Positions 1-64,000 of a stretch of DNA of 64,000 bases are shown here, piece by piece; position 1 is the first letter of the stretch, and each line of letters starts with the position of its first letter. Below the pieces are notes generated by a model that did no database searches, was not told where the DNA came from, and worked only from the letters and a program-made list of their open reading frames with translations. Source of the stretch: Kineosporia babensis (GTDB lineage: Bacteria > Actinomycetota > Actinomycetes > Actinomycetales > Kineosporiaceae); contig NZ_JAJOMB010000028.1 of assembly GCF_021129305.1 (NCBI RefSeq), positions 1 to 64,000 on the forward strand, in the 5' to 3' direction. The position numbers and the translations under genes are program-made.

Positions 1-1711
1 GGTCGCAGGTGGCTGCTGGTCGAAGGCAGTTGGGGTAGGTGCACGTCTGATATCGGGCGATGACCTGCCGGGCCAGGTCGCTACTGGGCCGATAGCGGTT
101 GGCCTGAGGCGAGGTGTGCTCGGGGTGCTGGGCCGGGGAAACAGGCAGGAGCACGACGCTCGTGGCCTGGGATGCGATACGCCGGGCCTGATCGGCTGAG
201 ATCGCTCCGTACCCTTGGAGGTATCCGAGGGTTTCGCTGCGCCCCTTGAGCGTCTGGTCGGTGAGCGTGACCACGGCAAGTGTCTGGCGGCCGCTGCGCT
301 GAGGCACCTTCGACAATTCCCAGAAGGCAGGGATGTGCCCCACTGGCACCGCGTTCAGCCCGAACCCGCTGAGGGAGCGTCGATCAGCCTCTTCCTGCGC
401 CTGGGCCGCACGCTCCAGGCGGTCGATCAGATCTCGCCTTGCGCAGGAGGAACATTCGGCCTCACCGCCGCCATCGGCCAGAGAGCCGCCAGTCTCGGTG
501 CCACGGGCCTCGGCGCCACCCGTCCTCGCGCCACCGGTCTCGGCGCCACGGACCTCGGCACCGCCAGTCTCAGCGCCGCTGGTCTCAATGCCGTCGGCCT
601 CCGTCCTGCCGGCCTCGGTGCCGCCAGTCTCGGCGTTGCTTCTGCTGGAGCCGGGCGGCCCGCTGGCGCCAGCCGGATGCCGGGGCGGCTCGCTGGCCGG
701 GGCGACGGAGGACACTGCGTCCGCTGAATCTGCCGAGTCGTCCTGAGCGAACTGGCGCGGGTCACGGGCCAGGGGGACGTCAATGCCCGCGGCCAAGGCG
801 CCGAAGACCGCGATCAGTGCATCGGCCCGGCGCTGGTGCTGGGTGCGGGAATCGGATCGGCCCTCTGCTCGGGCGGCGTCGCGGTCGGCATCGGCCAGCG
901 CGTCCAGCACCCCGTCGATGATCTGGACCTTGTCGGCAGGAAGGTTGGCCCCCAGGGCCGCCATGCCGTCGGGCAGGATTTCGGTCCAGACCCGGCGGGC
1001 GTCGTTGGCCTGCCGATGGCGCTCGTTGGTATCGGCCGGGCGCAGCCCTTCCAGTAACCGCCTGATCAGCTCTTTCAGTTGCGGGTAGGCCAGGGACGGA
1101 GCCCGCACCACGATCGCGGACTGCACGATCGCCCACTCCTCGCAGCCGGGCTTGAACCATTCCAGGCCGGGCGCCGGGTTGTGCATCCGCCGGGCGATCA
1201 GTTCGGCCCGTTCCCAGTCCAGACGACCAGACTTCACCAGCGCCATCACAGCCGGCAGGTTCTCGCTCAGGTGGCAGGCCGTGGCTACGACGTGATGCAT
1301 GCGCTGCGGATTACGGGTCAGCTCCGGGGCCAGGCGATGCACCACCATGGTCCGCGAACCGATCTGCTCAGCGCCGTCCTGGTCGTCACCTGCGTTGCCT
1401 TCGCCGGCGCCGTTCTCACTGTCGCCGCCCTCGTCTGGGTCTGGAGCACCCGGATCGGTGGAACGGCCGGGACGAGGGCGACCGCGGCGGGCCGGGGCGG
1501 TTCGGGAGACCATCAGGGCAATGGCTTCGGCCTGGCGAGAGGCGACCTGCCGCAGGATCAGCTCGGACTCCAGCACCGCCTTCAGGAGGTCGGGATCCGA
1601 GAGACTCTCCAGGTTGACAGGCACCGCTGGAGGACCGTCCGGAGAGCACGACCAGGCAGACAAGCTCTGGGACCGGAAGACGCCCTCACTCAACTGACTC
1701 AAGCCAAACAC
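1..1711 (-). CDS. DUF222 / HNH-endonuclease (13E12-type) protein, C-terminus cut by window edge
   Basis: The reading frame is open on the minus strand from a stop at 1931-1933 to base 1. The translation carries the DUF222 hallmarks: QRRADALIAVFGALA (about 835-790), a VVTLTDQTLKG stretch (about 285-245), GYGAISADQARRIA (about 220-170), and the run-up to an HNH domain (RYRPSSDLARQVIARYQTCTYPNC, split here by position 118-20), ending at a TCD triplet. The HNH catalytic part itself (DHxxP, HH) lies beyond the edge. These proteins are widespread multi-copy actinobacterial putative nucleases of unknown role. The start is uncertain: GTG at 1711 or TTG at 1702 both follow a G-rich run; no ATG is in frame. 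About residues 350-410 form a Gly/Glu/Thr repeat linker between the two DUF222 halves. Confidence 0.85.
   Translation of the reverse strand, partial: MFGLSQLSEGVFRSQSLSAWSCSPDGPPAVPVNLESLSDPDLLKAVLESELILRQVASRQAEAIALMVSRTAPARRGRPRPGRSTDPGAPDPDEGGDSENGAGEGNAGDDQDGAEQIGSRTMVVHRLAPELTRNPQRMHHVVATACHLSENLPAVMALVKSGRLDWERAELIARRMHNPAPGLEWFKPGCEEWAIVQSAIVVRAPSLAYPQLKELIRRLLEGLRPADTNERHRQANDARRVWTEILPDGMAALGANLPADKVQIIDGVLDALADADRDAARAEGRSDSRTQHQRRADALIAVFGALAAGIDVPLARDPRQFAQDDSADSADAVSSVAPASEPPRHPAGASGPPGSSRSNAETGGTEAGRTEADGIETSGAETGGAEVRGAETGGARTGGAEARGTETGGSLADGGGEAECSSCARRDLIDRLERAAQAQEEADRRSLSGFGLNAVPVGHIPAFWELSKVPQRSGRQTLAVVTLTDQTLKGRSETLGYLQGYGAISADQARRIASQATSVVLLPVSPAQHPEHTSPQANRYRPSSDLARQVIARYQTCTYPNCLRPAATCD
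484..650. repeat. Degenerate 15-bp repeats coding a Gly-Glu-Thr linker
   Basis: Copies of a unit like GAGACTGGCGGTGCC (minus strand) recur in 15-bp and 30-bp steps inside the DUF222/HNH gene. They encode pentapeptides of the form ETGGA/EVRGA and keep frame. This is likely a replication-slippage-prone disordered linker. Confidence 0.6.
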
Positions 1712-2540
1712 CCCCGTATGGCAATGCCTTTCGCAGTCCCCCGACTGCTGAAACCAGGATAGCTCGCACCACCGACAGTCTTGGCCAACTGCCGCGGTAC
1801 CGGCGAAGGGAGCAAACCGCCCGCTGGGAAAACCCTCGGTCGTCGCGAAACGAGGATGCCTCGAGACGCCGGTGCCACGAGACGCGGATTCCCCGGAAGA
1901 GGCTGCCGTGAGGGGCGGCCTGAGGAACGTTTACAGCTCTGGCCGATCCGGTGCGGCGAGCGCTGCTGGAGAGACGGGCTGCAATGCGAAAAGGCTGCAA
2001 AGCCGGCAGGTACGAACGGCCCGGCACGCACGAACGACAGCGCCGGAGGGTGAAGGTGGCGAGGGCCGAAGATGGCGATCGGACCGCCCGTACCGTGCGA
2101 GCCGTCCGGATCGGCACCGACGGGCAGGCCAGCGATGTGACGGTCGCTGCGACGAGCAAGCCAGACGCTCTCGAATGCGGCGACCACGAACCTTGACCGG
2201 TTCCACGCCAGGCCGCCCAGTCCAGCAGCGGATGAACAAAGAGCGCTGGGGCAACACCAAGTTCACCCGGTACCGGATCCGGCAGATGTCCGAAACACCG
2301 CAGCTAAGAAACATCGCAGCAAGTAGACAAACCGAAGAACTGGAACAGCGGCAGGGAAGCAATTCATCGGCTTCCGGCTGACACACCGGCAGAGCAGGGC
2401 GATCAGCAGGAGCACCAAGACGGCGAGTGCGACCTGGGCTACTGAGCGACCGCTTCGATGTTGCCTCTTCCGTGCTGATGCTGAACCTCTCCGCACCGCC
2501 CGAGGCTGTGATCGATGCTTCCGTGTGGTATTCCCTGAGG
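1712..2540. other. Gene-poor stretch, no supported gene
   Basis: About 830 bases between the HNH protein and the hydrolase. All six frames contain Arg/Ser/Ala-rich translations with no family resemblance and no good ribosome binding site. A small stem (CAGCGA, loop, TCGCTG) lies near 2132-2151. One minus-strand frame (about 2440-2300) contains a hydrophobic run but is not otherwise gene-like. It probably holds the upstream region of the DUF222 gene and perhaps degraded sequence. Confidence 0.5.
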
Positions 2541-3266
2541 GTGCCTTTCATCGATCTTGCCGGTCACGCCACGTACCACGAGGTCACCGGAACCGGTGCG
2601 CCCCTCGTCCTTCTGCATGGCGGCTTCTGCTCGATGGAGGTCATGCGCGAGATCGGCGACGCCCTGACCGACCGCTTCGAGGTGCACGCCTGTGAACGAC
2701 CGGGTCACGGGCGCACGGCCAGTGACGGCGCACCGTTCGCGTACGACGCGATGGTCCAGCACACGCTGACTTATCAGGACGCGCTGAACCTCCCGAAGGC
2801 ACACCTGGTGGGCTTCAGCGACGGCGCGATCACCGGGCTTCTGCTGGCCCGCGACCATGCCGATCGGGTCGCCTCGCTGGTCTCGATCAGCGGCAATCTC
2901 GATCCTTCCGGGTTCGTCACCGGCGACGAGGTCTCGGAACCGACAAGCGCAGAACAACATCAACTGCTTGAGGACGAGTACGCGCGGCTTGCGCCGGAGG
3001 GCTCGGCTCCCGCCCAGGACGTGGTGGAGCAACTGGTTGAACTATGGAAGCAGGAGCCGCATATCGGCGCCGAATCACTGAGAACCGTTGCCGCACCGAC
3101 GCTGGTGATGGCCGGTGATCGTGATTCGATCGCGTTGGAGCACACCGCACTGATTGCGCGCAGCATTCCCGGCGCCCAGTTGTGCATCGTGCCCGGCGCC
3201 GGCCATCTGCTGATCCGCCAGCGCCCCGGTTTGATCGCCCGGATCGTCGGGGAGTTCCTCGTCTAG
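2541..3266 (+). CDS. Alpha/beta hydrolase
   Basis: A cytoplasmic serine hydrolase of the alpha/beta-hydrolase fold, about 241 residues. Seen: the oxyanion region VLLHGGF near residue 25, nucleophile elbow GFSDGAITG (Ser near residue 93), an acid in MAGDRDSI and the catalytic His in GAGHLLI near the end, in the right order and spacing. Similarity to the family begins at VPFIDLAGHATYHEVTG, so the GTG at 2541 is used here; the frame is open upstream to a GTG at 2427, and GTG 2523 or ATG 2478 are possible alternatives, none with a strong ribosome binding site. The substrate is not predictable. It stands alone, followed by about 210 bases without a gene. Confidence 0.8.
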   Translation: MPFIDLAGHATYHEVTGTGAPLVLLHGGFCSMEVMREIGDALTDRFEVHACERPGHGRTASDGAPFAYDAMVQHTLTYQDALNLPKAHLVGFSDGAITGLLLARDHADRVASLVSISGNLDPSGFVTGDEVSEPTSAEQHQLLEDEYARLAPEGSAPAQDVVEQLVELWKQEPHIGAESLRTVAAPTLVMAGDRDSIALEHTALIARSIPGAQLCIVPGAGHLLIRQRPGLIARIVGEFLV

Positions 3267-3477
3267 ACCGGTATTCGGCCCAAGGTTTCGCTGTGTGCTC
3301 CGCTTGTCGTCTCATGAGTGAAGCCTGCCAGAGGCCACCGACAATCTTGCGAAAATGGCCATGAGCAGGGGCGATCCGCTCTTCGACCAAACCGTCGACC
3401 AACTTTCGTGAGATGCCGGCGGCACTGGCGCACACCGTCCATACTTTGTGCCGTGGCCCTTGGTTGCCCAGAGACTG

Positions 3478-4179
3478 CTAGCGCCCGGCCTGGTCGGCGA
3501 TCTCGTGCCACAGGTCGCGGATCGACGGGCTCGTGTCGGGCAGGCCGGCTGCTTCGGCCATCAGGAGCAGCGCGGTCGAGGCCAGATGCTTCGCCATGGC
3601 CGAGGCGGCGCGATCGGGGGCAACCGCGTGGATGGCCTCGACTATTGGCCGGTGCTCGGAGCAGATCGCCGCATGCGTCCGGTCCGTAGGTTCGCCCAGA
3701 AGACTGGTGGTCTCCCGCAGGCCGGCCACGATCCGGGCCGCCCGCCGATTGCCGCCGCCAAGCAGGATCAGCTCGTGCAACTGCCGGTCCTGCGCCCAGA
3801 ACTCCTCGTCGGTCGAGGCCTGCTCCATGGCGTTCATACAGGTCATCAGCGCTTCACCGGATTCCGCGGAAGCAGCGCAACGGCGGGCGGCGGGCACTTC
3901 CAGGGCCAGCCGGACAGCGAAGATCTCGGCCAGATCGCGAGGCTGCGGCAGGAGTACCCGAAAGCCCCGATTGCGGTTGATCTCGACCAGACCGGCCTCG
4001 GCCAGTCGCAGCATCGCCTCGCGCACCGGGCTTCGGGAGAAGCCCAAGGCCTCCGACAACTGGTAGACCGAGTAGACCTCGCCCGGCACGTACCTGCGCT
4101 TACGGATTCCGTCCCGTACCTCCGCGACAACTTGGTCGGCCAGCGATGCCATGAGTAACATGTTACTCATGGCCAGCAT
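3478..4179 (-). CDS. GntR-family regulator, FadR/FCD subfamily
   Basis: A DNA-binding repressor/activator of about 233 residues. The N-terminal winged helix-turn-helix (about residues 12-75) has the GntR signature LSEALGFSRSPVREAMLRL, and the FCD ligand domain carries the metal-ligand pattern (DRQLHELIL, then EHRPIVEAI and AKHLAST). FCD proteins usually sense small carboxylates. The gene is divergent from the lactate-dehydrogenase-like gene, with which its 5' end overlaps. ATG 4179 is chosen because GGAGG lies 4 bases upstream; ATGs at 4170, 4161 and 4152 are alternatives. All lie on or beside the 20-bp palindrome, which is the obvious autoregulatory operator. Likely effector (inferred): a 2-hydroxy acid such as lactate or glycolate. 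Confidence 0.88.
   Translation of the reverse strand: MLAMSNMLLMASLADQVVAEVRDGIRKRRYVPGEVYSVYQLSEALGFSRSPVREAMLRLAEAGLVEINRNRGFRVLLPQPRDLAEIFAVRLALEVPAARRCAASAESGEALMTCMNAMEQASTDEEFWAQDRQLHELILLGGGNRRAARIVAGLRETTSLLGEPTDRTHAAICSEHRPIVEAIHAVAPDRAASAMAKHLASTALLLMAEAAGLPDTSPSIRDLWHEIADQAGR
4151..4170. promoter_or_regulatory. Perfect 20-bp palindrome, predicted GntR/FCD operator over both start codons
   Basis: ATGAGTAACATGTTACTCAT reads identically on both strands. It has the GT...AC core expected of FadR-type operators (GTAACATGTTAC). On each strand it reads Met-Ser-Asn-Met-Leu-Leu-Met, so the plus-strand oxidoreductase and minus-strand regulator share the same N-terminal peptide if the outer ATGs are used. 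Confidence 0.75.
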
Positions 4180-7072
4180 CGCCCCTCCACCCGCCAGCCG
4201 CACCGGCCTTGAAACCGGCCTCCAAACCGGCGCAGAAACGTCCTCAAAGGAAGTTTCGGCCGCACTGCGTCAGGCCGGTCTCGAAGTTCGCGACGACGCG
4301 GGCACCAAGGCGATGTACGCCACCGACGCCTCGTTGTACCGGATCCCGCCACTGGCCGTGGTGCGTCCCCGTCATGTGGACGAGGTCGCCGCCACCCTCG
4401 ACATCGCCCGGTCGCTGGGCGTTCCGCTGACCTCACGCGGGGGCGGCACGTCGATCGCCGGTAACTCGATCGGCCGCGGCATAGTGCTCGACTTCAGCCG
4501 GCACCTGAACCGGGTGCTCGATGTCGACCCGGTCGCCCGCACCGCCCGGGTCGAGCCCGGCACCGTGCACGCCGTGCTGCAGAAAGCTGTGCTGCCGCAC
4601 GGCATCCGCTTCGGCCCGGACCCCTCCAGTCACCCGCGCTGCACCATCGGCGGGATGATCGGCAACAACGCCTGCGGCAACCGGGCCCTGGGCTACGGCC
4701 GTACTTCCGACAACGTGCTGGCCATGACCCACCTGCTGGCCTCGGGCGAGACCCTGCGCACCGGTTACGGCAACGAAGGCACTGCCTTCGCCGACGGCCC
4801 GGCGACGCTGCTCGACGGTCTGCGGGCGGCAGCCGGCCGGCACCTGAAGGCCGCGCGTACCGAGTTCGACCTGTTCGGCCGTCAGCTCTCCGGTTACGCC
4901 GTCCAGCACCTGCTGCCCGAGCGTTTCGACGTCGGGCAGGCGCTGATCGGCTCGGAAGGCACGCTCGGCATCCTGACCGAAGCCACGGTGCGGCTGGTGA
5001 AGGATCCGGATCACCGGGTGGTCGTGGCCATCGGCTTCACTGACATCGTGGCGGCCGGTGAAGCAGCGCCCACCGTGGTCACTTTCGGGCCGACGGCCTG
5101 CGAGGGCATGGACGAACGGCTGGTGAACGTGTTGCGCGCCCGGCGCGGCGACAGCGCGATCCCGCCGATGCCCAAGGGCGGCGCCTGGCTGTTCGTCGAG
5201 ATCGCGGGCGATGACCAGGCCGAGGTGCTGGACCGGGCCCAGGCGCTGGCCAATGCCGGGCTGGGCCTGGAATCTCTGGTCGTGCAGGACAAGGCCACTC
5301 AGGCCCGGCTCTGGCGGATTCGGGAGGACGGCGCGGGTCTGGCCGGCCGGGCGCCCTCGGGCAAGCCTGCCTGGCCCGGGCTGGAGGATGCTGCCGTACC
5401 GCCTGAGAAGCTCGGCGCCTACCTGGCCCGGTTCGACGATCTGGTGTCCGAGTACGGCATGACCTCAGCGCCGTACGGACATTTCGGCGACGGCTGCATG
5501 CACGTGCGCCTGGACTACCCGCTGGACCGGCCCGACGGCCTGGTTGTGCTGCGTGAATTCCTCACTGCGGCAGCCGGTCTGGTTTCCGAGTTCGGAGGGT
5601 CGATCTCCGGTGAGCACGGTGACGGCCGGGCCCGGGGTGAACTGCTCTCACTGATGTACTCCCCCGACGCGATCAAGCTGTTCGGCGCGGTGAAGCAGGC
5701 CTTCGACCCCTCGAATCTCCTCAACCCCGGCGTTCTGGTCGATCCGGACCCGTTCGACGCCGATGTGCGGGCGGCCGGGGTCAGCTACCGCAAGGATCTG
5801 GCCTTCATCTACGAGCACGACAACGGCGACCTGTCGCAGGCTCTGCACCGCTGCACCGGCGTGGGCAAGTGCCGCGCCGACAACTCCGCCGCCGGTGGCG
5901 TGATGTGCCCGTCCTACCTGGCCACCCGTGAGGAGAAGGACTCCACCCGCGGCCGGGCCCGGGTGCTGCAGGACGTGGTGCGCGGCGACCTGGACTGGAA
6001 GCACCCGTCCGTCGCCGACTCGCTCGACCTGTGTCTGTCCTGCAAGGGCTGCGCCTCCGACTGCCCCACCGGCATCGACATGGCCACCTACAAGTCAGAA
6101 GCCCTGCACCAGAAATACAAAGGACGCTTGCGGCCCCGATCGCACTACACGCTGGGTTGGTTGCCGCGCTGGGCGCGTCTGGCCGGGCGCACCCCTCGAC
6201 TGGCCAACCTGGGCATGACCCTGCCCGGCCTGAAGAAGCTGGCGCTGTTCGGCGCGGGCGTCGATTCCCGTCGCTCGGTACCAGAATTCGCCCGCACACC
6301 GTTCCGTCGTTGGTGGTCCCGTCAGAAATTTGAGACGGCCGATCAGAAACTTGGGACGGGGGGCACGCCAGTGATGCTGTTCGTGGACTCGTTCTCGGAT
6401 GCGTTCTCGCCTGCTGTGGCCGAGGCCACCGTGCAAGTGCTGCGAGAGGCCGGCTACGAGCCGCGCCTGCCCTCAGCCGGAACCTGCTGCGGCCTGACCT
6501 GGATCACCACCGGCCAGCTCGACGCCGCCCGCAAGATCCTGGGCTCCACGGTCACCGAGCTCGCGGCCGCGGCCCGGGCCGGCATCCCGATCGTGGGCAT
6601 CGAGCCCTCGTGCACGGCCGTGCTGCGCACCGACGCCGTGGAACTGCTGGGCACCGACGACGCCCGGCTGGTGGCCCGCAGCACCAAGACCCTGGCCGAG
6701 CTGCTCACCGAGACCGAGGGCTGGAACCCGCCCGACCTGAGCGGCACCACGATCGTGGCCCAGCCGCACTGCCACCACCACGCCGTGCTGGGCTGGAACA
6801 CCGACAAGGCCCTGCTCGCCCGCACCGGCGCCGACGTTCAGACCTTGGCCGGTTGCTGCGGTCTGGCCGGCAACTTCGGCGTGGAGATCGGTCACTACGA
6901 GGTGTCCCTGGCCGTCGCCGACCAGCACCTCATGCCCGCGCTGAAGGCCAAGCCCGACGCGGTGATCCTGGCTGACGGGTTCTCCTGCCGCACCCAGGTC
7001 TCCGACCTGGCCGACCGGCCTTCGGTGCACCTGGCCGAGCTGCTGACACGTCGTGGACCGGGCCAGTCATAA
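4151..7072 (+). CDS. FAD-linked oxidase + Fe-S protein (D-lactate dehydrogenase / GlcDF-like fusion)
   Basis: A 973-residue respiratory-type 2-hydroxyacid dehydrogenase expected at the inner face of the membrane. Domain order: PCMH-type FAD-binding domain (about 40-260; SRGGGTSIAGNSIG, IGGMIGNNACGNRAL), FAD-oxidase C-terminal domain (about 270-540; GEHGDGRARGE), ferredoxin-like dicluster region (CTGVGKC near 566 with MCPS after it, CLSCKGCASDCPTG near 627), and two CCG modules (TCCGLTW near 778, GCCGLAGNFG near 901) as in GlpC/HdrD-type subunits. The fusion equals GlcD plus GlcF in one chain, the arrangement of actinobacterial D-lactate dehydrogenases. No Shine-Dalgarno precedes ATG 4151, 4160 or 4169, so a leaderless or weakly initiated message is likely. 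A rare TTA codon falls in the palindrome. Divergent to, and presumably controlled by, the GntR/FCD gene. D-lactate versus glycolate is not decided. Confidence 0.88.
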   Translation: MSNMLLMASIAPPPASRTGLETGLQTGAETSSKEVSAALRQAGLEVRDDAGTKAMYATDASLYRIPPLAVVRPRHVDEVAATLDIARSLGVPLTSRGGGTSIAGNSIGRGIVLDFSRHLNRVLDVDPVARTARVEPGTVHAVLQKAVLPHGIRFGPDPSSHPRCTIGGMIGNNACGNRALGYGRTSDNVLAMTHLLASGETLRTGYGNEGTAFADGPATLLDGLRAAAGRHLKAARTEFDLFGRQLSGYAVQHLLPERFDVGQALIGSEGTLGILTEATVRLVKDPDHRVVVAIGFTDIVAAGEAAPTVVTFGPTACEGMDERLVNVLRARRGDSAIPPMPKGGAWLFVEIAGDDQAEVLDRAQALANAGLGLESLVVQDKATQARLWRIREDGAGLAGRAPSGKPAWPGLEDAAVPPEKLGAYLARFDDLVSEYGMTSAPYGHFGDGCMHVRLDYPLDRPDGLVVLREFLTAAAGLVSEFGGSISGEHGDGRARGELLSLMYSPDAIKLFGAVKQAFDPSNLLNPGVLVDPDPFDADVRAAGVSYRKDLAFIYEHDNGDLSQALHRCTGVGKCRADNSAAGGVMCPSYLATREEKDSTRGRARVLQDVVRGDLDWKHPSVADSLDLCLSCKGCASDCPTGIDMATYKSEALHQKYKGRLRPRSHYTLGWLPRWARLAGRTPRLANLGMTLPGLKKLALFGAGVDSRRSVPEFARTPFRRWWSRQKFETADQKLGTGGTPVMLFVDSFSDAFSPAVAEATVQVLREAGYEPRLPSAGTCCGLTWITTGQLDAARKILGSTVTELAAAARAGIPIVGIEPSCTAVLRTDAVELLGTDDARLVARSTKTLAELLTETEGWNPPDLSGTTIVAQPHCHHHAVLGWNTDKALLARTGADVQTLAGCCGLAGNFGVEIGHYEVSLAVADQHLMPALKAKPDAVILADGFSCRTQVSDLADRPSVHLAELLTRRGPGQS

Positions 7073-7125
7073 GTCCTGGCCAGTATTAGATCGGGCCAGT
7101 CATAGATCGGGCCAGTTGTAGTCCT
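7060..7125. repeat. Four degenerate 15-18-bp repeats spanning two convergent stop codons
   Basis: GGGCCAGTCATAAGTCCT, GGCCAGTATTAGATC, GGGCCAGTCATAGATC and GGGCCAGTTGTAGTCCT follow head to tail. The first copy supplies the TAA of the oxidoreductase; the third supplies the TGA of the minus-strand gene. Confidence 0.7.
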
Positions 7126-7459
7126 CCGGGTAGGCCGACCAGCCTCGGAAGAACCAGTCGGCCAGGTCCTGCAGCCGTTCCAGGCAGTCGGTGTAGTACG
7201 ACTCGGGCTCCGGACGGGGGAAGTTGGGGTGCGCCGTCCAGTTGGCCACGTCGTGCGAGAGTTCGTAGAAGCCCTCGGCCAGCCAGCGCGGCAGTTCCTC
7301 GGCGCCCACCGATTCGGCGCACACCTCGCGCAGGGCCTGCTCCAGCCGGGTGAAGGCTGCGCGGTTCCAGGACAGGTCGGTGCGCATCGCCAGCAGGAAG
7401 CTCTCGTCCTCGGCGTCGAACTCGCTGCGCAGCACCGCCAGCACGTCGTCGGTCATCAC
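7100..7459 (-). CDS. Conserved hypothetical protein, 119 residues
   Basis: A small acidic, soluble protein with no signal peptide or membrane segment and a Trp/Tyr-rich C-terminal half (HDVANWTAHPNFPRP, RLQDLADWFFRG). I recognise the style of small actinobacterial proteins of unknown function but no characterised family. Start: GTG 7459 directly followed by ATG 7456, both without a clear ribosome binding site. It is convergent with the lactate-dehydrogenase-like gene, 27 bases from its stop, and divergent from the next hypothetical gene. Confidence 0.7.
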   Translation of the reverse strand: MMTDDVLAVLRSEFDAEDESFLLAMRTDLSWNRAAFTRLEQALREVCAESVGAEELPRWLAEGFYELSHDVANWTAHPNFPRPEPESYYTDCLERLQDLADWFFRGWSAYPEDYNWPDL

Positions 7460-7603
7460 CGGTAACGGTAATGGATCGGCCTGCTCGACGGCGTGGCGGG
7501 CAGCATTGGCGTACTGGAGCAGAACCGCCGCTCAAGGCCGGCCAAGGCTTTGCCGATGGGTCTGGGGAAGAGCGCCACCGCCACCTGGAACGGGGAGTCC
7601 AGA

Positions 7604-8158
7604 ATGCGTATCGAACCCGCTTTCGCCGCCAGCAAGGCCACTCTGAACCTGCCCAGCAACCAGGCTGATGAAGCCGCGCAGGACTCCGACTCGGGCGTGG
7701 AGAAGCTGTCCAACGGCTCGATCGTGGTGCAGGCACCGGTGCTGAACACCACTGCAACGCTCAACTCGATCGCCGGCGACCAGGCTCTCTCGGCCGCCTT
7801 CCTGAACATTGCCGACGAACCGGCCGAAGCGACTTCCGCGGCCGAGGAACTGGCCCCGCGCGCGCTTTCCGGCGAGCGGGGGGACCCGCTGGTCGAGCAC
7901 CTCACCGAGGCTCAGCGGGGCGCCTTCGACGCGCTGTACAGCGTCGAGATCGCCGAGAGCGGCGAGATCCTGTCTCCGGTCGAGATGCAGGTGAACGAGT
8001 ACATGGCCGTCACCTCCGCCGCCGGGCAGCTGGCCTCTGACCAGGCCAACGACCTGATCGAGCCGGCCGATGTCACGCTCGAGGACATCGACAACCTGGT
8101 TCAGAACTTCCAGGCCCGGATCGAGCAGGACCTGCCGCTGTTCGAGGAAGCTGTCTAG
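7604..8158 (+). CDS. Hypothetical protein, 184 residues
   Basis: Not recognised. A strongly acidic, Ala-rich soluble protein without signal peptide or membrane segment. The N-terminal third is low-complexity (SNQADEAAQDSDSGVEKL); the rest is predicted helical, with heptad-like Leu spacing near LEDIDNLVQNFQARIEQ at the C-terminus. ATG 7604 is preferred over in-frame starts at 7493 and 7556 because GGGGAG lies 6 bases upstream. It ends 16 bases before the convergent GH18-like gene. Confidence 0.65.
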   Translation: MRIEPAFAASKATLNLPSNQADEAAQDSDSGVEKLSNGSIVVQAPVLNTTATLNSIAGDQALSAAFLNIADEPAEATSAAEELAPRALSGERGDPLVEHLTEAQRGAFDALYSVEIAESGEILSPVEMQVNEYMAVTSAAGQLASDQANDLIEPADVTLEDIDNLVQNFQARIEQDLPLFEEAV

Positions 8159-8174
8159 TCCTGCTGTACCCCAC

Positions 8175-9236
8175 TCACTGCTGGGCCCAGTCGTCCCGGT
8201 AGCTGGCCCAGTCCTGGTCGGTGGCGTCGAAGTCGACGTAGAGGGACACGCCGATCGGGCGGTCGCGGGGCACGCCTTCCAGCCCCTGCTGCACCCCGGC
8301 GATGTTCGCGGCCATGGTCTCGGCGCTGTCCCAGCGGTAGATCTTCTGGTCGTGGTAGGCCGGGGCACCGATCAGCAGGTCCACGTCGGCGGGCACTGCG
8401 TCGAGGGCCAGCTCGGTCTGGCGCCGGATGTAGCCCTGGTAGGCCTTTTCGCTGGGCAGGAACGTGTCGTAGGACATGATCGCGACCTGGTCGACGTGCT
8501 CGGAGACCTGGCGCAGATAGTCCTGGCTCCACAGGGCCTGCATGGGCAGCCAGTCGACGGGCAGGCGGAACCACTGCACGGGATGCAGCTTGGGTGTGGC
8601 CACGGAGAACTGGGCCTCGGCGGCCTGGGTCTTGGCGTGGGTGGCCTTGAGCAGGTCCAGGAAGGGCTGGTCGTTGTTCAGGGCCGGCTCGAAGTCGTAG
8701 TGCACCCCGTCCCAGCCCTCGGCCAGGATGTCGTCGACCCCCTCCAGCACCTTGGTCTGGGTGACGCCGGAGGTCAGGCGCATCCGGTCGTCGGCCAGGA
8801 CGTTGCCCAGCCAGGCCTGTACCCGGACCTCGGGCGCAGCGGTGTGCAGAGCTTCGAGCAGCCAGGTGGCCTTGGGGCGCAGCGCCGGGTCGAGGGTGCC
8901 GTCGTCGGCGTAGGGGCCGGCGTGGATGTACAGGTCGCGAATGCCGCTGCCCTCGAGTTGGGCGGCCAGGGCATCGACGTCGGCCTGGACCTTGCGGCCG
9001 TCCACCCAGGCGTGGCCCAGCCAGTACGCGTCGTGGCCGGTGCTGCGGATCGAGCGGTCCACTCCCCCGGTGGCGTTCACCGCGAACGAGGCGACGTAGG
9101 TCACTGGGAGCGCCAGCAGGAGGACCAGCAGGGCGGCCAGTACCCAGGGCCATCTTCTGCGCCGGCGCCTCGGGGCAGCACCCGGAACCGCAGCCTGCTC
9201 ATGGGAGGCCAGTTCCGGTGCGACGGTGTCGTCCAT
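8175..9236 (-). CDS. Membrane-anchored GH18-like (chitinase-fold) protein
   Basis: A 353-residue protein with a short cytoplasmic start, a run of arginines and one membrane helix (about residues 29-52, WVLAALLVLLLALPVTYVAS), then an outside-facing domain. The motif DGVHYDFEP matches the GH18 strand-4 motif DGxxxDxE with the acid at the catalytic position; QVAIMSYDTF and LIGAPAYHD fit later TIM-barrel strands (the MSYD-type motif of GH18). Likely action: hydrolysis or binding of an amino-sugar polymer outside the cell. ATG 9236 is the first start that gives the basic-then-hydrophobic N-terminus; a longer open frame upstream overlaps the next gene and is not used. Confidence 0.72.
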   Translation of the reverse strand: MDDTVAPELASHEQAAVPGAAPRRRRRRWPWVLAALLVLLLALPVTYVASFAVNATGGVDRSIRSTGHDAYWLGHAWVDGRKVQADVDALAAQLEGSGIRDLYIHAGPYADDGTLDPALRPKATWLLEALHTAAPEVRVQAWLGNVLADDRMRLTSGVTQTKVLEGVDDILAEGWDGVHYDFEPALNNDQPFLDLLKATHAKTQAAEAQFSVATPKLHPVQWFRLPVDWLPMQALWSQDYLRQVSEHVDQVAIMSYDTFLPSEKAYQGYIRRQTELALDAVPADVDLLIGAPAYHDQKIYRWDSAETMAANIAGVQQGLEGVPRDRPIGVSLYVDFDATDQDWASYRDDWAQQ

Positions 9237-9330
9237 TCGATGATCATGCCCTATCCGGGCAAAAGCGGCCCGCTCAGCCTGTTGTGGGCGAATCGCTTCG
9301 CAGCGTAAGCACTCCTGGCAGACTGCAGAG

Positions 9331-10086
9331 GTGACCAGCTTCCAGGATGTGAATCTGAAGGACGCCCGGTTCCGGGACGTCGAGGTCCGCAACGCCAGTT
9401 TCTGGAAGGTCCGGATGCGGGGCGTCTGGATCGGCGAGGTGGAGATCGACGGCGAGGTCCAGGGTCTGCGGATCAACGGGGTCGACGTGGCGCCGCTGAT
9501 CGAGGCCGAACTGGACCGGCAGGATCCGCAGCGGGTCAAGATGCGCCCGCAGGACGTGGCCGGCTACCGCGAGGCCTGGGACATCCTGGACGCCTTGTGG
9601 CGCACCACCGTCGAGAAGGCCCGGGCCCTGCCGCCGGAGCTGCTGCACGAGCGGGTGGACGGCGAGTGGTCGTTCATCGAGACCCAGCGGCACCTGATCT
9701 ACGCCACCGACATCTGGGTCAGCCGCGCCATTCTCGGTGAGCCCCGCCCCTGGCACGCCCTTGCGCTGCCGTTCGACGAGATGGACCCCGAGCCGGGAGT
9801 GCCCTGGGACAAGGCGGCCCGCCCCAGCCTGGACGAGGTGCTGGCCCTGCGAGCCGAACGCAACACGACCGTCCGGCGGGTCATCGACGGTCTGACCGAG
9901 GAGAGCCTGGCCGCGCACACCGAGCCGGTCGAAGGGCCGGGTTATCCCCCGGCCGATCGATATCCGGTGGCCGAGTGCCTGCGGACGGTGCTGAACGAGG
10001 AATGGCAGCACCGGCTCTACGCCGAGCGGGATCTGGCTGTTCTCACCGCAGGGACTCTGAGCGGCCCAGGGGCAGCCGGACGGTGA
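9331..10086 (+). CDS. DinB-like protein with N-terminal pentapeptide-like segment
   Basis: A 251-residue soluble protein. Residues 1-50 resemble short pentapeptide-type strands (NLKDARFRDVEVRNASF). From about residue 65 the helical DinB/YfiT fold follows, with the family's spaced metal-ligand histidines in TQRHLIYATDIW and NEEWQHRLYAERD. DinB-like proteins are thiol-transferases or metal-dependent enzymes; the specific reaction is unknown. The GTG start at 9331 has only a weak GCAGAG before it. The 3' end overlaps the convergent sensor kinase by 44 bases. Confidence 0.78.
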   Translation: MTSFQDVNLKDARFRDVEVRNASFWKVRMRGVWIGEVEIDGEVQGLRINGVDVAPLIEAELDRQDPQRVKMRPQDVAGYREAWDILDALWRTTVEKARALPPELLHERVDGEWSFIETQRHLIYATDIWVSRAILGEPRPWHALALPFDEMDPEPGVPWDKAARPSLDEVLALRAERNTTVRRVIDGLTEESLAAHTEPVEGPGYPPADRYPVAECLRTVLNEEWQHRLYAERDLAVLTAGTLSGPGAAGR

Positions 10087-11823
10087 AGGTGGTGCCGTGC
10101 CCCAGCCGGCTTTCCACGGTGATCGTGCCGCCGTGCAGATCTGCGATCTGACGGGCGATCGACAGTCCCAGCCCACTGCCGCCACTGGCCCGGGTGCGGG
10201 ACTCGTCGGCCCGCCAGAAACGGTCGAAGACCTTGGGCAGGTCGTCCTCGGCGATGCCGGTACCGGTGTCCTCGACCTTCAGCTCCAGCCAGTTACCGAT
10301 GGACGTGGTGGTCACCTTCACGACGCCGCCGCGGGGTGTGTAGCGGATTGCGTTCGAGACCAGGTTGCCGATCAGCTGGCGCAGGCGGACGGGGTCGGCG
10401 GTGATCGTGCTCTCACCCTGCACGGCGGCGCCCAGGGCCACCCCGGCGGCCTCGGCCGGACCGACGTGAGCGTCGCGCACCTGGGCCAGGACGTCGCTCA
10501 GATCAACGGGTTCCGGGTTGATGTGCAGCGTTCCGGCGTCGGCGGCGGCCAGGTCGGCGAGGTCGGCGATCACGTGCTGCAGCAGCATGGTCTCGTCGTG
10601 CAGCAGGTCCAGCAGGGCCCGGTCGGTCGGGGTCAGGCCGTCCTGCGCCGCCTCCAGCCAGCTGCGGATGTTGGTCAGCGGGTTACGCAGCTCATGAGCC
10701 ACGTCGCCGACCATGGCCCGGCGCTGCGCCTCGGCCCGATCGCGGCGTTCCCGGGAGTCGTTCAGTACCTGGGCCAGATAACCGATCTCGTCGCGCGTGG
10801 AGATGTTCACCGGCTCCTGCCGGGCCGCCGCCTCGGTGAGCGCTCGCAGCGGGCGCACCAGCCGACGTCCCAAAAGCACAGTCATCAGGATCGTCAGCAA
10901 GAGGACGCCCCCGGTCACCCAGGCGATCCGGGCCACGTTGGATCCGGAGAGAGTGAAAGTGGTTCCGGCTTGGCCGGTATCCGGATCGGTGACGAAAAGC
11001 TGCACCGGCGCAGCCGGATAAGGACGCAACTGGGTGCGCCGAGCCTGCTCCAGACAGGTACGGGCCTCACGGCTGGAACCACCGGTGAACCAGCTCTTCT
11101 GGTCCTCGAGCACGCTGGAAGCCAGCGTCGACTTCGGGACCGTGACAAACGTCCGTTGCTCGCTGCCAACACATTTCGCAACCAACCGGCCCAGCTCGCG
11201 CAGCGCCCGACGCTCAGCGGGGGCGATCGGGCTGGGGTTCTTGCCCAGACAGATTGCCTCTTGGCCGGATGAGTCCTCACCCGTCACCCGGGCCATCGGA
11301 CGACCGCTGGACGCCGTGACCATCTCAGCCTCGACCCCGTCGAACGTCATGCACCGCAGCGCAAGAGCCGCACTCTGCTCCAGGTCCCGGGCCTCGTCGG
11401 CCGGGATCTGATATGGCCCCAGCACCCGGCTGTCGATCTTGTCCGTGCCGCCGGTCAGAGTGAGATCCAGTTGCAGCGGATCGATCGTGGCCGAGGGCTG
11501 GGTCTCGGCCAGGTCCGGGCCGGTGGACGATTCGGCCACGATCTCAAGGTCTTCGGTGGTCAGGGTGATCCGCCGGCCCAGCTTGCCGGCGTACTCGGCC
11601 AGCAGCGGCTGCACGCCGGACCAGTCCCGCTCGGTGGCGGCGTGGTCGATCAGCGCATCGTAGAGCGCCTTTTCGTCGGACAACGAGCGGCCCTGCTCCT
11701 GCCGGATCGCCTGCGTGGCGGTTCGGGTGGCCAGCCAGGCGGTGGCCGCGACCGCGAGCACGGCGATCAGCACCGAGATCACCAGCAGCCGGGTGACCAG
11801 ACTGTGGCGCAGAGCAACCCGGC

Positions 11824-11827
<4 letters not shown>
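10043..11827 (-). CDS. Sensor histidine kinase (two-component system)
   Basis: A 594-residue membrane kinase. An N-terminal membrane helix (about 10-32) is followed by a large extracytoplasmic sensor of roughly 270 residues containing several cysteines, a second helix near 308-330, a HAMP domain (RRLVRPLRALTEAAARQ), HisKA with the phospho-acceptor in VAHELRNPLTNIRSW (about residue 377), and HATPase_c with N box (NLVSNAIRYTP), G1 (VEDTGTGIAED) and G2 (GSGLGLSIA). The start codon overlaps the regulator stop in an ATGA junction, so the pair is cotranscribed. The divergent export operon and nearby lipoprotein suggest a cell-envelope or antimicrobial-stress system. Confidence 0.93.
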
Positions 11828-12561
<734 letters not shown>

Positions 12562-12611
12562 TCGGCCGATGCTAGAGCCCTTCTGGGCGTCGGCGGTGCC
12601 GTGGGCCGAAA

Positions 12612-12640
12612 CCTGACAACTTCCTAAAAACTCTTCAGCA
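12612..12640. promoter_or_regulatory. Candidate regulator box in the divergent promoter region
   Basis: In the 89-base gap between the regulator gene and the adaptor gene, an AT-rich patch contains CTTCCTAAAAACTCTTC, two CTTC half-sites in direct orientation as OmpR-type regulators prefer. No clear -35/-10 pair was assigned. Confidence 0.3.
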
Positions 12641-12650
12641 CGCTGAGCCC

Positions 12651-13793
12651 ATGTTCAGTAGGTCCCGTGCGCCGGTTGATCCCGATGTGTTCCCTTCCAC
12701 CCCGCGAGCCCGCCGGACCGCCTTGTGGACCACCGCGTCCATTGTCGTGGTCGTCGTCATCGCCGCCGGCTCGTTCCTGTTCCTGCGCCCCGACCCCGAG
12801 CCACCCGCAACGCCGAGCGCTCCGGTGGGGGCCAGCGCGCAGATCGAGCGCCGGGATCTGTCCACCGAGCAGACGCTGTCCGGCGAGGTCGGGTACGGCA
12901 CCTCGACCGAGCTCAGCGGACGGGTGGAGGCGACCGTCACCTGGTTACCCAAACCCGGCCGCAAGATCCAGCTGGGCCAGCAGCTTTACCGGGCTGACGA
13001 TCGTCCGGTCTCGCTGTTCTACGGAAAACTGCCGCTGTACCGGCCGATTGCGGGAAAGAAGCTCGTAGGACGTGACGTGCGGCTAGTTTCCGACAACCTC
13101 AGCGCGCTCGGTTATGACGTAGGTGCCACCTCGCTCGAGCCGGTCCGGGACGGCAAACCGTTGCGCAGCGGGGAATCTGCGCTGACCTCCGATCTGGTGA
13201 AGGCGATCAAGCGCTGGCAGGAGGACACCGGCCGCGACGTGACCGGCCGGGTCGAGATCGGGGACGTGCAGGTGCAGCAGGGTCCGGTGCGGGTGGATTC
13301 GGCGCTGGTGCAGGTCGGCGCCTCCACTGATCAGCCGTTGCTGACGGTCACCGCCAACCGCAAGGTCGTCACGGTTTCGGCCTCGATGAGCCAGGCCGGC
13401 TCGATCAGCAAGGACGATCGCGCGACGGTTTCGCTGCCCGACGGTACCGAGATCCCGGCCCGGGTGCGGTCGAAGGGCCGTACCTACTCCTCGCAGGAAG
13501 GCGTTCAGGAGGAGGAGCAGAAGCTGGCAGTGACGATCGTGGTGGACAAGGCGAAGGCGCTGAAGGGCATTGATACGGCCGAGGTTCAGGTGAAGTTCGT
13601 AGCCCGGACGGTGAAGGACGCGCTGGTGGTTCCGGTGGAGGCGCTGGTCTCGTTGCGGGAGGGCGGGTATGCGATCCAACGGACGGACGACGGCGGTTTG
13701 GTCGCGGTGGAAACCGGTATGTTCGCGGACGGTTTGGTCGAGATCACCGGGGACGGCCTGGAACCCGGGCTCTCGGTGGTGGTGGCGTCTTGA
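12651..13793 (+). CDS. Membrane-anchored efflux adaptor (MFP family) with peptidoglycan-binding-like domain
   Basis: A 380-residue protein with one N-terminal membrane helix (about residues 25-46) and the rest outside. It follows the actinobacterial MacA-like pattern: a first beta-barrel/lipoyl half (about 65-115; TLSGEVGYG), an inserted peptidoglycan-binding-like helical domain (about 135-195; [27 protein letters not shown]), then the adaptor barrel domains ([27 protein letters not shown]). It is expected to link the ABC permease to the cell wall. The stop overlaps the TTG start of the ATPase gene. ATG 12651 has only a weak GAG upstream. Confidence 0.85.
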
Positions 13794-14476
13794 GCACGAC
13801 GGTTCTCGATGTTCGCGGCGCCGGAATGGTTTATCCGGGCGGGGTTGCCGCTCTGTCCGACGTTTCGCTCCGGATTCACTCGGGCGAGTTCGTGGCCATT
13901 GTCGGGCCTTCCGGATCGGGCAAGTCAACGCTGCTGCATCTCATGGGCACGCTGGAGCGGCCGACCAGTGGTCAGGTGCTGGTGGCCGGGCAGGACGCGT
14001 CCCGGCTGGGCGATCGGGCGCTGTCCCGGCTGCGAGCGCGTTCGTTAGGGTTCGTGTTTCAGCAGTTTCACCTCACCGTCGGTCTCAGCGCCGTGGGTCA
14101 GGTCGAGACCGCGCTGCTGTACGCCGGTGTCCCCCGCCGCAGGCGCCGGGCCTTGGCTCTGGAAGCGCTCGACCGGGTGGGGTTGGCTGCCCGGGCCGGG
14201 CATCAGCCGCAGCAGCTTTCGGGCGGTGAGCGGCAGCGCGTGGCCATCGCCCGGGCTTTGGTGAACCGGCCCGCGCTGGTGCTGGCCGACGAGCCCACCG
14301 GAGCGCTGGACACCGCCAACGGCCAGGCCGTGCTGGAACTGCTGCGCGAGCTGAGCCGGGAAGGCACCACGATCGCCGTGATCACCCACGACCGTGAGAT
14401 CGCCGCTGCTCTGCCTCGGCAGGTCGAGATCCGTGACGGCCGGCTGATCCACGACAGCGGAAGGGTCCCGGTATGA
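13790..14476 (+). CDS. ABC transporter ATPase, MacB/LolD type
   Basis: A 228-residue nucleotide-binding protein: Walker [10 protein letters not shown] (about residues 41-49), Q-loop FVFQQFHL, signature [15 protein letters not shown], Walker [14 protein letters not shown]-loop ITHDREIA. It energises the permease encoded next. A TTG start at 13790 overlaps the adaptor stop by 4 bases, and its own stop overlaps the permease ATG, so all three are translationally coupled. Confidence 0.94.
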
Positions 14477-15633
14477 ACCCGCTCGATGTGCTGTCTTTGG
14501 GCACCCTCGGACTACGCGTACGCAAGGCCCGGGCCGGGCTGTCGGCACTGGGTATCTCGATCGGCATCGCCACGATGATCGTGGTCACCGCCATTCCCGC
14601 CTCCAGCCAGGCCGACCTGATGCAGCAGCTCTCGGCCCTGGGCACGAACCTGCTCCAGGTCTCTCCGGTGCCCGATCAGGATCCGCCCGCGCAGATCCCG
14701 GCCGAGGCGGCTTCGATGACGGCCCGGATCAGCCCGGTCACCGAGGTCAGCGCCGTGGCCAACACCCACACCACGTTGCGCCGCAACGACCAGCTTCCGG
14801 CCAATCAGAGCCCGGATCTGGCGGTGCTGGCCGCTCAGCCCGGCCTTTTGCCGGTTGTGGGCGGTTCTCTGGCCCAGGGCCGCTGGCTCGACCCTGGCCT
14901 GCCCACCACGGTTCTGGGCTTTGAGGCGGCCGCCCGGCTGGGCATCACCAGCCTGGGCTCGTCTCCCCTGGTCGTGATCGGCGAGCAGCAGTTCACCGTG
15001 GTCGGCATCCTGGACCCGGTGTCGCTGACCCCCGACCTGGACTACGCAGCGCTCGTGGGCTGGGACATCGCCGCCTCCGCCCTGGCCTTCGACGGCCATC
15101 CCAGCGCGCTCTACATCCGTACCGACGAACCCCAGCTGGAAGCCGTGCGTTCGGTCCTGCCCGCCACGGTGGCGCCGGAAAGCCCAGGCTCGGTGGTGGT
15201 CAGCCGACCTTCCGATGCCTTGGCCGCCAAACGAGCCACCGAGGAGAACTTTTCCGTGCTCTTCCTCGGTCTGGCCGGCGTGGCACTGGTGGTCGGCGGC
15301 ATCGGCGTGGCCAACACCATGGTCATCTCCGTGCTCGAACGCCGCTCCGAGATCGGCCTGCGACGAGCGCTCGGCGCCACCCGCAGCTCGATCCGCAGCC
15401 AGTTCCTGACCGAGTCGGTGGTCCTGTCCGGGCTCGGCGGCCTCTGCGGCACTGCCCTCGGCGTGGCCGCCACCGCCGGCTACGCCACGTACCACGACTG
15501 GCCCGTAGTGATCCCCGTGGAGTCTGCGCTGGCCGGAGTGGCGGGTGCTGTCGCAGTTGGCGTGCTGGCCGGTCTCTACCCCTCGGTGCGGGCATCCCGG
15601 CTCACCCCCACCACCGCCCTGGCTGCTACCTGA
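14473..15633 (+). CDS. ABC permease, MacB/FtsX type
   Basis: A 386-residue membrane protein of MacB topology: helix 1 near residues 20-42 ([20 protein letters not shown]), an extracytoplasmic MacB-type core (about 50-250; [17 protein letters not shown]), then three C-terminal helices of an FtsX domain (about 265-380; [39 protein letters not shown]). With the adaptor and ATPase it forms a tripartite-like exporter for a peptide, lipid or antibiotic; the substrate is unknown. A bidirectional terminator follows. Confidence 0.92.
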
Positions 15634-15644
15634 CCGGCAAAACG

Positions 15645-15679
15645 AAGGTGCGGCAGCCGATCACGGCCGCCGCACCTTT
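15645..15679. terminator. Bidirectional intrinsic-type terminator
   Basis: AAGGTGCGGC (15645-15654) pairs perfectly with GCCGCACCTT (15669-15678) across a 14-base loop and is followed by T; it sits between the convergent permease and lipoprotein genes. Confidence 0.75.
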
Positions 15680-15691
15680 CCGTGGCCAGAA

Positions 15692-16246
15692 CTACTTGGC
15701 CGCCACGACCTCACGTTCACACTCGGGTGTCAGCTCCAGGCCCATGGTGACCGAACGCTGGTCATTGTCCTTGCCGCCGTAGGCCAGGCTGACGCCGTCC
15801 TGCGAAACCTCCACGTACTCAACCCCCTTCTCCTTCAGGCAGGCCAGCACGTCACGGGCGAAGTCCCGGGCCTCGGGGTTGCTGGAATCACGCTCCCAGG
15901 CCGGCAGCGGCAACAGGTTCTCGCACTTGGCGTTCGCCTGCTGCGCCTGGTCCGAGTCCTTGGCCGCCTGGCGATCGCCCAGCACGTCCACCCCGTTCTC
16001 CTTCATGCAGTTCAGGTAGGGCTGCTGCAGCGCCTCCAGTTCGGCGTCGGTCATGCCGAACCGCTCGCGCGGCTGGCCGGAATCCGGTTCCTGCGCCGCA
16101 ACCGTCTCCGCGCTCTGCGTGGTCAGCGAGGCCACCGACGGGCCGTCCTGCGGCTGCGCGGTATCGGACGACTCGCCGGAGCAGGCAGCCAGTCCTGCGA
16201 CGAGGAAGAGAGCTACGGCAGTGGATCGAAGAGCAGTGTTGCGCAA
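15692..16246 (-). CDS. Putative lipoprotein, 184 residues
   Basis: A type II signal peptide with lipobox LAAC (Cys22) followed by a Ser/Gln-rich spacer and a soluble acidic domain with two spaced cysteines in similar surroundings (YLNCMKENGVDV and VLACLKEKGVEY), suggesting an internal repeat and a possible disulfide. Such small lipoproteins often flank MacAB-like operons and two-component systems in actinobacteria; the function is unknown. The start is TTG 16246, with GGAGG 9 bases upstream. Confidence 0.78.
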   Translation of the reverse strand: MRNTALRSTAVALFLVAGLAACSGESSDTAQPQDGPSVASLTTQSAETVAAQEPDSGQPRERFGMTDAELEALQQPYLNCMKENGVDVLGDRQAAKDSDQAQQANAKCENLLPLPAWERDSSNPEARDFARDVLACLKEKGVEYVEVSQDGVSLAYGGKDNDQRSVTMGLELTPECEREVVAAK

Positions 16247-16347
16247 GGGAAGACGCCTCCAACACGAATGTGCCCGAGACTTTCCCGGGCATACGCAGAA
16301 GCCTTCCGAGAACTTTTGAGATTCTTGTCAGGAGCGCTTCACCCGGC

Positions 16348-16920
16348 TCAGCGAGCGCGTAATCCGTTCAGCATGATGTCGAGGTAGTGACGCCCGGCAG
16401 CCACCTGGGCATCCGGCGTATCGGCGGGGTGCATGCGGGCGGCGAAGGCGACGCCGCACATCAGGGGGGTCAGGTCGGCCTGGGTAACTCCGGGCGCCAG
16501 TTGACCAGTTGCTTCGATCCGGGCGAACAGCCGGCCGAACAGCGAGGTCAGGTGGCCGCGGGCCTCGGCGGTGCTGGGCAGGGCCGTCTCGGGAGCCGCG
16601 AGGACCGGAGAAAGCGAGGCGTCCCGTAGTTGCGCGTCGACGGCCGTGGTGAGGAAGTCGTGCAGGGCCGCCCAGGGGTCTTCGCAGGTCAGGGCCTGTT
16701 CGGCGGTGGCGGCCAGGGACTCCAGCGTTGCCTGGGCCACGGCTTCGGTGAGGGCCTGCGGGGTGGGGAAGTGCCGGTAGACGGTGGCCACCCCGACGCC
16801 GGCCGTGCGGGCGATGTCGTTCAGCTGGATCGGGGTGCCCTGGTCGACGCAGGCGCGGCCTGCGTCGAGGATGCGCTGCCGGTTTCGGGCTGCGTCCTTG
16901 CGCAGTGCGGGGGCCGTCAT
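16348..16920 (-). CDS. TetR-family repressor
   Basis: A 190-residue regulator: TetR_N helix-turn-helix at about residues 8-55 (RQRILDAGRACVD, LNDIARTAGVGVATVYRHF) and an all-helical ligand domain. ATG 16920 is used; a longer frame from 16950 adds ten atypical residues. It is divergent from the esterase gene; the gap contains two copies of a GGAT-N5-ATCC element, its likely operators. Confidence 0.9.
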   Translation of the reverse strand: MTAPALRKDAARNRQRILDAGRACVDQGTPIQLNDIARTAGVGVATVYRHFPTPQALTEAVAQATLESLAATAEQALTCEDPWAALHDFLTTAVDAQLRDASLSPVLAAPETALPSTAEARGHLTSLFGRLFARIEATGQLAPGVTQADLTPLMCGVAFAARMHPADTPDAQVAAGRHYLDIMLNGLRAR

Positions 16921-17002
16921 GGGCCGAGCATAACCGGATAGCGGCTCCACTTGCCCGGGGGCGTCCGGGTGGCGGCCGTTCCGGTGATCAGCGCCGCCGA
17001 AA

Positions 17003-17054
17003 CGGATAGGTCATCCAGAGCGTGCTAACTTCAGCCAAGCGGATAGGTAATCCG
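17003..17054. promoter_or_regulatory. Duplicated TetR-type operator
   Basis: CGGATAGGTCATCC (17003-17016) and CGGATAGGTAATCCG (17040-17054) are near-identical, each an inverted GGAT/ATCC pair with 5-base spacer, 37 bases apart in the TetR/esterase intergenic region. Confidence 0.6.
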
Positions 17055-17082
17055 TTTGATCACGAGCGCTGGAGAGAACTCA

Positions 17083-17961
17083 GTGAAGACCAGTACCGTC
17101 GGAACCGGCCAGGCCGGCCCGAGCACCAGTTTTGCCAACCGCGCGCTGATCGGGCTGCTGAACCTGGCCGGGGTGAAGAAGCGCCAGTTCGACCCCGCCC
17201 GGTTCACGCAGATGATCGCCAACCCGAAGCCGCCGAAGCTTCGGGGTGTGACGGTCCGGCCGGAGAGCTTCGAGGGCTGGCCGGTCTACCGTCTCTCCAC
17301 CGGCCGGGCCGAAAAGTTCGCCGTCTTTGTGCACGGCGGGGGTTGGGCCGCCCCGATCACCGCGCAGCACTGGGCTCTGGCCGCCCGCATCGCCCGGGAA
17401 TCCGGCCGCGAGGTCGTGGTACCGCTCTATCCAAGGATCCCCGAGGCCACGCACGACGACGTGCTGCCGGTGATGCTGCGCCTGTTCCAGCACGTGCGCA
17501 GCCAGGGGCCAACCGCCCTGATCGGCGATTCGGCCGGAGCACAGATCGTCCTGACCACACTGCAGGCCCTGGGAACCAGCGCGCCGCAACCAGACACGTC
17601 CATACTTGTTTCCCCGGCCCTGGATCTGACCTTCAGCAACCCGGACAGCGCAGCCGCCGAACCCCGCGATCCCCTGCTGAACCTGCAGCACATCACCGTG
17701 CTGGGCAGACAGTGGTCGGCCTCGAACAGCCTGGCCAGCCCGCTCAACGGACGCCTGGACCGCCTTGGCCCGGTGCACGTCTTCGCCGGCACCCGCGACC
17801 TGCTCTACCCCGACGCGCTCATCCTCGAAGCCAAGGCCGAAAAAGCCGTAGGTACCGAGCTTCACCTGCACGTCGGCGAAGGCATGCTGCACGACTGGCC
17901 GATCATGCCTACCCCCGAGGGCCGTCGCGCTGCCGCGGAAATCGTTGCCCTGCTCAGGTGA
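17083..17961 (+). CDS. Alpha/beta hydrolase, hormone-sensitive-lipase-like esterase
   Basis: A 292-residue esterase: the oxyanion-hole motif HGGGW and nucleophile motif GDSAG (both HSL/family IV marks), Asp in AGTRDLLYPDA and catalytic His in EGMLHDWPIM. It probably hydrolyses small acyl or lactone esters in the cytoplasm. GTG 17083 is chosen because GGAGAG lies 6 bases upstream; an open extension to 17056 overlaps the operator. Probably repressed by the divergent TetR. It overlaps the convergent AEC transporter by 8 bases. Confidence 0.88.
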   Translation: MKTSTVGTGQAGPSTSFANRALIGLLNLAGVKKRQFDPARFTQMIANPKPPKLRGVTVRPESFEGWPVYRLSTGRAEKFAVFVHGGGWAAPITAQHWALAARIARESGREVVVPLYPRIPEATHDDVLPVMLRLFQHVRSQGPTALIGDSAGAQIVLTTLQALGTSAPQPDTSILVSPALDLTFSNPDSAAAEPRDPLLNLQHITVLGRQWSASNSLASPLNGRLDRLGPVHVFAGTRDLLYPDALILEAKAEKAVGTELHLHVGEGMLHDWPIMPTPEGRRAAAEIVALLR

Positions 17962-18868
17962 GCAGCGCGGAGATCGCGATCAGCACGGGCATGCAGCCGA
18001 CCGTGGTCAGCAGAGCCACGTCGCGGGCGATGTTCTCGCCTCGGCCGAACCAGATTGCGTAGGTCTGAACGTTTTGCGCAGTAGGTAGGGCGGCCATGGC
18101 GACTACGGCGAAAAGGGCTGCGCCTTCAAGGCCGAGCATGAAAGCCACCCCGTAGGCCACCAGGGGCATGAACAGCATCTTGATCACGGTGGCGGTGAGC
18201 ACGGGCGGGAGGTCGGCGTCGGCGAGCGGGCGCCGACCCCACAACGTGATGCCGAAGGCCATGAGCATGAGCGGAACGGCTGCCCCGCCAAGGATCTCCA
18301 GGGGAGCGCTGATCACGTTGGGCACGGTGACGCCGGTGACCGAGACCAGCACACCCGCGACCGTGCCGACCACGAGCGGATTGCGCAGAGGGATCGTGAG
18401 GACACCCCAAACGTCCATTCGTCCCCGCACTCCCAGTTCGAGCGCCGCGGTGACGGCGGGCGCCAGGATCACCAACTGGAGCATGATCAGTGGCGCAGCC
18501 GCGGACGTGTCCCCGACCACGTACGTCGCAACGGGCAGACCGATGTTGGCGGCGTTGGCGTACGAGGAAGCCGTTACGCCGATGGTCGTTTCGGCCAGGG
18601 GACGGCGGAAGAACAACCGGGAGAGCAGAATGAAGAACGTGGCGCTGATCGCCGCAGACGTAAGGGCCACGACCGCGGCCTTGGAGGCGAGCACCGAGGG
18701 ATCGCCGTGGGACATGGTCATGAACAGCAGGGCCGGACTGGCCACCGCGTAGGCGGTCTTGCTCAGGTAGCGCGCGCCCTCGCGAGGGATCACGCCGGTC
18801 GCGGCCAGGACCATTCCGGCCAGGATGACGATCAGGATGATGGAGAAGCCGGTGACGACACCCGTCAC
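17954..18868 (-). CDS. AEC-family (auxin efflux carrier-like) transporter
   Basis: A 304-residue integral membrane protein with about ten helices in two five-helix halves; the second begins near VWGVLTIPLRNPLVVGTVAG, a typical AEC repeat boundary, and YANAANIGLPVATYV contains the family's N-x-G-P-like crossover motif. AEC carriers move small organic anions. GTG 18868 starts the first helix directly and has AAAGG about 9 bases before it. It lies 19 bases after the TSUP gene, likely one operon. Confidence 0.87.
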   Translation of the reverse strand: MTGVVTGFSIILIVILAGMVLAATGVIPREGARYLSKTAYAVASPALLFMTMSHGDPSVLASKAAVVALTSAAISATFFILLSRLFFRRPLAETTIGVTASSYANAANIGLPVATYVVGDTSAAAPLIMLQLVILAPAVTAALELGVRGRMDVWGVLTIPLRNPLVVGTVAGVLVSVTGVTVPNVISAPLEILGGAAVPLMLMAFGITLWGRRPLADADLPPVLTATVIKMLFMPLVAYGVAFMLGLEGAALFAVVAMAALPTAQNVQTYAIWFGRGENIARDVALLTTVGCMPVLIAISALLT

Positions 18869-18887
18869 GATGTGAAGCCTTTGCTGA

Positions 18888-19646
18888 TTACGTGAAGAAC
18901 AGGACGACGGCAACGACGCCGGCGAAGACGACAATGGTCCAGCGCAGGACCTCAGAGGGAAGCTTGCGGGCCAGCCGGGCGCCGGCGAAACCGCCGATCA
19001 CCGTGGCCGGGGCCAGGATCGCCACCGTGAGCCAGTCGACCGGGCCGAAGATGCTGTAGACCAGCACGGTGGTGGTGCCGACGATGGCGGCGAAGACGTT
19101 GCGCAGGGCGGTGATCCGGCGCAGCGACTCGTCCAGCACCAGCGAGAGCCCGGCGATCGCCAGCACCCCCATCGCGGCGTTGAAGTAGCCGCCGTACAGG
19201 CCGCAGACGAAGAAGACCAGCTGCACCAGGTAGGGGTTGCCACCGCTGGGCGCGCCCTCCTTCGGGCCGCCGGCCAGGGCCTTGAGCTGCTTCTGGAAGG
19301 CCATCAGGCTGGCGGCTGCGAGCAACAGGAACGGCACCACGAACTCGAACGCCGAGCGCGGGGTGAGCAGCAGCAGAGCACTGCCGCAGAGCGTCCCGGC
19401 AATGATCGTCGGGATCACCGAGAGGATCCGGCTCTTCTGGCCGACCAGATCGGGACGGCTGGCCACCGCGCTGGAGATGTAACCGGGAGCTACCGAAAGG
19501 GCATTGGTGACGTTGGCGGCCACCCCCGGCAGCCCCATCGCCACCAGTAACGGGAACGTGATCAGCGAGCCGCCACCGGCGATCGCGTTCACTCCACCGG
19601 CCAGCAGACCGCCGCCGAACAGGGCGAAGACCTCCCACAGCTGCAT
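18888..19646 (-). CDS. TSUP (TauE/SafE) family anion exporter
   Basis: A 252-residue protein with about eight membrane helices. The N-terminal GGGLLAGGVNAIAGGGSLIT and mid-protein GGYFNAAMGVLAIAGLSL are the paired TauE/SafE motifs. The family exports sulfite, sulfoacetate or other small anions. ATG 19646 opens the first helix. Followed by the AEC gene in the same direction, so the two may handle related organosulfur or carboxylate anions (inference). Confidence 0.9.
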   Translation of the reverse strand: MQLWEVFALFGGGLLAGGVNAIAGGGSLITFPLLVAMGLPGVAANVTNALSVAPGYISSAVASRPDLVGQKSRILSVIPTIIAGTLCGSALLLLTPRSAFEFVVPFLLLAAASLMAFQKQLKALAGGPKEGAPSGGNPYLVQLVFFVCGLYGGYFNAAMGVLAIAGLSLVLDESLRRITALRNVFAAIVGTTTVLVYSIFGPVDWLTVAILAPATVIGGFAGARLARKLPSEVLRWTIVVFAGVVAVVLFFT

Positions 19647-19769
19647 TCGAGGCCACGCCTTTCAACGGCCACCGAACGATGGCAAGGATCGATGACGCCT
19701 GCGCGCCGATGCACATCCTCGGCCCTGTCATTCGCCTGAGGCAACAAAGCGTGGCGAGGCCCACCACAC

Positions 19770-19819
19770 TTGACCCCATTGGCTAATGCCACTAGCTTTT
19801 AGCTACACGAACTAGCCAA
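19770..19819 (+). promoter_or_regulatory. Predicted promoter with overlapping inverted repeat
   Basis: TTGACC (19770-19775), 17-base spacer, TAGCTT (19793-19798) resemble a primary sigma promoter for the hydrolase gene. TTGGCTA (19779-19785) and TAGCCAA (19813-19819) form a perfect inverted repeat straddling the -10, with further CTAG/TAGC repeats between, a good repressor target. Confidence 0.45.
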
Positions 19820-19837
19820 CCCCGGAAGGACGACATC

Positions 19838-20677
19838 ATGACGCAGCATCTGGCTCTTGAGCACGGCACGATCGCCTACGAGGTGCACGGGCAGGGCCCG
19901 CTGGTGGTGCTGGCGCACGGCATGGGCGACAGCCGCCAGGCCTACCGCTTCCTGGTCCCGGAACTGGTCGCCGCCGGGTACCGGGTGGCCGCGACCGACC
20001 TGCGCGGATGCGGCGAATCGAGCGTGGGCTGGCCCAGCTACACCCGCACCGACATCGCCGGCGACCTGATCGCCCTGGTCAAGCACCTGGGAGGCCCGGC
20101 GGTGCTGGTCGGGCACTCGATCTCGGGCGGTGCGGTCACGATCGCGGCCGCCGAAGAGCCGGAACTGGTGACGTGCGTGGTCGAGTTGGCGCCCTTCACC
20201 CGTAAGCAGGAGTACGGCTTGGGTGACTTCAAGCAGGCCCGGTTCCGCAAGGGCCTCGTCCGGCTGGCCGGGGCCGCGTTCCTGGGCAGCGTCGGGTCGT
20301 GGAAGCGGTACCTGGACGTCGCCTACCCGGGGCGCAAGCCCGCGGACTGGGAGGCCCGGCAGGCGCAGGTCGAGACGATGATGCGCGAAGAGGGCCGGAT
20401 GAAGGTGCTCCAGAAGATGGGCTCGAACCCGCCGGTCGACGCCGGTGAGGCGCTGGCCCAGGTGCAGTGCCCGGTGCTGGTGATCGAGGGCAGCGAGGAC
20501 CCGGACTGGGGATCACCGCAGGCCGAGGGCGAAGCGGTGGTAGCCCGGCTGAAGCACGGCCGGCTGGCGATGATCGAGGGAGCGGGGCACTACCCGCACG
20601 CGCAGTACCCCGCCGAGACCCTCGCCCTGATGCTGCCGTTCCTTCAGGCCGAGGCCAGGAACTCGTCGATCTCCTGA
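19838..20677 (+). CDS. Alpha/beta hydrolase
   Basis: A 279-residue serine hydrolase: LAHGMGD oxyanion region, nucleophile elbow GHSISGG (Ser about residue 95), acid in IEGSEDPDWG, His in GAGHYPHAQYP. Resembles the epoxide-hydrolase/haloperoxidase-like branch; the substrate is not predictable. GGAAGG lies 8 bases before ATG 19838. The 3' end overlaps the convergent PfkB kinase gene by 34 bases. Confidence 0.88.
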   Translation: MTQHLALEHGTIAYEVHGQGPLVVLAHGMGDSRQAYRFLVPELVAAGYRVAATDLRGCGESSVGWPSYTRTDIAGDLIALVKHLGGPAVLVGHSISGGAVTIAAAEEPELVTCVVELAPFTRKQEYGLGDFKQARFRKGLVRLAGAAFLGSVGSWKRYLDVAYPGRKPADWEARQAQVETMMREEGRMKVLQKMGSNPPVDAGEALAQVQCPVLVIEGSEDPDWGSPQAEGEAVVARLKHGRLAMIEGAGHYPHAQYPAETLALMLPFLQAEARNSSIS

Positions 20678-21561
20678 GTGGTCGGAGCGGTGGCCGGGCC
20701 GCTGCGGGTGACCGCGATCGCCGCGGCCGCGTTGGCCCGGCGCGCAGCCTCAGCGACTTCGAGCCCGGACGCCAGCCCGGCCAAGAACACTCCGTCGTGG
20801 GCGTCGCCCGCGCCGTTGGTGTCCCGGGCCTCCACGTCGAACCCCTTGACCAGGAACGTCTCTCCCTGCGGGGAGGAAACCCAGCAGCCGGCGGAGCCGT
20901 CGCGCACCACAGCCAGGACATTCCACCGACGGGCGAACTCGGCTGCTGCCTCACCGGAAGTGAGTCCGGGTGCCATCAGCAGCGCCTCGCGGCGGTTGGT
21001 GGTGAGCACGTCGGCCCGGCCGAGCACTGCGTCCAGTACCTCAGGAGCAATGGACGTCACGAGCGGGCCGACGTCGAGAGCCACCCTTACGCCGGTAGGC
21101 AGGTTGGGCACCCACTCCGCCAGCGCGGCGGCGTTGACGGGATGCACCAGGCCGTAACCAGAGACGAAAAGCGTTTCCCCCGGCTGCAGCTGGACCCGGT
21201 TCAGCTCCTCGGTACCGAGTTGCCCCTCGGCGCCCACGTGAGTGACAAACGTCCGTTCGCCCGAATCGTCGACGATTGCGAAGCAGTGGCCCGTGTCGAC
21301 GCCCGCGATCTGCGGCTGGATCGTCTCGATGCCGTTGTCCCGCAACGCCTTGCGCGCCAGGTCACCGAAGGTTCCGGTGCCGTGGGTCCCCGCGTAGGCC
21401 ACCTCGGCGCCGTCCCGCCGGGCGGCGACCATGGTGTTCAGGCCGCCGCCGACCAGGATCTCCGACTTCGAGGCGATCACGTCGCTGCCCGGTTCGGGGA
21501 CCGAGGGCACCCACATCACCAGGTCGACGATCACGTTGCCGACCGAGACGAACCTCGACAT
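20644..21561 (-). CDS. PfkB-family sugar/nucleoside kinase
   Basis: A 305-residue ribokinase-fold kinase: first PfkB signature region GGGLNTMVAARRDGAEV, and the second signature DTNGAGDAHDG with the catalytic Asp. It phosphorylates a sugar or nucleoside with ATP. Last gene of an operon with UTRA regulator, ADP-ribosylglycohydrolase and NCS1 transporter; this matches E. coli yegV in the yegTUVW neighbourhood. Its ATG shares one base with the transporter stop (TGATG). Confidence 0.9.
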   Translation of the reverse strand: MSRFVSVGNVIVDLVMWVPSVPEPGSDVIASKSEILVGGGLNTMVAARRDGAEVAYAGTHGTGTFGDLARKALRDNGIETIQPQIAGVDTGHCFAIVDDSGERTFVTHVGAEGQLGTEELNRVQLQPGETLFVSGYGLVHPVNAAALAEWVPNLPTGVRVALDVGPLVTSIAPEVLDAVLGRADVLTTNRREALLMAPGLTSGEAAAEFARRWNVLAVVRDGSAGCWVSSPQGETFLVKGFDVEARDTNGAGDAHDGVFLAGLASGLEVAEAARRANAAAAIAVTRSGPATAPTTQEIDEFLASA

Positions 21562-23021
21562 CAGACCTTCTCCAGCGTCTTGGACGACTTGGCCCCGCCC
21601 AGGGCGGCATAGGCGCCGGCGGCGACCAGGAAGGTGACCACCCAGCCCAGACCGTTGCTGCCGACCCAGGAGCTGGCCAGCGGACCGGTGAACACCGGGT
21701 CGTCGCCACCCACCTGGACGGTGGTGAACAGGTAACCGACGACGATCGCGGCGGCCCAGGAACCGGTGGCGCGCCAGGCGATTCCGCCGGAGTACCAGTA
21801 ACGGGACGTCGGGCGCAGGTCGAGCAGGGCGTCCGGGTCGTAGTGGTGGCGGTGGATCATGTCGACGATGAAGACGCCCAGCCACGCGGTGATCGGCACC
21901 GCCAGCAGCGAGATGAAGGTGATGAAGGGCGAGTAGAAGCCGTCGGCCACCAGCATGAAGAACAGCGAGCCGACGAACGTGACCAGGACGTCCACCACGA
22001 CCGCCCACACCCGCGGCACCTTCACGCCCAGGGTCAGGGTGGTCAGGCTGGCCGAGTAGACCGACAGGTGGTTCGACAGCAGCAGACCGCCGAAGGCCGC
22101 GATCAGGTACGGGATCGCCATCCAGCTGGGCAGCAGGTCCCGGATCGCCGCGACCGGGTCGCCGGCCGAGGCCAGGCCCGGGTCACCGGCGGCCAGCAGC
22201 GAGCCCAGGCCGACCAGCAGGACCAGCGGGATACCGGCACCGACCGCGCTGGCCCCGATCAGGGCGCCGGCCTTGGTGGTGGTGCGGGAGTAGCGGGCGA
22301 TGTCGGCGCCGGCGCTGGCCCAGCCGATACCGGTGCCGGCCGCGATGGTCCCGATACCGATGATGACGGCGCTGACCGGGCCGGCCGGGGTGTTCAGGAC
22401 CAGGTCCCAGTCCACCCGGATGACCAGGAAGATCGCCACGAAGATGTTCAGCGCACCGAAGATCCAGGTGGCCCAGCGCTGCACCGCGACGATCGCACCG
22501 TGGCCGAGGCCGGAGATCAGGATGGTGGCGGCCACGAAGATGACGATCGCGACGACGGTCAGAATCGGGTAGCCCTTGGCCGTGATGTCCGCACCGGAGA
22601 CGATGGCGAACAGCGACAGCAGCACGAACGCGGCCGTGGTGGTGTTCACCGTCTCCCAGCCCAGCCGGGACAGCAGCGAGATGAACGTCGGGCCGATGTT
22701 GCCGCGCACCCCGAAGACGGCCCGCGAGAGGGTCAGGCCCGGGGCGCCACCGCGACGGCCGGCCACCGAGATGATCCCGACCACCGCGAACGAACCGGCC
22801 GAGCCGATGATCGCGACCAGCAGGGCCTGCCAGAACGCCAGGCCCTGGAACGCGACCAGGGTGGCGCCGAGCGGCAGGCCGAGGATGGAGATGTTGGCCG
22901 CGAACCAGACCCAGAACAGGGCGCCGGGTTCACCGGTGCGCTCGTTCTCCGGAACCGGCTCGATACCGCGTTGCTCGACCTGGGTGAGGGTGCCCCCACC
23001 GGCGTCATTGCTGGTCGTCAT
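21561..23021 (-). CDS. NCS1-family nucleobase/nucleoside-type permease
   Basis: A 486-residue transporter with about twelve helices. NCS1 features: an N-terminal PENERTGEPGALFWVWFAAN leading into helix 1, and GADIARYSRTTTK in the middle, a conserved cytosine-permease-like element. Expected to import a purine, pyrimidine or nucleoside with a cation. It takes the position that the MFS transporter YegT has in E. coli. 64 bases separate it from the upstream hydrolase gene. Confidence 0.9.
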   Translation of the reverse strand: MTTSNDAGGGTLTQVEQRGIEPVPENERTGEPGALFWVWFAANISILGLPLGATLVAFQGLAFWQALLVAIIGSAGSFAVVGIISVAGRRGGAPGLTLSRAVFGVRGNIGPTFISLLSRLGWETVNTTTAAFVLLSLFAIVSGADITAKGYPILTVVAIVIFVAATILISGLGHGAIVAVQRWATWIFGALNIFVAIFLVIRVDWDLVLNTPAGPVSAVIIGIGTIAAGTGIGWASAGADIARYSRTTTKAGALIGASAVGAGIPLVLLVGLGSLLAAGDPGLASAGDPVAAIRDLLPSWMAIPYLIAAFGGLLLSNHLSVYSASLTTLTLGVKVPRVWAVVVDVLVTFVGSLFFMLVADGFYSPFITFISLLAVPITAWLGVFIVDMIHRHHYDPDALLDLRPTSRYWYSGGIAWRATGSWAAAIVVGYLFTTVQVGGDDPVFTGPLASSWVGSNGLGWVVTFLVAAGAYAALGGAKSSKTLEKV

Positions 23022-23085
23022 CGTGCTCTACCTCTTACGTCGTCGTTTTGGGCAGGGGTGTGGCGTGGAAGCGGCTTTTCGGGGT

Positions 23086-24078
23086 TCAGCCGCGCAGGGT
23101 GAGGAGCTCTTCGGAGAGTTTCCGCAGGGGAAGCTGGTTGACGTCGTGGAGCTGGCGGACGGCATCGGCGGGCCAGGCCTGCTCACCGTGGACCGCGCCG
23201 AGCACGGCCCCGGCCATGGCCGCGATGGTGTCCGTGTCACCGCCGAGACCGGCCGCGATGCAGATCGTTTCGAAAGGTTCGAGGTCCAGGGCGACCAGGG
23301 CGAGCGCGGCCACCACCGATTCCTGCGAGGCGACCGAGGTGCCGATCACCTCGACGACGGTGGCGATCTGCTGGTTCCTGGGCAGGCCAGGCAGATACTG
23401 GCGAGCCCAGAGCAGTTTGGCGGCGATGTCGGCCCCGGCGATCCAATTGCCGCGCTGGGCGCCGATTTCGGCGGCCCGCAGGGCCAGGTCCAGGGCTTCA
23501 GAGCGGCTCGCGCCGTCGAGTCCGGCGCTCACCGCGGCCGCTACCGCCGCGGCGCCGGCCACGCCCAGGCCGGTGTCGTGGGTGAGTCGGCAAGAGTCGT
23601 GCACCGCGGCGACGAAGGCTTCGAGATCGGCTGTAGTGTAGGCGATCCCGACCGGAGCGATGCGCATCGCGGCGCCGTTGGTGGTGCCGCCGGAACCCGC
23701 TTCCTCCACCGGAACGCCGTCCAGGATGCGCTGCACGGCTGCCTTGGTGCTGGGGCCGAGCAGGTCGAGCGAGCCCTTGGCCGCCATCGCCCGCTCCCAC
23801 TCCAGCAGTGACTTGGCGAACCGGTCGGGGTCGATCCGGCCGTTGCCCTGGATCAGCAGTTCGGCCACCAGCACGGCCTGTTCGGTGTCGTCGGTGATGC
23901 TGCCGGCCGGCATGCCCGCGGCGATCCGCTGACGCGGCCCGGCATCGATCAGGCCGGTGATCGTGCCGTAGTCCTCGGCGATCTCGGCCGGGGACATCGA
24001 CTGGGTGGGCATGCCCAGCGCGTCGCCCAGGGCCAGGCCGGTCAGTGCCGCCTCGGCCCGCTGCAGAAGGTCGCTCAC
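23086..24078 (-). CDS. ADP-ribosylglycohydrolase-family protein (YegU-like)
   Basis: A 330-residue DraG/ARH-fold hydrolase with the binuclear metal motifs: GDALGMPTQSM, SITDDTEQAV, and GLGGDTDTIAAMAGAVLGA near the C-terminus. The family cleaves N-glycosidic bonds in ADP-ribosyl groups; in this operon the natural role is more likely cleavage of an imported nucleoside-like compound to a sugar later phosphorylated by the PfkB kinase (inference). It overlaps the regulator gene by 4 bases. Confidence 0.9.
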   Translation of the reverse strand: MSDLLQRAEAALTGLALGDALGMPTQSMSPAEIAEDYGTITGLIDAGPRQRIAAGMPAGSITDDTEQAVLVAELLIQGNGRIDPDRFAKSLLEWERAMAAKGSLDLLGPSTKAAVQRILDGVPVEEAGSGGTTNGAAMRIAPVGIAYTTADLEAFVAAVHDSCRLTHDTGLGVAGAAAVAAAVSAGLDGASRSEALDLALRAAEIGAQRGNWIAGADIAAKLLWARQYLPGLPRNQQIATVVEVIGTSVASQESVVAALALVALDLEPFETICIAAGLGGDTDTIAAMAGAVLGAVHGEQAWPADAVRQLHDVNQLPLRKLSEELLTLRG

Positions 24079-24785
24079 AGTTCACTCCCGAAACGCATGT
24101 GAAGACGGAAACGGCCGGGAGTCAGCAGACTCTCGACGCTTTCCACGAAGTCGCCGGTCTGGGTGTGCGAGACCCGGCGTGAGTGCAGGAAAGGAGTACC
24201 GGCCGGCTGGCCCAGCAGCTCGGCGTCGGTGGCGTCCAGCGCCAGCACGTCCACCCACTGCTCGGCGCGGGCGGGCACCAGCCCGGCCCCCTCCAGCGTG
24301 GTGGTGATCGAGCCCTCGACCAGGCCGTCGTCCAGCACCGAGACCAGCACTCCGGAACAGGGAATCCGGCTGCGCTCCAACGAAAGAGCCGTACCGTCGG
24401 CGAGCTGGCGCAGCCGGTCCACGGCGATGAAGCTGGAGGCCGTCGCCCCCACCTCGGCGGCCAGTGACGCGTCCTCAATCTTCTCGATCCGCAGCACCCG
24501 GGTGCTCACCTCGACGCCGGTGGCGTGGATCGAGCGCGCCCAGCCGGCCCGCGGATCCAGGGCCGCGCCGTCGAAGGTCACGATCGAGCCGATACCGCCC
24601 CGGGTGTCGATGTACTCCAGGTCGGCCAGCTCGGCCAGCGCCGCCCGGACCGTGCCCCGGCTGACCGCGAACCGCTCGGCGAGGTCGTGCTCACCGGGCA
24701 GGCGGGAACCGGGGGCCAGGCGGCCGGTGGTGATCTCCTGACGCAGCGCGTCGACCACGAGCTGGCGCTTCGTTGAGCTGGGCAC
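24075..24785 (-). CDS. GntR-family regulator with UTRA domain
   Basis: A 236-residue HutC-subfamily regulator: wHTH at about residues 5-70 (RLPGEHDLAERFAVSRGTVRA) and a UTRA effector domain (about 90-232; FIAVDRLRQLADGTALSLERS, FLHSRRVSHTQTGDFVES). GTG 24785 is used; the upstream in-frame TTG at 24818 lies inside the operator. No Shine-Dalgarno is visible, so a leaderless start is possible. It heads the yegTUVW-like operon and should be autoregulated by the adjacent repeated element. Confidence 0.9.
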   Translation of the reverse strand: MPSSTKRQLVVDALRQEITTGRLAPGSRLPGEHDLAERFAVSRGTVRAALAELADLEYIDTRGGIGSIVTFDGAALDPRAGWARSIHATGVEVSTRVLRIEKIEDASLAAEVGATASSFIAVDRLRQLADGTALSLERSRIPCSGVLVSVLDDGLVEGSITTTLEGAGLVPARAEQWVDVLALDATDAELLGQPAGTPFLHSRRVSHTQTGDFVESVESLLTPGRFRLHMRFGSEL

Positions 24786-24792
24786 GATCAGG

Positions 24793-24814
24793 ACAGTACC
24801 TGTACAGAACCTGT
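24793..24814. promoter_or_regulatory. Two adjacent 11-bp inverted-repeat operators
   Basis: ACAG-TAC-CTGT (24793-24803) abuts ACAG-AAC-CTGT (24804-24814), 8-29 bases upstream of the regulator start. Both have identical ACAG/CTGT arms, fitting a pair of GntR/UTRA dimers. Confidence 0.6.
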
Positions 24815-24862
24815 TCAATCAACGAGTTCACCCGATCGGGCCGCTCCGGCACCCTTGCGCGG

Positions 24863-25447
24863 TCAGGGCACCACGGTCAGCGACTTCGCCAGATCCACCA
24901 GGTTCGGGCGATGGCGGCCGGCCGCGACCAGATCGAGGTAGCTGGTGGACAGGAAGACCCCGAAGTCACCCTCGCCGTCGGACAGCCGCCAGACGAACAT
25001 CTCGTGCTCCTGCACCAGCTCGTACTCCGGGTTCACCGGAACCCGGTACCGCTGGACCAGGTGAGTGGCCGGGCCACTGGCGGTCTCGAGTTCGTCCTGC
25101 TGGGCCGGTTGCTCCAGCATCTCCTCCGGCAGCCGGATCTCCTCCAGCAGATCCTCCAGAGTGATGTCGGGCGTCAGCATCTCGGCCCGCACGCTCACGC
25201 TGCAGACCGCCGGCTCGTCGGCCTCGGGCATCAGGAAGAGCACCATCAACGGCGGCACTTCTTCCTTGCGGGCCGCGGCCAGCGACACCATCAGGACCTC
25301 GGCGAGCAGGCCGGCCTGATCTTCCGGAAGCTCCGTCTCCTCCTCGTGAGCCCGGCGCCGGATCGTCTGGTGGGCCCACTGGTGGGGTTCGGCCTCCAGA
25401 TCGGCCAGCACCCACTCGTCGGAGTAGTCGAGCTCAACGGACGCCAT
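24863..25447 (-). CDS. WXG100-locus accessory protein B, unknown function
   Basis: A 194-residue acidic soluble protein, not assignable to a characterised family. It ends with GDFGVFLSTSYLDLV and LVDLAKSLTV, a pattern I know from actinobacterial hypothetical proteins beside WXG100 genes. The overall plan (Trp-rich start, Arg/Glu helix, strand with FLMP, late LSTS strand, final helix) parallels the upstream protein, so they may be paralogues. ATG 25447 has AGAGG 6 bases upstream. It overlaps the previous gene and ends the operon. Confidence 0.68.
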   Translation of the reverse strand: MASVELDYSDEWVLADLEAEPHQWAHQTIRRRAHEEETELPEDQAGLLAEVLMVSLAAARKEEVPPLMVLFLMPEADEPAVCSVSVRAEMLTPDITLEDLLEEIRLPEEMLEQPAQQDELETASGPATHLVQRYRVPVNPEYELVQEHEMFVWRLSDGEGDFGVFLSTSYLDLVAAGRHRPNLVDLAKSLTVVP

Positions 25448-26066
25448 CACGCACCTCTTCTCGCCAGCGCAGCGACCCGGCGATCGCCTCGAACAGGAAC
25501 AGCATGGGGTCGGCCACGACGTCGACCGGGGTGCGGAACGACAGCAGCAGGATCTGCGACCGGTCCGGGAACGGCGCGTAGACGTCCAGGCCGGAGACGG
25601 TGGCCCGAGGCTGCGGCTCGCCCGGCTTCTCGGCCGGGAAGTACTGGACCTGACTGACTTTCAGGGCCGGTACGTCCTGCCCGTCGATGCTCACCGTCCG
25701 CGGCTCGGCCTCCGGGCCCTGGACCAGGACCCGGGCCAGGATCTCGGGGTCGACGTTCGCCGGAAGCGACTCGGGCAACACCGTGACCACGCAGCTCGCC
25801 GCCAGCGGCAGACCGCGCATCACGTCGCTCAGCAGGTAGAACTCCACAGCGCCGCGGTCGTGGGCCTGGTCGGCGAGGGTCAGCAGCTCACGTTCCATCT
25901 CGCGGCGCAGACCGGCCCCCTGGTCCCGGGACACCGTGGCGAAGGCCCGGCCGATCAGGGCCGCCACCTGCTCCTGACGATCGCGGGCCAGCCGGATCCT
26001 CGACCAGGTCGTGGGCACCATCAGCGACCAGCCGGTCTGCCTGTTCTCAGCTTGCAAGGTACGCAT
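25434..26066 (-). CDS. WXG100-locus accessory protein A, unknown function
   Basis: A 210-residue soluble protein. Begins TGWSLMVPTTWSRIRL, then a charged helix (LRREMERELLTLADQAHDRG), a strand region (SCVVTVLPESLP) and a late ILLLSFRTPVDVV strand before a final helix. Architecture resembles the next gene product. Its ATG lies within the end of the large WXG-like gene (20-base overlap) and its end overlaps the following gene, so the set is translationally coupled. Could be a secretion chaperone or an immunity-type protein for the large product (inference). Confidence 0.66.
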   Translation of the reverse strand: MRTLQAENRQTGWSLMVPTTWSRIRLARDRQEQVAALIGRAFATVSRDQGAGLRREMERELLTLADQAHDRGAVEFYLLSDVMRGLPLAASCVVTVLPESLPANVDPEILARVLVQGPEAEPRTVSIDGQDVPALKVSQVQYFPAEKPGEPQPRATVSGLDVYAPFPDRSQILLLSFRTPVDVVADPMLFLFEAIAGSLRWREEVRDGVR

Positions 26067-27471
26067 ACCTACCGAAAGTCGAGCCCTGCTTGGACGGTTT
26101 GAACATGTCGGTCTCCGGAAGGTTGCCCAGCGAGACTCCCATCGAGATCTTCGAGACCAGAGCGTCCTTGCCCGCAACCTTGTCAAGGGCCGCCATCGCC
26201 TCGTTCGCCGGGTCGTACCCGGGCTTCATCAGGTTCCGGACCCCATCGAGACCGGACTTGGTCATCACGATCTCGGAGTCCATCCCCAGGTACTTGCCGA
26301 CCCGGGTGCTGCCCCACTTCTCCATCGTCGGGTTCATCCGGTTGAGCTGGGCCGAAGCTTTGTCGAGCAACGGCTGGGCGACCTTGTCGACCCGGGACTG
26401 GGCCCGGTTCAGCAAGGGCCAGTTCTCCAGGCTCGGGCTCTTGAGCTTGCCCCCGGCCGCGGCGGCGATCTTCTTGTCGGCGTAGAGGATCTGATCAGCC
26501 ACGCTCTCGCCCCGCTTGCGGGCCTCACGCTTGAGGATGTCCTTGGCCGATCCCTTGAGCGCCTGCTGAGCACCCCGGATGCCGCCCGCCGCCACCCGGC
26601 CGTAGCCGAAGGTGGCCAGACCGAAGAGGTCCAGGGCGACGTCCGCGATCGAGGCGTCACCGGAGAACGTCATCAGGATGTTACAGACCAGGCTGACCAG
26701 GGTGAGCACGGCGGCCGCCGCGAACAGCACCGGGGCCAGCGCGTTGACCCCCGGGATCAGGGCGATCACCATCCCGGCGACACTCAGGGCGGTCCCGATG
26801 TAACCGGCCCACTTGGTGATCTCTTTCATCATCGGGGCCTTGCTGTGCACCCACTCGACGAACGAGTCCCAGTTCTTACCGGTCCAGTTGCTGGTCTTGT
26901 CCCACCAGGTGTCGCGCAGGCCGTCGTTGTCGATCGCCTCCCGGACCCGTGAGGCAGCCGCCCGCCCGGCGGCGTCCTTCTGGTCGATCGCCCGTTGCAT
27001 CCGGCTGCGGGCACCGGCCAGCGCCTGATTCATCACGTCGGCCTGGTTCTGGTCCGAACCGTCAGCCGCGGCGCCGGGCTTGACGCCCTCGGCAGCGGCC
27101 GCGGCGTTCCGGGCCCGTTCCTTGGCCTGCTCCTCGGCCTCGATCTGCTTGGCCTGGGTGAGCGCCGCGTCGGCCTCCTGCTGGGCCGCCGTCAGACCGT
27201 TCGCGTAGGTGCTCAGCGCCGCACTGACCGACTCGTAGCGGCTCTTCGCCTTGCGGAGCTGACCAGCCAGTTCGGTGCCGGTGGAGGCGAAGACGCGACC
27301 GGCGTCGGCATCCCAGTACTCGTCGCTCGCCAGCCGGGTCAGCGTCGTGGCCTGCTGCTCGAGTTCGTCCGCGAACGCCTGGTACCGGCGGCTCATGCTC
27401 CGGATCCCGTACTCGTCGCCCGGCACCGGATCGGCTGCCGCCAGCGGTGACCAGTCGGCCGGACGGCTCAC
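26047..27471 (-). CDS. Large WXG100-like protein with membrane hairpin, putative type VII substrate
   Basis: A 474-residue protein. Residues 20-125 are a helical WXG100-like hairpin (YWDADAG in place of WxG, then long Ala/Glu/Lys/Gln helices); a Trp-rich linker (WWDKTSNWTGKNWDSFVEWV, about 189-208) leads to two hydrophobic segments (about 221-240 and 243-268), and a basic C-terminal domain of about 200 residues follows with no recognised fold. This layout is that of putative type VII secreted effectors of actinomycetes. GTG 27471 overlaps the stop of the small WXG100 gene by 4 bases. Confidence 0.72.
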   Translation of the reverse strand: MSRPADWSPLAAADPVPGDEYGIRSMSRRYQAFADELEQQATTLTRLASDEYWDADAGRVFASTGTELAGQLRKAKSRYESVSAALSTYANGLTAAQQEADAALTQAKQIEAEEQAKERARNAAAAAEGVKPGAAADGSDQNQADVMNQALAGARSRMQRAIDQKDAAGRAAASRVREAIDNDGLRDTWWDKTSNWTGKNWDSFVEWVHSKAPMMKEITKWAGYIGTALSVAGMVIALIPGVNALAPVLFAAAAVLTLVSLVCNILMTFSGDASIADVALDLFGLATFGYGRVAAGGIRGAQQALKGSAKDILKREARKRGESVADQILYADKKIAAAAGGKLKSPSLENWPLLNRAQSRVDKVAQPLLDKASAQLNRMNPTMEKWGSTRVGKYLGMDSEIVMTKSGLDGVRNLMKPGYDPANEAMAALDKVAGKDALVSKISMGVSLGNLPETDMFKPSKQGSTFGRYAYLAS

Positions 27472-27770
27472 TTGGCTCCCCCCGACTCCGGCGTGATCGC
27501 CTCGGTCAGAGCCTTCTCGAGCTCCTCGTACTTCCCGACGGCGAAGGTGACGAAGCGATGTGCCCCCTCGGTCGCCCTGGTCAGGCTCTCCCGGTTGGCC
27601 TTCCAGTTGTCCGAGAACTCCCCCAGCGCCGAGGCCAGATCGGGCTGGGACACCATCCAGGCGTCGTAGTTCGCCGTGTTCCGGGCGCCTTCCAGCTGGT
27701 TCTTGACCCGCGCCAGGCCGGCTGCGCTCTCCCGCAGTCGCTCCAGCTTGATGTCCACACCGTCGGACAC
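27468..27770 (-). CDS. WXG100/ESAT-6-like small protein
   Basis: A 100-residue all-helical protein of ESAT-6 size. LERLRESAAGLARVKNQLEG forms the first helix, and WMVSQPDLASALGEFSDNW surrounds the turn where the family has WxG; the second helix carries YEELEKALTEA. Expected to pair with the WXG-like N-terminus of the next gene product. GTG 27770 follows GGGG at about 7 bases. First gene of the four-gene operon. Confidence 0.75.
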   Translation of the reverse strand: MSDGVDIKLERLRESAAGLARVKNQLEGARNTANYDAWMVSQPDLASALGEFSDNWKANRESLTRATEGAHRFVTFAVGKYEELEKALTEAITPESGGAK

Positions 27771-27915
27771 GTCTTACCCCCACCTCGAACTTCCAGCCAC
27801 ATCCCCGGCCCGGTCTCCCCCCAGGCCGCCGTCGGCCACCATACCCAGCTTCGTGGAATCACCAGAACCTCAGCACTCCAGGTAATTACGTGACTACACA
27901 GAGCACTACCTGTCC

Positions 27916-30048
27916 TCAGGTCTTGCGGGCCAGGCCGCTCAGACCAGCCGCCAAGAGGGTGGTTCCGGCGTAACCGAGGACGGTGGACAGGTACAGCCAG
28001 TCGCGCAGCGCCCGGTCGGCGAACGTGGTGGAGCGGGGCTGCCAGTGGTCTCGCTGGTGCAGGTTGAGGATCGGGACCACGCTCTCCAGCGAGTAGGCCA
28101 GCGGCGCCAGGCAGGGGTACTGCGGGCCGCAGTGCGACGAGGTCACGGCCGGCTGCGGGGCGATCTCGCCGGTCTGGATGAACGCGTCGGAACGGGCGCC
28201 GAGCACCACCGCGCCCAGCGTGAGGAGGTAGAGCGCGACCAGGAACCAGGCGGCGCGGGCCGGGCGGTAGCCGTGGCCCAGGCTGCGCCCGATGAACCAG
28301 TTCCAGGCCTTGGCCGCGAACCCCAGATCACCCCGGCGGCGCAGGTCGTCCTGCTGGGCCATGGCCACGGTGGTGGCCTCGGCGAGCTGGCCGTTGCGGC
28401 GGTAGACCTGCGCCAGCTGCTGGTACGGCTCGGGCATGAACCCCCGCTGGCGGCGGATCCAGCTCAGCCGCTCCCGCGGCGAGCTGGGGGCCCGGGCGCT
28501 GAGCCGGTCGTAGGTGAAGCCGTCGATCAGCAGGCCACCCCATTCCGGCCAGCTGCTCTCGTCGTCGTCGATCTGCCCGACCTGGGCCCGGCGCAGGTCC
28601 ACCCGGCGTGGGCGGTGCGGGGACCGGGCCCAGCTGAAGTTGCCGGCCAGGGTCATCCCCCGGGCGCTGAGTTCTCCGTCCAGGGTGCTGGCCATGAAGC
28701 TGAAGTCGCCCTGGATCCGGCTGCGCAGCAGGCTGAGAGTGCCCTGCACGGTGGTGTTCCCGGTCATCCAGAGGTTTCCGCCGATCTGCGCGTCGGCCAG
28801 ATCGAGGGCCAGGCCGTCGGGGCTGATGAACGAACCACCCACGCACACCACCGAGCCGCCGACCCGAGCGCCGGAAAGGCAGACGTCCCCCTGGGCCCGG
28901 AAGTGATCGCTGGTGGCCTCGTCGTCGAACCGGACATCGCCGCCGACCGACAGGTTCGCCGCCTGCAGGGCCGGACCGCCCGGATTGGCCAGGGTGGCGC
29001 CGTCGCCGTCCAGGCTGCCGTCGATCCGGGCGTTGTCGAGCTGGATCCGCCCGGACGAGCGGAACCGGCCGCGCATCAGGAGATCACCCTCGACCTGAAT
29101 GCCGTTGGCCTGGATGGCATCCCCGCTCGCCGCGCTGTCGAAACCGCCGTGCGAGCATTCCAGGTTGCCGCCCACCCGGGCCCCCGACAGCCGGACCCGG
29201 CCCAGCGCGCTGAACCGGCCCCGCATCAGCAGCGCCCCGCCCACGCTGACCCGCTCGGCGGTGAGGGCGTCACCCTCGGCGTTGCTGAAACTGCCGCCGT
29301 CGCAGCTGAGATTGCCCTCCACCCGGGCGCGGTTGAACGCCACCCGCCCTTGCGCCTCGAACCCGTTGGTGAGGTGGACGTTTCCCTTGACCTCGGCGTC
29401 CGAGACGGTAAGGGCGCTGTTGCCGGGGTTGAGGAAGTGCCCGCCGGAACACTGCAGGCTGCCCCCGATCCGGACGCCGGAGAGGTTGACCGCGCCCTCG
29501 GCCCGGAACCGGTGCTCCAGGTTCAGCGAACCGGTGGTGCGCAGCCGGTGTGCGTCGATCGCGAATCGGGTTCGCTGGTGCCGTTGGGAGGCCTCTATCC
29601 GGGCGCCGGAGAGCACCACCTCGCCGTCCACCGATGCGTCCTTCAGCTGGATCGACCCGGTGAACACGCTTCGGCTCAGCCGCACGCTGCTGGCACTGAC
29701 CAGGTGCTCGGCGGTGAATCCGGGGACCCGGCAGCGCACCAGGCTGAGGCCGGTCACCGTGGCGTGGTCCAGGTGCACAGGCGCGTCGAGCGCGCAGTCG
29801 AGCAAGTCCAGCGGAACACGCAGGTGCTGCCACTCCCAGTCGATCTCACCGACGATCCGGGCGCCGCGCAGACGAACACCCCGCGGATGGACGTCCTTGG
29901 TTGCGGTCAGTGCGGCCAGCAGGGACGCGGCGCTCACCTCTCGGTCGGACGGCCAGACGACGTCTGGTTTGCGGGCGTCGAACTGGCCCGGGCCCACAAG
30001 ATCCAGCTGTTCGCCGCATTGTGCGGCTGCGAGTACTCGGTCCGGCAT
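27916..30048 (-). CDS. Beta-solenoid membrane protein (often annotated 'membrane-associated oxidoreductase')
   Basis: A 710-residue protein. Residues about 55-480 are at least a dozen imperfect repeats of the form LSGARVGGNLxCxGG (for example at 28860, 29160, 29460), typical of a right-handed beta-solenoid. A TPR-like segment follows (PYQQLAQVYRRNGQ, AEATTVAMAQQDDLRRRG, about 535-570), then two C-terminal membrane helices (about 600-620 and 680-702) flanking a short outside loop. No oxidoreductase motif is visible, so the common database name looks unfounded. It starts 5 bases after the lipoprotein gene, suggesting an operon. Confidence 0.78.
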   Translation of the reverse strand: MPDRVLAAAQCGEQLDLVGPGQFDARKPDVVWPSDREVSAASLLAALTATKDVHPRGVRLRGARIVGEIDWEWQHLRVPLDLLDCALDAPVHLDHATVTGLSLVRCRVPGFTAEHLVSASSVRLSRSVFTGSIQLKDASVDGEVVLSGARIEASQRHQRTRFAIDAHRLRTTGSLNLEHRFRAEGAVNLSGVRIGGSLQCSGGHFLNPGNSALTVSDAEVKGNVHLTNGFEAQGRVAFNRARVEGNLSCDGGSFSNAEGDALTAERVSVGGALLMRGRFSALGRVRLSGARVGGNLECSHGGFDSAASGDAIQANGIQVEGDLLMRGRFRSSGRIQLDNARIDGSLDGDGATLANPGGPALQAANLSVGGDVRFDDEATSDHFRAQGDVCLSGARVGGSVVCVGGSFISPDGLALDLADAQIGGNLWMTGNTTVQGTLSLLRSRIQGDFSFMASTLDGELSARGMTLAGNFSWARSPHRPRRVDLRRAQVGQIDDDESSWPEWGGLLIDGFTYDRLSARAPSSPRERLSWIRRQRGFMPEPYQQLAQVYRRNGQLAEATTVAMAQQDDLRRRGDLGFAAKAWNWFIGRSLGHGYRPARAAWFLVALYLLTLGAVVLGARSDAFIQTGEIAPQPAVTSSHCGPQYPCLAPLAYSLESVVPILNLHQRDHWQPRSTTFADRALRDWLYLSTVLGYAGTTLLAAGLSGLARKT

Positions 30049-30053
30049 GCCCC

Positions 30054-30728
30054 TTACCCGCCGGCCCCGACGCTGTTGTCCGGGGCGTTGTCCCCGTGGA
30101 TGTCGCCCCGCGTCACGGTTTCGTCGGGCGCATCTCCGGGAGTGCTTTCGGAGACGGCTTCGGGAGCGGCCGGAAGTATGGCCTCCACTTCCTCGGCCGT
30201 CGCCGGGCGGGCCTGCTCGGCGGCGGTGCGCAGCAGATCGGCGTTGGCTGCCTTCCCGCTCACCCGCACCAGGACGTCGTCATGGGCCACCGCGAATTCG
30301 TTCCGGTCCCCGGAAACCCGGCTCCAGCCTTCCCCGTCGCGGGTGCACTTCACTTCGGCGTCGAACGGTTCCGCGGCCGGGATCGGCAACGCCGCGCAGG
30401 AGCGGTCGTCGAGCGAGCGCCGTTCTACGGTGAGCCGCAGGTCGTCGCCGCTGGGTGAGGCGTAGATGGTCTGGTACCCGTCGGCGCCGTAGACCCCGCT
30501 GCCACCGGCCACCACCTGGTACCCCTCCAGCGCGCTCACGTAGACCAGGCCGACGTCAAAGCCCGCCGCCAGCGCCCGTTCCTGCTGCTCAGCCGTGGGC
30601 GGCTCGTTCGACCCGGCCGATTCACCGGCCCCCGAAACTGCCTCCGCACCGCACCCTGACAAGCCCAGCGCCAGCGCCGTCAGCACGGCCGCCTCGGCAG
30701 TCGGCCACCGTGAAACCCCTGTCCCCAT
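30054..30728 (-). CDS. Putative lipoprotein, 224 residues
   Basis: Starts MGTGVSRWPTAEAAVLTAL and reaches a lipobox LSGC near residue 26, then a disordered spacer and a soluble domain (about 60-180) with a pair of cysteines (DRSCAALP, VKCTRDG), and an acidic tail. ATG 30728 gives the signal peptide directly; an open extension upstream would bury it. No family recognised. Cotranscribed with the solenoid protein, 5 bases downstream. Confidence 0.72.
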   Translation of the reverse strand: MGTGVSRWPTAEAAVLTALALGLSGCGAEAVSGAGESAGSNEPPTAEQQERALAAGFDVGLVYVSALEGYQVVAGGSGVYGADGYQTIYASPSGDDLRLTVERRSLDDRSCAALPIPAAEPFDAEVKCTRDGEGWSRVSGDRNEFAVAHDDVLVRVSGKAANADLLRTAAEQARPATAEEVEAILPAAPEAVSESTPGDAPDETVTRGDIHGDNAPDNSVGAGG

Positions 30729-30941
30729 GTCCACACCGTAGGGGGTGATCGCTTTCCGGTGACACTCGGTCCGTGAGCTGCTCGGCTCTGTGACCAATTA
30801 CCTGCGCCTATGCACTAGCCCGGCGATGCGGGTTCGTGGGACGCTGCTGGCTGGCACCCGGGAAGAGAGACGGTGCCGGCTGGTTCCACGGAAAAGGTCA
30901 GTCGAAAAAACTTTCGATGAGAACCGAGAGGAGTCACTGCG

Positions 30942-31067
30942 ATGAACGTATGGTCCTTCGCCATCGCGAGCCGGTACCGCCTGCTCGCCGATATCGAAGA
31001 TCGTATGCGACGTCGCCGGACGGACTCCCTTTCCGGAGTCCGCCGGTATCGGTGCCGCAACATCTGA
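30942..31067 (+). CDS. Small ORF, 41 residues, with strong ribosome binding site
   Basis: GAGAGGAG ends 9 bases before ATG 30942. The product begins MNVWSFAIASRYRLLADIED and is rich in Arg (12 of 41), with an RMRRRR cluster in the middle. There is no known family. A hairpin follows 10 bases after the stop. The combination of near-ideal ribosome binding site and downstream hairpin supports a real small gene in an otherwise gene-free 400-base gap. Confidence 0.5.
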   Translation: MNVWSFAIASRYRLLADIEDRMRRRRTDSLSGVRRYRCRNI

Positions 31068-31077
31068 GGTGATGAAC

Positions 31078-31112
31078 GGCCAGGACGGATCCTTTCCGTA
31101 CGGGTCCTGGCC
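31078..31112 (+). terminator. Hairpin, possible terminator of the small ORF
   Basis: GGCCAGGAC (31078-31086) pairs perfectly with GTCCTGGCC (31104-31112). No T-run follows, so termination is uncertain; it also lies just downstream of the minus-strand LacI stop. Confidence 0.45.
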
Positions 31113-31138
31113 TGCACCTCACCGGATCTGAACCACTC

Positions 31139-32461
31139 TCACCGGGTTGAGCCTCGCACTGAAAGTCGCGGCTGGACAATCACTTCGACCGGCTGGGCCC
31201 GGTCCTCCGCGGGCACCCGCTGCCCCTGTTCCAGCATGCGCTTCTCCAGCAGCTCGACGATGTTCTCGGCCAGTTCCAGCTTGCCCGGATCAACGCTGGT
31301 CAGCGAGGGAACGGTGTACTGCGCCTCGTCGATGTCGTCGAACCCCACCACCTGAACCTGTTCCGGCACAGACATTCCCAGGTCGGCCAGGGCCCGCATC
31401 GCCCCGATCGCCACCACGTCGGTGACCGCGAAGATGCCGTCGAACTCATGGGAGGCCGCCAGTTCCAGCACAGTCCGATGTGCGCTGGGCAGATCCAGCG
31501 CGCCCGGATGCACGATCAGCTCGTCGGGAGCCCGCAGGCCCGCCGCGGTATGCGCGTCCCGCCAGCCCTGGGTGCGCAGTGTGCCCAGGTGCTGCCGCGT
31601 CCGATCGGTGCTGCCGCCGACGATGGCGATCCGCCGGGCACCGCGCTCGATCAGGTGCGCGGTGGCCAGCCGCGCGCCCTCGACGTTGTCCATCTTCACG
31701 TGGTCGAACGAACTGGGCACCGGGCGCTCGCCGACCAGCACCACCGGCGTCATGAAACTGAGTTTCTCCAGGTCGTCGATCTCCAGGCCGACCACGGTGA
31801 CGATCACCCCGTCGTACATCCGCAGCCGGGCGAAAGCGGTTGCCGCCAGCTCACCTTCACGACTGGCTCCGGAGCGTTGCAGAACCAGATGACGTCCGTG
31901 GGCCTCGAAGCGGTCGGCCAGCCGGGTGGCCAGCTGGCCGAAGTAGGGCCGGTCCAGCTCGGGCACCAGCAGACCGATGGCGTCGGTCCGTCCGGAGCGC
32001 AGGTTCCGGGCCGTGGGATTGATGTTGTAACCCAGCGAATCCACCGCTGCGAGAATCCGGGTGCGGGTCTCCTCGGCCATACCGGGGCGGCCGTTCAGCG
32101 CGTTGGAAACGGTGGCGGTGGAGACGCCCGCGGCCTTGGCCACCTCCGAGATGGTCACCGCCACGCCGGCCCGAGATCCCTTGCGCCTGGCCCGACCCGC
32201 TGCGGGGCGGGTGGGCTTCACCTCGCTCTCGGCCCGGGCCCCGCCACTGCCTTCAATTCCGGCGCCACTCTCAAGCCCGGCACTGCCTTCGGTTCCGGCA
32301 CTGCCTTCGGTTCCGGCACTGCTTTCGGTTCCGGCGCTCTCCCCTGGCCCGGCGCTCGGCTGCGCTGCTGCTTGCGCACCGCGCCCAGAGCTGAGCCTGG
32401 AGCCGCGCCCGGCGACCGCGTCCGTCGCCACCTCGTCCGTGCTGTCCACGTTCGCCTCCAT
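31139..32461 (-). CDS. LacI-family repressor with repeat-rich N-terminal extension
   Basis: The conserved part begins with the LacI helix-turn-helix VTISEVAKAAGVSTATVSNAL (written here as 20 after the first residue: TISEVAKAAGVSTATVSNAL) at about residue 103, followed by the hinge and periplasmic-binding-like effector domain (GLLVPELDRPYFGQLA to LTSVDPGKLELAENIVELLE). The first 100 residues are an Ala/Gly/Ser/Glu/Thr low-complexity extension, unusual because LacI proteins normally begin at the HTH. An internal GTG near 32164 could be the true start, but no ribosome binding site supports it; GGGAAG abuts ATG 32461. It is divergent from the arabinofuranosidase operon and presumably represses it. 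Confidence 0.9.
   Translation of the reverse strand: MEANVDSTDEVATDAVAGRGSRLSSGRGAQAAAQPSAGPGESAGTESSAGTEGSAGTEGSAGLESGAGIEGSGGARAESEVKPTRPAAGRARRKGSRAGVAVTISEVAKAAGVSTATVSNALNGRPGMAEETRTRILAAVDSLGYNINPTARNLRSGRTDAIGLLVPELDRPYFGQLATRLADRFEAHGRHLVLQRSGASREGELAATAFARLRMYDGVIVTVVGLEIDDLEKLSFMTPVVLVGERPVPSSFDHVKMDNVEGARLATAHLIERGARRIAIVGGSTDRTRQHLGTLRTQGWRDAHTAAGLRAPDELIVHPGALDLPSAHRTVLELAASHEFDGIFAVTDVVAIGAMRALADLGMSVPEQVQVVGFDDIDEAQYTVPSLTSVDPGKLELAENIVELLEKRMLEQGQRVPAEDRAQPVEVIVQPRLSVRGSTR
32243..32350. repeat. 18-bp tandem repeat, about six units
   Basis: GGCACTGCCTTCGGTTCC recurs at 32279, 32297 and 32315 with near-perfect identity, flanked by degenerate 18-bp units on both sides. It encodes SAGTEG hexapeptides in the LacI N-terminal extension. 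Confidence 0.85.
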
Positions 32462-32537
32462 CTTCCCGACCGACGCCCGCCAAGCATGGGTGCCCAGAGC
32501 GTCTCAAATTCACTTCTTGACAAAGACACGCCGGAGG

Positions 32538-32549
32538 TTAATCGTTTTA
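32538..32549 (-). promoter_or_regulatory. LacI-type operator 1
   Basis: TTAATCGTTTTA matches the reverse complement of operator 2 (TTAATCGATTTA) at 11 of 12 bases. It lies upstream of both divergent genes, 66 bases from the second copy. Confidence 0.6.
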
Positions 32550-32603
32550 GTCGATCACGAGGACGCGATCAGCCGCTCGGCGGGCCGGCGCTCCTTACGG
32601 ATG

Positions 32604-32615
32604 TAAATCGATTAA
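32604..32615 (+). promoter_or_regulatory. LacI-type operator 2 overlapping the ribosome binding site
   Basis: TAAATCGATTAA is a near-perfect palindrome with central CG, the usual LacI/GalR form. Its right end runs into AAGGGG, the ribosome binding site of the arabinofuranosidase gene. Confidence 0.65.
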
Positions 32616-32624
32616 GGGGTGCCC

Positions 32625-34136
<1,512 letters not shown>

Positions 34137-34165
34137 AAAACCCATACTGCCAGGAGGTTTCAACG

Positions 34166-35449
34166 ATGAAGCTGACCCAGAAACTCTCGATCCTGATCAC
34201 CGCGGGTGCGGTGCTGGCCACCACCGTGGCCTGCGGCGGCGGTAACGACGCGGGCGGTGACGGCGCCACCGGCACGATCACCTTCACCTGGTGGGGCGGT
34301 GACGACCGGGCGGTGAAGTACAAGGAGGCGATCGCCCTGTTCGAGGCCGCCAACCCGGACATCAAGGTGAAGACCTCGTTCACCGACTTCCCGAACTACT
34401 GGACCGCGCGTTCCACCGAGGCGGCCGGGCGGGCGCTGCCCGACGTGATGCAGATGGACCTGTCCTACCTGCGCGAGTACGCCGAGAACGATCACCTGGC
34501 GGATCTTTCCGGGCTCTCCGACATCGACACCTCGGGCTTCGACGAGGGGCAGCTCAACGCCGGGAAGGTGGACGAGAAGCTGCTGGGCCTGTCGGCCGGC
34601 ACCAACACCTTCGCCCTGTTCGTGAACCCGGCGGTGGTGGAGAAGGCCGGGGTCGAGCCGCTGGCCGAGGACTACACCTGGGAGGACTGGAACGCCTGGA
34701 TCCTGGACGTCCAGAAGGCCGGGGCCGAGCAGAAGGGCCAGCCGATCACCGCCACCGCGGACTACCGCGGCACGCTCTGGATCTTCATCCAGTGGCTGGT
34801 CCAGAAGGGCGTCGACCCGTACACCGCGGACGGCAAGATCGCCTTCACCCAGGACCACATCAAGGAGTTCCTGGCCCTGGGCGACGGCCCGAACCAGGCC
34901 AAGGCGTTCTCCAGCGCCAACCGGATCACCCAGCTCAAGCCGAAGAGCCCGTTCCTGGTCTCGGAGCAGGCCAGCGAGCTGAACTGGGACAACTTCACCG
35001 CCACCTACGTCACCGACATGGACACCGAGATCCAGCTGCTGCCCCCGCCCAGCGGCGCCGACGGCACCAAGGGCATGTTCTGGAAGCCCTCGATGCTGCT
35101 GTCGGTGGCGAACAACTCCGAGCGCAAGGTGGCCGCCGCCAAGCTCACCGACTTCCTGCTCACCGACCCGGAGGTGGGCAAGATCTTCGGCAACTCGCGC
35201 GGCGTGCCCAGTAACACCGCCCAGCGCGAGGCCGTGGTCTCCGAGGAGGGCAGCCCGGACGCGCTGACCACCGCCTACGAAGAGGCGATGACCGAGCACG
35301 TGACCGCCGAGACACCGGTCCCGATCAAGGGTTTCGGCACACTCGAGGCGACCTGGCTGCGTCTGGCCGAGGACCTGTCGTACGGCAAGATCTCCAACGA
35401 CGAGTTCGTCGAGCAGTGGTGGGCTGAGGCGGAGATGGCCACGCTGTGA
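34166..35449 (+). CDS. Sugar ABC transporter solute-binding lipoprotein (family 1)
   Basis: A 427-residue extracellular binding protein: signal peptide with lipobox VAC (Cys23), then TITFTWWGGDDRAVKY and the usual family-1 fold, with ITATADYRGT and SPFLVSEQAS in the ligand cleft. AGGAGG lies 8 bases before ATG 34166. Context predicts arabino-oligosaccharide binding. The stop overlaps the GTG of the first permease. Confidence 0.92.
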   Translation: MKLTQKLSILITAGAVLATTVACGGGNDAGGDGATGTITFTWWGGDDRAVKYKEAIALFEAANPDIKVKTSFTDFPNYWTARSTEAAGRALPDVMQMDLSYLREYAENDHLADLSGLSDIDTSGFDEGQLNAGKVDEKLLGLSAGTNTFALFVNPAVVEKAGVEPLAEDYTWEDWNAWILDVQKAGAEQKGQPITATADYRGTLWIFIQWLVQKGVDPYTADGKIAFTQDHIKEFLALGDGPNQAKAFSSANRITQLKPKSPFLVSEQASELNWDNFTATYVTDMDTEIQLLPPPSGADGTKGMFWKPSMLLSVANNSERKVAAAKLTDFLLTDPEVGKIFGNSRGVPSNTAQREAVVSEEGSPDALTTAYEEAMTEHVTAETPVPIKGFGTLEATWLRLAEDLSYGKISNDEFVEQWWAEAEMATL

Positions 35450-36393
35450 GCGTCCTGGAGAAGCCGGCTGCCCCGGCTGCGGCGGCACCACCCCAACCGC
35501 CGAAGCGCTGGAAACGCCATGAGGTGATCGCCGGCTACGGGTTCCTGACCCCGTGGCTGATCGGGTTCTTCGGCCTGACCGCGGTGCCGATGCTGGCCTC
35601 GCTGTACCTCTCGTTCACCCGGTACAACCTGTTCGGGGCGCCGGAGTGGATCGGCCTGGACAACTACCTGCTGCTGTTCGAGGACCCGCAGTTCCGGCAG
35701 GCGGCCAAGGTCACCCTGATGTACGCGGTGATCGGAACCCCGCTGAAACTGGCGGCGGCGCTGGCGATCGCGATGCTGCTGAACAGCAAGCGGCGGGGCC
35801 AGGGCTTCTACCGCTCGGTGTTCTACGCGCCCTCGCTGATCGGGGCCTCGGTCTCGATCGCCATCGTCTGGCGGGCGCTGTTCATCGACGACGGCATCGT
35901 CGACCGGATCGGCTCCGGCGTGGGCCTGGACTGGGGCGGCTGGATCGGCAACCCCAGCCTGGTGATGCCGATGTTCGTGCTGCTGACCACCTGGCAGTTC
36001 GGCGCCCCGATGGTGATCTTCCTGGCCGGCCTGAAGCAGGTGCCCAACGAACTGTACGAGGCGGCCGCGGTGGACGGGGCCGGGCGCTGGCGCAAGTTCG
36101 TCAGCATCACCCTGCCGATGCTCTCGCCGGTGATCTTCTTCAACCTGCTGCTGGAGGCCATCCACTCGTTCCAGATCTTCAGCTCGGCCTTCATCATCTC
36201 CAACGGCACCGGGGCGCCGGCCGGGTCCAGCCTGTTCTACACGCTGTACCTGTACCTGCGCGGTTTCCAGGACTTCCGGATGGGGTACGCCTCGGCGATG
36301 GCCTGGGTGCTGGTGCTGGTGGTCGGCGCGCTGACCTTCGTGATGTTCAAGACCTCGAACGCCTGGGTTCACTACGGAGGTGACGAGCGGTGA
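35446..36393 (+). CDS. Sugar ABC transporter permease 1 (MalF type)
   Basis: A 315-residue inner-membrane protein with six helices. The EAA loop EAAAVDGAGRWRKFVSITLPML (quoted in part: AAAVDGAGRWRKFVSITLP) contacts the ATPase. The GTG start overlaps the binding-protein stop, and the end overlaps the next permease. No dedicated ATPase is encoded nearby, so a shared MsiK-type ATPase elsewhere is likely. Confidence 0.94.
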   Translation: MSVLEKPAAPAAAAPPQPPKRWKRHEVIAGYGFLTPWLIGFFGLTAVPMLASLYLSFTRYNLFGAPEWIGLDNYLLLFEDPQFRQAAKVTLMYAVIGTPLKLAAALAIAMLLNSKRRGQGFYRSVFYAPSLIGASVSIAIVWRALFIDDGIVDRIGSGVGLDWGGWIGNPSLVMPMFVLLTTWQFGAPMVIFLAGLKQVPNELYEAAAVDGAGRWRKFVSITLPMLSPVIFFNLLLEAIHSFQIFSSAFIISNGTGAPAGSSLFYTLYLYLRGFQDFRMGYASAMAWVLVLVVGALTFVMFKTSNAWVHYGGDER

Positions 36394-37232
36394 TCTCGAA
36401 GAAGACCCTGGGTTCGATCGCGTGGCACCTGGGTGCCCTGGCCATCGCCGTGGTGGTGCTGTATCCCGGTGCCTGGATGCTGCTCTCGGCGTTCAAGCCG
36501 ACCAACCAGATCGTCGGTTCGGTCAGCCTGATCCCGCACGACGCGAGCTTCGACAACTTCCGCACGGCGCTGAACGGCATCGCCGGGGTCTCGTTCTGGA
36601 GGTTCTTCCTCAACAGCGTGATCCTGGCGGTCGGGGCCGTGGTGGGCACCGTGCTGTCGGCCTCGGTGACCGCCTACGCCTTCGCCCGGATCGACTTCCC
36701 CGGCCGCAAGCTGTGGTTCGCGCTGATGATCGGCACGCTGCTGCTGCCGTTCCACGTGGTGATCATTCCGCAGTACATCATCTTCAACAATCTCGGCCTG
36801 GTCGACACCATGGTGCCCTTGCTGATCGGCAAGTTCCTGGCGGCCGAGGCATTCTTCGTGTTCCTGATGGTGCAGTTCATGCGGGGCCTACCGCGCGAGC
36901 TGGACGAGGCGGCGTTCCTGGACGGCGCCGGGCACGTGCGGATCTTCCGCTCGATCACCCTGCCGCTGATGAAGCCGGTGCTGGCCACCGCGTCGATCTT
37001 CGCCTTCATCTGGAGCTGGAACGACTTCTTCGGGCCGCTGCTCTACCTGAAGAACTCGGACCTGTACCCGCTTCCGGTGGCGTTGCGGTTGTTCGTCGAC
37101 CAGACCTCGACGTCGGACTACGGGGCGCAGATGGCGATGGCGGTGCTGGCCCTGGCTCCGGTGATCATCTTCTTCCTGGTGTTCCAGCGCTACCTGATCG
37201 GTGGCGTGGCCACCACGGGACTGAAGGGATGA
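36390..37232 (+). CDS. Sugar ABC transporter permease 2 (MalG type)
   Basis: A 280-residue partner permease with six helices; EAA loop DEAAFLDGAGHVRIFRSITL. GGAGG lies 9 bases before GTG 36390, which overlaps the preceding stop. Ends in GGVATTGLKG, the classical MalG-type tail, overlapping the YesL-like gene. Confidence 0.94.
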   Translation: MISKKTLGSIAWHLGALAIAVVVLYPGAWMLLSAFKPTNQIVGSVSLIPHDASFDNFRTALNGIAGVSFWRFFLNSVILAVGAVVGTVLSASVTAYAFARIDFPGRKLWFALMIGTLLLPFHVVIIPQYIIFNNLGLVDTMVPLLIGKFLAAEAFFVFLMVQFMRGLPRELDEAAFLDGAGHVRIFRSITLPLMKPVLATASIFAFIWSWNDFFGPLLYLKNSDLYPLPVALRLFVDQTSTSDYGAQMAMAVLALAPVIIFFLVFQRYLIGGVATTGLKG

Positions 37233-37828
37233 GGCGTCCTTCGTTCTCGAGGGCCCGGCGGGACCAGACCCTCGCCGGCCCCTCCCCCGCCTTCGCCCTG
37301 CTGGGCGAGACTTTGGTGACGGGTGTGCTGGTGGCGGTCGCGAGTTTCGGGGTGGTCACGGCCGTGCCGGCCCTGGTCCTCGCGGTCCGCCAGCTGCGGG
37401 CACACCTGAACGGCGAGAGTTACAGCTTGAGGACGTCTCTGCGCGAGTTTGTTCCTGCGGTGAGGGCTTTCGGTGTGGTCGGGACGCTGGCCCCGGCGGT
37501 GCTGCTCGTGCTCTGGCTCAACCTGATGATCGTCGAGCACGTGCAGTTGCCGGGCGCGGCACTGGTTTCCACGGTGAGCTACCTGGGCCTGTTCTTCGTG
37601 ACGGTGCTGATCCTGCGGATCGTGGGCTCGACCACCTCGGCCGAGTTGCCCTGGCTGGAGCAGATCCGGGTGGCCGCCCGGCGTACCGCGAACGATCCGG
37701 TCGGCACCGCGCTGCTGCTGGGCGCGGCGGCCATGGTGGTGGCCATCACGCTGATGCTGCCCGCGCTGTTCATCGTGGTGGGTGGATTGCTGGCGCTGGC
37801 CGCGCTGGCCGTGGAAGCCCGCTCATAG
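37229..37828 (+). CDS. YesL-like (DUF624) membrane protein
   Basis: A 199-residue protein with about five membrane helices. The helix-1 region VASFGVVTAVPALVLAVRQL and the following polar stretch fit DUF624/YesL, a family found at the ends of sugar ABC importer operons in Gram-positive bacteria; biochemical role unknown. ATG 37229 overlaps the permease stop. It meets the convergent ABC ATPase gene with a 6-base overlap. Confidence 0.75.
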   Translation: MRRPSFSRARRDQTLAGPSPAFALLGETLVTGVLVAVASFGVVTAVPALVLAVRQLRAHLNGESYSLRTSLREFVPAVRAFGVVGTLAPAVLLVLWLNLMIVEHVQLPGAALVSTVSYLGLFFVTVLILRIVGSTTSAELPWLEQIRVAARRTANDPVGTALLLGAAAMVVAITLMLPALFIVVGGLLALAALAVEARS

Positions 37829-38413
37829 GCCGGTTCCCAACGGCAGCGTGAAGCCGGCGTGGTTCAGCAGGCGCGGGTCGTGGGTGGAGGTGATCACCAG
37901 CGACCCCGCCTCCACCCCGGCCAGCACCGCGTCGATCACCCGGCGGGCGTTGTCGTCGTCCTGATGCGCGGTCGGCTCGTCCAGCACCACCAGCGACGAG
38001 TCGAGCAGCAGGGCCCGGGCCACGGCCACCCGCTGCTGCTCCCCGATCGAGCCCTGCCCCACCGGACGCTCGGCCAGCACGTCCACCCCCAGCCGGTCGA
38101 GAATCTTTTCGGCCTGGGTGGTCTCGACCGCGAGCCGGGCCGCCAGCAGCAGGTTCTCCACGGCGGTGAGCTGTTCCAGCAGGGCCAGCCGCTGCGGCAC
38201 CACGGCGATCTGCCGCCAGTCGGTGATCTCGGCGGTGGGCCGGCCCTCCAGCGTCACCGTGCCCTGCTCCGGGCGCTCGAAGCCGGCCAGCAGGTGGCAC
38301 AGCGTGGACTTCCCGGAACCGGAGTGCCCGGTGAGGGCAACCAGCGTTCCGGAATCTGCGCTGAGTTCGACGTCTTTCAGTACGCCATGGCTAACGTCCC
38401 GGACGCTCAGCAC
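37823..38413 (-). CDS. ABC transporter ATPase with altered signature motif
   Basis: A short, 196-residue nucleotide-binding protein: Walker A GHSGSGKST, Walker B LVVLDEPTAHQD, H-loop STHDPRLL. The signature LSGGQ position reads GSIGEQQRVAVARA, so the first two residues are non-canonical. It works with the ATPase and permease encoded upstream; its start overlaps the previous stop by 7 bases. Confidence 0.88.
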   Translation of the reverse strand: MLSVRDVSHGVLKDVELSADSGTLVALTGHSGSGKSTLCHLLAGFERPEQGTVTLEGRPTAEITDWRQIAVVPQRLALLEQLTAVENLLLAARLAVETTQAEKILDRLGVDVLAERPVGQGSIGEQQRVAVARALLLDSSLVVLDEPTAHQDDDNARRVIDAVLAGVEAGSLVITSTHDPRLLNHAGFTLPLGTGL

Positions 38414-39255
38414 GGATTCTCCTCCGGGGCCTTGAGAACCACTTGGCCGTCGACTATCTGCATCCGCGCCCGGCGGGCCGGGAACAACTTCAGCGCTTCG
38501 GGAGACAGCTGAATCCGGCCGGCCGAGTCGATCACCGCGTCGGCCTGCCGGGGTTCGGCCGGCTCAGAGCCGGAGCGCTCGGCCGAGAGCACGCCGTGGC
38601 GTAGGTGCAGCACCCGCGGCAACCGGCGCAGCGCGCGCGGATCGTGGCTGGACAACACGCAGGTGGTGCCCTGAGCGGCCACCTTGGTGAGCGCCTGCAG
38701 TACCCGCTCGGCATTGCCGTCGTCCAGCTCGGCGGTGGGTTCGTCCGCGACCACCAGATCGGGCGCGTGGGTCAGGGCCGCGGCCACCGCCAGACGCTGC
38801 TGCTCACCTCCCGAGAGGCGGCTCGGCGGTGCGTCGGCGCGGTGGGTCAGGCCCAGCAGGTCCAAGGCTGCGACCGGCTCCAGGCCGCCGGTGCGGCCCC
38901 GGATCTGAGCGGTCTGGTACAGGTTCTCGATCGCTGTCAGGTGCGGGAAGAGGCCGTGGGTGGGGCGCTGCGGAACCCACGCGATACTGCTGCGCCGCAG
39001 CCGTTTCAAGGTCGAGTCCCGGGCCTCGGTGACATCGGTACCGAACAGGGTGACGGTGCCGGCACTGGCCCGGTCGCGCAGGGCCAGGATCGACAGCAGC
39101 GTGCTCTTGCCACCGCCGGACGGCCCGGCGATCGCGGTGATTCCGCCGGGCGGGAAGTCGACGTCCACCCCGCGCAGGGCATGTACCTCGCCGGAGACCG
39201 CACGGTAGATCCGGACCACGTTGCGTAGGCCCGCGGTACTGGTTTCATTGGTCAT
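38407..39255 (-). CDS. ABC transporter ATPase with C-terminal extension
   Basis: A 282-residue nucleotide-binding protein with canonical motifs: Walker A GPSGGGKST, signature LSGGEQQRLAVAAAL, Walker B LVVADEPTAELD, H-loop SSHDPRAL. About 50 residues after the core (SAGRIQLSPEALKLFPARRA) form an extra domain of unknown role. Canonical here and degenerate in its partner suggests an asymmetric heterodimer (inference). Overlaps the permease gene by 11 bases. Confidence 0.92.
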   Translation of the reverse strand: MTNETSTAGLRNVVRIYRAVSGEVHALRGVDVDFPPGGITAIAGPSGGGKSTLLSILALRDRASAGTVTLFGTDVTEARDSTLKRLRRSSIAWVPQRPTHGLFPHLTAIENLYQTAQIRGRTGGLEPVAALDLLGLTHRADAPPSRLSGGEQQRLAVAAALTHAPDLVVADEPTAELDDGNAERVLQALTKVAAQGTTCVLSSHDPRALRRLPRVLHLRHGVLSAERSGSEPAEPRQADAVIDSAGRIQLSPEALKLFPARRARMQIVDGQVVLKAPEENPC

Positions 39256-42022
39256 CGCGCAGTACCTCCGCGGGTTTCAGGGTGGCGGAGCGACGAGCTG
39301 CCACCCGGACCGCCGCCGCGGTGACGACCGCAGCGGCCAGCACGCTGAGCAGCAAGGGGCCGATCGGGAGCTGCATGCCCAGGGCTGGGGAGAGCGTGGG
39401 ACCGGGCTCCACCAGTCGCGGCAGCAGAACCATCACCAGGCCGAACGGCACGACCAGGACCGCGAGGGCGGCCAGACAGGTCAGGACGAGTTCGACGGCA
39501 CGCAGCCGGATCAGCCGCGCGGGTTTGACCCCGAACCGGCGCAGCACCAGATCCACCGGGGCGGCCCGTGCCACCCGCCGGTCCACAGCCACCAGCACCG
39601 CCAGCCCGGCCAGCGCGAGCGCGGCCACGCCGAGCACCGTCTGATAGGTGGCGGCCCAGCCGCTGGAGGTGAGCGCCGGGGTGGCCTCGGCCTGCTCGAT
39701 CGAGGTCACCGACAGCGGGGTGATGTGCAGCCCTTCGAGGTGGTTCTCCAGGGCGTCGGCCGGGCGGGTCGACCAGAGCCAGGTGCTGAAGGTATTCTGG
39801 TCACCGTCGAAGGTGCCCTCCACGAACAACTTCCCTTCCCGGTCGGCGGCGATCCTCGGCAGCAGTGACCGGGCGTCGAAGACGATGGCTGAACGGGTCG
39901 CCCCCGGGAACGCGGCGGCCTGCCCGTTCACAGCGAACTCGATGTTCCGGTTACCGATCGCGACGGTGCCGCCGCTACCGGGTTCCCGGCCGGGCAGGCC
40001 GACCATCAGTGCCGGGACGAATCCGACCACGGGTTCGTCGAACACCGACAACGCCTGCCGGGCCTCGGCCAGTTCGGCACCTTCTCCCCAGAGGGCCACC
40101 TCAGGAAAGGTTTCCGGGTTGATCACCAGGACATCGACATTGGCCCGGCCCGGCCGCAACAGGCCCGGGGCGCGCCAGAGCACCGACAGGTCCTCGCTCA
40201 GTTCCGGATCCAGGCCGTCTGCGCCGCCCAGGGCCCTGGAGCCCGGGATCTGGGCCGCGCTCACGGCTCCGGCCAGCACCGAAGTCTTGTCGTGCACGGA
40301 AGCGTGGACCACGCTGGCCGAGACCAGGCCGTAGGCAAGCACTCCCACCCCGATCGCCAGGATCACCACCAGGTCGGTCACCGCCACTCCGGTGTCCCGC
40401 AGCCCACGCAGGACCAGCCGGTCGACGCTACGGCCTTGGGGCCGGGCCCGGTTCAGGGCCTTCGTGACCAAGGGAGCCAGCCGCACCAGCAGCAGGCTGC
40501 CGCTGGCCAGGATCAGGATCGGCAGGACGGACGAGAGCGGGTCGGTGTAGGAGGCCCGGCGGTCCCGGGCCAGCACGTCGAGCACCGCCAGCGCCGTGGC
40601 TCCGATCAGCAACGGCAGCCAGGGCCCGCGACCTGCCGCCCGGCCGGTGAAGGATTCGCGCCCGGCCAGCCGGCGGCTGATCGAGCGGGCCTGCAGCAGC
40701 GTGACCACCGCGTTGCCGACCAGGGTGAAGGCGACGACGAGAGCGACCGCCCCGACGGTGTCGACCAGCGCCCCCAACCCCAGATTGCGCTGCGGGCCGA
40801 AGATCTCGAAGGCGAGGTAGGCCACGGCACCACCGGTAGCAGCCCCGATCACGGCCGGTAGCGTGAGCTCCAGGGCTCCGGTCAGGACCACTCGGTGCGG
40901 CGGGGTTCCCAGCCCGACCAGCAACTCGGTCTCACGGCGACGACGCTGGGCCAGCGCCCGCAGGGCCATGACCACCGCCGCCAGTCCCAGGGTCGCCCCG
41001 GCCAAGGCGATACCGCGCCCCTGCTGAGCGGCGGCGCGGGCATCGTCCTCAGCCTGGGCCTGCAACTGCGGCAGCCCGGTCTCGACCCGGGCAACTGCGC
41101 CCTGACCAGTCACCGCGACCCGCAGATCGCCCGTCGGGTCGGACGCACCACGCTGCAGATCCGCGGCCGCGGCCGCTGCGTCCCGGAGGCGCTCCGGCAG
41201 GCGCCCGGAAGGGTCGAGCCCCGCGAAGAAGGTCAGGTACTTCAGCTCGTCGGCGGCGGTGAGTGCAGCCTGCACCGTTTCCGGGTCGCCGATCATCAAC
41301 AGGGCCGGGAACGGGCACCCGGTCGGATCGCTCGGCAGCCGCGAAGCAATGGACGAGAAGTATCGCCCAGCCGGCAGTCGGCCGTCCGCAGCGGTGCGGT
41401 AGGTACCGGCCAGGACGACTGCCGACGCCCGGGTGGGCGGGACACCCGGCTCATCCTCCGCCGGGATCGATTCGCAGGGGGGTACCTCGCCCGCGAACGT
41501 CTTACCGACCTTGAACTCGTCTCCTGGCTTAAGCGCGAAGTCTTCGGCCACGCTGTCGGGCAGCCACAGCCCCTTGGCCCCACGCTCGCCCTGCACCACC
41601 TCGAGCGCCTCGATCGCGCCGGTGCGATGGAAGACCATGGCCGGCCGGCGCTGGCCGTCGATTTCCAGGAAAGGAAGCGGATTACCTTCCTGGAGCTGGT
41701 AGCTCGCGGGCCACACCGAGGTGCCCGTCGGGCCCAGCCAGGGCACCTCTTCCAGAAGTCTGACGACCTCGGGCCGGGTCTCGTCCCAGATCCGGCCGGT
41801 CAGCACGATGTTCACGGCTGCCTGCCGGCCGGCCGAGGAGTTGGCCGGCACCGTCGCCAGCTTGCGCTCCAGCGAACCGGCGGCCGTCGACCGCTCGAAC
41901 AACGGCCCGGCCGCGACCAGCCCGGCCAGCAGAGCCACGCTGGTGGTGATCATCAGGGCCAGGGAACCGCTGCGCAGCAGGCGCCCCGGCGCGCGGCGCA
42001 GCAAGGGCCAGTTGCGCCGCAT
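39245..42022 (-). CDS. Large FtsX-type ABC permease
   Basis: A 925-residue membrane protein with two FtsX-like halves: an N-terminal helix (about 18-40) and large outside domain, a central helix cluster (about 340-540; AGATLGLAAVVMALRALAQR), a second outside domain, and three C-terminal helices (about 770-905; VLGVAALALAGLAVLVAVDR). The size fits actinobacterial lipoprotein- or peptide-export permeases. ATG 42022 has GAGGTG about 10 bases upstream. First gene of the three-gene operon; substrate unknown. Confidence 0.9.
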   Translation of the reverse strand: MRRNWPLLRRAPGRLLRSGSLALMITTSVALLAGLVAAGPLFERSTAAGSLERKLATVPANSSAGRQAAVNIVLTGRIWDETRPEVVRLLEEVPWLGPTGTSVWPASYQLQEGNPLPFLEIDGQRRPAMVFHRTGAIEALEVVQGERGAKGLWLPDSVAEDFALKPGDEFKVGKTFAGEVPPCESIPAEDEPGVPPTRASAVVLAGTYRTAADGRLPAGRYFSSIASRLPSDPTGCPFPALLMIGDPETVQAALTAADELKYLTFFAGLDPSGRLPERLRDAAAAAADLQRGASDPTGDLRVAVTGQGAVARVETGLPQLQAQAEDDARAAAQQGRGIALAGATLGLAAVVMALRALAQRRRRETELLVGLGTPPHRVVLTGALELTLPAVIGAATGGAVAYLAFEIFGPQRNLGLGALVDTVGAVALVVAFTLVGNAVVTLLQARSISRRLAGRESFTGRAAGRGPWLPLLIGATALAVLDVLARDRRASYTDPLSSVLPILILASGSLLLVRLAPLVTKALNRARPQGRSVDRLVLRGLRDTGVAVTDLVVILAIGVGVLAYGLVSASVVHASVHDKTSVLAGAVSAAQIPGSRALGGADGLDPELSEDLSVLWRAPGLLRPGRANVDVLVINPETFPEVALWGEGAELAEARQALSVFDEPVVGFVPALMVGLPGREPGSGGTVAIGNRNIEFAVNGQAAAFPGATRSAIVFDARSLLPRIAADREGKLFVEGTFDGDQNTFSTWLWSTRPADALENHLEGLHITPLSVTSIEQAEATPALTSSGWAATYQTVLGVAALALAGLAVLVAVDRRVARAAPVDLVLRRFGVKPARLIRLRAVELVLTCLAALAVLVVPFGLVMVLLPRLVEPGPTLSPALGMQLPIGPLLLSVLAAAVVTAAAVRVAARRSATLKPAEVLRDDQ

Positions 42023-42220
42023 TCGATCTTCACCTCGTCATCGGCTGTCTACGTTGCCTTTGTCGGGCAAGTAGAACAAAACGACTCGACGATCGGCATC
42101 GCTTATGCGAATCGTTACCTCTTTCAAGGGTTTACGGCACCCTTCTTCACCTTGCCGTACGTTTTTCACTCCCACCGCAAGTGCGGATACGAGCAGGAAC
42201 AGTGGACGTTGGGCGCCCGT

Positions 42221-42267
42221 TTGTTGACAGTTGACATGCCTGGTCCGCAGCATTAGGGGTTGCCCTA
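42221..42267 (+). promoter_or_regulatory. Regulatory region of the GntR/FCD gene: shared 12-mer and inverted repeat
   Basis: TGTTGACAGTTG (42222-42233) recurs exactly at 43895-43906 before the catabolic operon. It contains TTGACA (42224-42229), and a second TTGACA follows at 42231, so it may double as a -35 element. An inverted repeat TAGGG-GTTG-CCCTA (42254-42267) lies downstream. Confidence 0.5.
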
Positions 42268-42313
42268 GGCCAGGTGCGGTGCCCGACCACCGCCGGACGA
42301 GGATCATTTTTCC

Positions 42314-42988
42314 GTGAACGACACGAAGCAGGCCCGGCTCGACCGCGAGAGCACGTTCTCCCGCCGCACCGAAACGGTCCTGCGCGACATGATCCTCGAC
42401 GGCCAGATGGCCCCGGGCGAGCGGATCAACGAGGTCAGCCTCTCCCAGGCACTGGGCATCAGCCGGGGCCCGCTGCGCGAGGCGATCCAGCGCCTGGCCG
42501 CCGAGGGCCTGCTCACCGTGATCAGCCACCGCGGCGCGTTCGTGCGCACCTTCGAGCAGTACCAGGTCGAGGAACTGTACGAACTACGCACCGCGCTGGA
42601 ATGCCACGTGGTGCGCCTGGTCTGCGAGCGCGCCTCGGATGAGGACATCGAGGGCCTGAGCGACCTGGTGCGTGAAACCGACGAAATGCTCGCCGCCGCC
42701 CCCGACTCCGCCTACCCCGCCGATCACGACCTGCACTCGCGACTGATCGCGCTGTCCGGGAACGAGGCGATCGGCCGGGCCACGCTGGAGGCCCAGCGCC
42801 AGATCCTGCTGGCCCGCCGGATGTCGGCCAAGGCACCAGCCCGGGCCCGCGACGCCCTCCACGAGCACCGCGCCCTGGTCAAGGCCATTCAGAAGCGCGA
42901 CGCCGACCAGGCCGGCAAGGCCATGGCCGCACACCTGGCCGCCGCCCGCCGGGGCGCCCTGGAGGCCCTCGGCTTCACCAGCGACTGA
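42314..42988 (+). CDS. GntR-family regulator, FCD subfamily (catabolic island regulator 1)
   Basis: A 224-residue regulator: wHTH about residues 15-80 (LSQALGISRGPLREAIQRL) and FCD domain with metal/ligand histidines (DHDLHSRLI, EHRALVKAI, AAHLAAA). GTG 42314 follows CGAGGA about 9 bases upstream. It precedes the repeat-rich gap and the catabolic operon; the shared 12-mer in both promoter regions suggests that it controls itself and the operon. Confidence 0.9.
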   Translation: MNDTKQARLDRESTFSRRTETVLRDMILDGQMAPGERINEVSLSQALGISRGPLREAIQRLAAEGLLTVISHRGAFVRTFEQYQVEELYELRTALECHVVRLVCERASDEDIEGLSDLVRETDEMLAAAPDSAYPADHDLHSRLIALSGNEAIGRATLEAQRQILLARRMSAKAPARARDALHEHRALVKAIQKRDADQAGKAMAAHLAAARRGALEALGFTSD

Positions 42989-43032
42989 CCTTGCCCTGAC
43001 AAGCCCACCAGGCCGCCGGCCGGTTGACCCCA

Positions 43033-43087
43033 CCGGTCGCTCGACCCCGCCGGTTGATTGGCCCCTCCGGTCGCTCGACCCCGCCGG
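43033..43087. repeat. Two copies of a 21-bp element, 34-bp period
   Basis: CCGGTCGCTCGACCCCGCCG plus G occurs at 43033-43053 and 43067-43087 identically, with related shorter pieces just upstream (CCGGTTGACCCCACC). Confidence 0.8.
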
Positions 43088-43186
43088 CCTTGACGACCTG
43101 TCCGCGGATCTGCCACCCAACCTTGGCGAGACCGTGCCAGCCCAGTCCTCCCCACCCCCTGGCTGCTACCCGGGCGAGTTCACGAC

Positions 43187-43230
43187 AACGCGTAAACAAA
43201 GTGTCTATGGCAGCACTTTGTTTACGCGTT
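43187..43230. repeat. 17-bp perfect inverted repeat, 10-base loop
   Basis: AACGCGTAAACAAAGTG (43187-43203) is matched base for base by CACTTTGTTTACGCGTT (43214-43230). The AT-rich stem and lack of a T-run make it unlike an ordinary terminator; it could be a cruciform, a protein-binding site or a mobile-element relic. Confidence 0.9.
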
Positions 43231-43280
43231 CCCTGGAATCGCCCGCACAGGACCCGACCAACGAACCGCTCACGATGTGC

Positions 43281-43304
43281 CCAGGTGGTCCACCTGGTAC
43301 CAGG
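43281..43304. repeat. Overlapping palindromes
   Basis: CCAGGTGG-T-CCACCTGG (43281-43297) overlaps the 12-bp perfect palindrome CCTGGTACCAGG (43293-43304). Confidence 0.85.
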
Positions 43305-43380
43305 CGTACACATCATCTGAATGTCCCCGCCCAGCAGCAGGCCTGCTCGCTTGGCCTCACCGATCGGTGGCGCACCACCC

Positions 43381-43408
43381 CTGGCGAGCCACCTCTGGCG
43401 AGCCACCT
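43381..43408. repeat. 14-bp tandem duplication
   Basis: CTGGCGAGCCACCT occurs twice head to tail (43381-43394, 43395-43408), followed by a partial third copy. Confidence 0.85.
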
Positions 43409-43418
43409 CTGGGCTCCG

Positions 43419-43498
43419 CCGTACCGAGGCACCGTTGTACCGAGATCCCCTTGTGCCAACGCTCCCTTGTACCGAGCCTTCCTTGTACCGAGACTCCG
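43419..43498. repeat. 16-bp minisatellite, five units
   Basis: Units begin at 43419, 43435, 43451, 43467 and 43483. The core TTGTACCGAG is exact in units 2, 4 and 5, and degenerate in units 1 (CCGTACCGAG) and 3 (TTGTGCCAAC). The unit ends are C-rich. Confidence 0.85.
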
Positions 43499-43894
43499 GT
43501 GCGCCCGGACTTCCGGGCCGTTTGCCCTCGTTCTCCCGTTCCTTCCAGAAATCGAGACTTGTCTCCCGCCCCAGACCATCGCCGGGCCGATCCACCCGTT
43601 CGCAAAATGTGTACACCTGGTACTGCTTGCACCGAAGCGACACCTGCGTGGGGCTATCCCCCGGCTCGGCACCCCGAATTGGGCCTGGACGGGGCTTGAT
43701 CATCGGGCACGCCCTCAGGATCGCCCCCGGATCGGACGAGGTTCTTCACGCAACCGCCGTCGACCGTCACCCGAACAGAAGCACTGCCATGACTTCCTCC
43801 CGCAACAACCCCCGCGAATTGGGGGCATCCGTCCGGATTTGCCAGGCGGAAATGACCGTCGGTCGTAACGTGCGTGTTGCGCGTCACCGCAAAC

Positions 43895-43910
43895 TGTTGA
43901 CAGTTGTCAG
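43895..43910 (+). promoter_or_regulatory. Predicted operator/-35 of the catabolic operon
   Basis: TGTTGACAGTTGTCAG contains the perfect palindrome TGACA-GT-TGTCA and the 12-mer TGTTGACAGTTG shared with the upstream region of the 42314 regulator. TTGACA (43897-43902) could serve as -35, with a weak GAGTAT 17 bases downstream. The lyase gene starts about 150 bases later. Confidence 0.55.
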
Positions 43911-44059
43911 TCGACGGTTGAGTATTGCCGCACGGCAGTGACGCCGCCCACACAGTGGGAGGCGGCTGCCACCGGATTCAGATCAGGCCGGCGCCGCGCT
44001 TGATCCAAACCGCCCGAGGCGGAACGGATCACGCGTGGCACGGGACTAAGGACGGATCG

Positions 44060-44956
44060 ATGACGACCACACGCCGACTGCGCGATTTGCTCGGTTCCGA
44101 AGGCCCGCCGCTGATGCTTCCGGGCGCCCCCAACGCCCTGACCGCTCGCGTGGTCGAGGAGGCCGGTTTCGAGGCGGTCTACGTCTCCGGCGCCGGGCTG
44201 ACCAACACCTATCTGGGCATGCCGGACCTGGGCCTGCTGACCCTCTCCGAACTCACCGCCCACGTCGCGGCGATCGCCGACACGGTGGCGATCCCACTGG
44301 TGGTGGACGCCGACACGGGTTTCGGGAACGCGCTCAACGTCCAGCGCACCATCCGGATGCTGGAACGGGCCGGAGCCGCCGGGATTCAGCTCGAGGACCA
44401 GGTAAGCCCCAAGAAGTGCGGTCATTTCGCCGGTAAAGAGGTGATCACGCAGCAGGAGATGGTGGGCAAGATCCACGCCGCCGTCGACGCCCGCAAGGAC
44501 GACGACCTGGTGATTGTGGCTCGTACCGACGCGATCTCGACCGAAGGGCTGGGCCGGGCCCTGGAGCGGATCCAGGCCTACCGCGACGCCGGCGCCGATG
44601 TGCTCTTCGTCGAGGCCCCGGGCGATCACGAGCAGATGGCCGCGATCGTGCGGACGGTGCCCGGCGTCCACATGGCCAACATGGTCGAGGGCGGGCTGAC
44701 CCCGATCACCTCGCGAGAAGATCTGGAGAAGCTGGGCTTCCGGGTCGCGCTCTACGCCAATGCCACCATGCGCGGCGCGGTGGCCGGGATGCGCACCGTG
44801 CTGCAGCACCTGGCCGAGCACGGCGACACCCGCGAGGCCGGCGAGCTGATGATCAGCTGGCAGGACCGGCAGGCGCTGGTGCGCAAGCCCGAGTTCGACC
44901 GTCTGGAAGCGCTTTACGCCGCTGGCGAGTCCGATACCCGAGGAGGAGCCGCATGA
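44060..44956 (+). CDS. ICL/PEP-mutase-family C-C lyase
   Basis: A 298-residue TIM-barrel enzyme of the isocitrate lyase/PEP mutase superfamily. The metal motif DADTGFGN and the catalytic loop PKKCGHFAG (Cys120) mark a lyase (2-methylisocitrate lyase, dimethylmalate lyase or oxaloacetate hydrolase type), not a phosphonomutase. Expected reaction: Mg-dependent retro-aldol cleavage of a 2-hydroxy-dicarboxylate to pyruvate or glyoxylate plus an acid. AAGGA lies 8 bases before ATG 44060. First gene of the operon; its stop overlaps the hydrolase ATG (ATGA). Confidence 0.9.
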   Translation: MTTTRRLRDLLGSEGPPLMLPGAPNALTARVVEEAGFEAVYVSGAGLTNTYLGMPDLGLLTLSELTAHVAAIADTVAIPLVVDADTGFGNALNVQRTIRMLERAGAAGIQLEDQVSPKKCGHFAGKEVITQQEMVGKIHAAVDARKDDDLVIVARTDAISTEGLGRALERIQAYRDAGADVLFVEAPGDHEQMAAIVRTVPGVHMANMVEGGLTPITSREDLEKLGFRVALYANATMRGAVAGMRTVLQHLAEHGDTREAGELMISWQDRQALVRKPEFDRLEALYAAGESDTRGGAA

Positions 44957-46365
44957 CGATGACCTACGACCTCCGGCTGCACGGCGGCCAGGTGTTCCTG
45001 CACGGCAACGGCCTCACCAAGGTCGACCTGCTGATCCAGGACGGCCGGATCGCGGCGATCGTGGAGCCCGGCTTCGAGGCCGCGGCCCGCGAGACCGTGG
45101 AACTGAACGGCAAGCTGGTGCTGCCCGGCGCGATCGACCCGCACGTGCACCTGGGCAAGGACATCCGGGTGCCCAAGGACAGCGACGACGCCCTGCTGGA
45201 GTCCGCCTCGGCGGCGGCCGGCGGGATCACCTCGATGCTCGTCTACCTGATGAGCGGCGAGTCCTACAACGGCGTGGTGCCCGGCGCCCAGCAGGTGATG
45301 GAGAGCGACTCGCACGTCGACTTCGGCTTCCACATCTGCGTGGGCTCGCAGGACCACGTCAAGGAGATCCCCGGCTACATCACCGACTACGGCATCTCCA
45401 GCTTCAAGTTCTTCATGAACTTCCGCGGCGAGGAGGGCGCGTACCTGGGCCTGCCGGGCAACGACGACGGCTACATGTACGACGTGCTGGGGATGGCCGC
45501 CGACCACGGCGCGATGATCAACCCGCACCCGGAGAACATCGAGCTGGTCTGGAAGCTCAAGGGCCGGCCGATCGACGAGAGCCGGGGCCCGCTCGCCGCC
45601 TGGAACGCCTCGCGCCCCTCCTTCGTGGAGGCCGAGGCCGTGCAGCGGGTCGCCTACATGGCCTCGGTGACCGGCGCCTCGGTCTACGCCGTGCACACCA
45701 GCAGCACCCTGGCTCTGGAGGCGATGCGCCGCCAGCGGGAGAGCTACGGCAACCTGTTCGTCGAGACCTGCACCCACTACCTGACTCTGACCACCGACTC
45801 CCCCGCCGGTACCTACGGCAAGGTCAACCCGCCGCTGCGCGAGACCGGCGACCTCGAGAGCCTCTGGGAAGCACTCGCTTCCGGTGAGCTGGACACGGTC
45901 GGCTCGGACCACAACGCCCGGCACCGCTCCTTCAAGGAGAAGGACATCTGGAAGGCCAGCGCCGGCTTCCCCGGCACCGGCGGGGTGCTGCCGCTGACCC
46001 TGGCCGAGGGCCTGCGCCGCGGGATCCCGCTGGAGCGCCTGGTCGATGCCACCTCCACCCGCTCCGCCCAGCTGTTCGGCCTGTACCCGCGCAAGGGCAC
46101 GATCCGGGTCGGTTCCGACGCCGATCTGGCCGTGGTCGACCTGGACGGCTCCTACACGATCAACGCCGAGACCCAGCATTCCGGCGCGGAATACACCCCC
46201 TGGGAAGGCACCGAGGTGCCGCTGCGCATCGTCCACACCATCGTCCGTGGCCACTTCGCCCTGCGCGACGGGGTCCTGTCCGAGACCACCACCGGCACTT
46301 ACTTGCGCCGTGAGACCAGCGGGGCCACCGCACTCGCCACCATCGCGAAGGAGGACCAGCAGTGA
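44953..46365 (+). CDS. Hydantoinase/dihydropyrimidinase-family cyclic amidohydrolase
   Basis: A 470-residue amidohydrolase of the D-hydantoinase family with the full binuclear metal set: DPHVHLG (His64, His66), carbamylatable Lys152 in SSFKFFMNF, INPHPEN, VHTSSTLAL and Asp in GSDHNARH. The reaction is hydrolytic opening of a cyclic amide, imide or ureide ring (hydantoin, dihydropyrimidine, cyclic imide, allantoin-like). Length and order match the family end to end. Coupled to the lyase by an ATGA overlap and to the cysteine hydrolase by a GTGA overlap. Confidence 0.92.
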   Translation: MTMTYDLRLHGGQVFLHGNGLTKVDLLIQDGRIAAIVEPGFEAAARETVELNGKLVLPGAIDPHVHLGKDIRVPKDSDDALLESASAAAGGITSMLVYLMSGESYNGVVPGAQQVMESDSHVDFGFHICVGSQDHVKEIPGYITDYGISSFKFFMNFRGEEGAYLGLPGNDDGYMYDVLGMAADHGAMINPHPENIELVWKLKGRPIDESRGPLAAWNASRPSFVEAEAVQRVAYMASVTGASVYAVHTSSTLALEAMRRQRESYGNLFVETCTHYLTLTTDSPAGTYGKVNPPLRETGDLESLWEALASGELDTVGSDHNARHRSFKEKDIWKASAGFPGTGGVLPLTLAEGLRRGIPLERLVDATSTRSAQLFGLYPRKGTIRVGSDADLAVVDLDGSYTINAETQHSGAEYTPWEGTEVPLRIVHTIVRGHFALRDGVLSETTTGTYLRRETSGATALATIAKEDQQ

Positions 46366-47042
46366 CCGAGGCGACCACACCGTCCGTAATTGATGATCTG
46401 ACCAGAAAGCGCTATGAAGCGGCCGGTTTCGGACGCCCCGTAGGCCTGGGCAGGCGTCCCGGTCTGATGATCATTGACGTGCAGTACCGCACCGTGGGCA
46501 CCGAGCCCCGGCCGTTCGACGAAGCGCTGCAGGAGTTCACCACCAGCTGCGGCGAAGAGGGCTGGGCCGCGGTGCCGCAGATCCAGCAGCTGCTGGAGCT
46601 GTTCCGGGCCAAGGACTGGCCGGTCTTCTACCCGCACGTGGCCCCGAAACAGAGCTACGACCAGGGCGCCCTGGGCGCCAAAGTTCCTGGCATCATGAAC
46701 ATCCCGGCCAAGGGCTACGAGTTCGTCGCCGAGGTGGCGCCGCGCGAGGGCGACGTGCTGCTGCCCAAGCGCCACCCCAGCGCGTTCTTCGGCACTCCGC
46801 TGGCCAGCTACCTGGTCCAGTCCGGGATCGACAGCCTGGTGGTCACCGGCTGCACCACCTCGGGCTGCGTGCGCGGCAGCGTGGTGGATGCGTTCTCGCT
46901 GAACTACAAGGTCGCCGTGCCCAGCGACGCGGTGTACGACCGCAGCCCGATCGTCCACGAGGTCAACCTCTTCGACATGGGCCAGAAGTACGCCGATGTC
47001 TGCACCACCAGCGAGCTGATCACCAAGCTGGAGGCGCTGTGA
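46362..47042 (+). CDS. Isochorismatase-like cysteine hydrolase (amidase)
   Basis: A 226-residue cytoplasmic amidase with the catalytic triad of the family: Asp39 (MIIDVQ), Lys136 (LPKRHPSAFFGT) and Cys169 (GCTTSGCVRGSV). The long N-terminus and sequence style are those of N-carbamoylsarcosine amidohydrolase and maleamate amidohydrolase. It would split the carbamoyl or half-amide left by ring opening, releasing ammonia. GTG 46362 overlaps the hydantoinase stop. Confidence 0.9.
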   Translation: MTEATTPSVIDDLTRKRYEAAGFGRPVGLGRRPGLMIIDVQYRTVGTEPRPFDEALQEFTTSCGEEGWAAVPQIQQLLELFRAKDWPVFYPHVAPKQSYDQGALGAKVPGIMNIPAKGYEFVAEVAPREGDVLLPKRHPSAFFGTPLASYLVQSGIDSLVVTGCTTSGCVRGSVVDAFSLNYKVAVPSDAVYDRSPIVHEVNLFDMGQKYADVCTTSELITKLEAL

Positions 47043-47413
47043 GCTACTGGGCCGCCTTCGGCGAGCTCCCCGAAAGGGAAGTGCTGCCGGGCAACTTCCG
47101 CACCGCGGTGGCCGGCCGGGAGATGAGCATCAACCAGATCCGCTGGGTGCACCCGAGCGTGCTGCCCGAGCACGACCACCCGGACAACGAGCAGGCGATG
47201 GTGGTCACCAGCGGCCGGATCTCGTTCACCGTGGCCGGTGAGGAGACGGTGCTGGAAACCGGTTCCGTGGTGATCATCCCGCGCGGTGTCCGGCACTCGG
47301 GCCGGAGCATCGAGGGTGAGGCCACCTTCGTGGAGATCTTCGCCCCCGGCCGGGTGGAGAACCTGCTCGGCTTCCTGGCCGGCCCGACCATGCCTGACCC
47401 TGAGGAGAACTGA
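47039..47413 (+). CDS. Cupin-domain protein
   Basis: A 124-residue single cupin with the metal-ligand pattern His45, His47, Glu51 and His86 (LPEHDHPDNEQ, PRGVRHSG). It could be a small isomerase, hydrolase or dioxygenase-like enzyme, or a sensor; the pathway role is unknown. GTG start overlaps the previous stop, and its stop shares a base with the next ATG. Confidence 0.85.
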   Translation: MSYWAAFGELPEREVLPGNFRTAVAGREMSINQIRWVHPSVLPEHDHPDNEQAMVVTSGRISFTVAGEETVLETGSVVIIPRGVRHSGRSIEGEATFVEIFAPGRVENLLGFLAGPTMPDPEEN

Positions 47414-48276
47414 TGGCCCTGCAGCAGGTCAGCGAGCACGTGCACGTCGAGATCGCGAATCTCGGCAGCAACAACTCGATCATCGTCGGTGCCCGGGGCC
47501 TGGCCCTGGTCGACACCCCGCACCGGCCCACCGACGCGATCGCCTGGCGCCAGGTGGCGGACGGCTTCGGCCAGACCCGTTACGTGGTCAACACCGACCA
47601 TCACCCCGACCACACCATCGGCAACTACTGGATGGGCGGTGAGGTGGTCTCGCACCGCGGCACCCGCGAGCGGCTGACCGTGGACGCCCCCACCGACCAG
47701 TACCTGGCCGACCTGATGGCCCGGATCGACCCGGACGCGCTGCCGCTGATGGCGCAGTACCAGGTCCGCCGGCCGGAGGTGGTTTTCGACTCGAAGCTCG
47801 AACTGCACCTGGACGACGTGCACCTGGAACTGACCTTCCAGCCCGGGCACACGTCCAACAGCCTGATCGCCTACCTGCCCCAGGACGGGGTGGTGTTCAC
47901 CGGCGACATCGTCTGCGAGGCGGGTCTGCCCTCGTTCCAGGACTCCCGGCTGTGGAACTGGTTCGACGCGATCGACGCGGTGGCCGCCTACGACTTCCAG
48001 GTTCTGATCCCCGGGCACGGCGAAGTAGCCGACCGTGCCGTCCTCGAGCAGTACCGCTCCCAGGGCCGTGAAGTGGTCGGCGACGTCGCCGCCGCGATCA
48101 AGGCCGGCCACAGCCAGGAGCAGGCCTGTGACGAGATCCGGTTCCCCGACAACATCCACGTCGACACCGAGGACTACGTCGGCTACCCCGACGACCTCAT
48201 CGAGATGTTCCAGCGACGCTCGATCTCCCGCATCTACGAAGACCTCCTCGAGCGTCCCGACCTGGCCTCCCGCTAG
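47413..48276 (+). CDS. MBL-fold metallo-hydrolase
   Basis: A 287-residue metallo-beta-lactamase-fold protein with all ligand motifs: TDHHPDHTIGN (residues 62-71), PGHTSNSL, FTGDIVCEAG and IPGHGEV. It hydrolyses an ester, lactone or thioester of unknown identity. In context, lactonase or thioesterase activity on a pathway intermediate is plausible (inference). 69 bases follow before the importer genes. Confidence 0.9.
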   Translation: MALQQVSEHVHVEIANLGSNNSIIVGARGLALVDTPHRPTDAIAWRQVADGFGQTRYVVNTDHHPDHTIGNYWMGGEVVSHRGTRERLTVDAPTDQYLADLMARIDPDALPLMAQYQVRRPEVVFDSKLELHLDDVHLELTFQPGHTSNSLIAYLPQDGVVFTGDIVCEAGLPSFQDSRLWNWFDAIDAVAAYDFQVLIPGHGEVADRAVLEQYRSQGREVVGDVAAAIKAGHSQEQACDEIRFPDNIHVDTEDYVGYPDDLIEMFQRRSISRIYEDLLERPDLASR

Positions 48277-48345
48277 GCCGCTCCCGCACCACAGTCCCGA
48301 AACAGCTCTCTGCCCGGAGTTTTCTGCACACATCGGAGTGTCACC

Positions 48346-49494
48346 ATGCGCATCAACAAGGCAGCTCTGGCCGTCGTCACCGCGGCCGCCCTCTCCCTCA
48401 CCGCCTGCGGCGGAGGCAGCAGCGACGCCGGATCGACCGGCGGCGGCGACTCCGCCGACGGCCAGGCCAAGGTGGAGGCGGCGCAGAAGATCATCGACGC
48501 CGCCAAGGCCGTTCCGGCGACCAACGACCTCGGCGCCCCGATCGACGTCAGCGCGCTCAAGGGCAAGACGATCTACTCGATCCCGATCGACAGCAAGGCC
48601 GAGTTCTACACCGCCGGTGAGAAGGCGATGAAGGAGGTCGCGGCCGAGGCCGGGGTCAACTTCGTGACCTTCCCGTCGGACGGCAGCCAGACCTCCTACC
48701 AGCAGGGCATCGCCCAGGCGATCAACGCCAAGGCCGGCGCCATCCTGCTGAACGGCCCGCTGCCGACCACCCTGGGCCCGCAGATCGACGCCGCCAACAA
48801 GGCCGGGGTGCCGGTGATCCCGCTGCACCTGACCGACAAGGGCGACCCGTCCGCCGAGGGCGTGGAGTACGAGGCGTTCGCCCCGTTCAACGAGGCCGCC
48901 GAGCTGATGACGCTGAACGCGGTGGTCGGGGCCAAGGGCGAGCCGGTGCACGCCCTGGTGATCCAGTCCTCCGAGACCGGCCCGGCCAAGGGCATGGTCG
49001 ACACGGTGGCGAACACCCTGAAGGAGAGCGCTCCTTCGGGCTCGAAGTCCACGGTGATCAACGTGGCCGTGCCGCAGTGGTCGCAGCAGATCCAGAGCCA
49101 GGTGCAGTCGGCCCTGCTGAAGGACCCGAAGATCAACGCGGTGCTGCCGATCTACGACTCGATGGCGCTGTACGCGGCCCCCGGCATCAAGCAGGCGGCC
49201 TCCAACCGTGAGGTGCCGATCTACACGTTCAACGGCACCCCCTCGATCCTGTCCATGGTCAAGGACGGCACGGTGGCGATGGACGTGGCCGAGAACCCGG
49301 ACTGGGTGGCCTACGTCAACATCGACACCGCCTACCGGGCGATGCTGAAGGCCGACCCGATCGAGGCCGCCTCCGGCCCGGTGCGGGTGATCGACTCCAC
49401 CAACGTGGACGAGACCGGCAACCCGCCGGCCAGCGGCAAGGGCTTCGGCGACGAGTACAAGAGCGCGTACCTCGAGCTGTGGGGACTTTCCTGA
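48346..49494 (+). CDS. Ribose-type ABC transporter substrate-binding lipoprotein
   Basis: A 382-residue binding protein: signal peptide with lipobox LTAC (Cys22), Gly/Ser linker, then a type-I periplasmic-binding (Peripla_BP_4) fold with KTIYSIPIDSKAEFY, YQQGIAQAINAKAGAILLNG and VPVIPLHLTDKG. The family binds ribose, other sugars, nucleosides or small organics. GGAG lies about 8 bases before ATG 48346. First of the three importer genes. Confidence 0.9.
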   Translation: MRINKAALAVVTAAALSLTACGGGSSDAGSTGGGDSADGQAKVEAAQKIIDAAKAVPATNDLGAPIDVSALKGKTIYSIPIDSKAEFYTAGEKAMKEVAAEAGVNFVTFPSDGSQTSYQQGIAQAINAKAGAILLNGPLPTTLGPQIDAANKAGVPVIPLHLTDKGDPSAEGVEYEAFAPFNEAAELMTLNAVVGAKGEPVHALVIQSSETGPAKGMVDTVANTLKESAPSGSKSTVINVAVPQWSQQIQSQVQSALLKDPKINAVLPIYDSMALYAAPGIKQAASNREVPIYTFNGTPSILSMVKDGTVAMDVAENPDWVAYVNIDTAYRAMLKADPIEAASGPVRVIDSTNVDETGNPPASGKGFGDEYKSAYLELWGLS

Positions 49495-49496
49495 TC

Positions 49497-51071
49497 ATGA
49501 CTCAAGCGGTGAACACCGCCGGCGACAGCGGGGCGGCGACGCTCGCCCCGCTGTTGCGGGTCAAGGGGCTGAAGAAGTCGTTCAACGGGGTGCCCGCCCT
49601 GCACGGCGTCGACATCGACGTCCGGCCGGGTGAGGTGCACGGGCTGCTCGGTGCCAACGGCAGCGGCAAGTCCACCCTGATCAAGATCCTGGCCGGTTTC
49701 CACGACGCCGACGGCGGCACGGTGACCGCCCACGGCAACGAGGTGAGCAGCCCGTTCGGACCGCGCGGGCTGCGTGACCAGGGCCTGGGTTTCGTGCACC
49801 AGGACCTCGGGCTGGCGCTGAGCAACACCGTGCTGGAGCACATGGCGCTGGACCGTGAGGGCACCTCTCAGGGCTGGGCCCGGGTGGACTGGAAGGCCGA
49901 GCGGGCCCGGGTGCAGGAGCTGCTGGACCGGTTCGAGATCGACGTGGATCCCTCGGCCACGATCGACATGCTCACCCCGGTGCAGCGGGCGATGGTCGCG
50001 GTGATCCGCGCCGTCGGTTCCCAGGAGCGCACCTCCAAGGACCGCAGCCCGGGCCAGATCCTGATTCTGGACGAACCGACCGTGTTCCTGCCCCGGCACG
50101 AGGTCGGCCTGCTGTTCAACGTGCTGCACCGGCTGCGCGACCGGGGCGACGCGGTGCTGCTGGTCTCGCACGACCTGGACGAGATCCTCGAGGTGACGAA
50201 CCGGGTCACGGTGTTCCGCAACGGCCGCACAGCCGGCACCCGCTCCACGGAGGGCGCCACCCGGGACGACCTGGTGCAGCTGATCCTCGGCGCCCGCGAC
50301 GAGCACGTGGCCAAGGGGAAGGCGGTGATCCGGGACGACAAGCCCCCGCTGCTGGCCGCCCGCAAGATCCGCGGAACCCGGGTGCAGGACCTGGATCTGG
50401 ACCTGTTCTCCGGCGAGGTGGTGGGCATCACCGGTCTGGCCGGCTCCGGTTTCGAGGAGCTGCCCGACCTGCTGTTCGGCTCCAAGGCCCTGGTCTCCGG
50501 ATCGCTGGAGCACGGTGGTCAGGCGGTCCGCAAGCCCTCCCCGGTGAAGTCGATGGACGCCGGCGTGGTGCTGATCCCGGCCGACCGCAAGAGCCAGGGC
50601 GGTGCGCTGGAACTGTCGGTGCTGGAGAACATGTCGGTGCCCTTCCTGGCCAAACAGGCCAAGGGCTGGCGGGTTCCGTGGGGCGCGCTGGGCAAGCAGG
50701 CGCAGGACACCTGCCACCGGCTGAACGTGGTGCCGCCCAACCCCCAGGCGATGTTCGGCCACCTCTCCGGCGGTAACCAGCAGAAGGCCCTGCTGGGCAA
50801 GTGGATGGACACCCAGCCGCTGGTGATGCTGCTGAACGAGCCCACTCAGGGCGTCGACATCGGCGCCCGGCGGGAGATCTTCAAGCTGATCCGGGCCGCG
50901 GTCGCCCAGGGCATGGCGGTGCTGTGCGCCACCTCGGACTACGAGCAACTGGTGGAGATGGCCGACCGGGTCCTGGTCGTGGACGAGGGCCGGATCCGGG
51001 CCGAACTGACCGGCGACGACATCACGAAGGACGCGCTGGCGTCCGCCGTTTACGCGGAAGAGGCATCATGA
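49497..51071 (+). CDS. Ribose-type ABC transporter ATPase (RbsA-like, two domains)
   Basis: A 524-residue double nucleotide-binding protein. The first domain has Walker A GANGSGKST and Walker B ILILDEPTVF but a weak signature (LTPVQRAM); the second has a degenerate Walker A (GLAGSGFEEL), clear signature LSGGNQQKALLGKWM and LLNEPTQGVDIGARREI. This asymmetry is normal for RbsA/XylG. ATG 49497 is used; an open extension upstream overlaps the binding-protein gene. The stop overlaps the permease ATG. Confidence 0.93.
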   Translation: MTQAVNTAGDSGAATLAPLLRVKGLKKSFNGVPALHGVDIDVRPGEVHGLLGANGSGKSTLIKILAGFHDADGGTVTAHGNEVSSPFGPRGLRDQGLGFVHQDLGLALSNTVLEHMALDREGTSQGWARVDWKAERARVQELLDRFEIDVDPSATIDMLTPVQRAMVAVIRAVGSQERTSKDRSPGQILILDEPTVFLPRHEVGLLFNVLHRLRDRGDAVLLVSHDLDEILEVTNRVTVFRNGRTAGTRSTEGATRDDLVQLILGARDEHVAKGKAVIRDDKPPLLAARKIRGTRVQDLDLDLFSGEVVGITGLAGSGFEELPDLLFGSKALVSGSLEHGGQAVRKPSPVKSMDAGVVLIPADRKSQGGALELSVLENMSVPFLAKQAKGWRVPWGALGKQAQDTCHRLNVVPPNPQAMFGHLSGGNQQKALLGKWMDTQPLVMLLNEPTQGVDIGARREIFKLIRAAVAQGMAVLCATSDYEQLVEMADRVLVVDEGRIRAELTGDDITKDALASAVYAEEAS

Positions 51072-52081
51072 GCACCACCGAGAAGGCGCCGCCGGCCACC
51101 CGTGCGGTAGCGAAGAAGCCCGCCGAGCCGGAACGTTTCGCCCTGCTGGGTGTCTGGGCCGTGCTGATCGTGGCGTTCTGCGTGATCGTCCCGGAAACGT
51201 TCCCGACCACCGCGAACATCTCCAACATGCTCGGCTCGCAGGTCACCCTGCTGATCCTGGCGCTGGCCCTGCTGGTGCCGCTGCGGGCCGGTGACTACGA
51301 CCTGTCGGTGGCCAGCACGCTGAACCTGTCCACCGTCGTGGTGGCAGTGTTGAACGTGAATCACGGCTTCAACATCTGGCTCTCGGTGCTGCTGGCGATC
51401 GGCGCCGGCGCGCTGGTCGGCGTGGTCAACGGCACCATCGTGACCAAGTTCGCGATCGACCCGTTCATCGTCACCCTGGGCATCGGCACCGTGGTGCAGG
51501 GCCTGATCTACTACCTGTCCGACTCGATGACGATCAGCGGGATCGACCGCAAGCTGTCCGACGTGGTGCTGACCCAGCCGTTCCTTTCCATCCCGATCGG
51601 CTTCTACTACGCCCTGGCCCTGTGTTTCGGGGTCTGGTACGTGTTCGACCACACCGCCTTCGGCCAGCGCCTGCTGTTCGTCGGGCAGAGCCGCGACGTG
51701 GCCCGGCTCAACGGGGTCAACGTCAACGGCCTGCGCTTCACCTCGCTGGTGATCTCCGGTGCCCTGGCCGGTCTGGCCGGTGCGGTCTACGCCGGCACCA
51801 CGGCCAGTGCCGACCCGGTCTCCGGCGCGGCCTTCCTGCTGCCCGCCTTCGCCGCCTGCTTCCTCGGCTCGACCGTGCTGAAGATCGGCCGGTTCAACCC
51901 CTGGGGCACCCTGATCGCCGTCTACTTCCTGGTCACCGGCATCACCGGCCTGCAGCTGATGGGCGCCCAGCAGTACGTGCAGCAGCTGTTCTACGGCGGT
52001 GCCCTGGTGATCGCCGTCATCCTCTCGAAACTCGTCCGAGCCCGCGGTGAGCGCAAGCGCCGCGCCCAGATCGCCGCCTGA
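51068..52081 (+). CDS. Ribose-type ABC transporter permease (RbsC-like)
   Basis: A 337-residue membrane protein with eight to ten helices and the family motif PLRAGDYDLSVASTLNLSTV and AIDPFIVTLGIGTVVQGLIY. ATG 51068 overlaps the ATPase stop. It forms the channel of the importer and is followed after 24 bases by the alcohol dehydrogenase. Confidence 0.93.
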   Translation: MSTTEKAPPATRAVAKKPAEPERFALLGVWAVLIVAFCVIVPETFPTTANISNMLGSQVTLLILALALLVPLRAGDYDLSVASTLNLSTVVVAVLNVNHGFNIWLSVLLAIGAGALVGVVNGTIVTKFAIDPFIVTLGIGTVVQGLIYYLSDSMTISGIDRKLSDVVLTQPFLSIPIGFYYALALCFGVWYVFDHTAFGQRLLFVGQSRDVARLNGVNVNGLRFTSLVISGALAGLAGAVYAGTTASADPVSGAAFLLPAFAACFLGSTVLKIGRFNPWGTLIAVYFLVTGITGLQLMGAQQYVQQLFYGGALVIAVILSKLVRARGERKRRAQIAA

Positions 52082-52105
52082 GTCCTGGCAGAAGGAGCCG
52101 TAAAG

Positions 52106-53218
52106 ATGCGTATCCGCGGAGCAGTCATCCACGAGGTCGGCAAGCAGTGGCAGGTCCAGGACCTGGAGCTGGGTGAGCCCGGCCCGGAGGAGATCCGGGT
52201 CAAGGTGATGGCCTCGGGCCTGTGCCACTCCGACGACCACTTCGTCACCGGTGACATCCCGGTCACCCTGCCGATGGTCGGCGGCCACGAGGGCGCCGGC
52301 ATCGTCGAGGCGGTCGGCGAGAAGGTCACCCGGGTCAAGGTCGGCGACCACATCGCCACCCTGTTCATCCCGGCCTGCGGGCGCTGCAAGTACTGCGCCA
52401 CCGGCCGTTCGTACATCTGCGACAACGGCGCCGGGATGGAGCACGGCCGCTCGCTCGACGGCACCGCCAACTTCTTCGATCTGGACGGCAACGAGATCGG
52501 CGGCGTCACCCGGCTCGGCACCTTCGCGAACTACCTGATCTGCCACGAGAACCAGGCCGTGAAGCTGCCCGAGGACATCCCGTTCGAGCTGGCCTGCCTG
52601 GCCTCCTGCGGGGTGGCCACCGGCTGGGGCGCCGCGGTCAACGGCGGCCCGGTCCGCCCGGGTGACGTGGTGCTGGTGGTCGGCCTGGGCGGCGTGGGCG
52701 CGAATGCCGTGCAGGGCGCCAAGCACGCCGGAGCCGACCACATCATCGTGGTCGACCCCAGCCCGTACAAGCAGGAACGGGCGGCCGACTTCGGCGCCAC
52801 CGCGGCCTTCGGCTCGCTGGAGGAGGCCTCGGAGCGGATCGCCCACCTGACCAACGGCCAGGGTGTGGACGTCGGCATCGTCACCGTCGGCCGGGTGGAC
52901 GGCGACATCATCGGCCAGGTCTTCGAGAAGGTCGGCAAGGCCGGGCGTCTGGTGCTGGTCTCGGTCGGCTCGTACGAGAAGCAGCTGACCATCAGCCCGC
53001 AGGACCTGACCAACTTCGCCAAGTCGATCCAGGGCGTGATGTACGGCAACTGCAACCCGGTGGTCGACATCCCGCGCCTGCTGAACATGTACAAGAACGG
53101 CACGCTCAAGCTCGAGGAGCTGGTCACCCGGCGCTACCGGCTCGACGAGATCAACGACGCGGTCGCGGACATGCACGCCAGCCGCAACATTCGCGGCGTC
53201 GTGATCCACGAGCACTGA
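52106..53218 (+). CDS. NDMA-type zinc alcohol dehydrogenase
   Basis: A 370-residue medium-chain dehydrogenase. Catalytic zinc motif GLCHSDDH (Cys40) and GGHEGAG, structural zinc cysteines CGRCKYCATGRSYIC, and a nucleotide-binding GLGGVGANAVQG. The N- and C-termini (FVTGDIP, NIRGVVI) closely resemble mycobacterial NDMA-dependent alcohol dehydrogenases, whose bound NAD is recycled through an external acceptor, in many actinobacteria mycofactocin. It would oxidise an alcohol intermediate to an aldehyde. AAGGAG precedes ATG 52106. Confidence 0.9.
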   Translation: MRIRGAVIHEVGKQWQVQDLELGEPGPEEIRVKVMASGLCHSDDHFVTGDIPVTLPMVGGHEGAGIVEAVGEKVTRVKVGDHIATLFIPACGRCKYCATGRSYICDNGAGMEHGRSLDGTANFFDLDGNEIGGVTRLGTFANYLICHENQAVKLPEDIPFELACLASCGVATGWGAAVNGGPVRPGDVVLVVGLGGVGANAVQGAKHAGADHIIVVDPSPYKQERAADFGATAAFGSLEEASERIAHLTNGQGVDVGIVTVGRVDGDIIGQVFEKVGKAGRLVLVSVGSYEKQLTISPQDLTNFAKSIQGVMYGNCNPVVDIPRLLNMYKNGTLKLEELVTRRYRLDEINDAVADMHASRNIRGVVIHEH

Positions 53219-53233
53219 AAAGCTTTCGTACCA

Positions 53234-53261
53234 GAGGACGCCCGCCGCGGCGGGCGTCCTC
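53234..53261. terminator. Perfect 28-base palindromic hairpin between dehydrogenase genes
   Basis: GAGGACGCCCGCC (53234-53246) is followed through a GC centre by its exact complement GGCGGGCGTCCTC. No T-run follows. It may cause partial termination or protect the upstream mRNA end inside the operon. Confidence 0.65.
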
Positions 53262-53290
53262 GGCCCACCATCAGCGAGGAGCACTTTTCG

Positions 53291-54742
53291 ATGAGCGAGA
53301 TCGAGTTCACCCGCCTGCACATCGGCGGCGAGTGGGTCGACGCCCTCGACGGCGCCGAGTTCGAGACGATCAACCCGGCCACCGGTGAGGTGATCACCAA
53401 GGTCGCCGAGGCGAAGGCGGCCGACGTGGACCGCGCGGTCAAGGCCGCTCGCGAGGCGTTCGAGAACGGCCCGTGGTCGAGGATGAAGCCCAAGGAGCGC
53501 GCCGCCGCGATCTGGCGCCTGGGCGATCTGCTGGTCGCCGACCAGGACGAGATGGGCCGGATCGAGACCCTGGACCAGGGAAAGCCCTACAGCGCGGCCC
53601 GTAACGGCGACGTGCCCACCGCGGCCGGCCTCTTCCACTACATGTCCGGCTACGCCACCAAGATCGAGGGCGAGACCATCCCGATCTCGGCCCCCGGCGA
53701 GTACCACACCTTCACCCGCCGCGAGGCGCTCGGCGTGGTCGGCCTGATCGTGCCCTGGAACTTCCCGCTGACCATCGCGGCCTGGAAGGTCGCCCCGGCC
53801 CTGGCCGCCGGTAACACCATCGTCCTGAAGCCCGCCGAGGCAACGCCTTTGAGCGCACTGCGGCTGGCTCACCTGGCGCTGGAAGCCGGTATCCCGCCCG
53901 GCGTGATCAATGTGGTGCCGGGCTTCGGTTCCACCGCGGGCGCCGCGATCGCCGCGCACCCGGGCATCGACAAGGTCTCGTTCACCGGCTCCACCGCCAC
54001 CGGCCGCCGCATCCTCGAAGGGGCCGGCGGCAACCTCAAGCGGGTCACCCTGGAACTGGGCGGCAAGAGCGCCAACATCATCTTCCCGAGCGCCGACATC
54101 GAGGCCGCGATCGCCGGTTCCACCAGCGGCATCTTCTACAACGCCGGTCAGGCCTGCGCGGCCGGCTCGCGGCTGTACGTGCACGAGGACGTCTACGACC
54201 AGGTGATCGCCGGGCTCAAGGCCGGCGCCGAGAAGATCGTGGTGGGCGACGGTTTCGACCCGGCCAGCGAGATCGGCCCGGTGGCCAGCAAGGAGCACTT
54301 CGAGCGGGTCAGCTCCTACCTGGAGATCGGCAAGGCCGAGGGCACCGTGGTCACCGGCGGCGGCCGGGTCGGCGACAAGGGCTACTTCATCCAGCCCACG
54401 GTGATCTCCGACCTCGCCGAGGACGCCCGGGTGATCAAGGAGGAGATCTTCGGACCGGTGGTGGTGGTCACCCGGTTCAAGGACGAGGACGACGTGATCC
54501 GCCAGGCCAACGACACCCGCTACGGCCTGGCCGCCGGGGTCTGGACCGGCAACGTGGCCCAGGCCCACCGGGTGGCGAACAAGCTGCAGGCCGGGACGGT
54601 GTGGGTGAACACCTACGGGATCTTCGACCCGAGCATGCCGTTCGGCGGCATGAAGGAGTCCGGCTGGGGCCGGGAGATGGGTCACGAGGTGCTGCACGAC
54701 TACACCGACGTCAAGACGGTGTGCATCAACATCGCCGACTGA
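53291..54742 (+). CDS. Aldehyde dehydrogenase
   Basis: A 483-residue NAD(P)-dependent aldehyde dehydrogenase: VPWNFPL, SFTGSTATGR, general-base Glu in LELGGKSANI, nucleophile Cys288 in NAGQACAAGSR, and EEIFGPVVVV. It oxidises the aldehyde formed by the preceding enzyme to an acid. GAGGAG lies about 10 bases before ATG 53291, so it has its own strong ribosome binding site after the hairpin. Confidence 0.94.
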   Translation: MSEIEFTRLHIGGEWVDALDGAEFETINPATGEVITKVAEAKAADVDRAVKAAREAFENGPWSRMKPKERAAAIWRLGDLLVADQDEMGRIETLDQGKPYSAARNGDVPTAAGLFHYMSGYATKIEGETIPISAPGEYHTFTRREALGVVGLIVPWNFPLTIAAWKVAPALAAGNTIVLKPAEATPLSALRLAHLALEAGIPPGVINVVPGFGSTAGAAIAAHPGIDKVSFTGSTATGRRILEGAGGNLKRVTLELGGKSANIIFPSADIEAAIAGSTSGIFYNAGQACAAGSRLYVHEDVYDQVIAGLKAGAEKIVVGDGFDPASEIGPVASKEHFERVSSYLEIGKAEGTVVTGGGRVGDKGYFIQPTVISDLAEDARVIKEEIFGPVVVVTRFKDEDDVIRQANDTRYGLAAGVWTGNVAQAHRVANKLQAGTVWVNTYGIFDPSMPFGGMKESGWGREMGHEVLHDYTDVKTVCINIAD

Positions 54743-54743
54743 G

Positions 54744-55445
54744 ATGTCCGGCGACCAAGGGGCCTTCGCCGGGGTGGTGCCGATCGACCGGAGCAACCTC
54801 ACGCTGGCCGACCAGGTGGAGGCCCGGCTGCGCGAGCAGATCGTGCAGGGGCACCTGCCGCCCGGGTCCCGGCTGAGCGAGGGCGAGATCGCCCAGTCGC
54901 TCGGTACCAGCCGGGGCCCGGTGCGGGAGGCGCTGCGGCGGCTTTCGCACCACGGCCTGGTGACCCAGGAACCGCACCGCGGCGCCTTCGTCCGCTCGCT
55001 CGACCTGGCCGAGGTGCGTGAGCTTTTCGAGGTCCGGATCGCCCTGGAGAGCGAGGCGGCCACGCTGGCCGCCGCGCGCCTGGAGCGCTCCGGCGCCGAG
55101 CAGCTGCTGCAGCTGCAGGAGCAGGCCGACCGGGAGGTCGGCGAGCAGCAGCCGAGCCCGGTGTTCGACCGGCACGACCTGCACGTGCTGATCGTCCAGC
55201 TGGCCGGCAACCAACGGCTCGCCCAGGCGGTGAGCCAGATCAACGTGGAGCTGCGGCTGGCCCGTTCCCGCTCCGGCGCGACCGGCCTGCGGGCCCGGCA
55301 CGCCACCGCGGAGCACCGCCGGCTGATCGAGCACCTGGCCGCCGGGGACAGCGCCGGCGCGGCCCTGGCGATGCGTGAGCACCTCACCGCGTCCCTGCAG
55401 AACACGATCGCGCTCCTCTACCGCGGCAATGCCCAGGAGACCTGA
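54744..55445 (+). CDS. GntR-family regulator, FCD subfamily (catabolic island regulator 2)
   Basis: A 233-residue regulator: wHTH about 22-88 (IAQSLGTSRGPVREALRRL) and FCD domain (DRHDLHVLIVQLAGN, EHRRLIEHL, REHLTAS). It is embedded in the operon, one base after the aldehyde dehydrogenase stop and immediately before the ene-reductase ATG, with no own ribosome binding site visible. It may sense a different intermediate from regulator 1. Confidence 0.9.
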   Translation: MSGDQGAFAGVVPIDRSNLTLADQVEARLREQIVQGHLPPGSRLSEGEIAQSLGTSRGPVREALRRLSHHGLVTQEPHRGAFVRSLDLAEVRELFEVRIALESEAATLAAARLERSGAEQLLQLQEQADREVGEQQPSPVFDRHDLHVLIVQLAGNQRLAQAVSQINVELRLARSRSGATGLRARHATAEHRRLIEHLAAGDSAGAALAMREHLTASLQNTIALLYRGNAQET

Positions 55446-56537
55446 ATGAGCAGAACTATTTTCGAGCCGTGGCCGCTCGGCCGGATCACCCTGGCCAACC
55501 GGGTGGTGATGGCCCCGATGACCCGCAACCGGGCCGACGTGGCCGGGGTCCTGCCCGCCTCCGCGATCACCTACTACGAGCAGCGGGCCGGAGCCGGGCT
55601 GATCGTCAGCGAGGCCACCCAGCCCAGCGCGGCCGGGCAGGGCTACCCGGGCACGCCCGGGATTCACGACGACGCGCAGCAGGCGGTCTGGGCCAAGGTC
55701 GCCGAGGCCGTGCACGCCCAGGGCGGGCGGATCTTCTGCCAGCTGATGCACACCGGCCGGATCGGGCACGAGAGCCTGTTGCCGCCGGGCGGCCAGGTGG
55801 TCGGCCCGAGCGCGATCCGCGCCGACCTCGAGGTGGCGACCGCCGACGGGCAGATGGTTCCGTGCCCGATGCCGGTCGAGATGACCACTGCGGTGATCAA
55901 GCAGACCATCCAGGACTTCGCAGACGCCGCGGAACGGGCCGTCGCCGCCGGGATGGACGGTGTGGAGATCCACGGCGCCAACGGATACCTGCCGCACCAG
56001 TTCCTCTCCCCCGGAACCAACCAGCGCAGCGACGAGTACGGCGGATCCCCCGAGAACCGCGCCCGTTTCGTGGTCGAGCTCGCCACCGCGATCGCCGAGC
56101 GGATCGGCGCCGACCGGGTGGGTCTGCGGATCTCGCCCGGCGGCCAGTTCAACGACATGGCCGACAAGGGCAACGACGACACCTACGTGGCCCTGATCCA
56201 GGCGCTCGCCCCGCTGAAGCTGGTCTACCTGCACACCCTGCGCCGCCGTTCCTCGGCTCTGCACGAGCACCTGCGCGAGCTGTGGCCGACCACCTACGTG
56301 ATGAACACCGGCTACCTGGGCAGCAGCGAGATGGACGATCTGGAGCCGATTCTCGCCGAGGGCCAGGCCGACCTGGTCAGCGTCGGGCGGCTGTTCATCT
56401 CCAACCCCGACCTGCTGCAGCGCTGGCGCAACGACCACCCGCGGGCCACCTGGGACGAGGACACGTTCTACACCGGTGGCGACAAGGGCTACATCGACTA
56501 CCCCGTTTCGCAGAATTCGAAGGAGAAGCAGCGATGA
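55446..56537 (+). CDS. Old-yellow-enzyme family ene-reductase
   Basis: A 363-residue FMN TIM-barrel enzyme. Hallmarks: MAPMTRNRA near the start, HTGRIGHESLLPPGG, the substrate/flavin motif EIHGANGYLPHQF, and SDEYGGSPENRARF. The family reduces C=C bonds conjugated to carbonyl or nitro groups with NAD(P)H. ATG 55446 directly follows the regulator stop. Its presence implies an alpha,beta-unsaturated carbonyl intermediate. Confidence 0.93.
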   Translation: MSRTIFEPWPLGRITLANRVVMAPMTRNRADVAGVLPASAITYYEQRAGAGLIVSEATQPSAAGQGYPGTPGIHDDAQQAVWAKVAEAVHAQGGRIFCQLMHTGRIGHESLLPPGGQVVGPSAIRADLEVATADGQMVPCPMPVEMTTAVIKQTIQDFADAAERAVAAGMDGVEIHGANGYLPHQFLSPGTNQRSDEYGGSPENRARFVVELATAIAERIGADRVGLRISPGGQFNDMADKGNDDTYVALIQALAPLKLVYLHTLRRRSSALHEHLRELWPTTYVMNTGYLGSSEMDDLEPILAEGQADLVSVGRLFISNPDLLQRWRNDHPRATWDEDTFYTGGDKGYIDYPVSQNSKEKQR

Positions 56538-57271
56538 CCGAACCATTTGAGGGCCGCGTCGTGGTGGTCACCGGGGCCGCCTCCGGGATCGGCACCGCCA
56601 CCGTCGAGGTGTTCCGCCGGCAGGGCGCCACCGTGGTCGGCTGGGACATCGCCGGCACCCCCGAGGCCGGCCCGGTCGACCTCACCGACCCGGCCGCCGT
56701 GAAGGCCGCCGCGGCCCGGGTCAAGGAGCAGCACGGACGGGTTGACGCGCTGGTCAACTGCGCCGGGGTGATCACCGAGAACATCCAGGCCGACCAGGTC
56801 GACCCGGCCGACTTCCAGAAGTGCTTCAGCGTCAACGTGGTCGGCACCCTGAACGCCAGCCAGGCGCTGTACCCGGCGCTGGCCGAGGGCAAGGGCGCAA
56901 TCGTGAACGTGGCCTCGCAGGCCGCCCTGGTCTGCCTGCCCAGCCAGTCGGCCTACTCCGCGTCCAAGGGCGCGGTGGCCGCGCTGACCCGCTCGCTGGC
57001 GATCGACTGGGCCTCGGCCGGGGTCCGGGTCAACGCCGTGTGCCCGGGCTTCACCCTGACCCCGATGGCCAAGCAGCAGATGACCCCGGAGCTGGACGCC
57101 GCGGTCTCCCGCCGGGTGCCGCTGGGCCGGATGTTCGAGCCGGACGAGATCGGCAACGTGATCGCCTTCCTGGCCTCGCCCGGTGCCTCCGCGGTGACCG
57201 GCGTGGTGATGGCGGTCGACGGTGGCTGGACCGCCGGTGAGCCCGCGCTGCCGATGGGAGGCGAGAAGTGA
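56534..57271 (+). CDS. Short-chain dehydrogenase/reductase 1
   Basis: A 245-residue classical SDR: nucleotide motif TGAASGIGTA, NCAGVI, catalytic Ser in NVASQAAL, and YSASK. AGGAG lies about 9 bases before ATG 56534, which overlaps the ene-reductase stop. It interconverts a hydroxyl and ketone; the substrate is unknown. Confidence 0.92.
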   Translation: MTEPFEGRVVVVTGAASGIGTATVEVFRRQGATVVGWDIAGTPEAGPVDLTDPAAVKAAAARVKEQHGRVDALVNCAGVITENIQADQVDPADFQKCFSVNVVGTLNASQALYPALAEGKGAIVNVASQAALVCLPSQSAYSASKGAVAALTRSLAIDWASAGVRVNAVCPGFTLTPMAKQQMTPELDAAVSRRVPLGRMFEPDEIGNVIAFLASPGASAVTGVVMAVDGGWTAGEPALPMGGEK

Positions 57272-58014
57272 CCGTCGCCTACGTGACCGGCGCCAGTTCC
57301 GGCATCGGTAAGGGCGCCGCGGTGCGCCTGGCCCAGGACGGCGCGAAGGTGGTGCTGCTCGGCCGTAACGAGAAGCGGCTGGCCGAGGCCGTGGCCGAGT
57401 GCGGGCCGCAGGCCGCCTACGCCGCGTTCGACGCTGCCGACCCGGCCGAGGTGAACAGCCACCTGCCGGCGCTGATCGAGCAGCACGGCAACCCGGACGT
57501 GGTGGTGCACGCCGCCGGGATCACCGTGGTGGGTGCGCTGGACCAGCTCACCCCGCAGGAGTGGCACCAGCAGATGGACGCCAACCTGAACAGCATCTAC
57601 TACCTGAACAAGCACCTGTGGCCGGCGATGGCGCTCAACGGTGGATCGATCGTCCTGGTCGCCTCCACCGCCTCGTTCGCCGCCTTCCCGCAGGACGCGG
57701 CCTACGTCGCCTCCAAGGGCGCGGTGCTGGCGCTGACCAAGGCGATGGCCCTGGACGGTGCGGCGCAGGGGATCCGGGTGAACGCGGTCTGCCCGGGCTT
57801 CATCCTGACGCCCAACCTTCAGGGGTATTTCGACGCCCAGGCCGATCCGGCGGCGGCAGCCGGAGGTGCGGCCGCCGCGGCACCTCTGAACCGGATGGGC
57901 ACGCCCGAGGACGTGGCCGGGGCGGTGGCGTTCTTCGCCTCGCCCGACTCGTCCTTCGTCACCGGCACCTCGATCCTGGTCGACGGCGGGCTGATGGCTC
58001 GCGTGCCGGGCTGA
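57268..58014 (+). CDS. Short-chain dehydrogenase/reductase 2
   Basis: A 248-residue classical SDR: TGASSGIGKG, HAAGIT in place of the usual NAG, Ser in VASTASF, and YVASK. An Ala-rich insertion (PAAAAGGAAAAAPL) lies before the final helix. GTG 57268 overlaps the first SDR stop. Two different SDRs in series suggest two oxidation steps or two stereocentres. Confidence 0.92.
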   Translation: MTVAYVTGASSGIGKGAAVRLAQDGAKVVLLGRNEKRLAEAVAECGPQAAYAAFDAADPAEVNSHLPALIEQHGNPDVVVHAAGITVVGALDQLTPQEWHQQMDANLNSIYYLNKHLWPAMALNGGSIVLVASTASFAAFPQDAAYVASKGAVLALTKAMALDGAAQGIRVNAVCPGFILTPNLQGYFDAQADPAAAAGGAAAAAPLNRMGTPEDVAGAVAFFASPDSSFVTGTSILVDGGLMARVPG

Positions 58015-58070
58015 GCCAAGACTGTCGGACCCGGCTGGTAGAAAAGCTTTACGGCAACGCGGGAGGGAAA

Positions 58071-59447
58071 ATGGCAACAGAGAACGATGTTGACGTGGTG
58101 ATCGTCGGTGCGGGCGGCGGTGGGCTGGTGGCCGCTCTCGCGGCGGCCGACCGCGGCGCCTCCGTGGTGGTGCTGGAGAAGCTGAACGAGGCCGGCGGCA
58201 ACACCGGCCTGTCGACCGGCTCGATCCCGGGCGGCGGCTCGGCCCAGCAGAAGGCCGCCGGGGTGAACGACGACCCGGAGCGGATGTTCACCGACCTGAT
58301 GCGCCAGAGCGGCCCGCACGAGGCCGAGCACCTCACCCGCCGGCTGGCCGAGACCTCGGGCGCGCTGGTCGACTGGCTGGTGGACAAGCACCACGTCCGA
58401 CTCAAGCTGATCCTCGACTACAAGCACGTCGGGCACTCGGTCAACCGGCTGCACGCCCCGGCCTCCCGCCGGGGTGGAGACCTGGTCGCCGACCTCCTGG
58501 CCGCCTGCGAGAAGGCCGGTGTCGACGTGATTCTCGGCAACCCGGTGGCCGGGCTGATCGTCGAGGACGGCGTGGTGCGCGGCGTCAAGGTCGAGGGCGA
58601 GCGGATCGAGCCGTACGAACTGCGCGCCGGGGCGGTGATCCTGGCCGCCAACGGCTTCGCGGCCAACCGCGACCTGGTCACCAGGTGGGCGCCGGAACTG
58701 GCCTCGCTGGAGTATTTCGGCGCGCACGGCTCCACCGGCGAGGCGATCGAATGGGGTCTGCAGGTCGGCGGGCACCTGAAAAATGCCGCTGCCTTCCAGG
58801 GCTACGCCGCGGTCGCGTACCCGCACGGCAGCATCCTGTCCTGGACCACGGTCGAGAAGGGCGGCGTGCTGATCGATTCCACCGGGTCCCGGATGGGCGA
58901 CGAGATCGTCGGCTACTCCGGCTTCACCACCGAGGTCACCGGCGGCCAGCAGCCGATCTGGGCGCTGTACGACACCCGGATCCGCGACATCACCCTCCGC
59001 GAGGACGAGTACCGCGAGCTGGTCGAGATGGGCGGCGCCAAGGAGTGCGCCGACGATCAGGAGGTCGCTCAGGTCACCGGAGTTCCGCTCGACGCCCTGC
59101 GCGACACGCTGGAGCAGTACGCCAGCGCCAGCCGGGGAGATCGCCCGGATCAGCACGGCCGCACCGACTTCGGCGCCGAGCCGCTGCGCCCGCCGTACGT
59201 GGTCTCGCGGGTCACGCCCGGCCTGTTCCACACCCAGGGCGGCCTGGATGTCGATACCGAAGGACGCGTGTTGCGCGGCGACGGCTCCGAGGTTCCGGGG
59301 CTGTTCGCGGTGGGTGGCGTCGCGGCCGGTGTCAGTGGCCAGACCGGAGGGCGCGGGTACTCGTCGGGGAACGGCCTGCTCACCGCGGTGGGTCTCGGGC
59401 AACTGGCGGGAGACGCGGCGGCCGACTTCGTGGGTAGCGGAGACTGA
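58071..59447 (+). CDS. FAD-dependent dehydrogenase/reductase (fumarate-reductase / ketosteroid-dehydrogenase type)
   Basis: A 458-residue flavoprotein of the FAD_binding_2 family: VVIVGAGGGGLVAALAAADRG at residues 10-30 (key GAGGGGL), GGNTGLSTGSIPGGG, and the C-terminal FAD loop GGRGYSSGNGLLTAVGLG. Such enzymes introduce or reduce a C=C bond next to a carbonyl or carboxylate. GGGAGGG lies 3-9 bases before ATG 58071. It could act opposite the ene-reductase on the same or a related intermediate. Confidence 0.9.
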   Translation: MATENDVDVVIVGAGGGGLVAALAAADRGASVVVLEKLNEAGGNTGLSTGSIPGGGSAQQKAAGVNDDPERMFTDLMRQSGPHEAEHLTRRLAETSGALVDWLVDKHHVRLKLILDYKHVGHSVNRLHAPASRRGGDLVADLLAACEKAGVDVILGNPVAGLIVEDGVVRGVKVEGERIEPYELRAGAVILAANGFAANRDLVTRWAPELASLEYFGAHGSTGEAIEWGLQVGGHLKNAAAFQGYAAVAYPHGSILSWTTVEKGGVLIDSTGSRMGDEIVGYSGFTTEVTGGQQPIWALYDTRIRDITLREDEYRELVEMGGAKECADDQEVAQVTGVPLDALRDTLEQYASASRGDRPDQHGRTDFGAEPLRPPYVVSRVTPGLFHTQGGLDVDTEGRVLRGDGSEVPGLFAVGGVAAGVSGQTGGRGYSSGNGLLTAVGLGQLAGDAAADFVGSGD

Positions 59448-59451
59448 TCCG

Positions 59452-60816
59452 ATGGTAGACGAAACTGTCTGGCAGGCCTGGCGCTCGGCCCTCATCGAGC
59501 GTCTGGACCGGCTGGCCGGAGGTCTGCCCGACGACGTGCGGCGCAAGGCCTCGCTGGTGCTGGTGGACGATCTGGCCGCGATGGTGGCCGGGCATGAGCA
59601 CAGCGAGGTCGCCGCCTTCACCGGAGCTCTCCGGGGCACGGGAAGCAACGGTGAGGCAACGGTTCTCGACGGCTCGCGGGCCGCCCGGGACCGGGCGGCG
59701 GCGGCCAATGCGGTCGCCGCCGGCTGGGACGAGCTCGACGAGGGCTACCGCCCGGCCACCTGCCACGGCGGGCTCTACGCGATCCCGGCCGCCCTGGCGG
59801 AGGCCGAGGCTAACCAGGCCGGTCTGGACGAGCTGCTCACGGCCGTGGTCGCCGGGTACGAGGTGGCCACCGCCGTGGCCCGGCTGTTCCCGGCACCCCG
59901 GCCGCTGGTGCTGCACCCGCACGCCACGCTCTCGCCGATCGGCGCCGCCGCAGCCGTGGCCTGGCTGCGCACCCGTTCCGGATCCGGCGTACTCGCCGCT
60001 GCCGACGTTGCCGCCACCACCTCGATGTCCGGCCCGTTCCGCCACGCCACCGCCGGTGCTCAGGTACGTAACCTCTGGGCCGCCTCCGGGGCCATGTCCG
60101 GGTTCCTCGCCGTCGACGCCACCCACGCCGGGCTCACCGCCGACGAGTCCACCCTGCTCGACGTGTTCGCCAACGGCTACGACTACCCGCTCAACGAGGC
60201 CGAACTCACCGCCCGGCCGGAGCAGTTCGCGATCCTTGACGGCTACCACAAGCTCTACGCCACCTGCCAGTACGCGCACTCGGCCCTCGAGGCCGCCCGC
60301 GACCTGGCCACCGCCGGCGGCTGGGACGCGTCCCAGATCTCGCAGGTAACCGTGGCCACCCACCCTCTGGCCATGCCGCTCGACTCCACCGCTCCGGCCA
60401 CCGCTCTGGGTGGCAAGTTCTCGCTGCCGCACGTGGTCGCCGCCGTGCTGGCCACCGGCCGGGACGACGCCGAGGTGTTCTCCGGGCGCCGCCTGAACGA
60501 TCCAGCGGTTGCAGCCCTGCGCCCCAAGATCAGCCTGGTGCCCTACGAACCGCTCCCCGAAGCTCCGCACGACCGGCCGGCCCGCGTCGAGGTGTCGTTC
60601 CTGAACGGAACCAGCCGCAGCGCAACCTGTCTGAGCGCGATCGGCGGCCCCGACCGTCCGTTGTCGGAGGCTCAGGTGCTCGCCAAGGCCGGCGACCTGA
60701 CCGCCGAAGCCGCCCCACGTTTCGCTGCCGTGGCCACCGCCCTGGTCGGCGGCGAGCTGGACGCAACCCGCCCCTGGGCGGACGTTCTCCACGATCTGAT
60801 CGCCAAGGAGCACTGA
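59452..60816 (+). CDS. MmgE/PrpD-family protein 1
   Basis: A 454-residue protein of the 2-methylcitrate dehydratase-like fold: DDLAAMVAGHEHSEVAAF, the substrate-loop ANAVAAGWDELDEGYRPATCHGG (key WDELDEG), an all-helical core, and a C-terminal domain with SLPHVVAAVLATGR. Family reactions are dehydration, isomerisation, epimerisation or decarboxylation of tricarboxylate-like acids. The pattern HP at LHPHATLSPIGA replaces the usual HPG in this class. Starts 4 bases after the flavoprotein stop. Confidence 0.87.
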   Translation: MVDETVWQAWRSALIERLDRLAGGLPDDVRRKASLVLVDDLAAMVAGHEHSEVAAFTGALRGTGSNGEATVLDGSRAARDRAAAANAVAAGWDELDEGYRPATCHGGLYAIPAALAEAEANQAGLDELLTAVVAGYEVATAVARLFPAPRPLVLHPHATLSPIGAAAAVAWLRTRSGSGVLAAADVAATTSMSGPFRHATAGAQVRNLWAASGAMSGFLAVDATHAGLTADESTLLDVFANGYDYPLNEAELTARPEQFAILDGYHKLYATCQYAHSALEAARDLATAGGWDASQISQVTVATHPLAMPLDSTAPATALGGKFSLPHVVAAVLATGRDDAEVFSGRRLNDPAVAALRPKISLVPYEPLPEAPHDRPARVEVSFLNGTSRSATCLSAIGGPDRPLSEAQVLAKAGDLTAEAAPRFAAVATALVGGELDATRPWADVLHDLIAKEH

Positions 60817-62181
60817 ATGACCTCGCTGTCCCAGCGGCTCGCCGACGCAGCGGTGAGCGCGGCCGCCGACATCCCCGCCGAGGTCGACCGCTCTGCCCGC
60901 CTGCACCTGCTCGACAGCCTGGCCGTCGGCAGCCTCGGCGCGGCCCGAGGACCGGTGCGAGGCCTGCGCAGCCTGCCGAAGGGCGAGACCGGCAAGGCCA
61001 CCGTGATCGGCTCCTCGGCCAGCGCCAGTGCACCCGAAGCCGCGCTGCTGAACGGCTCTTTCATTCATTCGCTGGAGTACGACGACACCCACGTGGCCTC
61101 GGTCATGCACGGCAGCGCCACCCTCACGCCCGCAGCGCTCGCAGCCGCCGAGACCGCCGAGGTGGGTGGCGCGCGGATGATCGCCGCCTACGCCGTCGGC
61201 TGGGAGGTACTGATCCGGATGGGCCTGGCCAGCCCGGGAACGCTTCAGGCGCAAGGCTTTCAGACCACTTCCGCGGCCGGCCCGTTCGCGGCCGCCCTGG
61301 TCTCGGTCCTGGTGCAGGGCGACACCGAGCACGCCGTCAATGCGCTGGGCATTGCCGGTAGCCAGCCCGGGGGCACGTTCGCGTTCCTGGCCGGCGGCGA
61401 CACGGTCAAGGCGGCCCAGCCGGGGTGGGCCGCTCACAGCGGGCTCTGGGCAGCCGACCTGGCCCGGCACGGCGTGACCGGCCCGAGTGGGGTGCTCGAC
61501 GGCGACTACGGCTTCTACCGTCTGTACGCCGACGACGAGCGGGCTCCGCAACGGCTCGGCGCCGAACTCGACTCCCTCGGTCACACCTGGCACCTGCCCG
61601 ATGCCGCGTTCAAGCTGGTGCCCTGCTGCCACTTCATCCACCCCTACGTCGAGGCCGTCCAGCAGTTGACGGCCCAGGGCCTGACCTGGGAAAACGTGGC
61701 TTCGTGGCGGGTCAGGGTGGCGCCCGGGGCGGCGCCGGTGATCGCCGAGCCGTGGAGCACCCGGCAGTTGCCGGCCAAGGCGCACGACGTGCGGTGGAGC
61801 CTGCCCTACGTGATGGCCGCCCAGTTGGTGGACGGCACGGTGGGCCTGGATCTGTTCGAGGCGCCGATCGGTGGGGCGAGGGCAGACCTGGCTGCCCGAA
61901 TGACCTGCGAACCCTGGGCGGACAGCGGATTTCCGGCTCGTTTCCCGGCCTGGGTGGAGGTCAGCACCACCGACGGCCGGCAGTTACAGGCCGAGGTGAA
62001 CGACGTGCTCGGTGGCGCCGGCCGCCCGGTGCCGGAAGAATCGGTACTCGCCAAGACCCGCACCTGCCTGGCCGAAGCCGGCCTGCCCAGTTCGGCGATC
62101 GAACTCATAGTGACGATGGTGCTCGACGAGAAGGACTTCGACCCGGCCGCCCTGGGGGGCCTGCTGCGTCTGCGGCGCTGA
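60817..62181 (+). CDS. MmgE/PrpD-family protein 2
   Basis: A 454-residue paralogue with the more canonical motifs LLDSLAVGSLGAARG, SFIHSLEYDDTH, and KLVPCCHFIHPYVEAV near the C-terminal domain. The ATG abuts the stop of the first copy (TGAATG). Tandem, equal-length but divergent copies suggest either a heteromer or two successive hydro-lyase/isomerase steps before the ICL-type lyase. Last gene of the operon. Confidence 0.88.
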   Translation: MTSLSQRLADAAVSAAADIPAEVDRSARLHLLDSLAVGSLGAARGPVRGLRSLPKGETGKATVIGSSASASAPEAALLNGSFIHSLEYDDTHVASVMHGSATLTPAALAAAETAEVGGARMIAAYAVGWEVLIRMGLASPGTLQAQGFQTTSAAGPFAAALVSVLVQGDTEHAVNALGIAGSQPGGTFAFLAGGDTVKAAQPGWAAHSGLWAADLARHGVTGPSGVLDGDYGFYRLYADDERAPQRLGAELDSLGHTWHLPDAAFKLVPCCHFIHPYVEAVQQLTAQGLTWENVASWRVRVAPGAAPVIAEPWSTRQLPAKAHDVRWSLPYVMAAQLVDGTVGLDLFEAPIGGARADLAARMTCEPWADSGFPARFPAWVEVSTTDGRQLQAEVNDVLGGAGRPVPEESVLAKTRTCLAEAGLPSSAIELIVTMVLDEKDFDPAALGGLLRLRR

Positions 62182-62437
62182 ATCCGAACCGTCACCGGCA
62201 GGCGACCATCCGTTTCACACAGGTAACACACAGCCACCTCCTAGAACACGATCGGGTCTCCTTGGTCGCTTTTGCGTGGTTATGACACAGTCGTCATCTT
62301 GACACTCCCGTAGCCAGGCATGACTGTTCCGCTTAGCAGAACGACAAGCGTCATGCGCAACAGCAGAAAGCACCTTGGTGCATTTGGAGGAGCCGTCGTC
62401 CCGGGCGGCTCACTGACTGTGAGGGAGGCCGTCGCCG
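62182..62437 (+). other. Leader/promoter region of the BCCT transporter gene
   Basis: 256 bases without a gene. TTGACA at about 62298-62303 is a candidate -35; a small stem GAGCCG/CGGCTC (62390-62395 with 62406-62411) lies shortly before the ribosome binding site GAGGGAGG (62421-62428). No known riboswitch class was recognised, and no terminator was found after the last catabolic gene. Confidence 0.4.
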
Positions 62438-64000
62438 ATGGCCAAGACACCGGATAAACAAGACAGGCAAGAGACCGAACCGCCCTACGAGCCCAGTTCG
62501 CTGCACGAATCCAGCAAGAGCACGCATCTGCCCACCGACAAGGTGGTCTTCGGGGTGTCGGCCGCACTGGTCGTCGCCTTCATCATCTGGGGCGTCGCGG
62601 CCACCGACTCGCTGAGCGAGACCGCCTCCACCGTGCTGGGCAAGGTGATCGAGGGCGGCGGCTGGGCCTTCGTCCTCACCGCCAGCGCCTTCGTGGTCTT
62701 CGCGCTGTGGCTGGCGTTCAGCCGCTACGGCAAGATCCCGCTCGGCCAGGACGAGGAGCAGCCCGAGTTCAAGGCGATCTCCTGGATCGCGATGATGTTC
62801 AGCGCAGGCATGGGCATCGGCCTGATGTTCTACGGTGTGGGCGAACCGCTTTCGCACTACATGACGCCGCCGCCCGGGACCGCTGAGGCCGAGACCCCGG
62901 CCGCTCTCGAGACGGCGATGTCCACCACGCTTTTCCACTGGACGCTGCACCCGTGGGCGATCTACGCGGTGGTCGGCCTGGCGATCGCCTACGGCACCTT
63001 CCGTAAGGGCCGGCCGCAGCTGATCAGCTCGGCGTTCATCCCGCTGTTCGGGCGCAAGCGGGCCGAGGGGGCTTTCGGCCGTGCGGTCGACATCCTGGCC
63101 ATCTTCGCAACGCTTTTCGGCTCGGCCGCCTCGCTCGGCCTGGGCGCGCTGCAGATCGGGGCCGGCCTCACCGAGGGCGGTTTCATGAACTCGGTCGGCA
63201 CCTCGCTGCTGGTGGTCATCATCGTGGTGCTGACCATCGCGTTCATCGCCTCGGCGGTGTCCGGGGTGTCCAAGGGCATCCAGGCCCTCTCGAACATCAA
63301 CATGGTGCTGGCCGGGGTGCTGGCCCTGGTGGTGTTCGTCGGCGGGCCGACCATCCTGATCCTCGACCTGCTGCCGACGATGATCGGTGACTACTTCGCC
63401 AACCTCTCCGAGATGGCGGCCCGGACCGCGGCCACCGGCGGCGACGCCACTGCCGCGTGGCTGTCCGGCTGGACCATCTTCTACTGGGCGTGGTGGATCT
63501 CCTGGACGCCCTTCGTCGGCATGTTCATCGCCCGGATCAGCCGGGGCCGCACGATCCGCCAGTTCGTGGCCGGCGTCATGCTGATCCCGAGCACGGTCAG
63601 CCTGATCTGGTTCGCGATCTTCGGCGGGGCCGCCATCCAGGCCCAGCGCAACGGCAGCGACCTGGCCGACCGGGCGATCGAGGGCCAGCTCTTCGGCCTG
63701 CTCGACACCCTGCCGCTGGGCGCGGTGCTCGGCGTGATCGCGATGCTCCTGGTGGCGATCTTCTTCGTCTCCGGCGCCGACGCGGCCTCGATCGTGATGG
63801 GCACGCTCAGCCAGCGCGGCACGATCCACCCCTCCCGCGGTGTGGTGGTGTTCTGGGGCGCGGTGATGGGCGCGATCGCGGCGATCATGCTCCTGGTGGG
63901 AGACGGCGGCGGCGATGCGCTGTCCGGCATCCAGAACATCACGATCATCATGGCCCTGCCGTTCATGCTGGTCATGGTCCTGATGTGCGTGGCCCTGGTG
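62438..64000 (+). CDS. BCCT-family transporter (betaine/choline/carnitine type), C-terminus beyond window
   Basis: The first 521 residues of a secondary transporter for quaternary ammonium compounds. A hydrophilic charged N-terminus (about 35 residues) is followed by helix 1 (VVFGVSAALVVAFIIWGVAA), the family's glycine-rich helix GMGIGLMFYGVGEPLSHY, and the core motif WAWWISWTPFVGMFIARISRG. It imports an osmolyte or nutrient by Na+ or H+ symport. ATG 62438 follows GAGGGAGG by 9 bases. Possibly independent of the preceding operon. Confidence 0.94.
   Translation, partial: MAKTPDKQDRQETEPPYEPSSLHESSKSTHLPTDKVVFGVSAALVVAFIIWGVAATDSLSETASTVLGKVIEGGGWAFVLTASAFVVFALWLAFSRYGKIPLGQDEEQPEFKAISWIAMMFSAGMGIGLMFYGVGEPLSHYMTPPPGTAEAETPAALETAMSTTLFHWTLHPWAIYAVVGLAIAYGTFRKGRPQLISSAFIPLFGRKRAEGAFGRAVDILAIFATLFGSAASLGLGALQIGAGLTEGGFMNSVGTSLLVVIIVVLTIAFIASAVSGVSKGIQALSNINMVLAGVLALVVFVGGPTILILDLLPTMIGDYFANLSEMAARTAATGGDATAAWLSGWTIFYWAWWISWTPFVGMFIARISRGRTIRQFVAGVMLIPSTVSLIWFAIFGGAAIQAQRNGSDLADRAIEGQLFGLLDTLPLGAVLGVIAMLLVAIFFVSGADAASIVMGTLSQRGTIHPSRGVVVFWGAVMGAIAAIMLLVGDGGGDALSGIQNITIIMALPFMLVMVLMCVALV

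Follow-up and report, generated by a model that had tools for sequence, protein, structure and literature searches.

A GntR-associated gene island in Kineosporia babensis proposed to catabolise a substituted cyclic imide

The 64,000-nucleotide stretch of Kineosporia babensis DNA analysed in this study (hereafter the window) carries 17 head-to-tail coding sequences, all on the plus strand, between positions 44060 and 62181, and the core of this island recurs patchily across phyla, from actinobacteria to Methylobacterium, with a shared operator-like motif (Table 1). We propose, with moderate confidence, that these genes belong to a GntR-controlled regulon for the catabolism of a substituted cyclic imide by ring opening, nitrogen removal and cleavage of the carbon skeleton. 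Imide ring opening and alkylmalate cleavage would thereby be joined in one apparent regulon, and an unassigned nitrogen/carbon source becomes directly testable. The island also offers a way into the function of genes of the hydantoinase, isochorismatase, MmgE/PrpD and PEP-mutase families whose annotation stops at the superfamily level. The original prediction counted sixteen genes; all those that it named are present, but it had left out the cupin, the MBL-fold hydrolase and the second GntR regulator, and gntR1 and the operator-like motif lie just upstream of its start at 44060. The genes are overlapping or nearly so, as it had described: among the 16 neighbour pairs, seven overlap by 1-4 bp, five are spaced by 0-4 bp, one by 24 bp and three by 56-72 bp.

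Table 1. Features of the island and its upstream region, in window coordinates
Feature	Position	Strand	Basis
Weak second copy of operator-like motif, upstream of gntR1	42219..42236	+	3/18 mismatches
gntR1, FCD-type GntR regulator, conserved with core	42314..42988	+	Pfam FCD and GntR
Putative GntR operator AACTGTTGACAGTTGTCA	43892..43909	+	motif search of genome
Core: ICL/PEP-mutase superfamily C-C lyase, KKCGH	44060..44956	+	prpB model, PDB match
Core: hydantoinase-fold cyclic amidohydrolase, proposed imidase	44953..46365	+	D-hydantoinase model, metal ligands
Core: isochorismatase-fold amidase, proposed half-amide hydrolase	46362..47042	+	Pfam Isochorismatase, PDB matches
Feeder: small cupin, conserved	47039..47413	+	Pfam Cupin_2
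Feeder: MBL-fold metallohydrolase	47413..48276	+	Pfam Lactamase_B
Feeder: solute-binding protein, sugar-type ABC family	48346..49494	+	Pfam Peripla_BP_4
Feeder: ABC transporter ATPase, two-domain sugar type	49497..51071	+	profile matches
Feeder: ABC permease	51068..52081	+	Pfam BPD_transp_2
Feeder: NDMA-dependent (mycofactocin-type) alcohol dehydrogenase	52106..53218	+	TIGR03989
Feeder: aldehyde dehydrogenase	53291..54742	+	Pfam Aldedh
gntR2, second FCD-type GntR regulator	54744..55445	+	present here in part of feeder loci
Feeder: old yellow enzyme, N-ethylmaleimide-reductase subfamily	55446..56537	+	PRK10605
Feeder: SDR 1	56534..57271	+	profile matches, comparison of loci
Feeder: SDR 2	57268..58014	+	profile matches, comparison of loci
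Core: FAD dehydrogenase, flavocytochrome c / TcuA / ketosteroid dehydrogenase superfamily	58071..59447	+	TIGR01813
Core: MmgE/PrpD protein 1	59452..60816	+	Pfam N and C domains
Core: MmgE/PrpD protein 2	60817..62181	+	Pfam N and C domains

The island had also been taken as one unit. Judged by comparison across loci, it is by descent a core plus a detachable feeder and not a single block. The core consists of the ICL-type lyase, the hydantoinase-fold amidohydrolase (the ring opener), a NicF-like amidase, a flavocytochrome/TcuA-like FAD dehydrogenase and two MmgE/PrpD proteins, and the feeder consists of the cupin, the MBL-fold protein, the ABC importer, the mycofactocin-type alcohol dehydrogenase, the aldehyde dehydrogenase, the old yellow enzyme (OYE) and two SDRs. 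The core recurs in Streptomyces, Nocardia, Pseudonocardia and Methylobacterium, and all six core enzymes are also found on Methylobacterium plasmids (in M. nodulans by annotation). Among the loci examined, the feeder was found only in actinobacteria and in one MAG labelled Rubrivirga. The arrangement is more than chance: G004 (one of five same-genus genomes) and G329 carry all 17 genes in identical order together with gntR1; G159 has them in the same order with no gntR1 match above 100 bits in the stretch, and in G126 the island genes are reordered and there is no gntR2 match. Carriers are rare, at 2 of 98 relatives (the window's own genome counted) and 4 of 394 genomes of the class.

The ring opener belongs to a clade of 55 sequences (support 97/85). 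An amidase lies within 9 kb of the ring opener in 54 of these 55 compared with 3 of 33 outside the clade, and a lyase in 48 compared with 1 of 33, the clade members without one including Arthrobacter (L040), Brevibacterium (L060) and Variovorax (L098). A FAD homologue was found within 9 kb in 29 of the 55 clade rows and MmgE in 20 (1/33 outside for each); these are counts by distance, so the window's own FAD and MmgE genes, which lie 13-15 kb off, are uncounted, and the 26 rows with no FAD homologue and 35 with no MmgE within 9 kb are partly due to contig ends. When the grouping of lyase, hydantoinase, amidase and MmgE/PrpD genes seen in the window was checked for synteny, the set was found to recur together across phyla. 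Literature searches found no description of such a cluster.

The pairing of amidase and ring opener in nearly every clade row fits consecutive steps, and this argues against a lactam or enamide route in which the amidohydrolase would open a lactam or enamide and the amidase would act on an unrelated amide. Enamidase catalyses such an opening in anaerobic nicotinate breakdown, a pathway to whose terminal lyase the original prediction drew a parallel, and the family is broad. However, an opened lactam is an amine and not an amide, and we regard this route as very unlikely.

None of the core proteins reaches the equivalog cut-off of a named enzyme. The lyase reaches 292.8 bits with the prpB model (cut-off 354.4), and its best PDB match is the petal death protein (8e-58), with methylisocitrate lyases next. 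It does contain the KKCGH reported earlier, in agreement with the K(K/R)CGH with catalytic Cys that is the hallmark of the ICL/PEP-mutase superfamily (PrpB, PDP, DML), and CGH is conserved in the aligned homologues, with L065 and the second copy of L026 as exceptions. The ring opener reaches 281.1 bits with the D-hydantoinase equivalog model (cut-off 393.25) and carries the binuclear metal ligands H64, H66, K152, H192, H248 and D319 (K152 being the Lys carbamylated in the family), which all aligned rows share unless they are truncated at those positions. In place of the Tyr, Ser and Asn of D-hydantoinase, which presumably bind the ring amide, it has F157, N292 and A337, so the type of ring is itself uncertain. 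The best PDB matches of the amidase are 3ot4/3uao (9.4e-32), which we take to be NicF (maleamate amidohydrolase) and with which it has TTSGCVR in common; 1nba (N-carbamoylsarcosine amidohydrolase) is a nearby third (2.4e-27), and the best NCBIfam match, RutB, is weak (57 bits, cut-off 377.95). The FAD dehydrogenase reaches 239.4 bits with TIGR01813 (cut-off 285.45) and 153 bits with the TcuA (tricarballylate dehydrogenase) equivalog (cut-off 369). Both MmgE/PrpD proteins have their N- and C-terminal Pfam domains above gathering. Protein 1 has no NCBIfam match, and its best PDB match is IDS epimerase (8.5e-9); protein 2 best matches 7bra, deposited as Bacillus subtilis IRG1 (9.3e-33), and reaches 46.3 bits with the PrpD (2-methylcitrate dehydratase) equivalog (cut-off 950).

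Membership of the ring opener in the dihydropyrimidinase/hydantoinase superfamily, together with the 1nba and RutB matches, would be expected if a cyclic ureide (dihydropyrimidine or hydantoin) were opened, the isochorismatase-fold enzyme were an N-carbamoyl hydrolase like N-carbamoylsarcosine amidohydrolase or RutB, and the rest degraded the carbon skeleton. However, 3ot4/3uao stand ahead of 1nba among the solved relatives of the amidase, the D-hydantoinase residues are replaced, and a dicarboxylic acid, rather than an amino acid, would be the natural compound to pass on to an ICL-type lyase and hydratases. A ureide route would also want an amine-removing enzyme, and none was recognised in the island, where profile scans of the proteins found no aminotransferase. 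A ureide is therefore quite unlikely, and of the "cyclic imide, lactam or ureide" first named as substrate, the imide is partly supported.

The operator-like motif (AACTGTTGACAGTT) lies at window 43892-43905, and the site at 43892..43909 (AACTGTTGACAGTTGTCA) is the only one with at most one mismatch in the 9.4-Mb genome; the window has 2 matches to the motif versus 0.02 expected. The exact motif was found in 33 of 54 loci of the ring-opener clade and in none of 34 other loci, while a reversed control was found in none of the 54. At one mismatch it was absent from 18 of the 54, including five of the six plasmids in the set. In one search the backward control also gave one match each in G000 and G004; the G000 match can be read as the same motif site shifted by one base. 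In nine genomes the motif stands ahead of the core and again ahead of the feeder (with a single mismatch at one of the sites). It also precedes the lyase of two Methylobacterium plasmids, and its conservation spans Actinomycetota and Alphaproteobacteria. Because clade loci, Methylobacterium lyases and, in the nine genomes, both core and feeder have it in common, core and feeder are probably one regulon. Homologues of gntR1 stand at 78% in G004 and at 36-60% in other loci where gntR1 is the best match, and we infer that this GntR regulator pairs with the putative operator.

In the feeder, the NDMA-type assignment of the alcohol dehydrogenase was supported by 471.2 bits with TIGR03989 (cut-off 440), and the genome also encodes the maturase MftC (655.9 bits). 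Mycofactocin genes lie near the cluster in relatives, and all 7 feeder carriers tested have MftC, compared with 1 of 7 genomes in which the locus examined is without the feeder; however, mycofactocin also occurs in 4 of 4 same-genus genomes without the island. A mycofactocin-type dehydrogenase in this setting points to a physiological role that extends past simple alcohols. The 4 of 394 class genomes with the amidohydrolase are also those with an MBL-fold homologue. The OYE reaches 310.7 bits with PRK10605 (cut-off 403); an OYE that reduces C=C and a FAD enzyme that oxidises C=C would need different substrates.

Ribose-type import of a sugar or glycoside, as first suggested, was not upheld, as the solute-binding protein reaches 40.8 bits with RbsB against a cut-off of 337. 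This score also weighs against a pathway for sugars or polyols in which the hydrolases are promiscuous and a simple sugar is the inducer. The ABC importer is of a sugar-type family, but no sugar kinase or aldolase was recognised in the island proteins scanned, and MHS, TRAP, TTT or branched-chain-type transporter genes adjoin the core in relatives, which makes this explanation highly improbable. Organic-acid-type transporters adjoin many core-only loci, which suggests that core-only bacteria import an already carboxylated imide.

What the comparison establishes is the gene content, its joint occurrence across phyla and the common operator-like motif; we infer every reaction and the substrate class of the proposed imide route. 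The ABC importer would take up a precursor bearing an alcohol group, which the mycofactocin-dependent alcohol dehydrogenase and the aldehyde dehydrogenase would convert to a carboxylate. The OYE and SDRs may tune the redox state of the ring or side chain, perhaps making the imide from a lactam (compare the OYE HxnT and SDR HxnW of Aspergillus). The hydantoinase-fold enzyme would open the cyclic imide to a half-amide, the NicF-like amidase would release ammonia and a substituted succinate (or an unsaturated form), and the FAD enzyme would dehydrogenate this substituted acid to an alkylmaleate/aconitate-type acid. The MmgE/PrpD pair would hydrate this acid, probably fixing the stereochemistry, and the PrpB/petal-death-type lyase would split the alkylmalate so formed into a carboxylic acid and a 2-oxo acid, either pyruvate or glyoxylate. 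The original joining of imide logic with ICL-type cleavage thus survives in the co-recurrence of ring-opening, half-amide, hydration/isomerisation and ICL-type genes, without its sugar or glycoside part.

A more specific version, to which we give little credence, is that the island is a missing bacterial route for the monopyrrole end products of chlorophyll and haem. These would be maleimides, for example hematinic acid (carboxyethyl-methyl-maleimide) or hydroxyalkyl-methyl-maleimides. Oxidation of the hydroxyalkyl side chain to a carboxylate would fall to the mycofactocin-dependent dehydrogenase and the aldehyde dehydrogenase, the imidase and amidase would give a 2-methyl-cis-aconitate homologue for hydration by the MmgE/PrpD pair, and the PrpB-like lyase would yield pyruvate and succinate or glutarate. 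If so, core-only genomes would import hematinic-type acids directly.

The ring could instead be six-membered, a glutarimide or glutaconimide from a pyridine, e.g. a 2,6-dihydroxypyridine-4-carboxylate such as citrazinate. The OYE and SDRs would saturate and oxidise the ring, the amidohydrolase would open it, and a tricarballylate/aconitate-type triacid would then meet the FAD dehydrogenase, hydratase and ICL-type lyase. Consistent with this, Aspergillus nidulans treats nicotinate-derived rings with an OYE, SDR, cyclic imidase and amidase (PMC9304392), aconitase genes adjoin or lie near ring-opener relatives, with a TcuA gene about 11 kb off in one, and PF02738 (molybdenum hydroxylase family) is on the cluster contig about 28 kb away in the window, 44 kb in G159 and 82 kb in G126. 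However, the search for PF02738 gave no gene within the island, in carrier G329's genome or on 2 of the 3 plasmids covered, and plain aconitate would need no dedicated hydratases, given the central aconitase. This variant is rather unlikely.

Other enzyme families may replace some steps of the imide route. Shinella and Antarctobacter have the aconitase AcnA beside the ring opener and amidase, and Hydrogenophaga has a PrpB-annotated lyase. In Haloferax and Natrinema, the FAD enzyme, amidase and ring opener are accompanied by genes for a CoA transferase, an HMG-CoA lyase and the subunits of isopropylmalate dehydratase, and the stretch examined contains no ICL-type lyase. These two haloarchaea appear to carry the same logic through other families, which supports hydration followed by cleavage of a substituted maleate. 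However, the substrate and steps may be different in Haloferax, whose ring opener falls outside the 55-sequence clade and which carries an MmgE/PrpD gene as well.

The 2-methylcitrate cycle ends with the MmgE/PrpD-family hydratase PrpD and then the lyase PrpB. The island resembles it in combining the MmgE/PrpD family with a PrpB-type lyase, but has no methylcitrate synthase, has two divergent MmgE proteins and couples them to ring opening and deamidation. Anaerobic nicotinate catabolism in Eubacterium barkeri involves an amidohydrolase ring step, alkylmaleate hydration and then an ICL-superfamily 2,3-dimethylmalate lyase, and clusters of this type feature a B12 mutase, a hydroxynicotinate reductase and an aconitase-type hydratase. 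The island shares the ring step and the terminal lyase; however, none of those three features was named among the matches of the 19 proteins scanned, nitrogen would leave by an isochorismatase-fold amidase, and hydration is proposed for MmgE/PrpD and not an aconitase-family enzyme. Bacterial cyclic imide metabolism uses an imidase and a half-amidase, and its succinate-type products enter the TCA cycle without a lyase. The island shares this two-step logic from imide to dicarboxylate. The precedent of a hydantoinase-like imidase has to be corrected: the P. putida YZ-26 imidase (AAY98498) differs in fold from the ring opener, being 64% identical to Aspergillus HxnM with a PuuE/HpPgdA-related fold (PMC9304392), whereas phthalimide hydrolysis was shown for a dihydropyrimidinase (PMC4437985). 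In the A. nidulans nicotinate pathway (HxnT-HxnW-HxnM-HxnN), HxnM has this PuuE/HpPgdA-related fold and HxnN is FAAH-like, unlike the island enzymes, and the route as described in that source stops at 2-hydroxyglutarate, without MmgE/PrpD or an ICL-type lyase; like the island, it places an OYE and an SDR before a cyclic imidase and an amide hydrolase (PMC9304392).

The island is a single run of 17 coding sequences, and neighbouring genes overlap by 1-4 bp in 7 of the 16 pairs, with a widest gap of 72 bp (see table). The original prediction was thus right about the gene run, though it counted sixteen genes. Among the island enzymes only the alcohol dehydrogenase (ADH) exceeded an NCBIfam cut-off among the matches listed (TIGR03989, 471.2 bits against 440), which bears out its assignment to the NDMA type. 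The remaining enzymes are members of broad superfamilies and score under the thresholds of named enzymes. A BCCT transporter gene 3' of the island was considered as a further member but is not supported as one, since no BCCT match was found within 3.6 kb after the copy of the island in a genome of the same genus (G004). Elsewhere in the window, translations read as candidates for an arabinofuranosidase and a binding-protein-dependent sugar importer.

Features of the island and its surroundings (positions in the window)
Feature	Position	Strand	Basis
Additional GntR gene (gntR1)	42314-42988		family scan
Weaker operator-like copy	from 42219		18-mer match
Perfect 17-nt inverted repeat	43187-43230		
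Five diverged repeat units	43397-43505		
Operator-like motif AACTGTTGACAGTT	43892-43905 (extended form to 43909)		palindrome scan
Island, 17 coding sequences	44060-62181	+	
Island order, first half: ICL/PEP-mutase-type lyase, hydantoinase-fold amidohydrolase, isochorismatase-fold amidase, cupin, MBL-fold hydrolase, ABC solute-binding protein, ATPase, permease		+	family scans
Island order, second half: NDMA-type alcohol dehydrogenase, aldehyde dehydrogenase, GntR regulator (gntR2), old yellow enzyme, two SDRs, FAD dehydrogenase, two MmgE/PrpD proteins		+	family scans
28-nt palindrome	53234-53261		
BCCT transporter gene	62438-64000		
Candidate arabinofuranosidase and sugar importer	32619-37232		read from translations

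The hydantoinase-fold amidohydrolase, called the ring opener here, was detected in 2 of the 98 relatives, namely the window's own genome and one of five from the same genus, and in 4 of 394 genomes of the class, the window's included. Homologues of the MBL protein occur in the identical four. A single scan across a set of 84,980 species genomes yielded 164 confirmed related stretches, and among the best 80 of these 164 loci the carriers include Nocardioides, Aeromicrobium, Dietzia, Streptomyces, Nocardia, Pseudonocardia, Prauserella, Amycolatopsis, Micromonospora, Patulibacter and Nanopelagicales MAGs. Mapping of the window proteins onto the loci and onto stretches of four other genomes, together with clustering of predicted ORFs, shows that the island consists of two units. 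The core comprises the lyase, ring opener, amidase and FAD enzyme, with the MmgE pair present or absent and gntR1 often included. The feeder comprises the cupin, MBL protein, ABC importer, ADH, aldehyde dehydrogenase (ALDH), old yellow enzyme (OYE) and SDRs, with OYE or gntR2 missing from some loci. Streptomyces, several Nocardia, Micromonospora and others have the core without the feeder in examined stretches of up to about 21 kb, and this separate occurrence of core and feeder in other genomes contradicts the view that the island was inherited as one block. Genes of one MFS family lie near the core in 24 loci, nine of which (L031-L039) also have feeder genes; the one member scanned was nearest to metabolite/H+ symporters (TIGR00883, 394 bits against a cut-off of 443).

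A maximum-likelihood tree of 88 ring openers placed the window's protein in a clade of 55 with support of 97/85. Neighbours were counted within 9 kb of the ring opener at bit thresholds of 120 (amidase), 200 (lyase), 150 (MmgE) and 250 (FAD). With counts that are minima both inside and outside the clade because many contigs stop near the gene, an amidase homologue was found for 54 of 55 clade members versus 3 of 33 outside, a lyase for 48/55 versus 1/33, an FAD homologue for 29/55 versus 1/33 and an MmgE homologue for 20/55 versus 1/33. The last two clade counts are by distance, and become 30 and 21 when the window's row is included by hand label, its FAD and MmgE genes being 13-15 kb off. Methylobacterium aquaticum is the single clade row without an amidase within 9 kb, and its amidase lies about 10 kb off in the same gene run. 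In the Haloferax row, outside the clade, the MmgE gene is slightly past 9 kb. Locus L063, whose ring opener shares 51% identity with that of the window, was omitted from the tree because a contig end cuts this gene, but the locus is still counted among the 34 outside loci in the motif search.

The generic GntR half-site T.GT..AC.A gave nothing conserved, and a palindrome scan of the gap 5' of the lyase, used instead, found AACTGTTGACAGTT. Of 54 clade loci, 33 carry this 14-mer exactly and 36 carry it with at most one mismatch, versus 0 and 1 of the 34 outside loci, the one being the truncated, clade-like L063. A reversed-motif control was exact in 0 of the 54 clade loci. The 18-mer matched twice in the window where 0.02 matches were expected, and in the 9.4-Mb genome the extended motif has no other site at one mismatch or fewer. 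When nine genomes were searched, the extended-motif site was present in five of five carriers and in none of four non-carriers of the same genus. The backward control gave one match in G004 and one in the window's own genome, the latter explicable as that genome's own site shifted onward by one base. A pattern with two more fixed bases was exact in 4 of 394 class genomes, three of them ring-opener carriers, and the fourth carrier (G159) matches it at one mismatch only. The remaining exact match (G425:C1:5094327, L114) lies between genes read from the sequence as HAD-type hydrolase-like and RidA-like, in a genome where the ring opener is absent at 1e-90; it is possibly a chance match, because the backward control also gave one match in the 394 genomes.

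Nine genomes (G004, G329, G126 and those of loci L015, L016, L017, L018, L019 and L041) have two sites, one before the lyase or gntR1 and one before the cupin that starts the feeder, with one mismatch in the L015 feeder site and none in all the others. In the window the amidase and cupin genes overlap, so a second site before the feeder would not be needed. The motif results lead to the conclusion that core and feeder are probably one regulon, and gntR1 is, from its position, the putative binder of the motif. On two Methylobacterium plasmids the exact motif begins upstream of the lyase, by 121 bp on one and 112 bp on the other. The remaining five plasmids in the clade set gave no site at one mismatch or fewer, and neither did an additional Variovorax plasmid and a Natrinema plasmid at two or fewer.

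The 1.07-kb gap that separates gntR1 from the lyase, about twice as long as that in G004, also contains a perfect inverted repeat of 17 nt around a 10-nt loop (AACGCGTAAACAAAGTG / CACTTTGTTTACGCGTT) and five diverged GTACCGAG-type units at 16-nt spacing. Between the ADH and ALDH genes lies a 28-nt palindrome, GAGGACGCCCGCCGCGGCGGGCGTCCTC, a possible attenuator or processing site.

Mycofactocin functions in alcohol metabolism, and genes resembling those for mycofactocin maturation lie upstream of the island, at most 10 kb away, in Nocardioides caldifontis, Aeromicrobium and two MAG loci. MftB, MftC and MftD of N. caldifontis and MftE of Aeromicrobium passed their cut-offs; the MftG-like GMC protein was below its own. 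MftC was above cut-off in 7 of 7 feeder carriers tested versus 1 of 7 genomes judged to lack the feeder at the examined locus, where L040 and L060 also lack the lyase. However, MftC likewise occurs in all four genomes of the same genus that lack the island, so mycofactocin looks necessary for feeder carriers without being specific to them.

The ring opener keeps all six metal-site residues and has a 7-residue insertion after the lysine loop. It has Phe, Asn and Ala where D-hydantoinases align Tyr, Ser and Asn, which presumably bind the ring amide. The lyase has the KKCGH motif, and its nearest solved structures are the petal death protein and methylisocitrate lyases. At the position of a PrpB Arg, which we take to be 241 in literature numbering, the window's lyase keeps Arg, the petal death protein has Tyr, and the Methylobacterium and Novosphingobium lyases have Gln. 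The accessible part of PMC7609661 does not confirm the role of this Arg, so reading side-chain specificity from single residues was abandoned and no substrate was inferred from it. The nearest solved relatives of the amidase are 3ot4/3uao, with N-carbamoylsarcosine amidohydrolase (1nba) third; those of MmgE1 and MmgE2 are IDS epimerase (8.5e-9) and a B. subtilis protein deposited as IRG1, respectively. Closest to the FAD protein are flavocytochrome c fumarate reductases, and the MBL protein has weak solved relatives only (best 7.5e-10).

The most economical reading of these families is that the ring opener would convert an imide to a half-amide and the amidase the half-amide to a dicarboxylate, which would be dehydrogenated, hydrated and then cleaved by the lyase. 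The feeder would supply a carboxylated imide from an alcohol. An imide is preferred over a ureide because no amino-group-removing enzyme was recognised and the later families act on di- and tricarboxylates. A five-membered imide would directly yield the vicinal dicarboxylate needed by the lyase family, whereas a six-membered one would require an additional carboxylate. In known pathways tricarboxylates are handled by TcuA-like, aconitase, PrpD-like and PrpB-like families. Beside the core, several relatives have transporter genes of the organic-acid type (MHS, TRAP, TTT), and others a branched-chain-type ABC importer. Because of these tricarboxylate-handling families and organic-acid-type transporters, the picture of a carboxylated imide that the feeder makes from an alcohol is consistent, though unproven. 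A sugar or glycoside substrate was rejected, given the score of the solute-binding protein, the lack of recognised sugar enzymes and the different transporter families in relatives. A tetrapyrrole maleimide, proposed on chemical grounds only, is an unlikely candidate. A molybdenum hydroxylase serving a pyridine route was also considered and none was found in the island; a gene of this family lies at about 89.9 kb on the same contig (C21 of G000, the window's own genome), about 28 kb downstream of the island.

Relatives were also found in 27 records of annotated plasmids, 11 of which were studied in context. Two Methylobacterium plasmids carry genes for GntR, lyase, amidase, ABC importer, MmgE, FAD enzyme, MmgE and ring opener, and two Variovorax plasmids carry MmgE, FAD, MmgE, GTPase, ring opener and amidase, with the lyase absent from the stretch. 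In Shinella and Antarctobacter, aconitase AcnA accompanies the ring opener and amidase, and an ICL-type lyase is close by. Hydrogenophaga has ring opener, amidase and a PrpB-annotated lyase, and about 11 kb away a TcuA gene that scores above cut-off despite being cut by the locus end. An unannotated Novosphingobium record has ring opener, amidase and lyase by profile search. Aminobacter, outside the clade, has a ring opener and an isochorismatase-family gene, and lyase and MmgE were not seen there. On plasmids of Haloferax gibbonsii (L100) and Natrinema zhouii (L120), the amidase (isochorismatase) and ring opener are joined by a CoA transferase, HMG-CoA lyase, both isopropylmalate dehydratase subunits (large and small) and an FAD enzyme, and in Haloferax additionally by an MmgE/PrpD gene; these runs may encode an archaeal counterpart of the pathway. 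Both haloarchaeal ring openers share about 36% identity with that of the window, and the Haloferax one, the one in the tree, falls outside the clade, so their substrate may differ. Given the established chemistry of these families, a single logic would be common to three hydratase families and two cleavage systems, in which an alkylmaleate-type acid is hydrated and the resulting alkylmalate is split.

A full-text literature search, with most subscription papers outside its reach, found no published description of this gene set. All of the enzyme families are already known, and what is new is their combination, the operator-like motif and the recurrence across phyla. The best published parallel is the nicotinate route of Aspergillus nidulans, which brings OYE, SDR, imidase and amidase together. 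However, as far as the accessible part of that report (PMC9304392) describes it, the fungal route uses enzymes of other folds and proceeds without a lyase.
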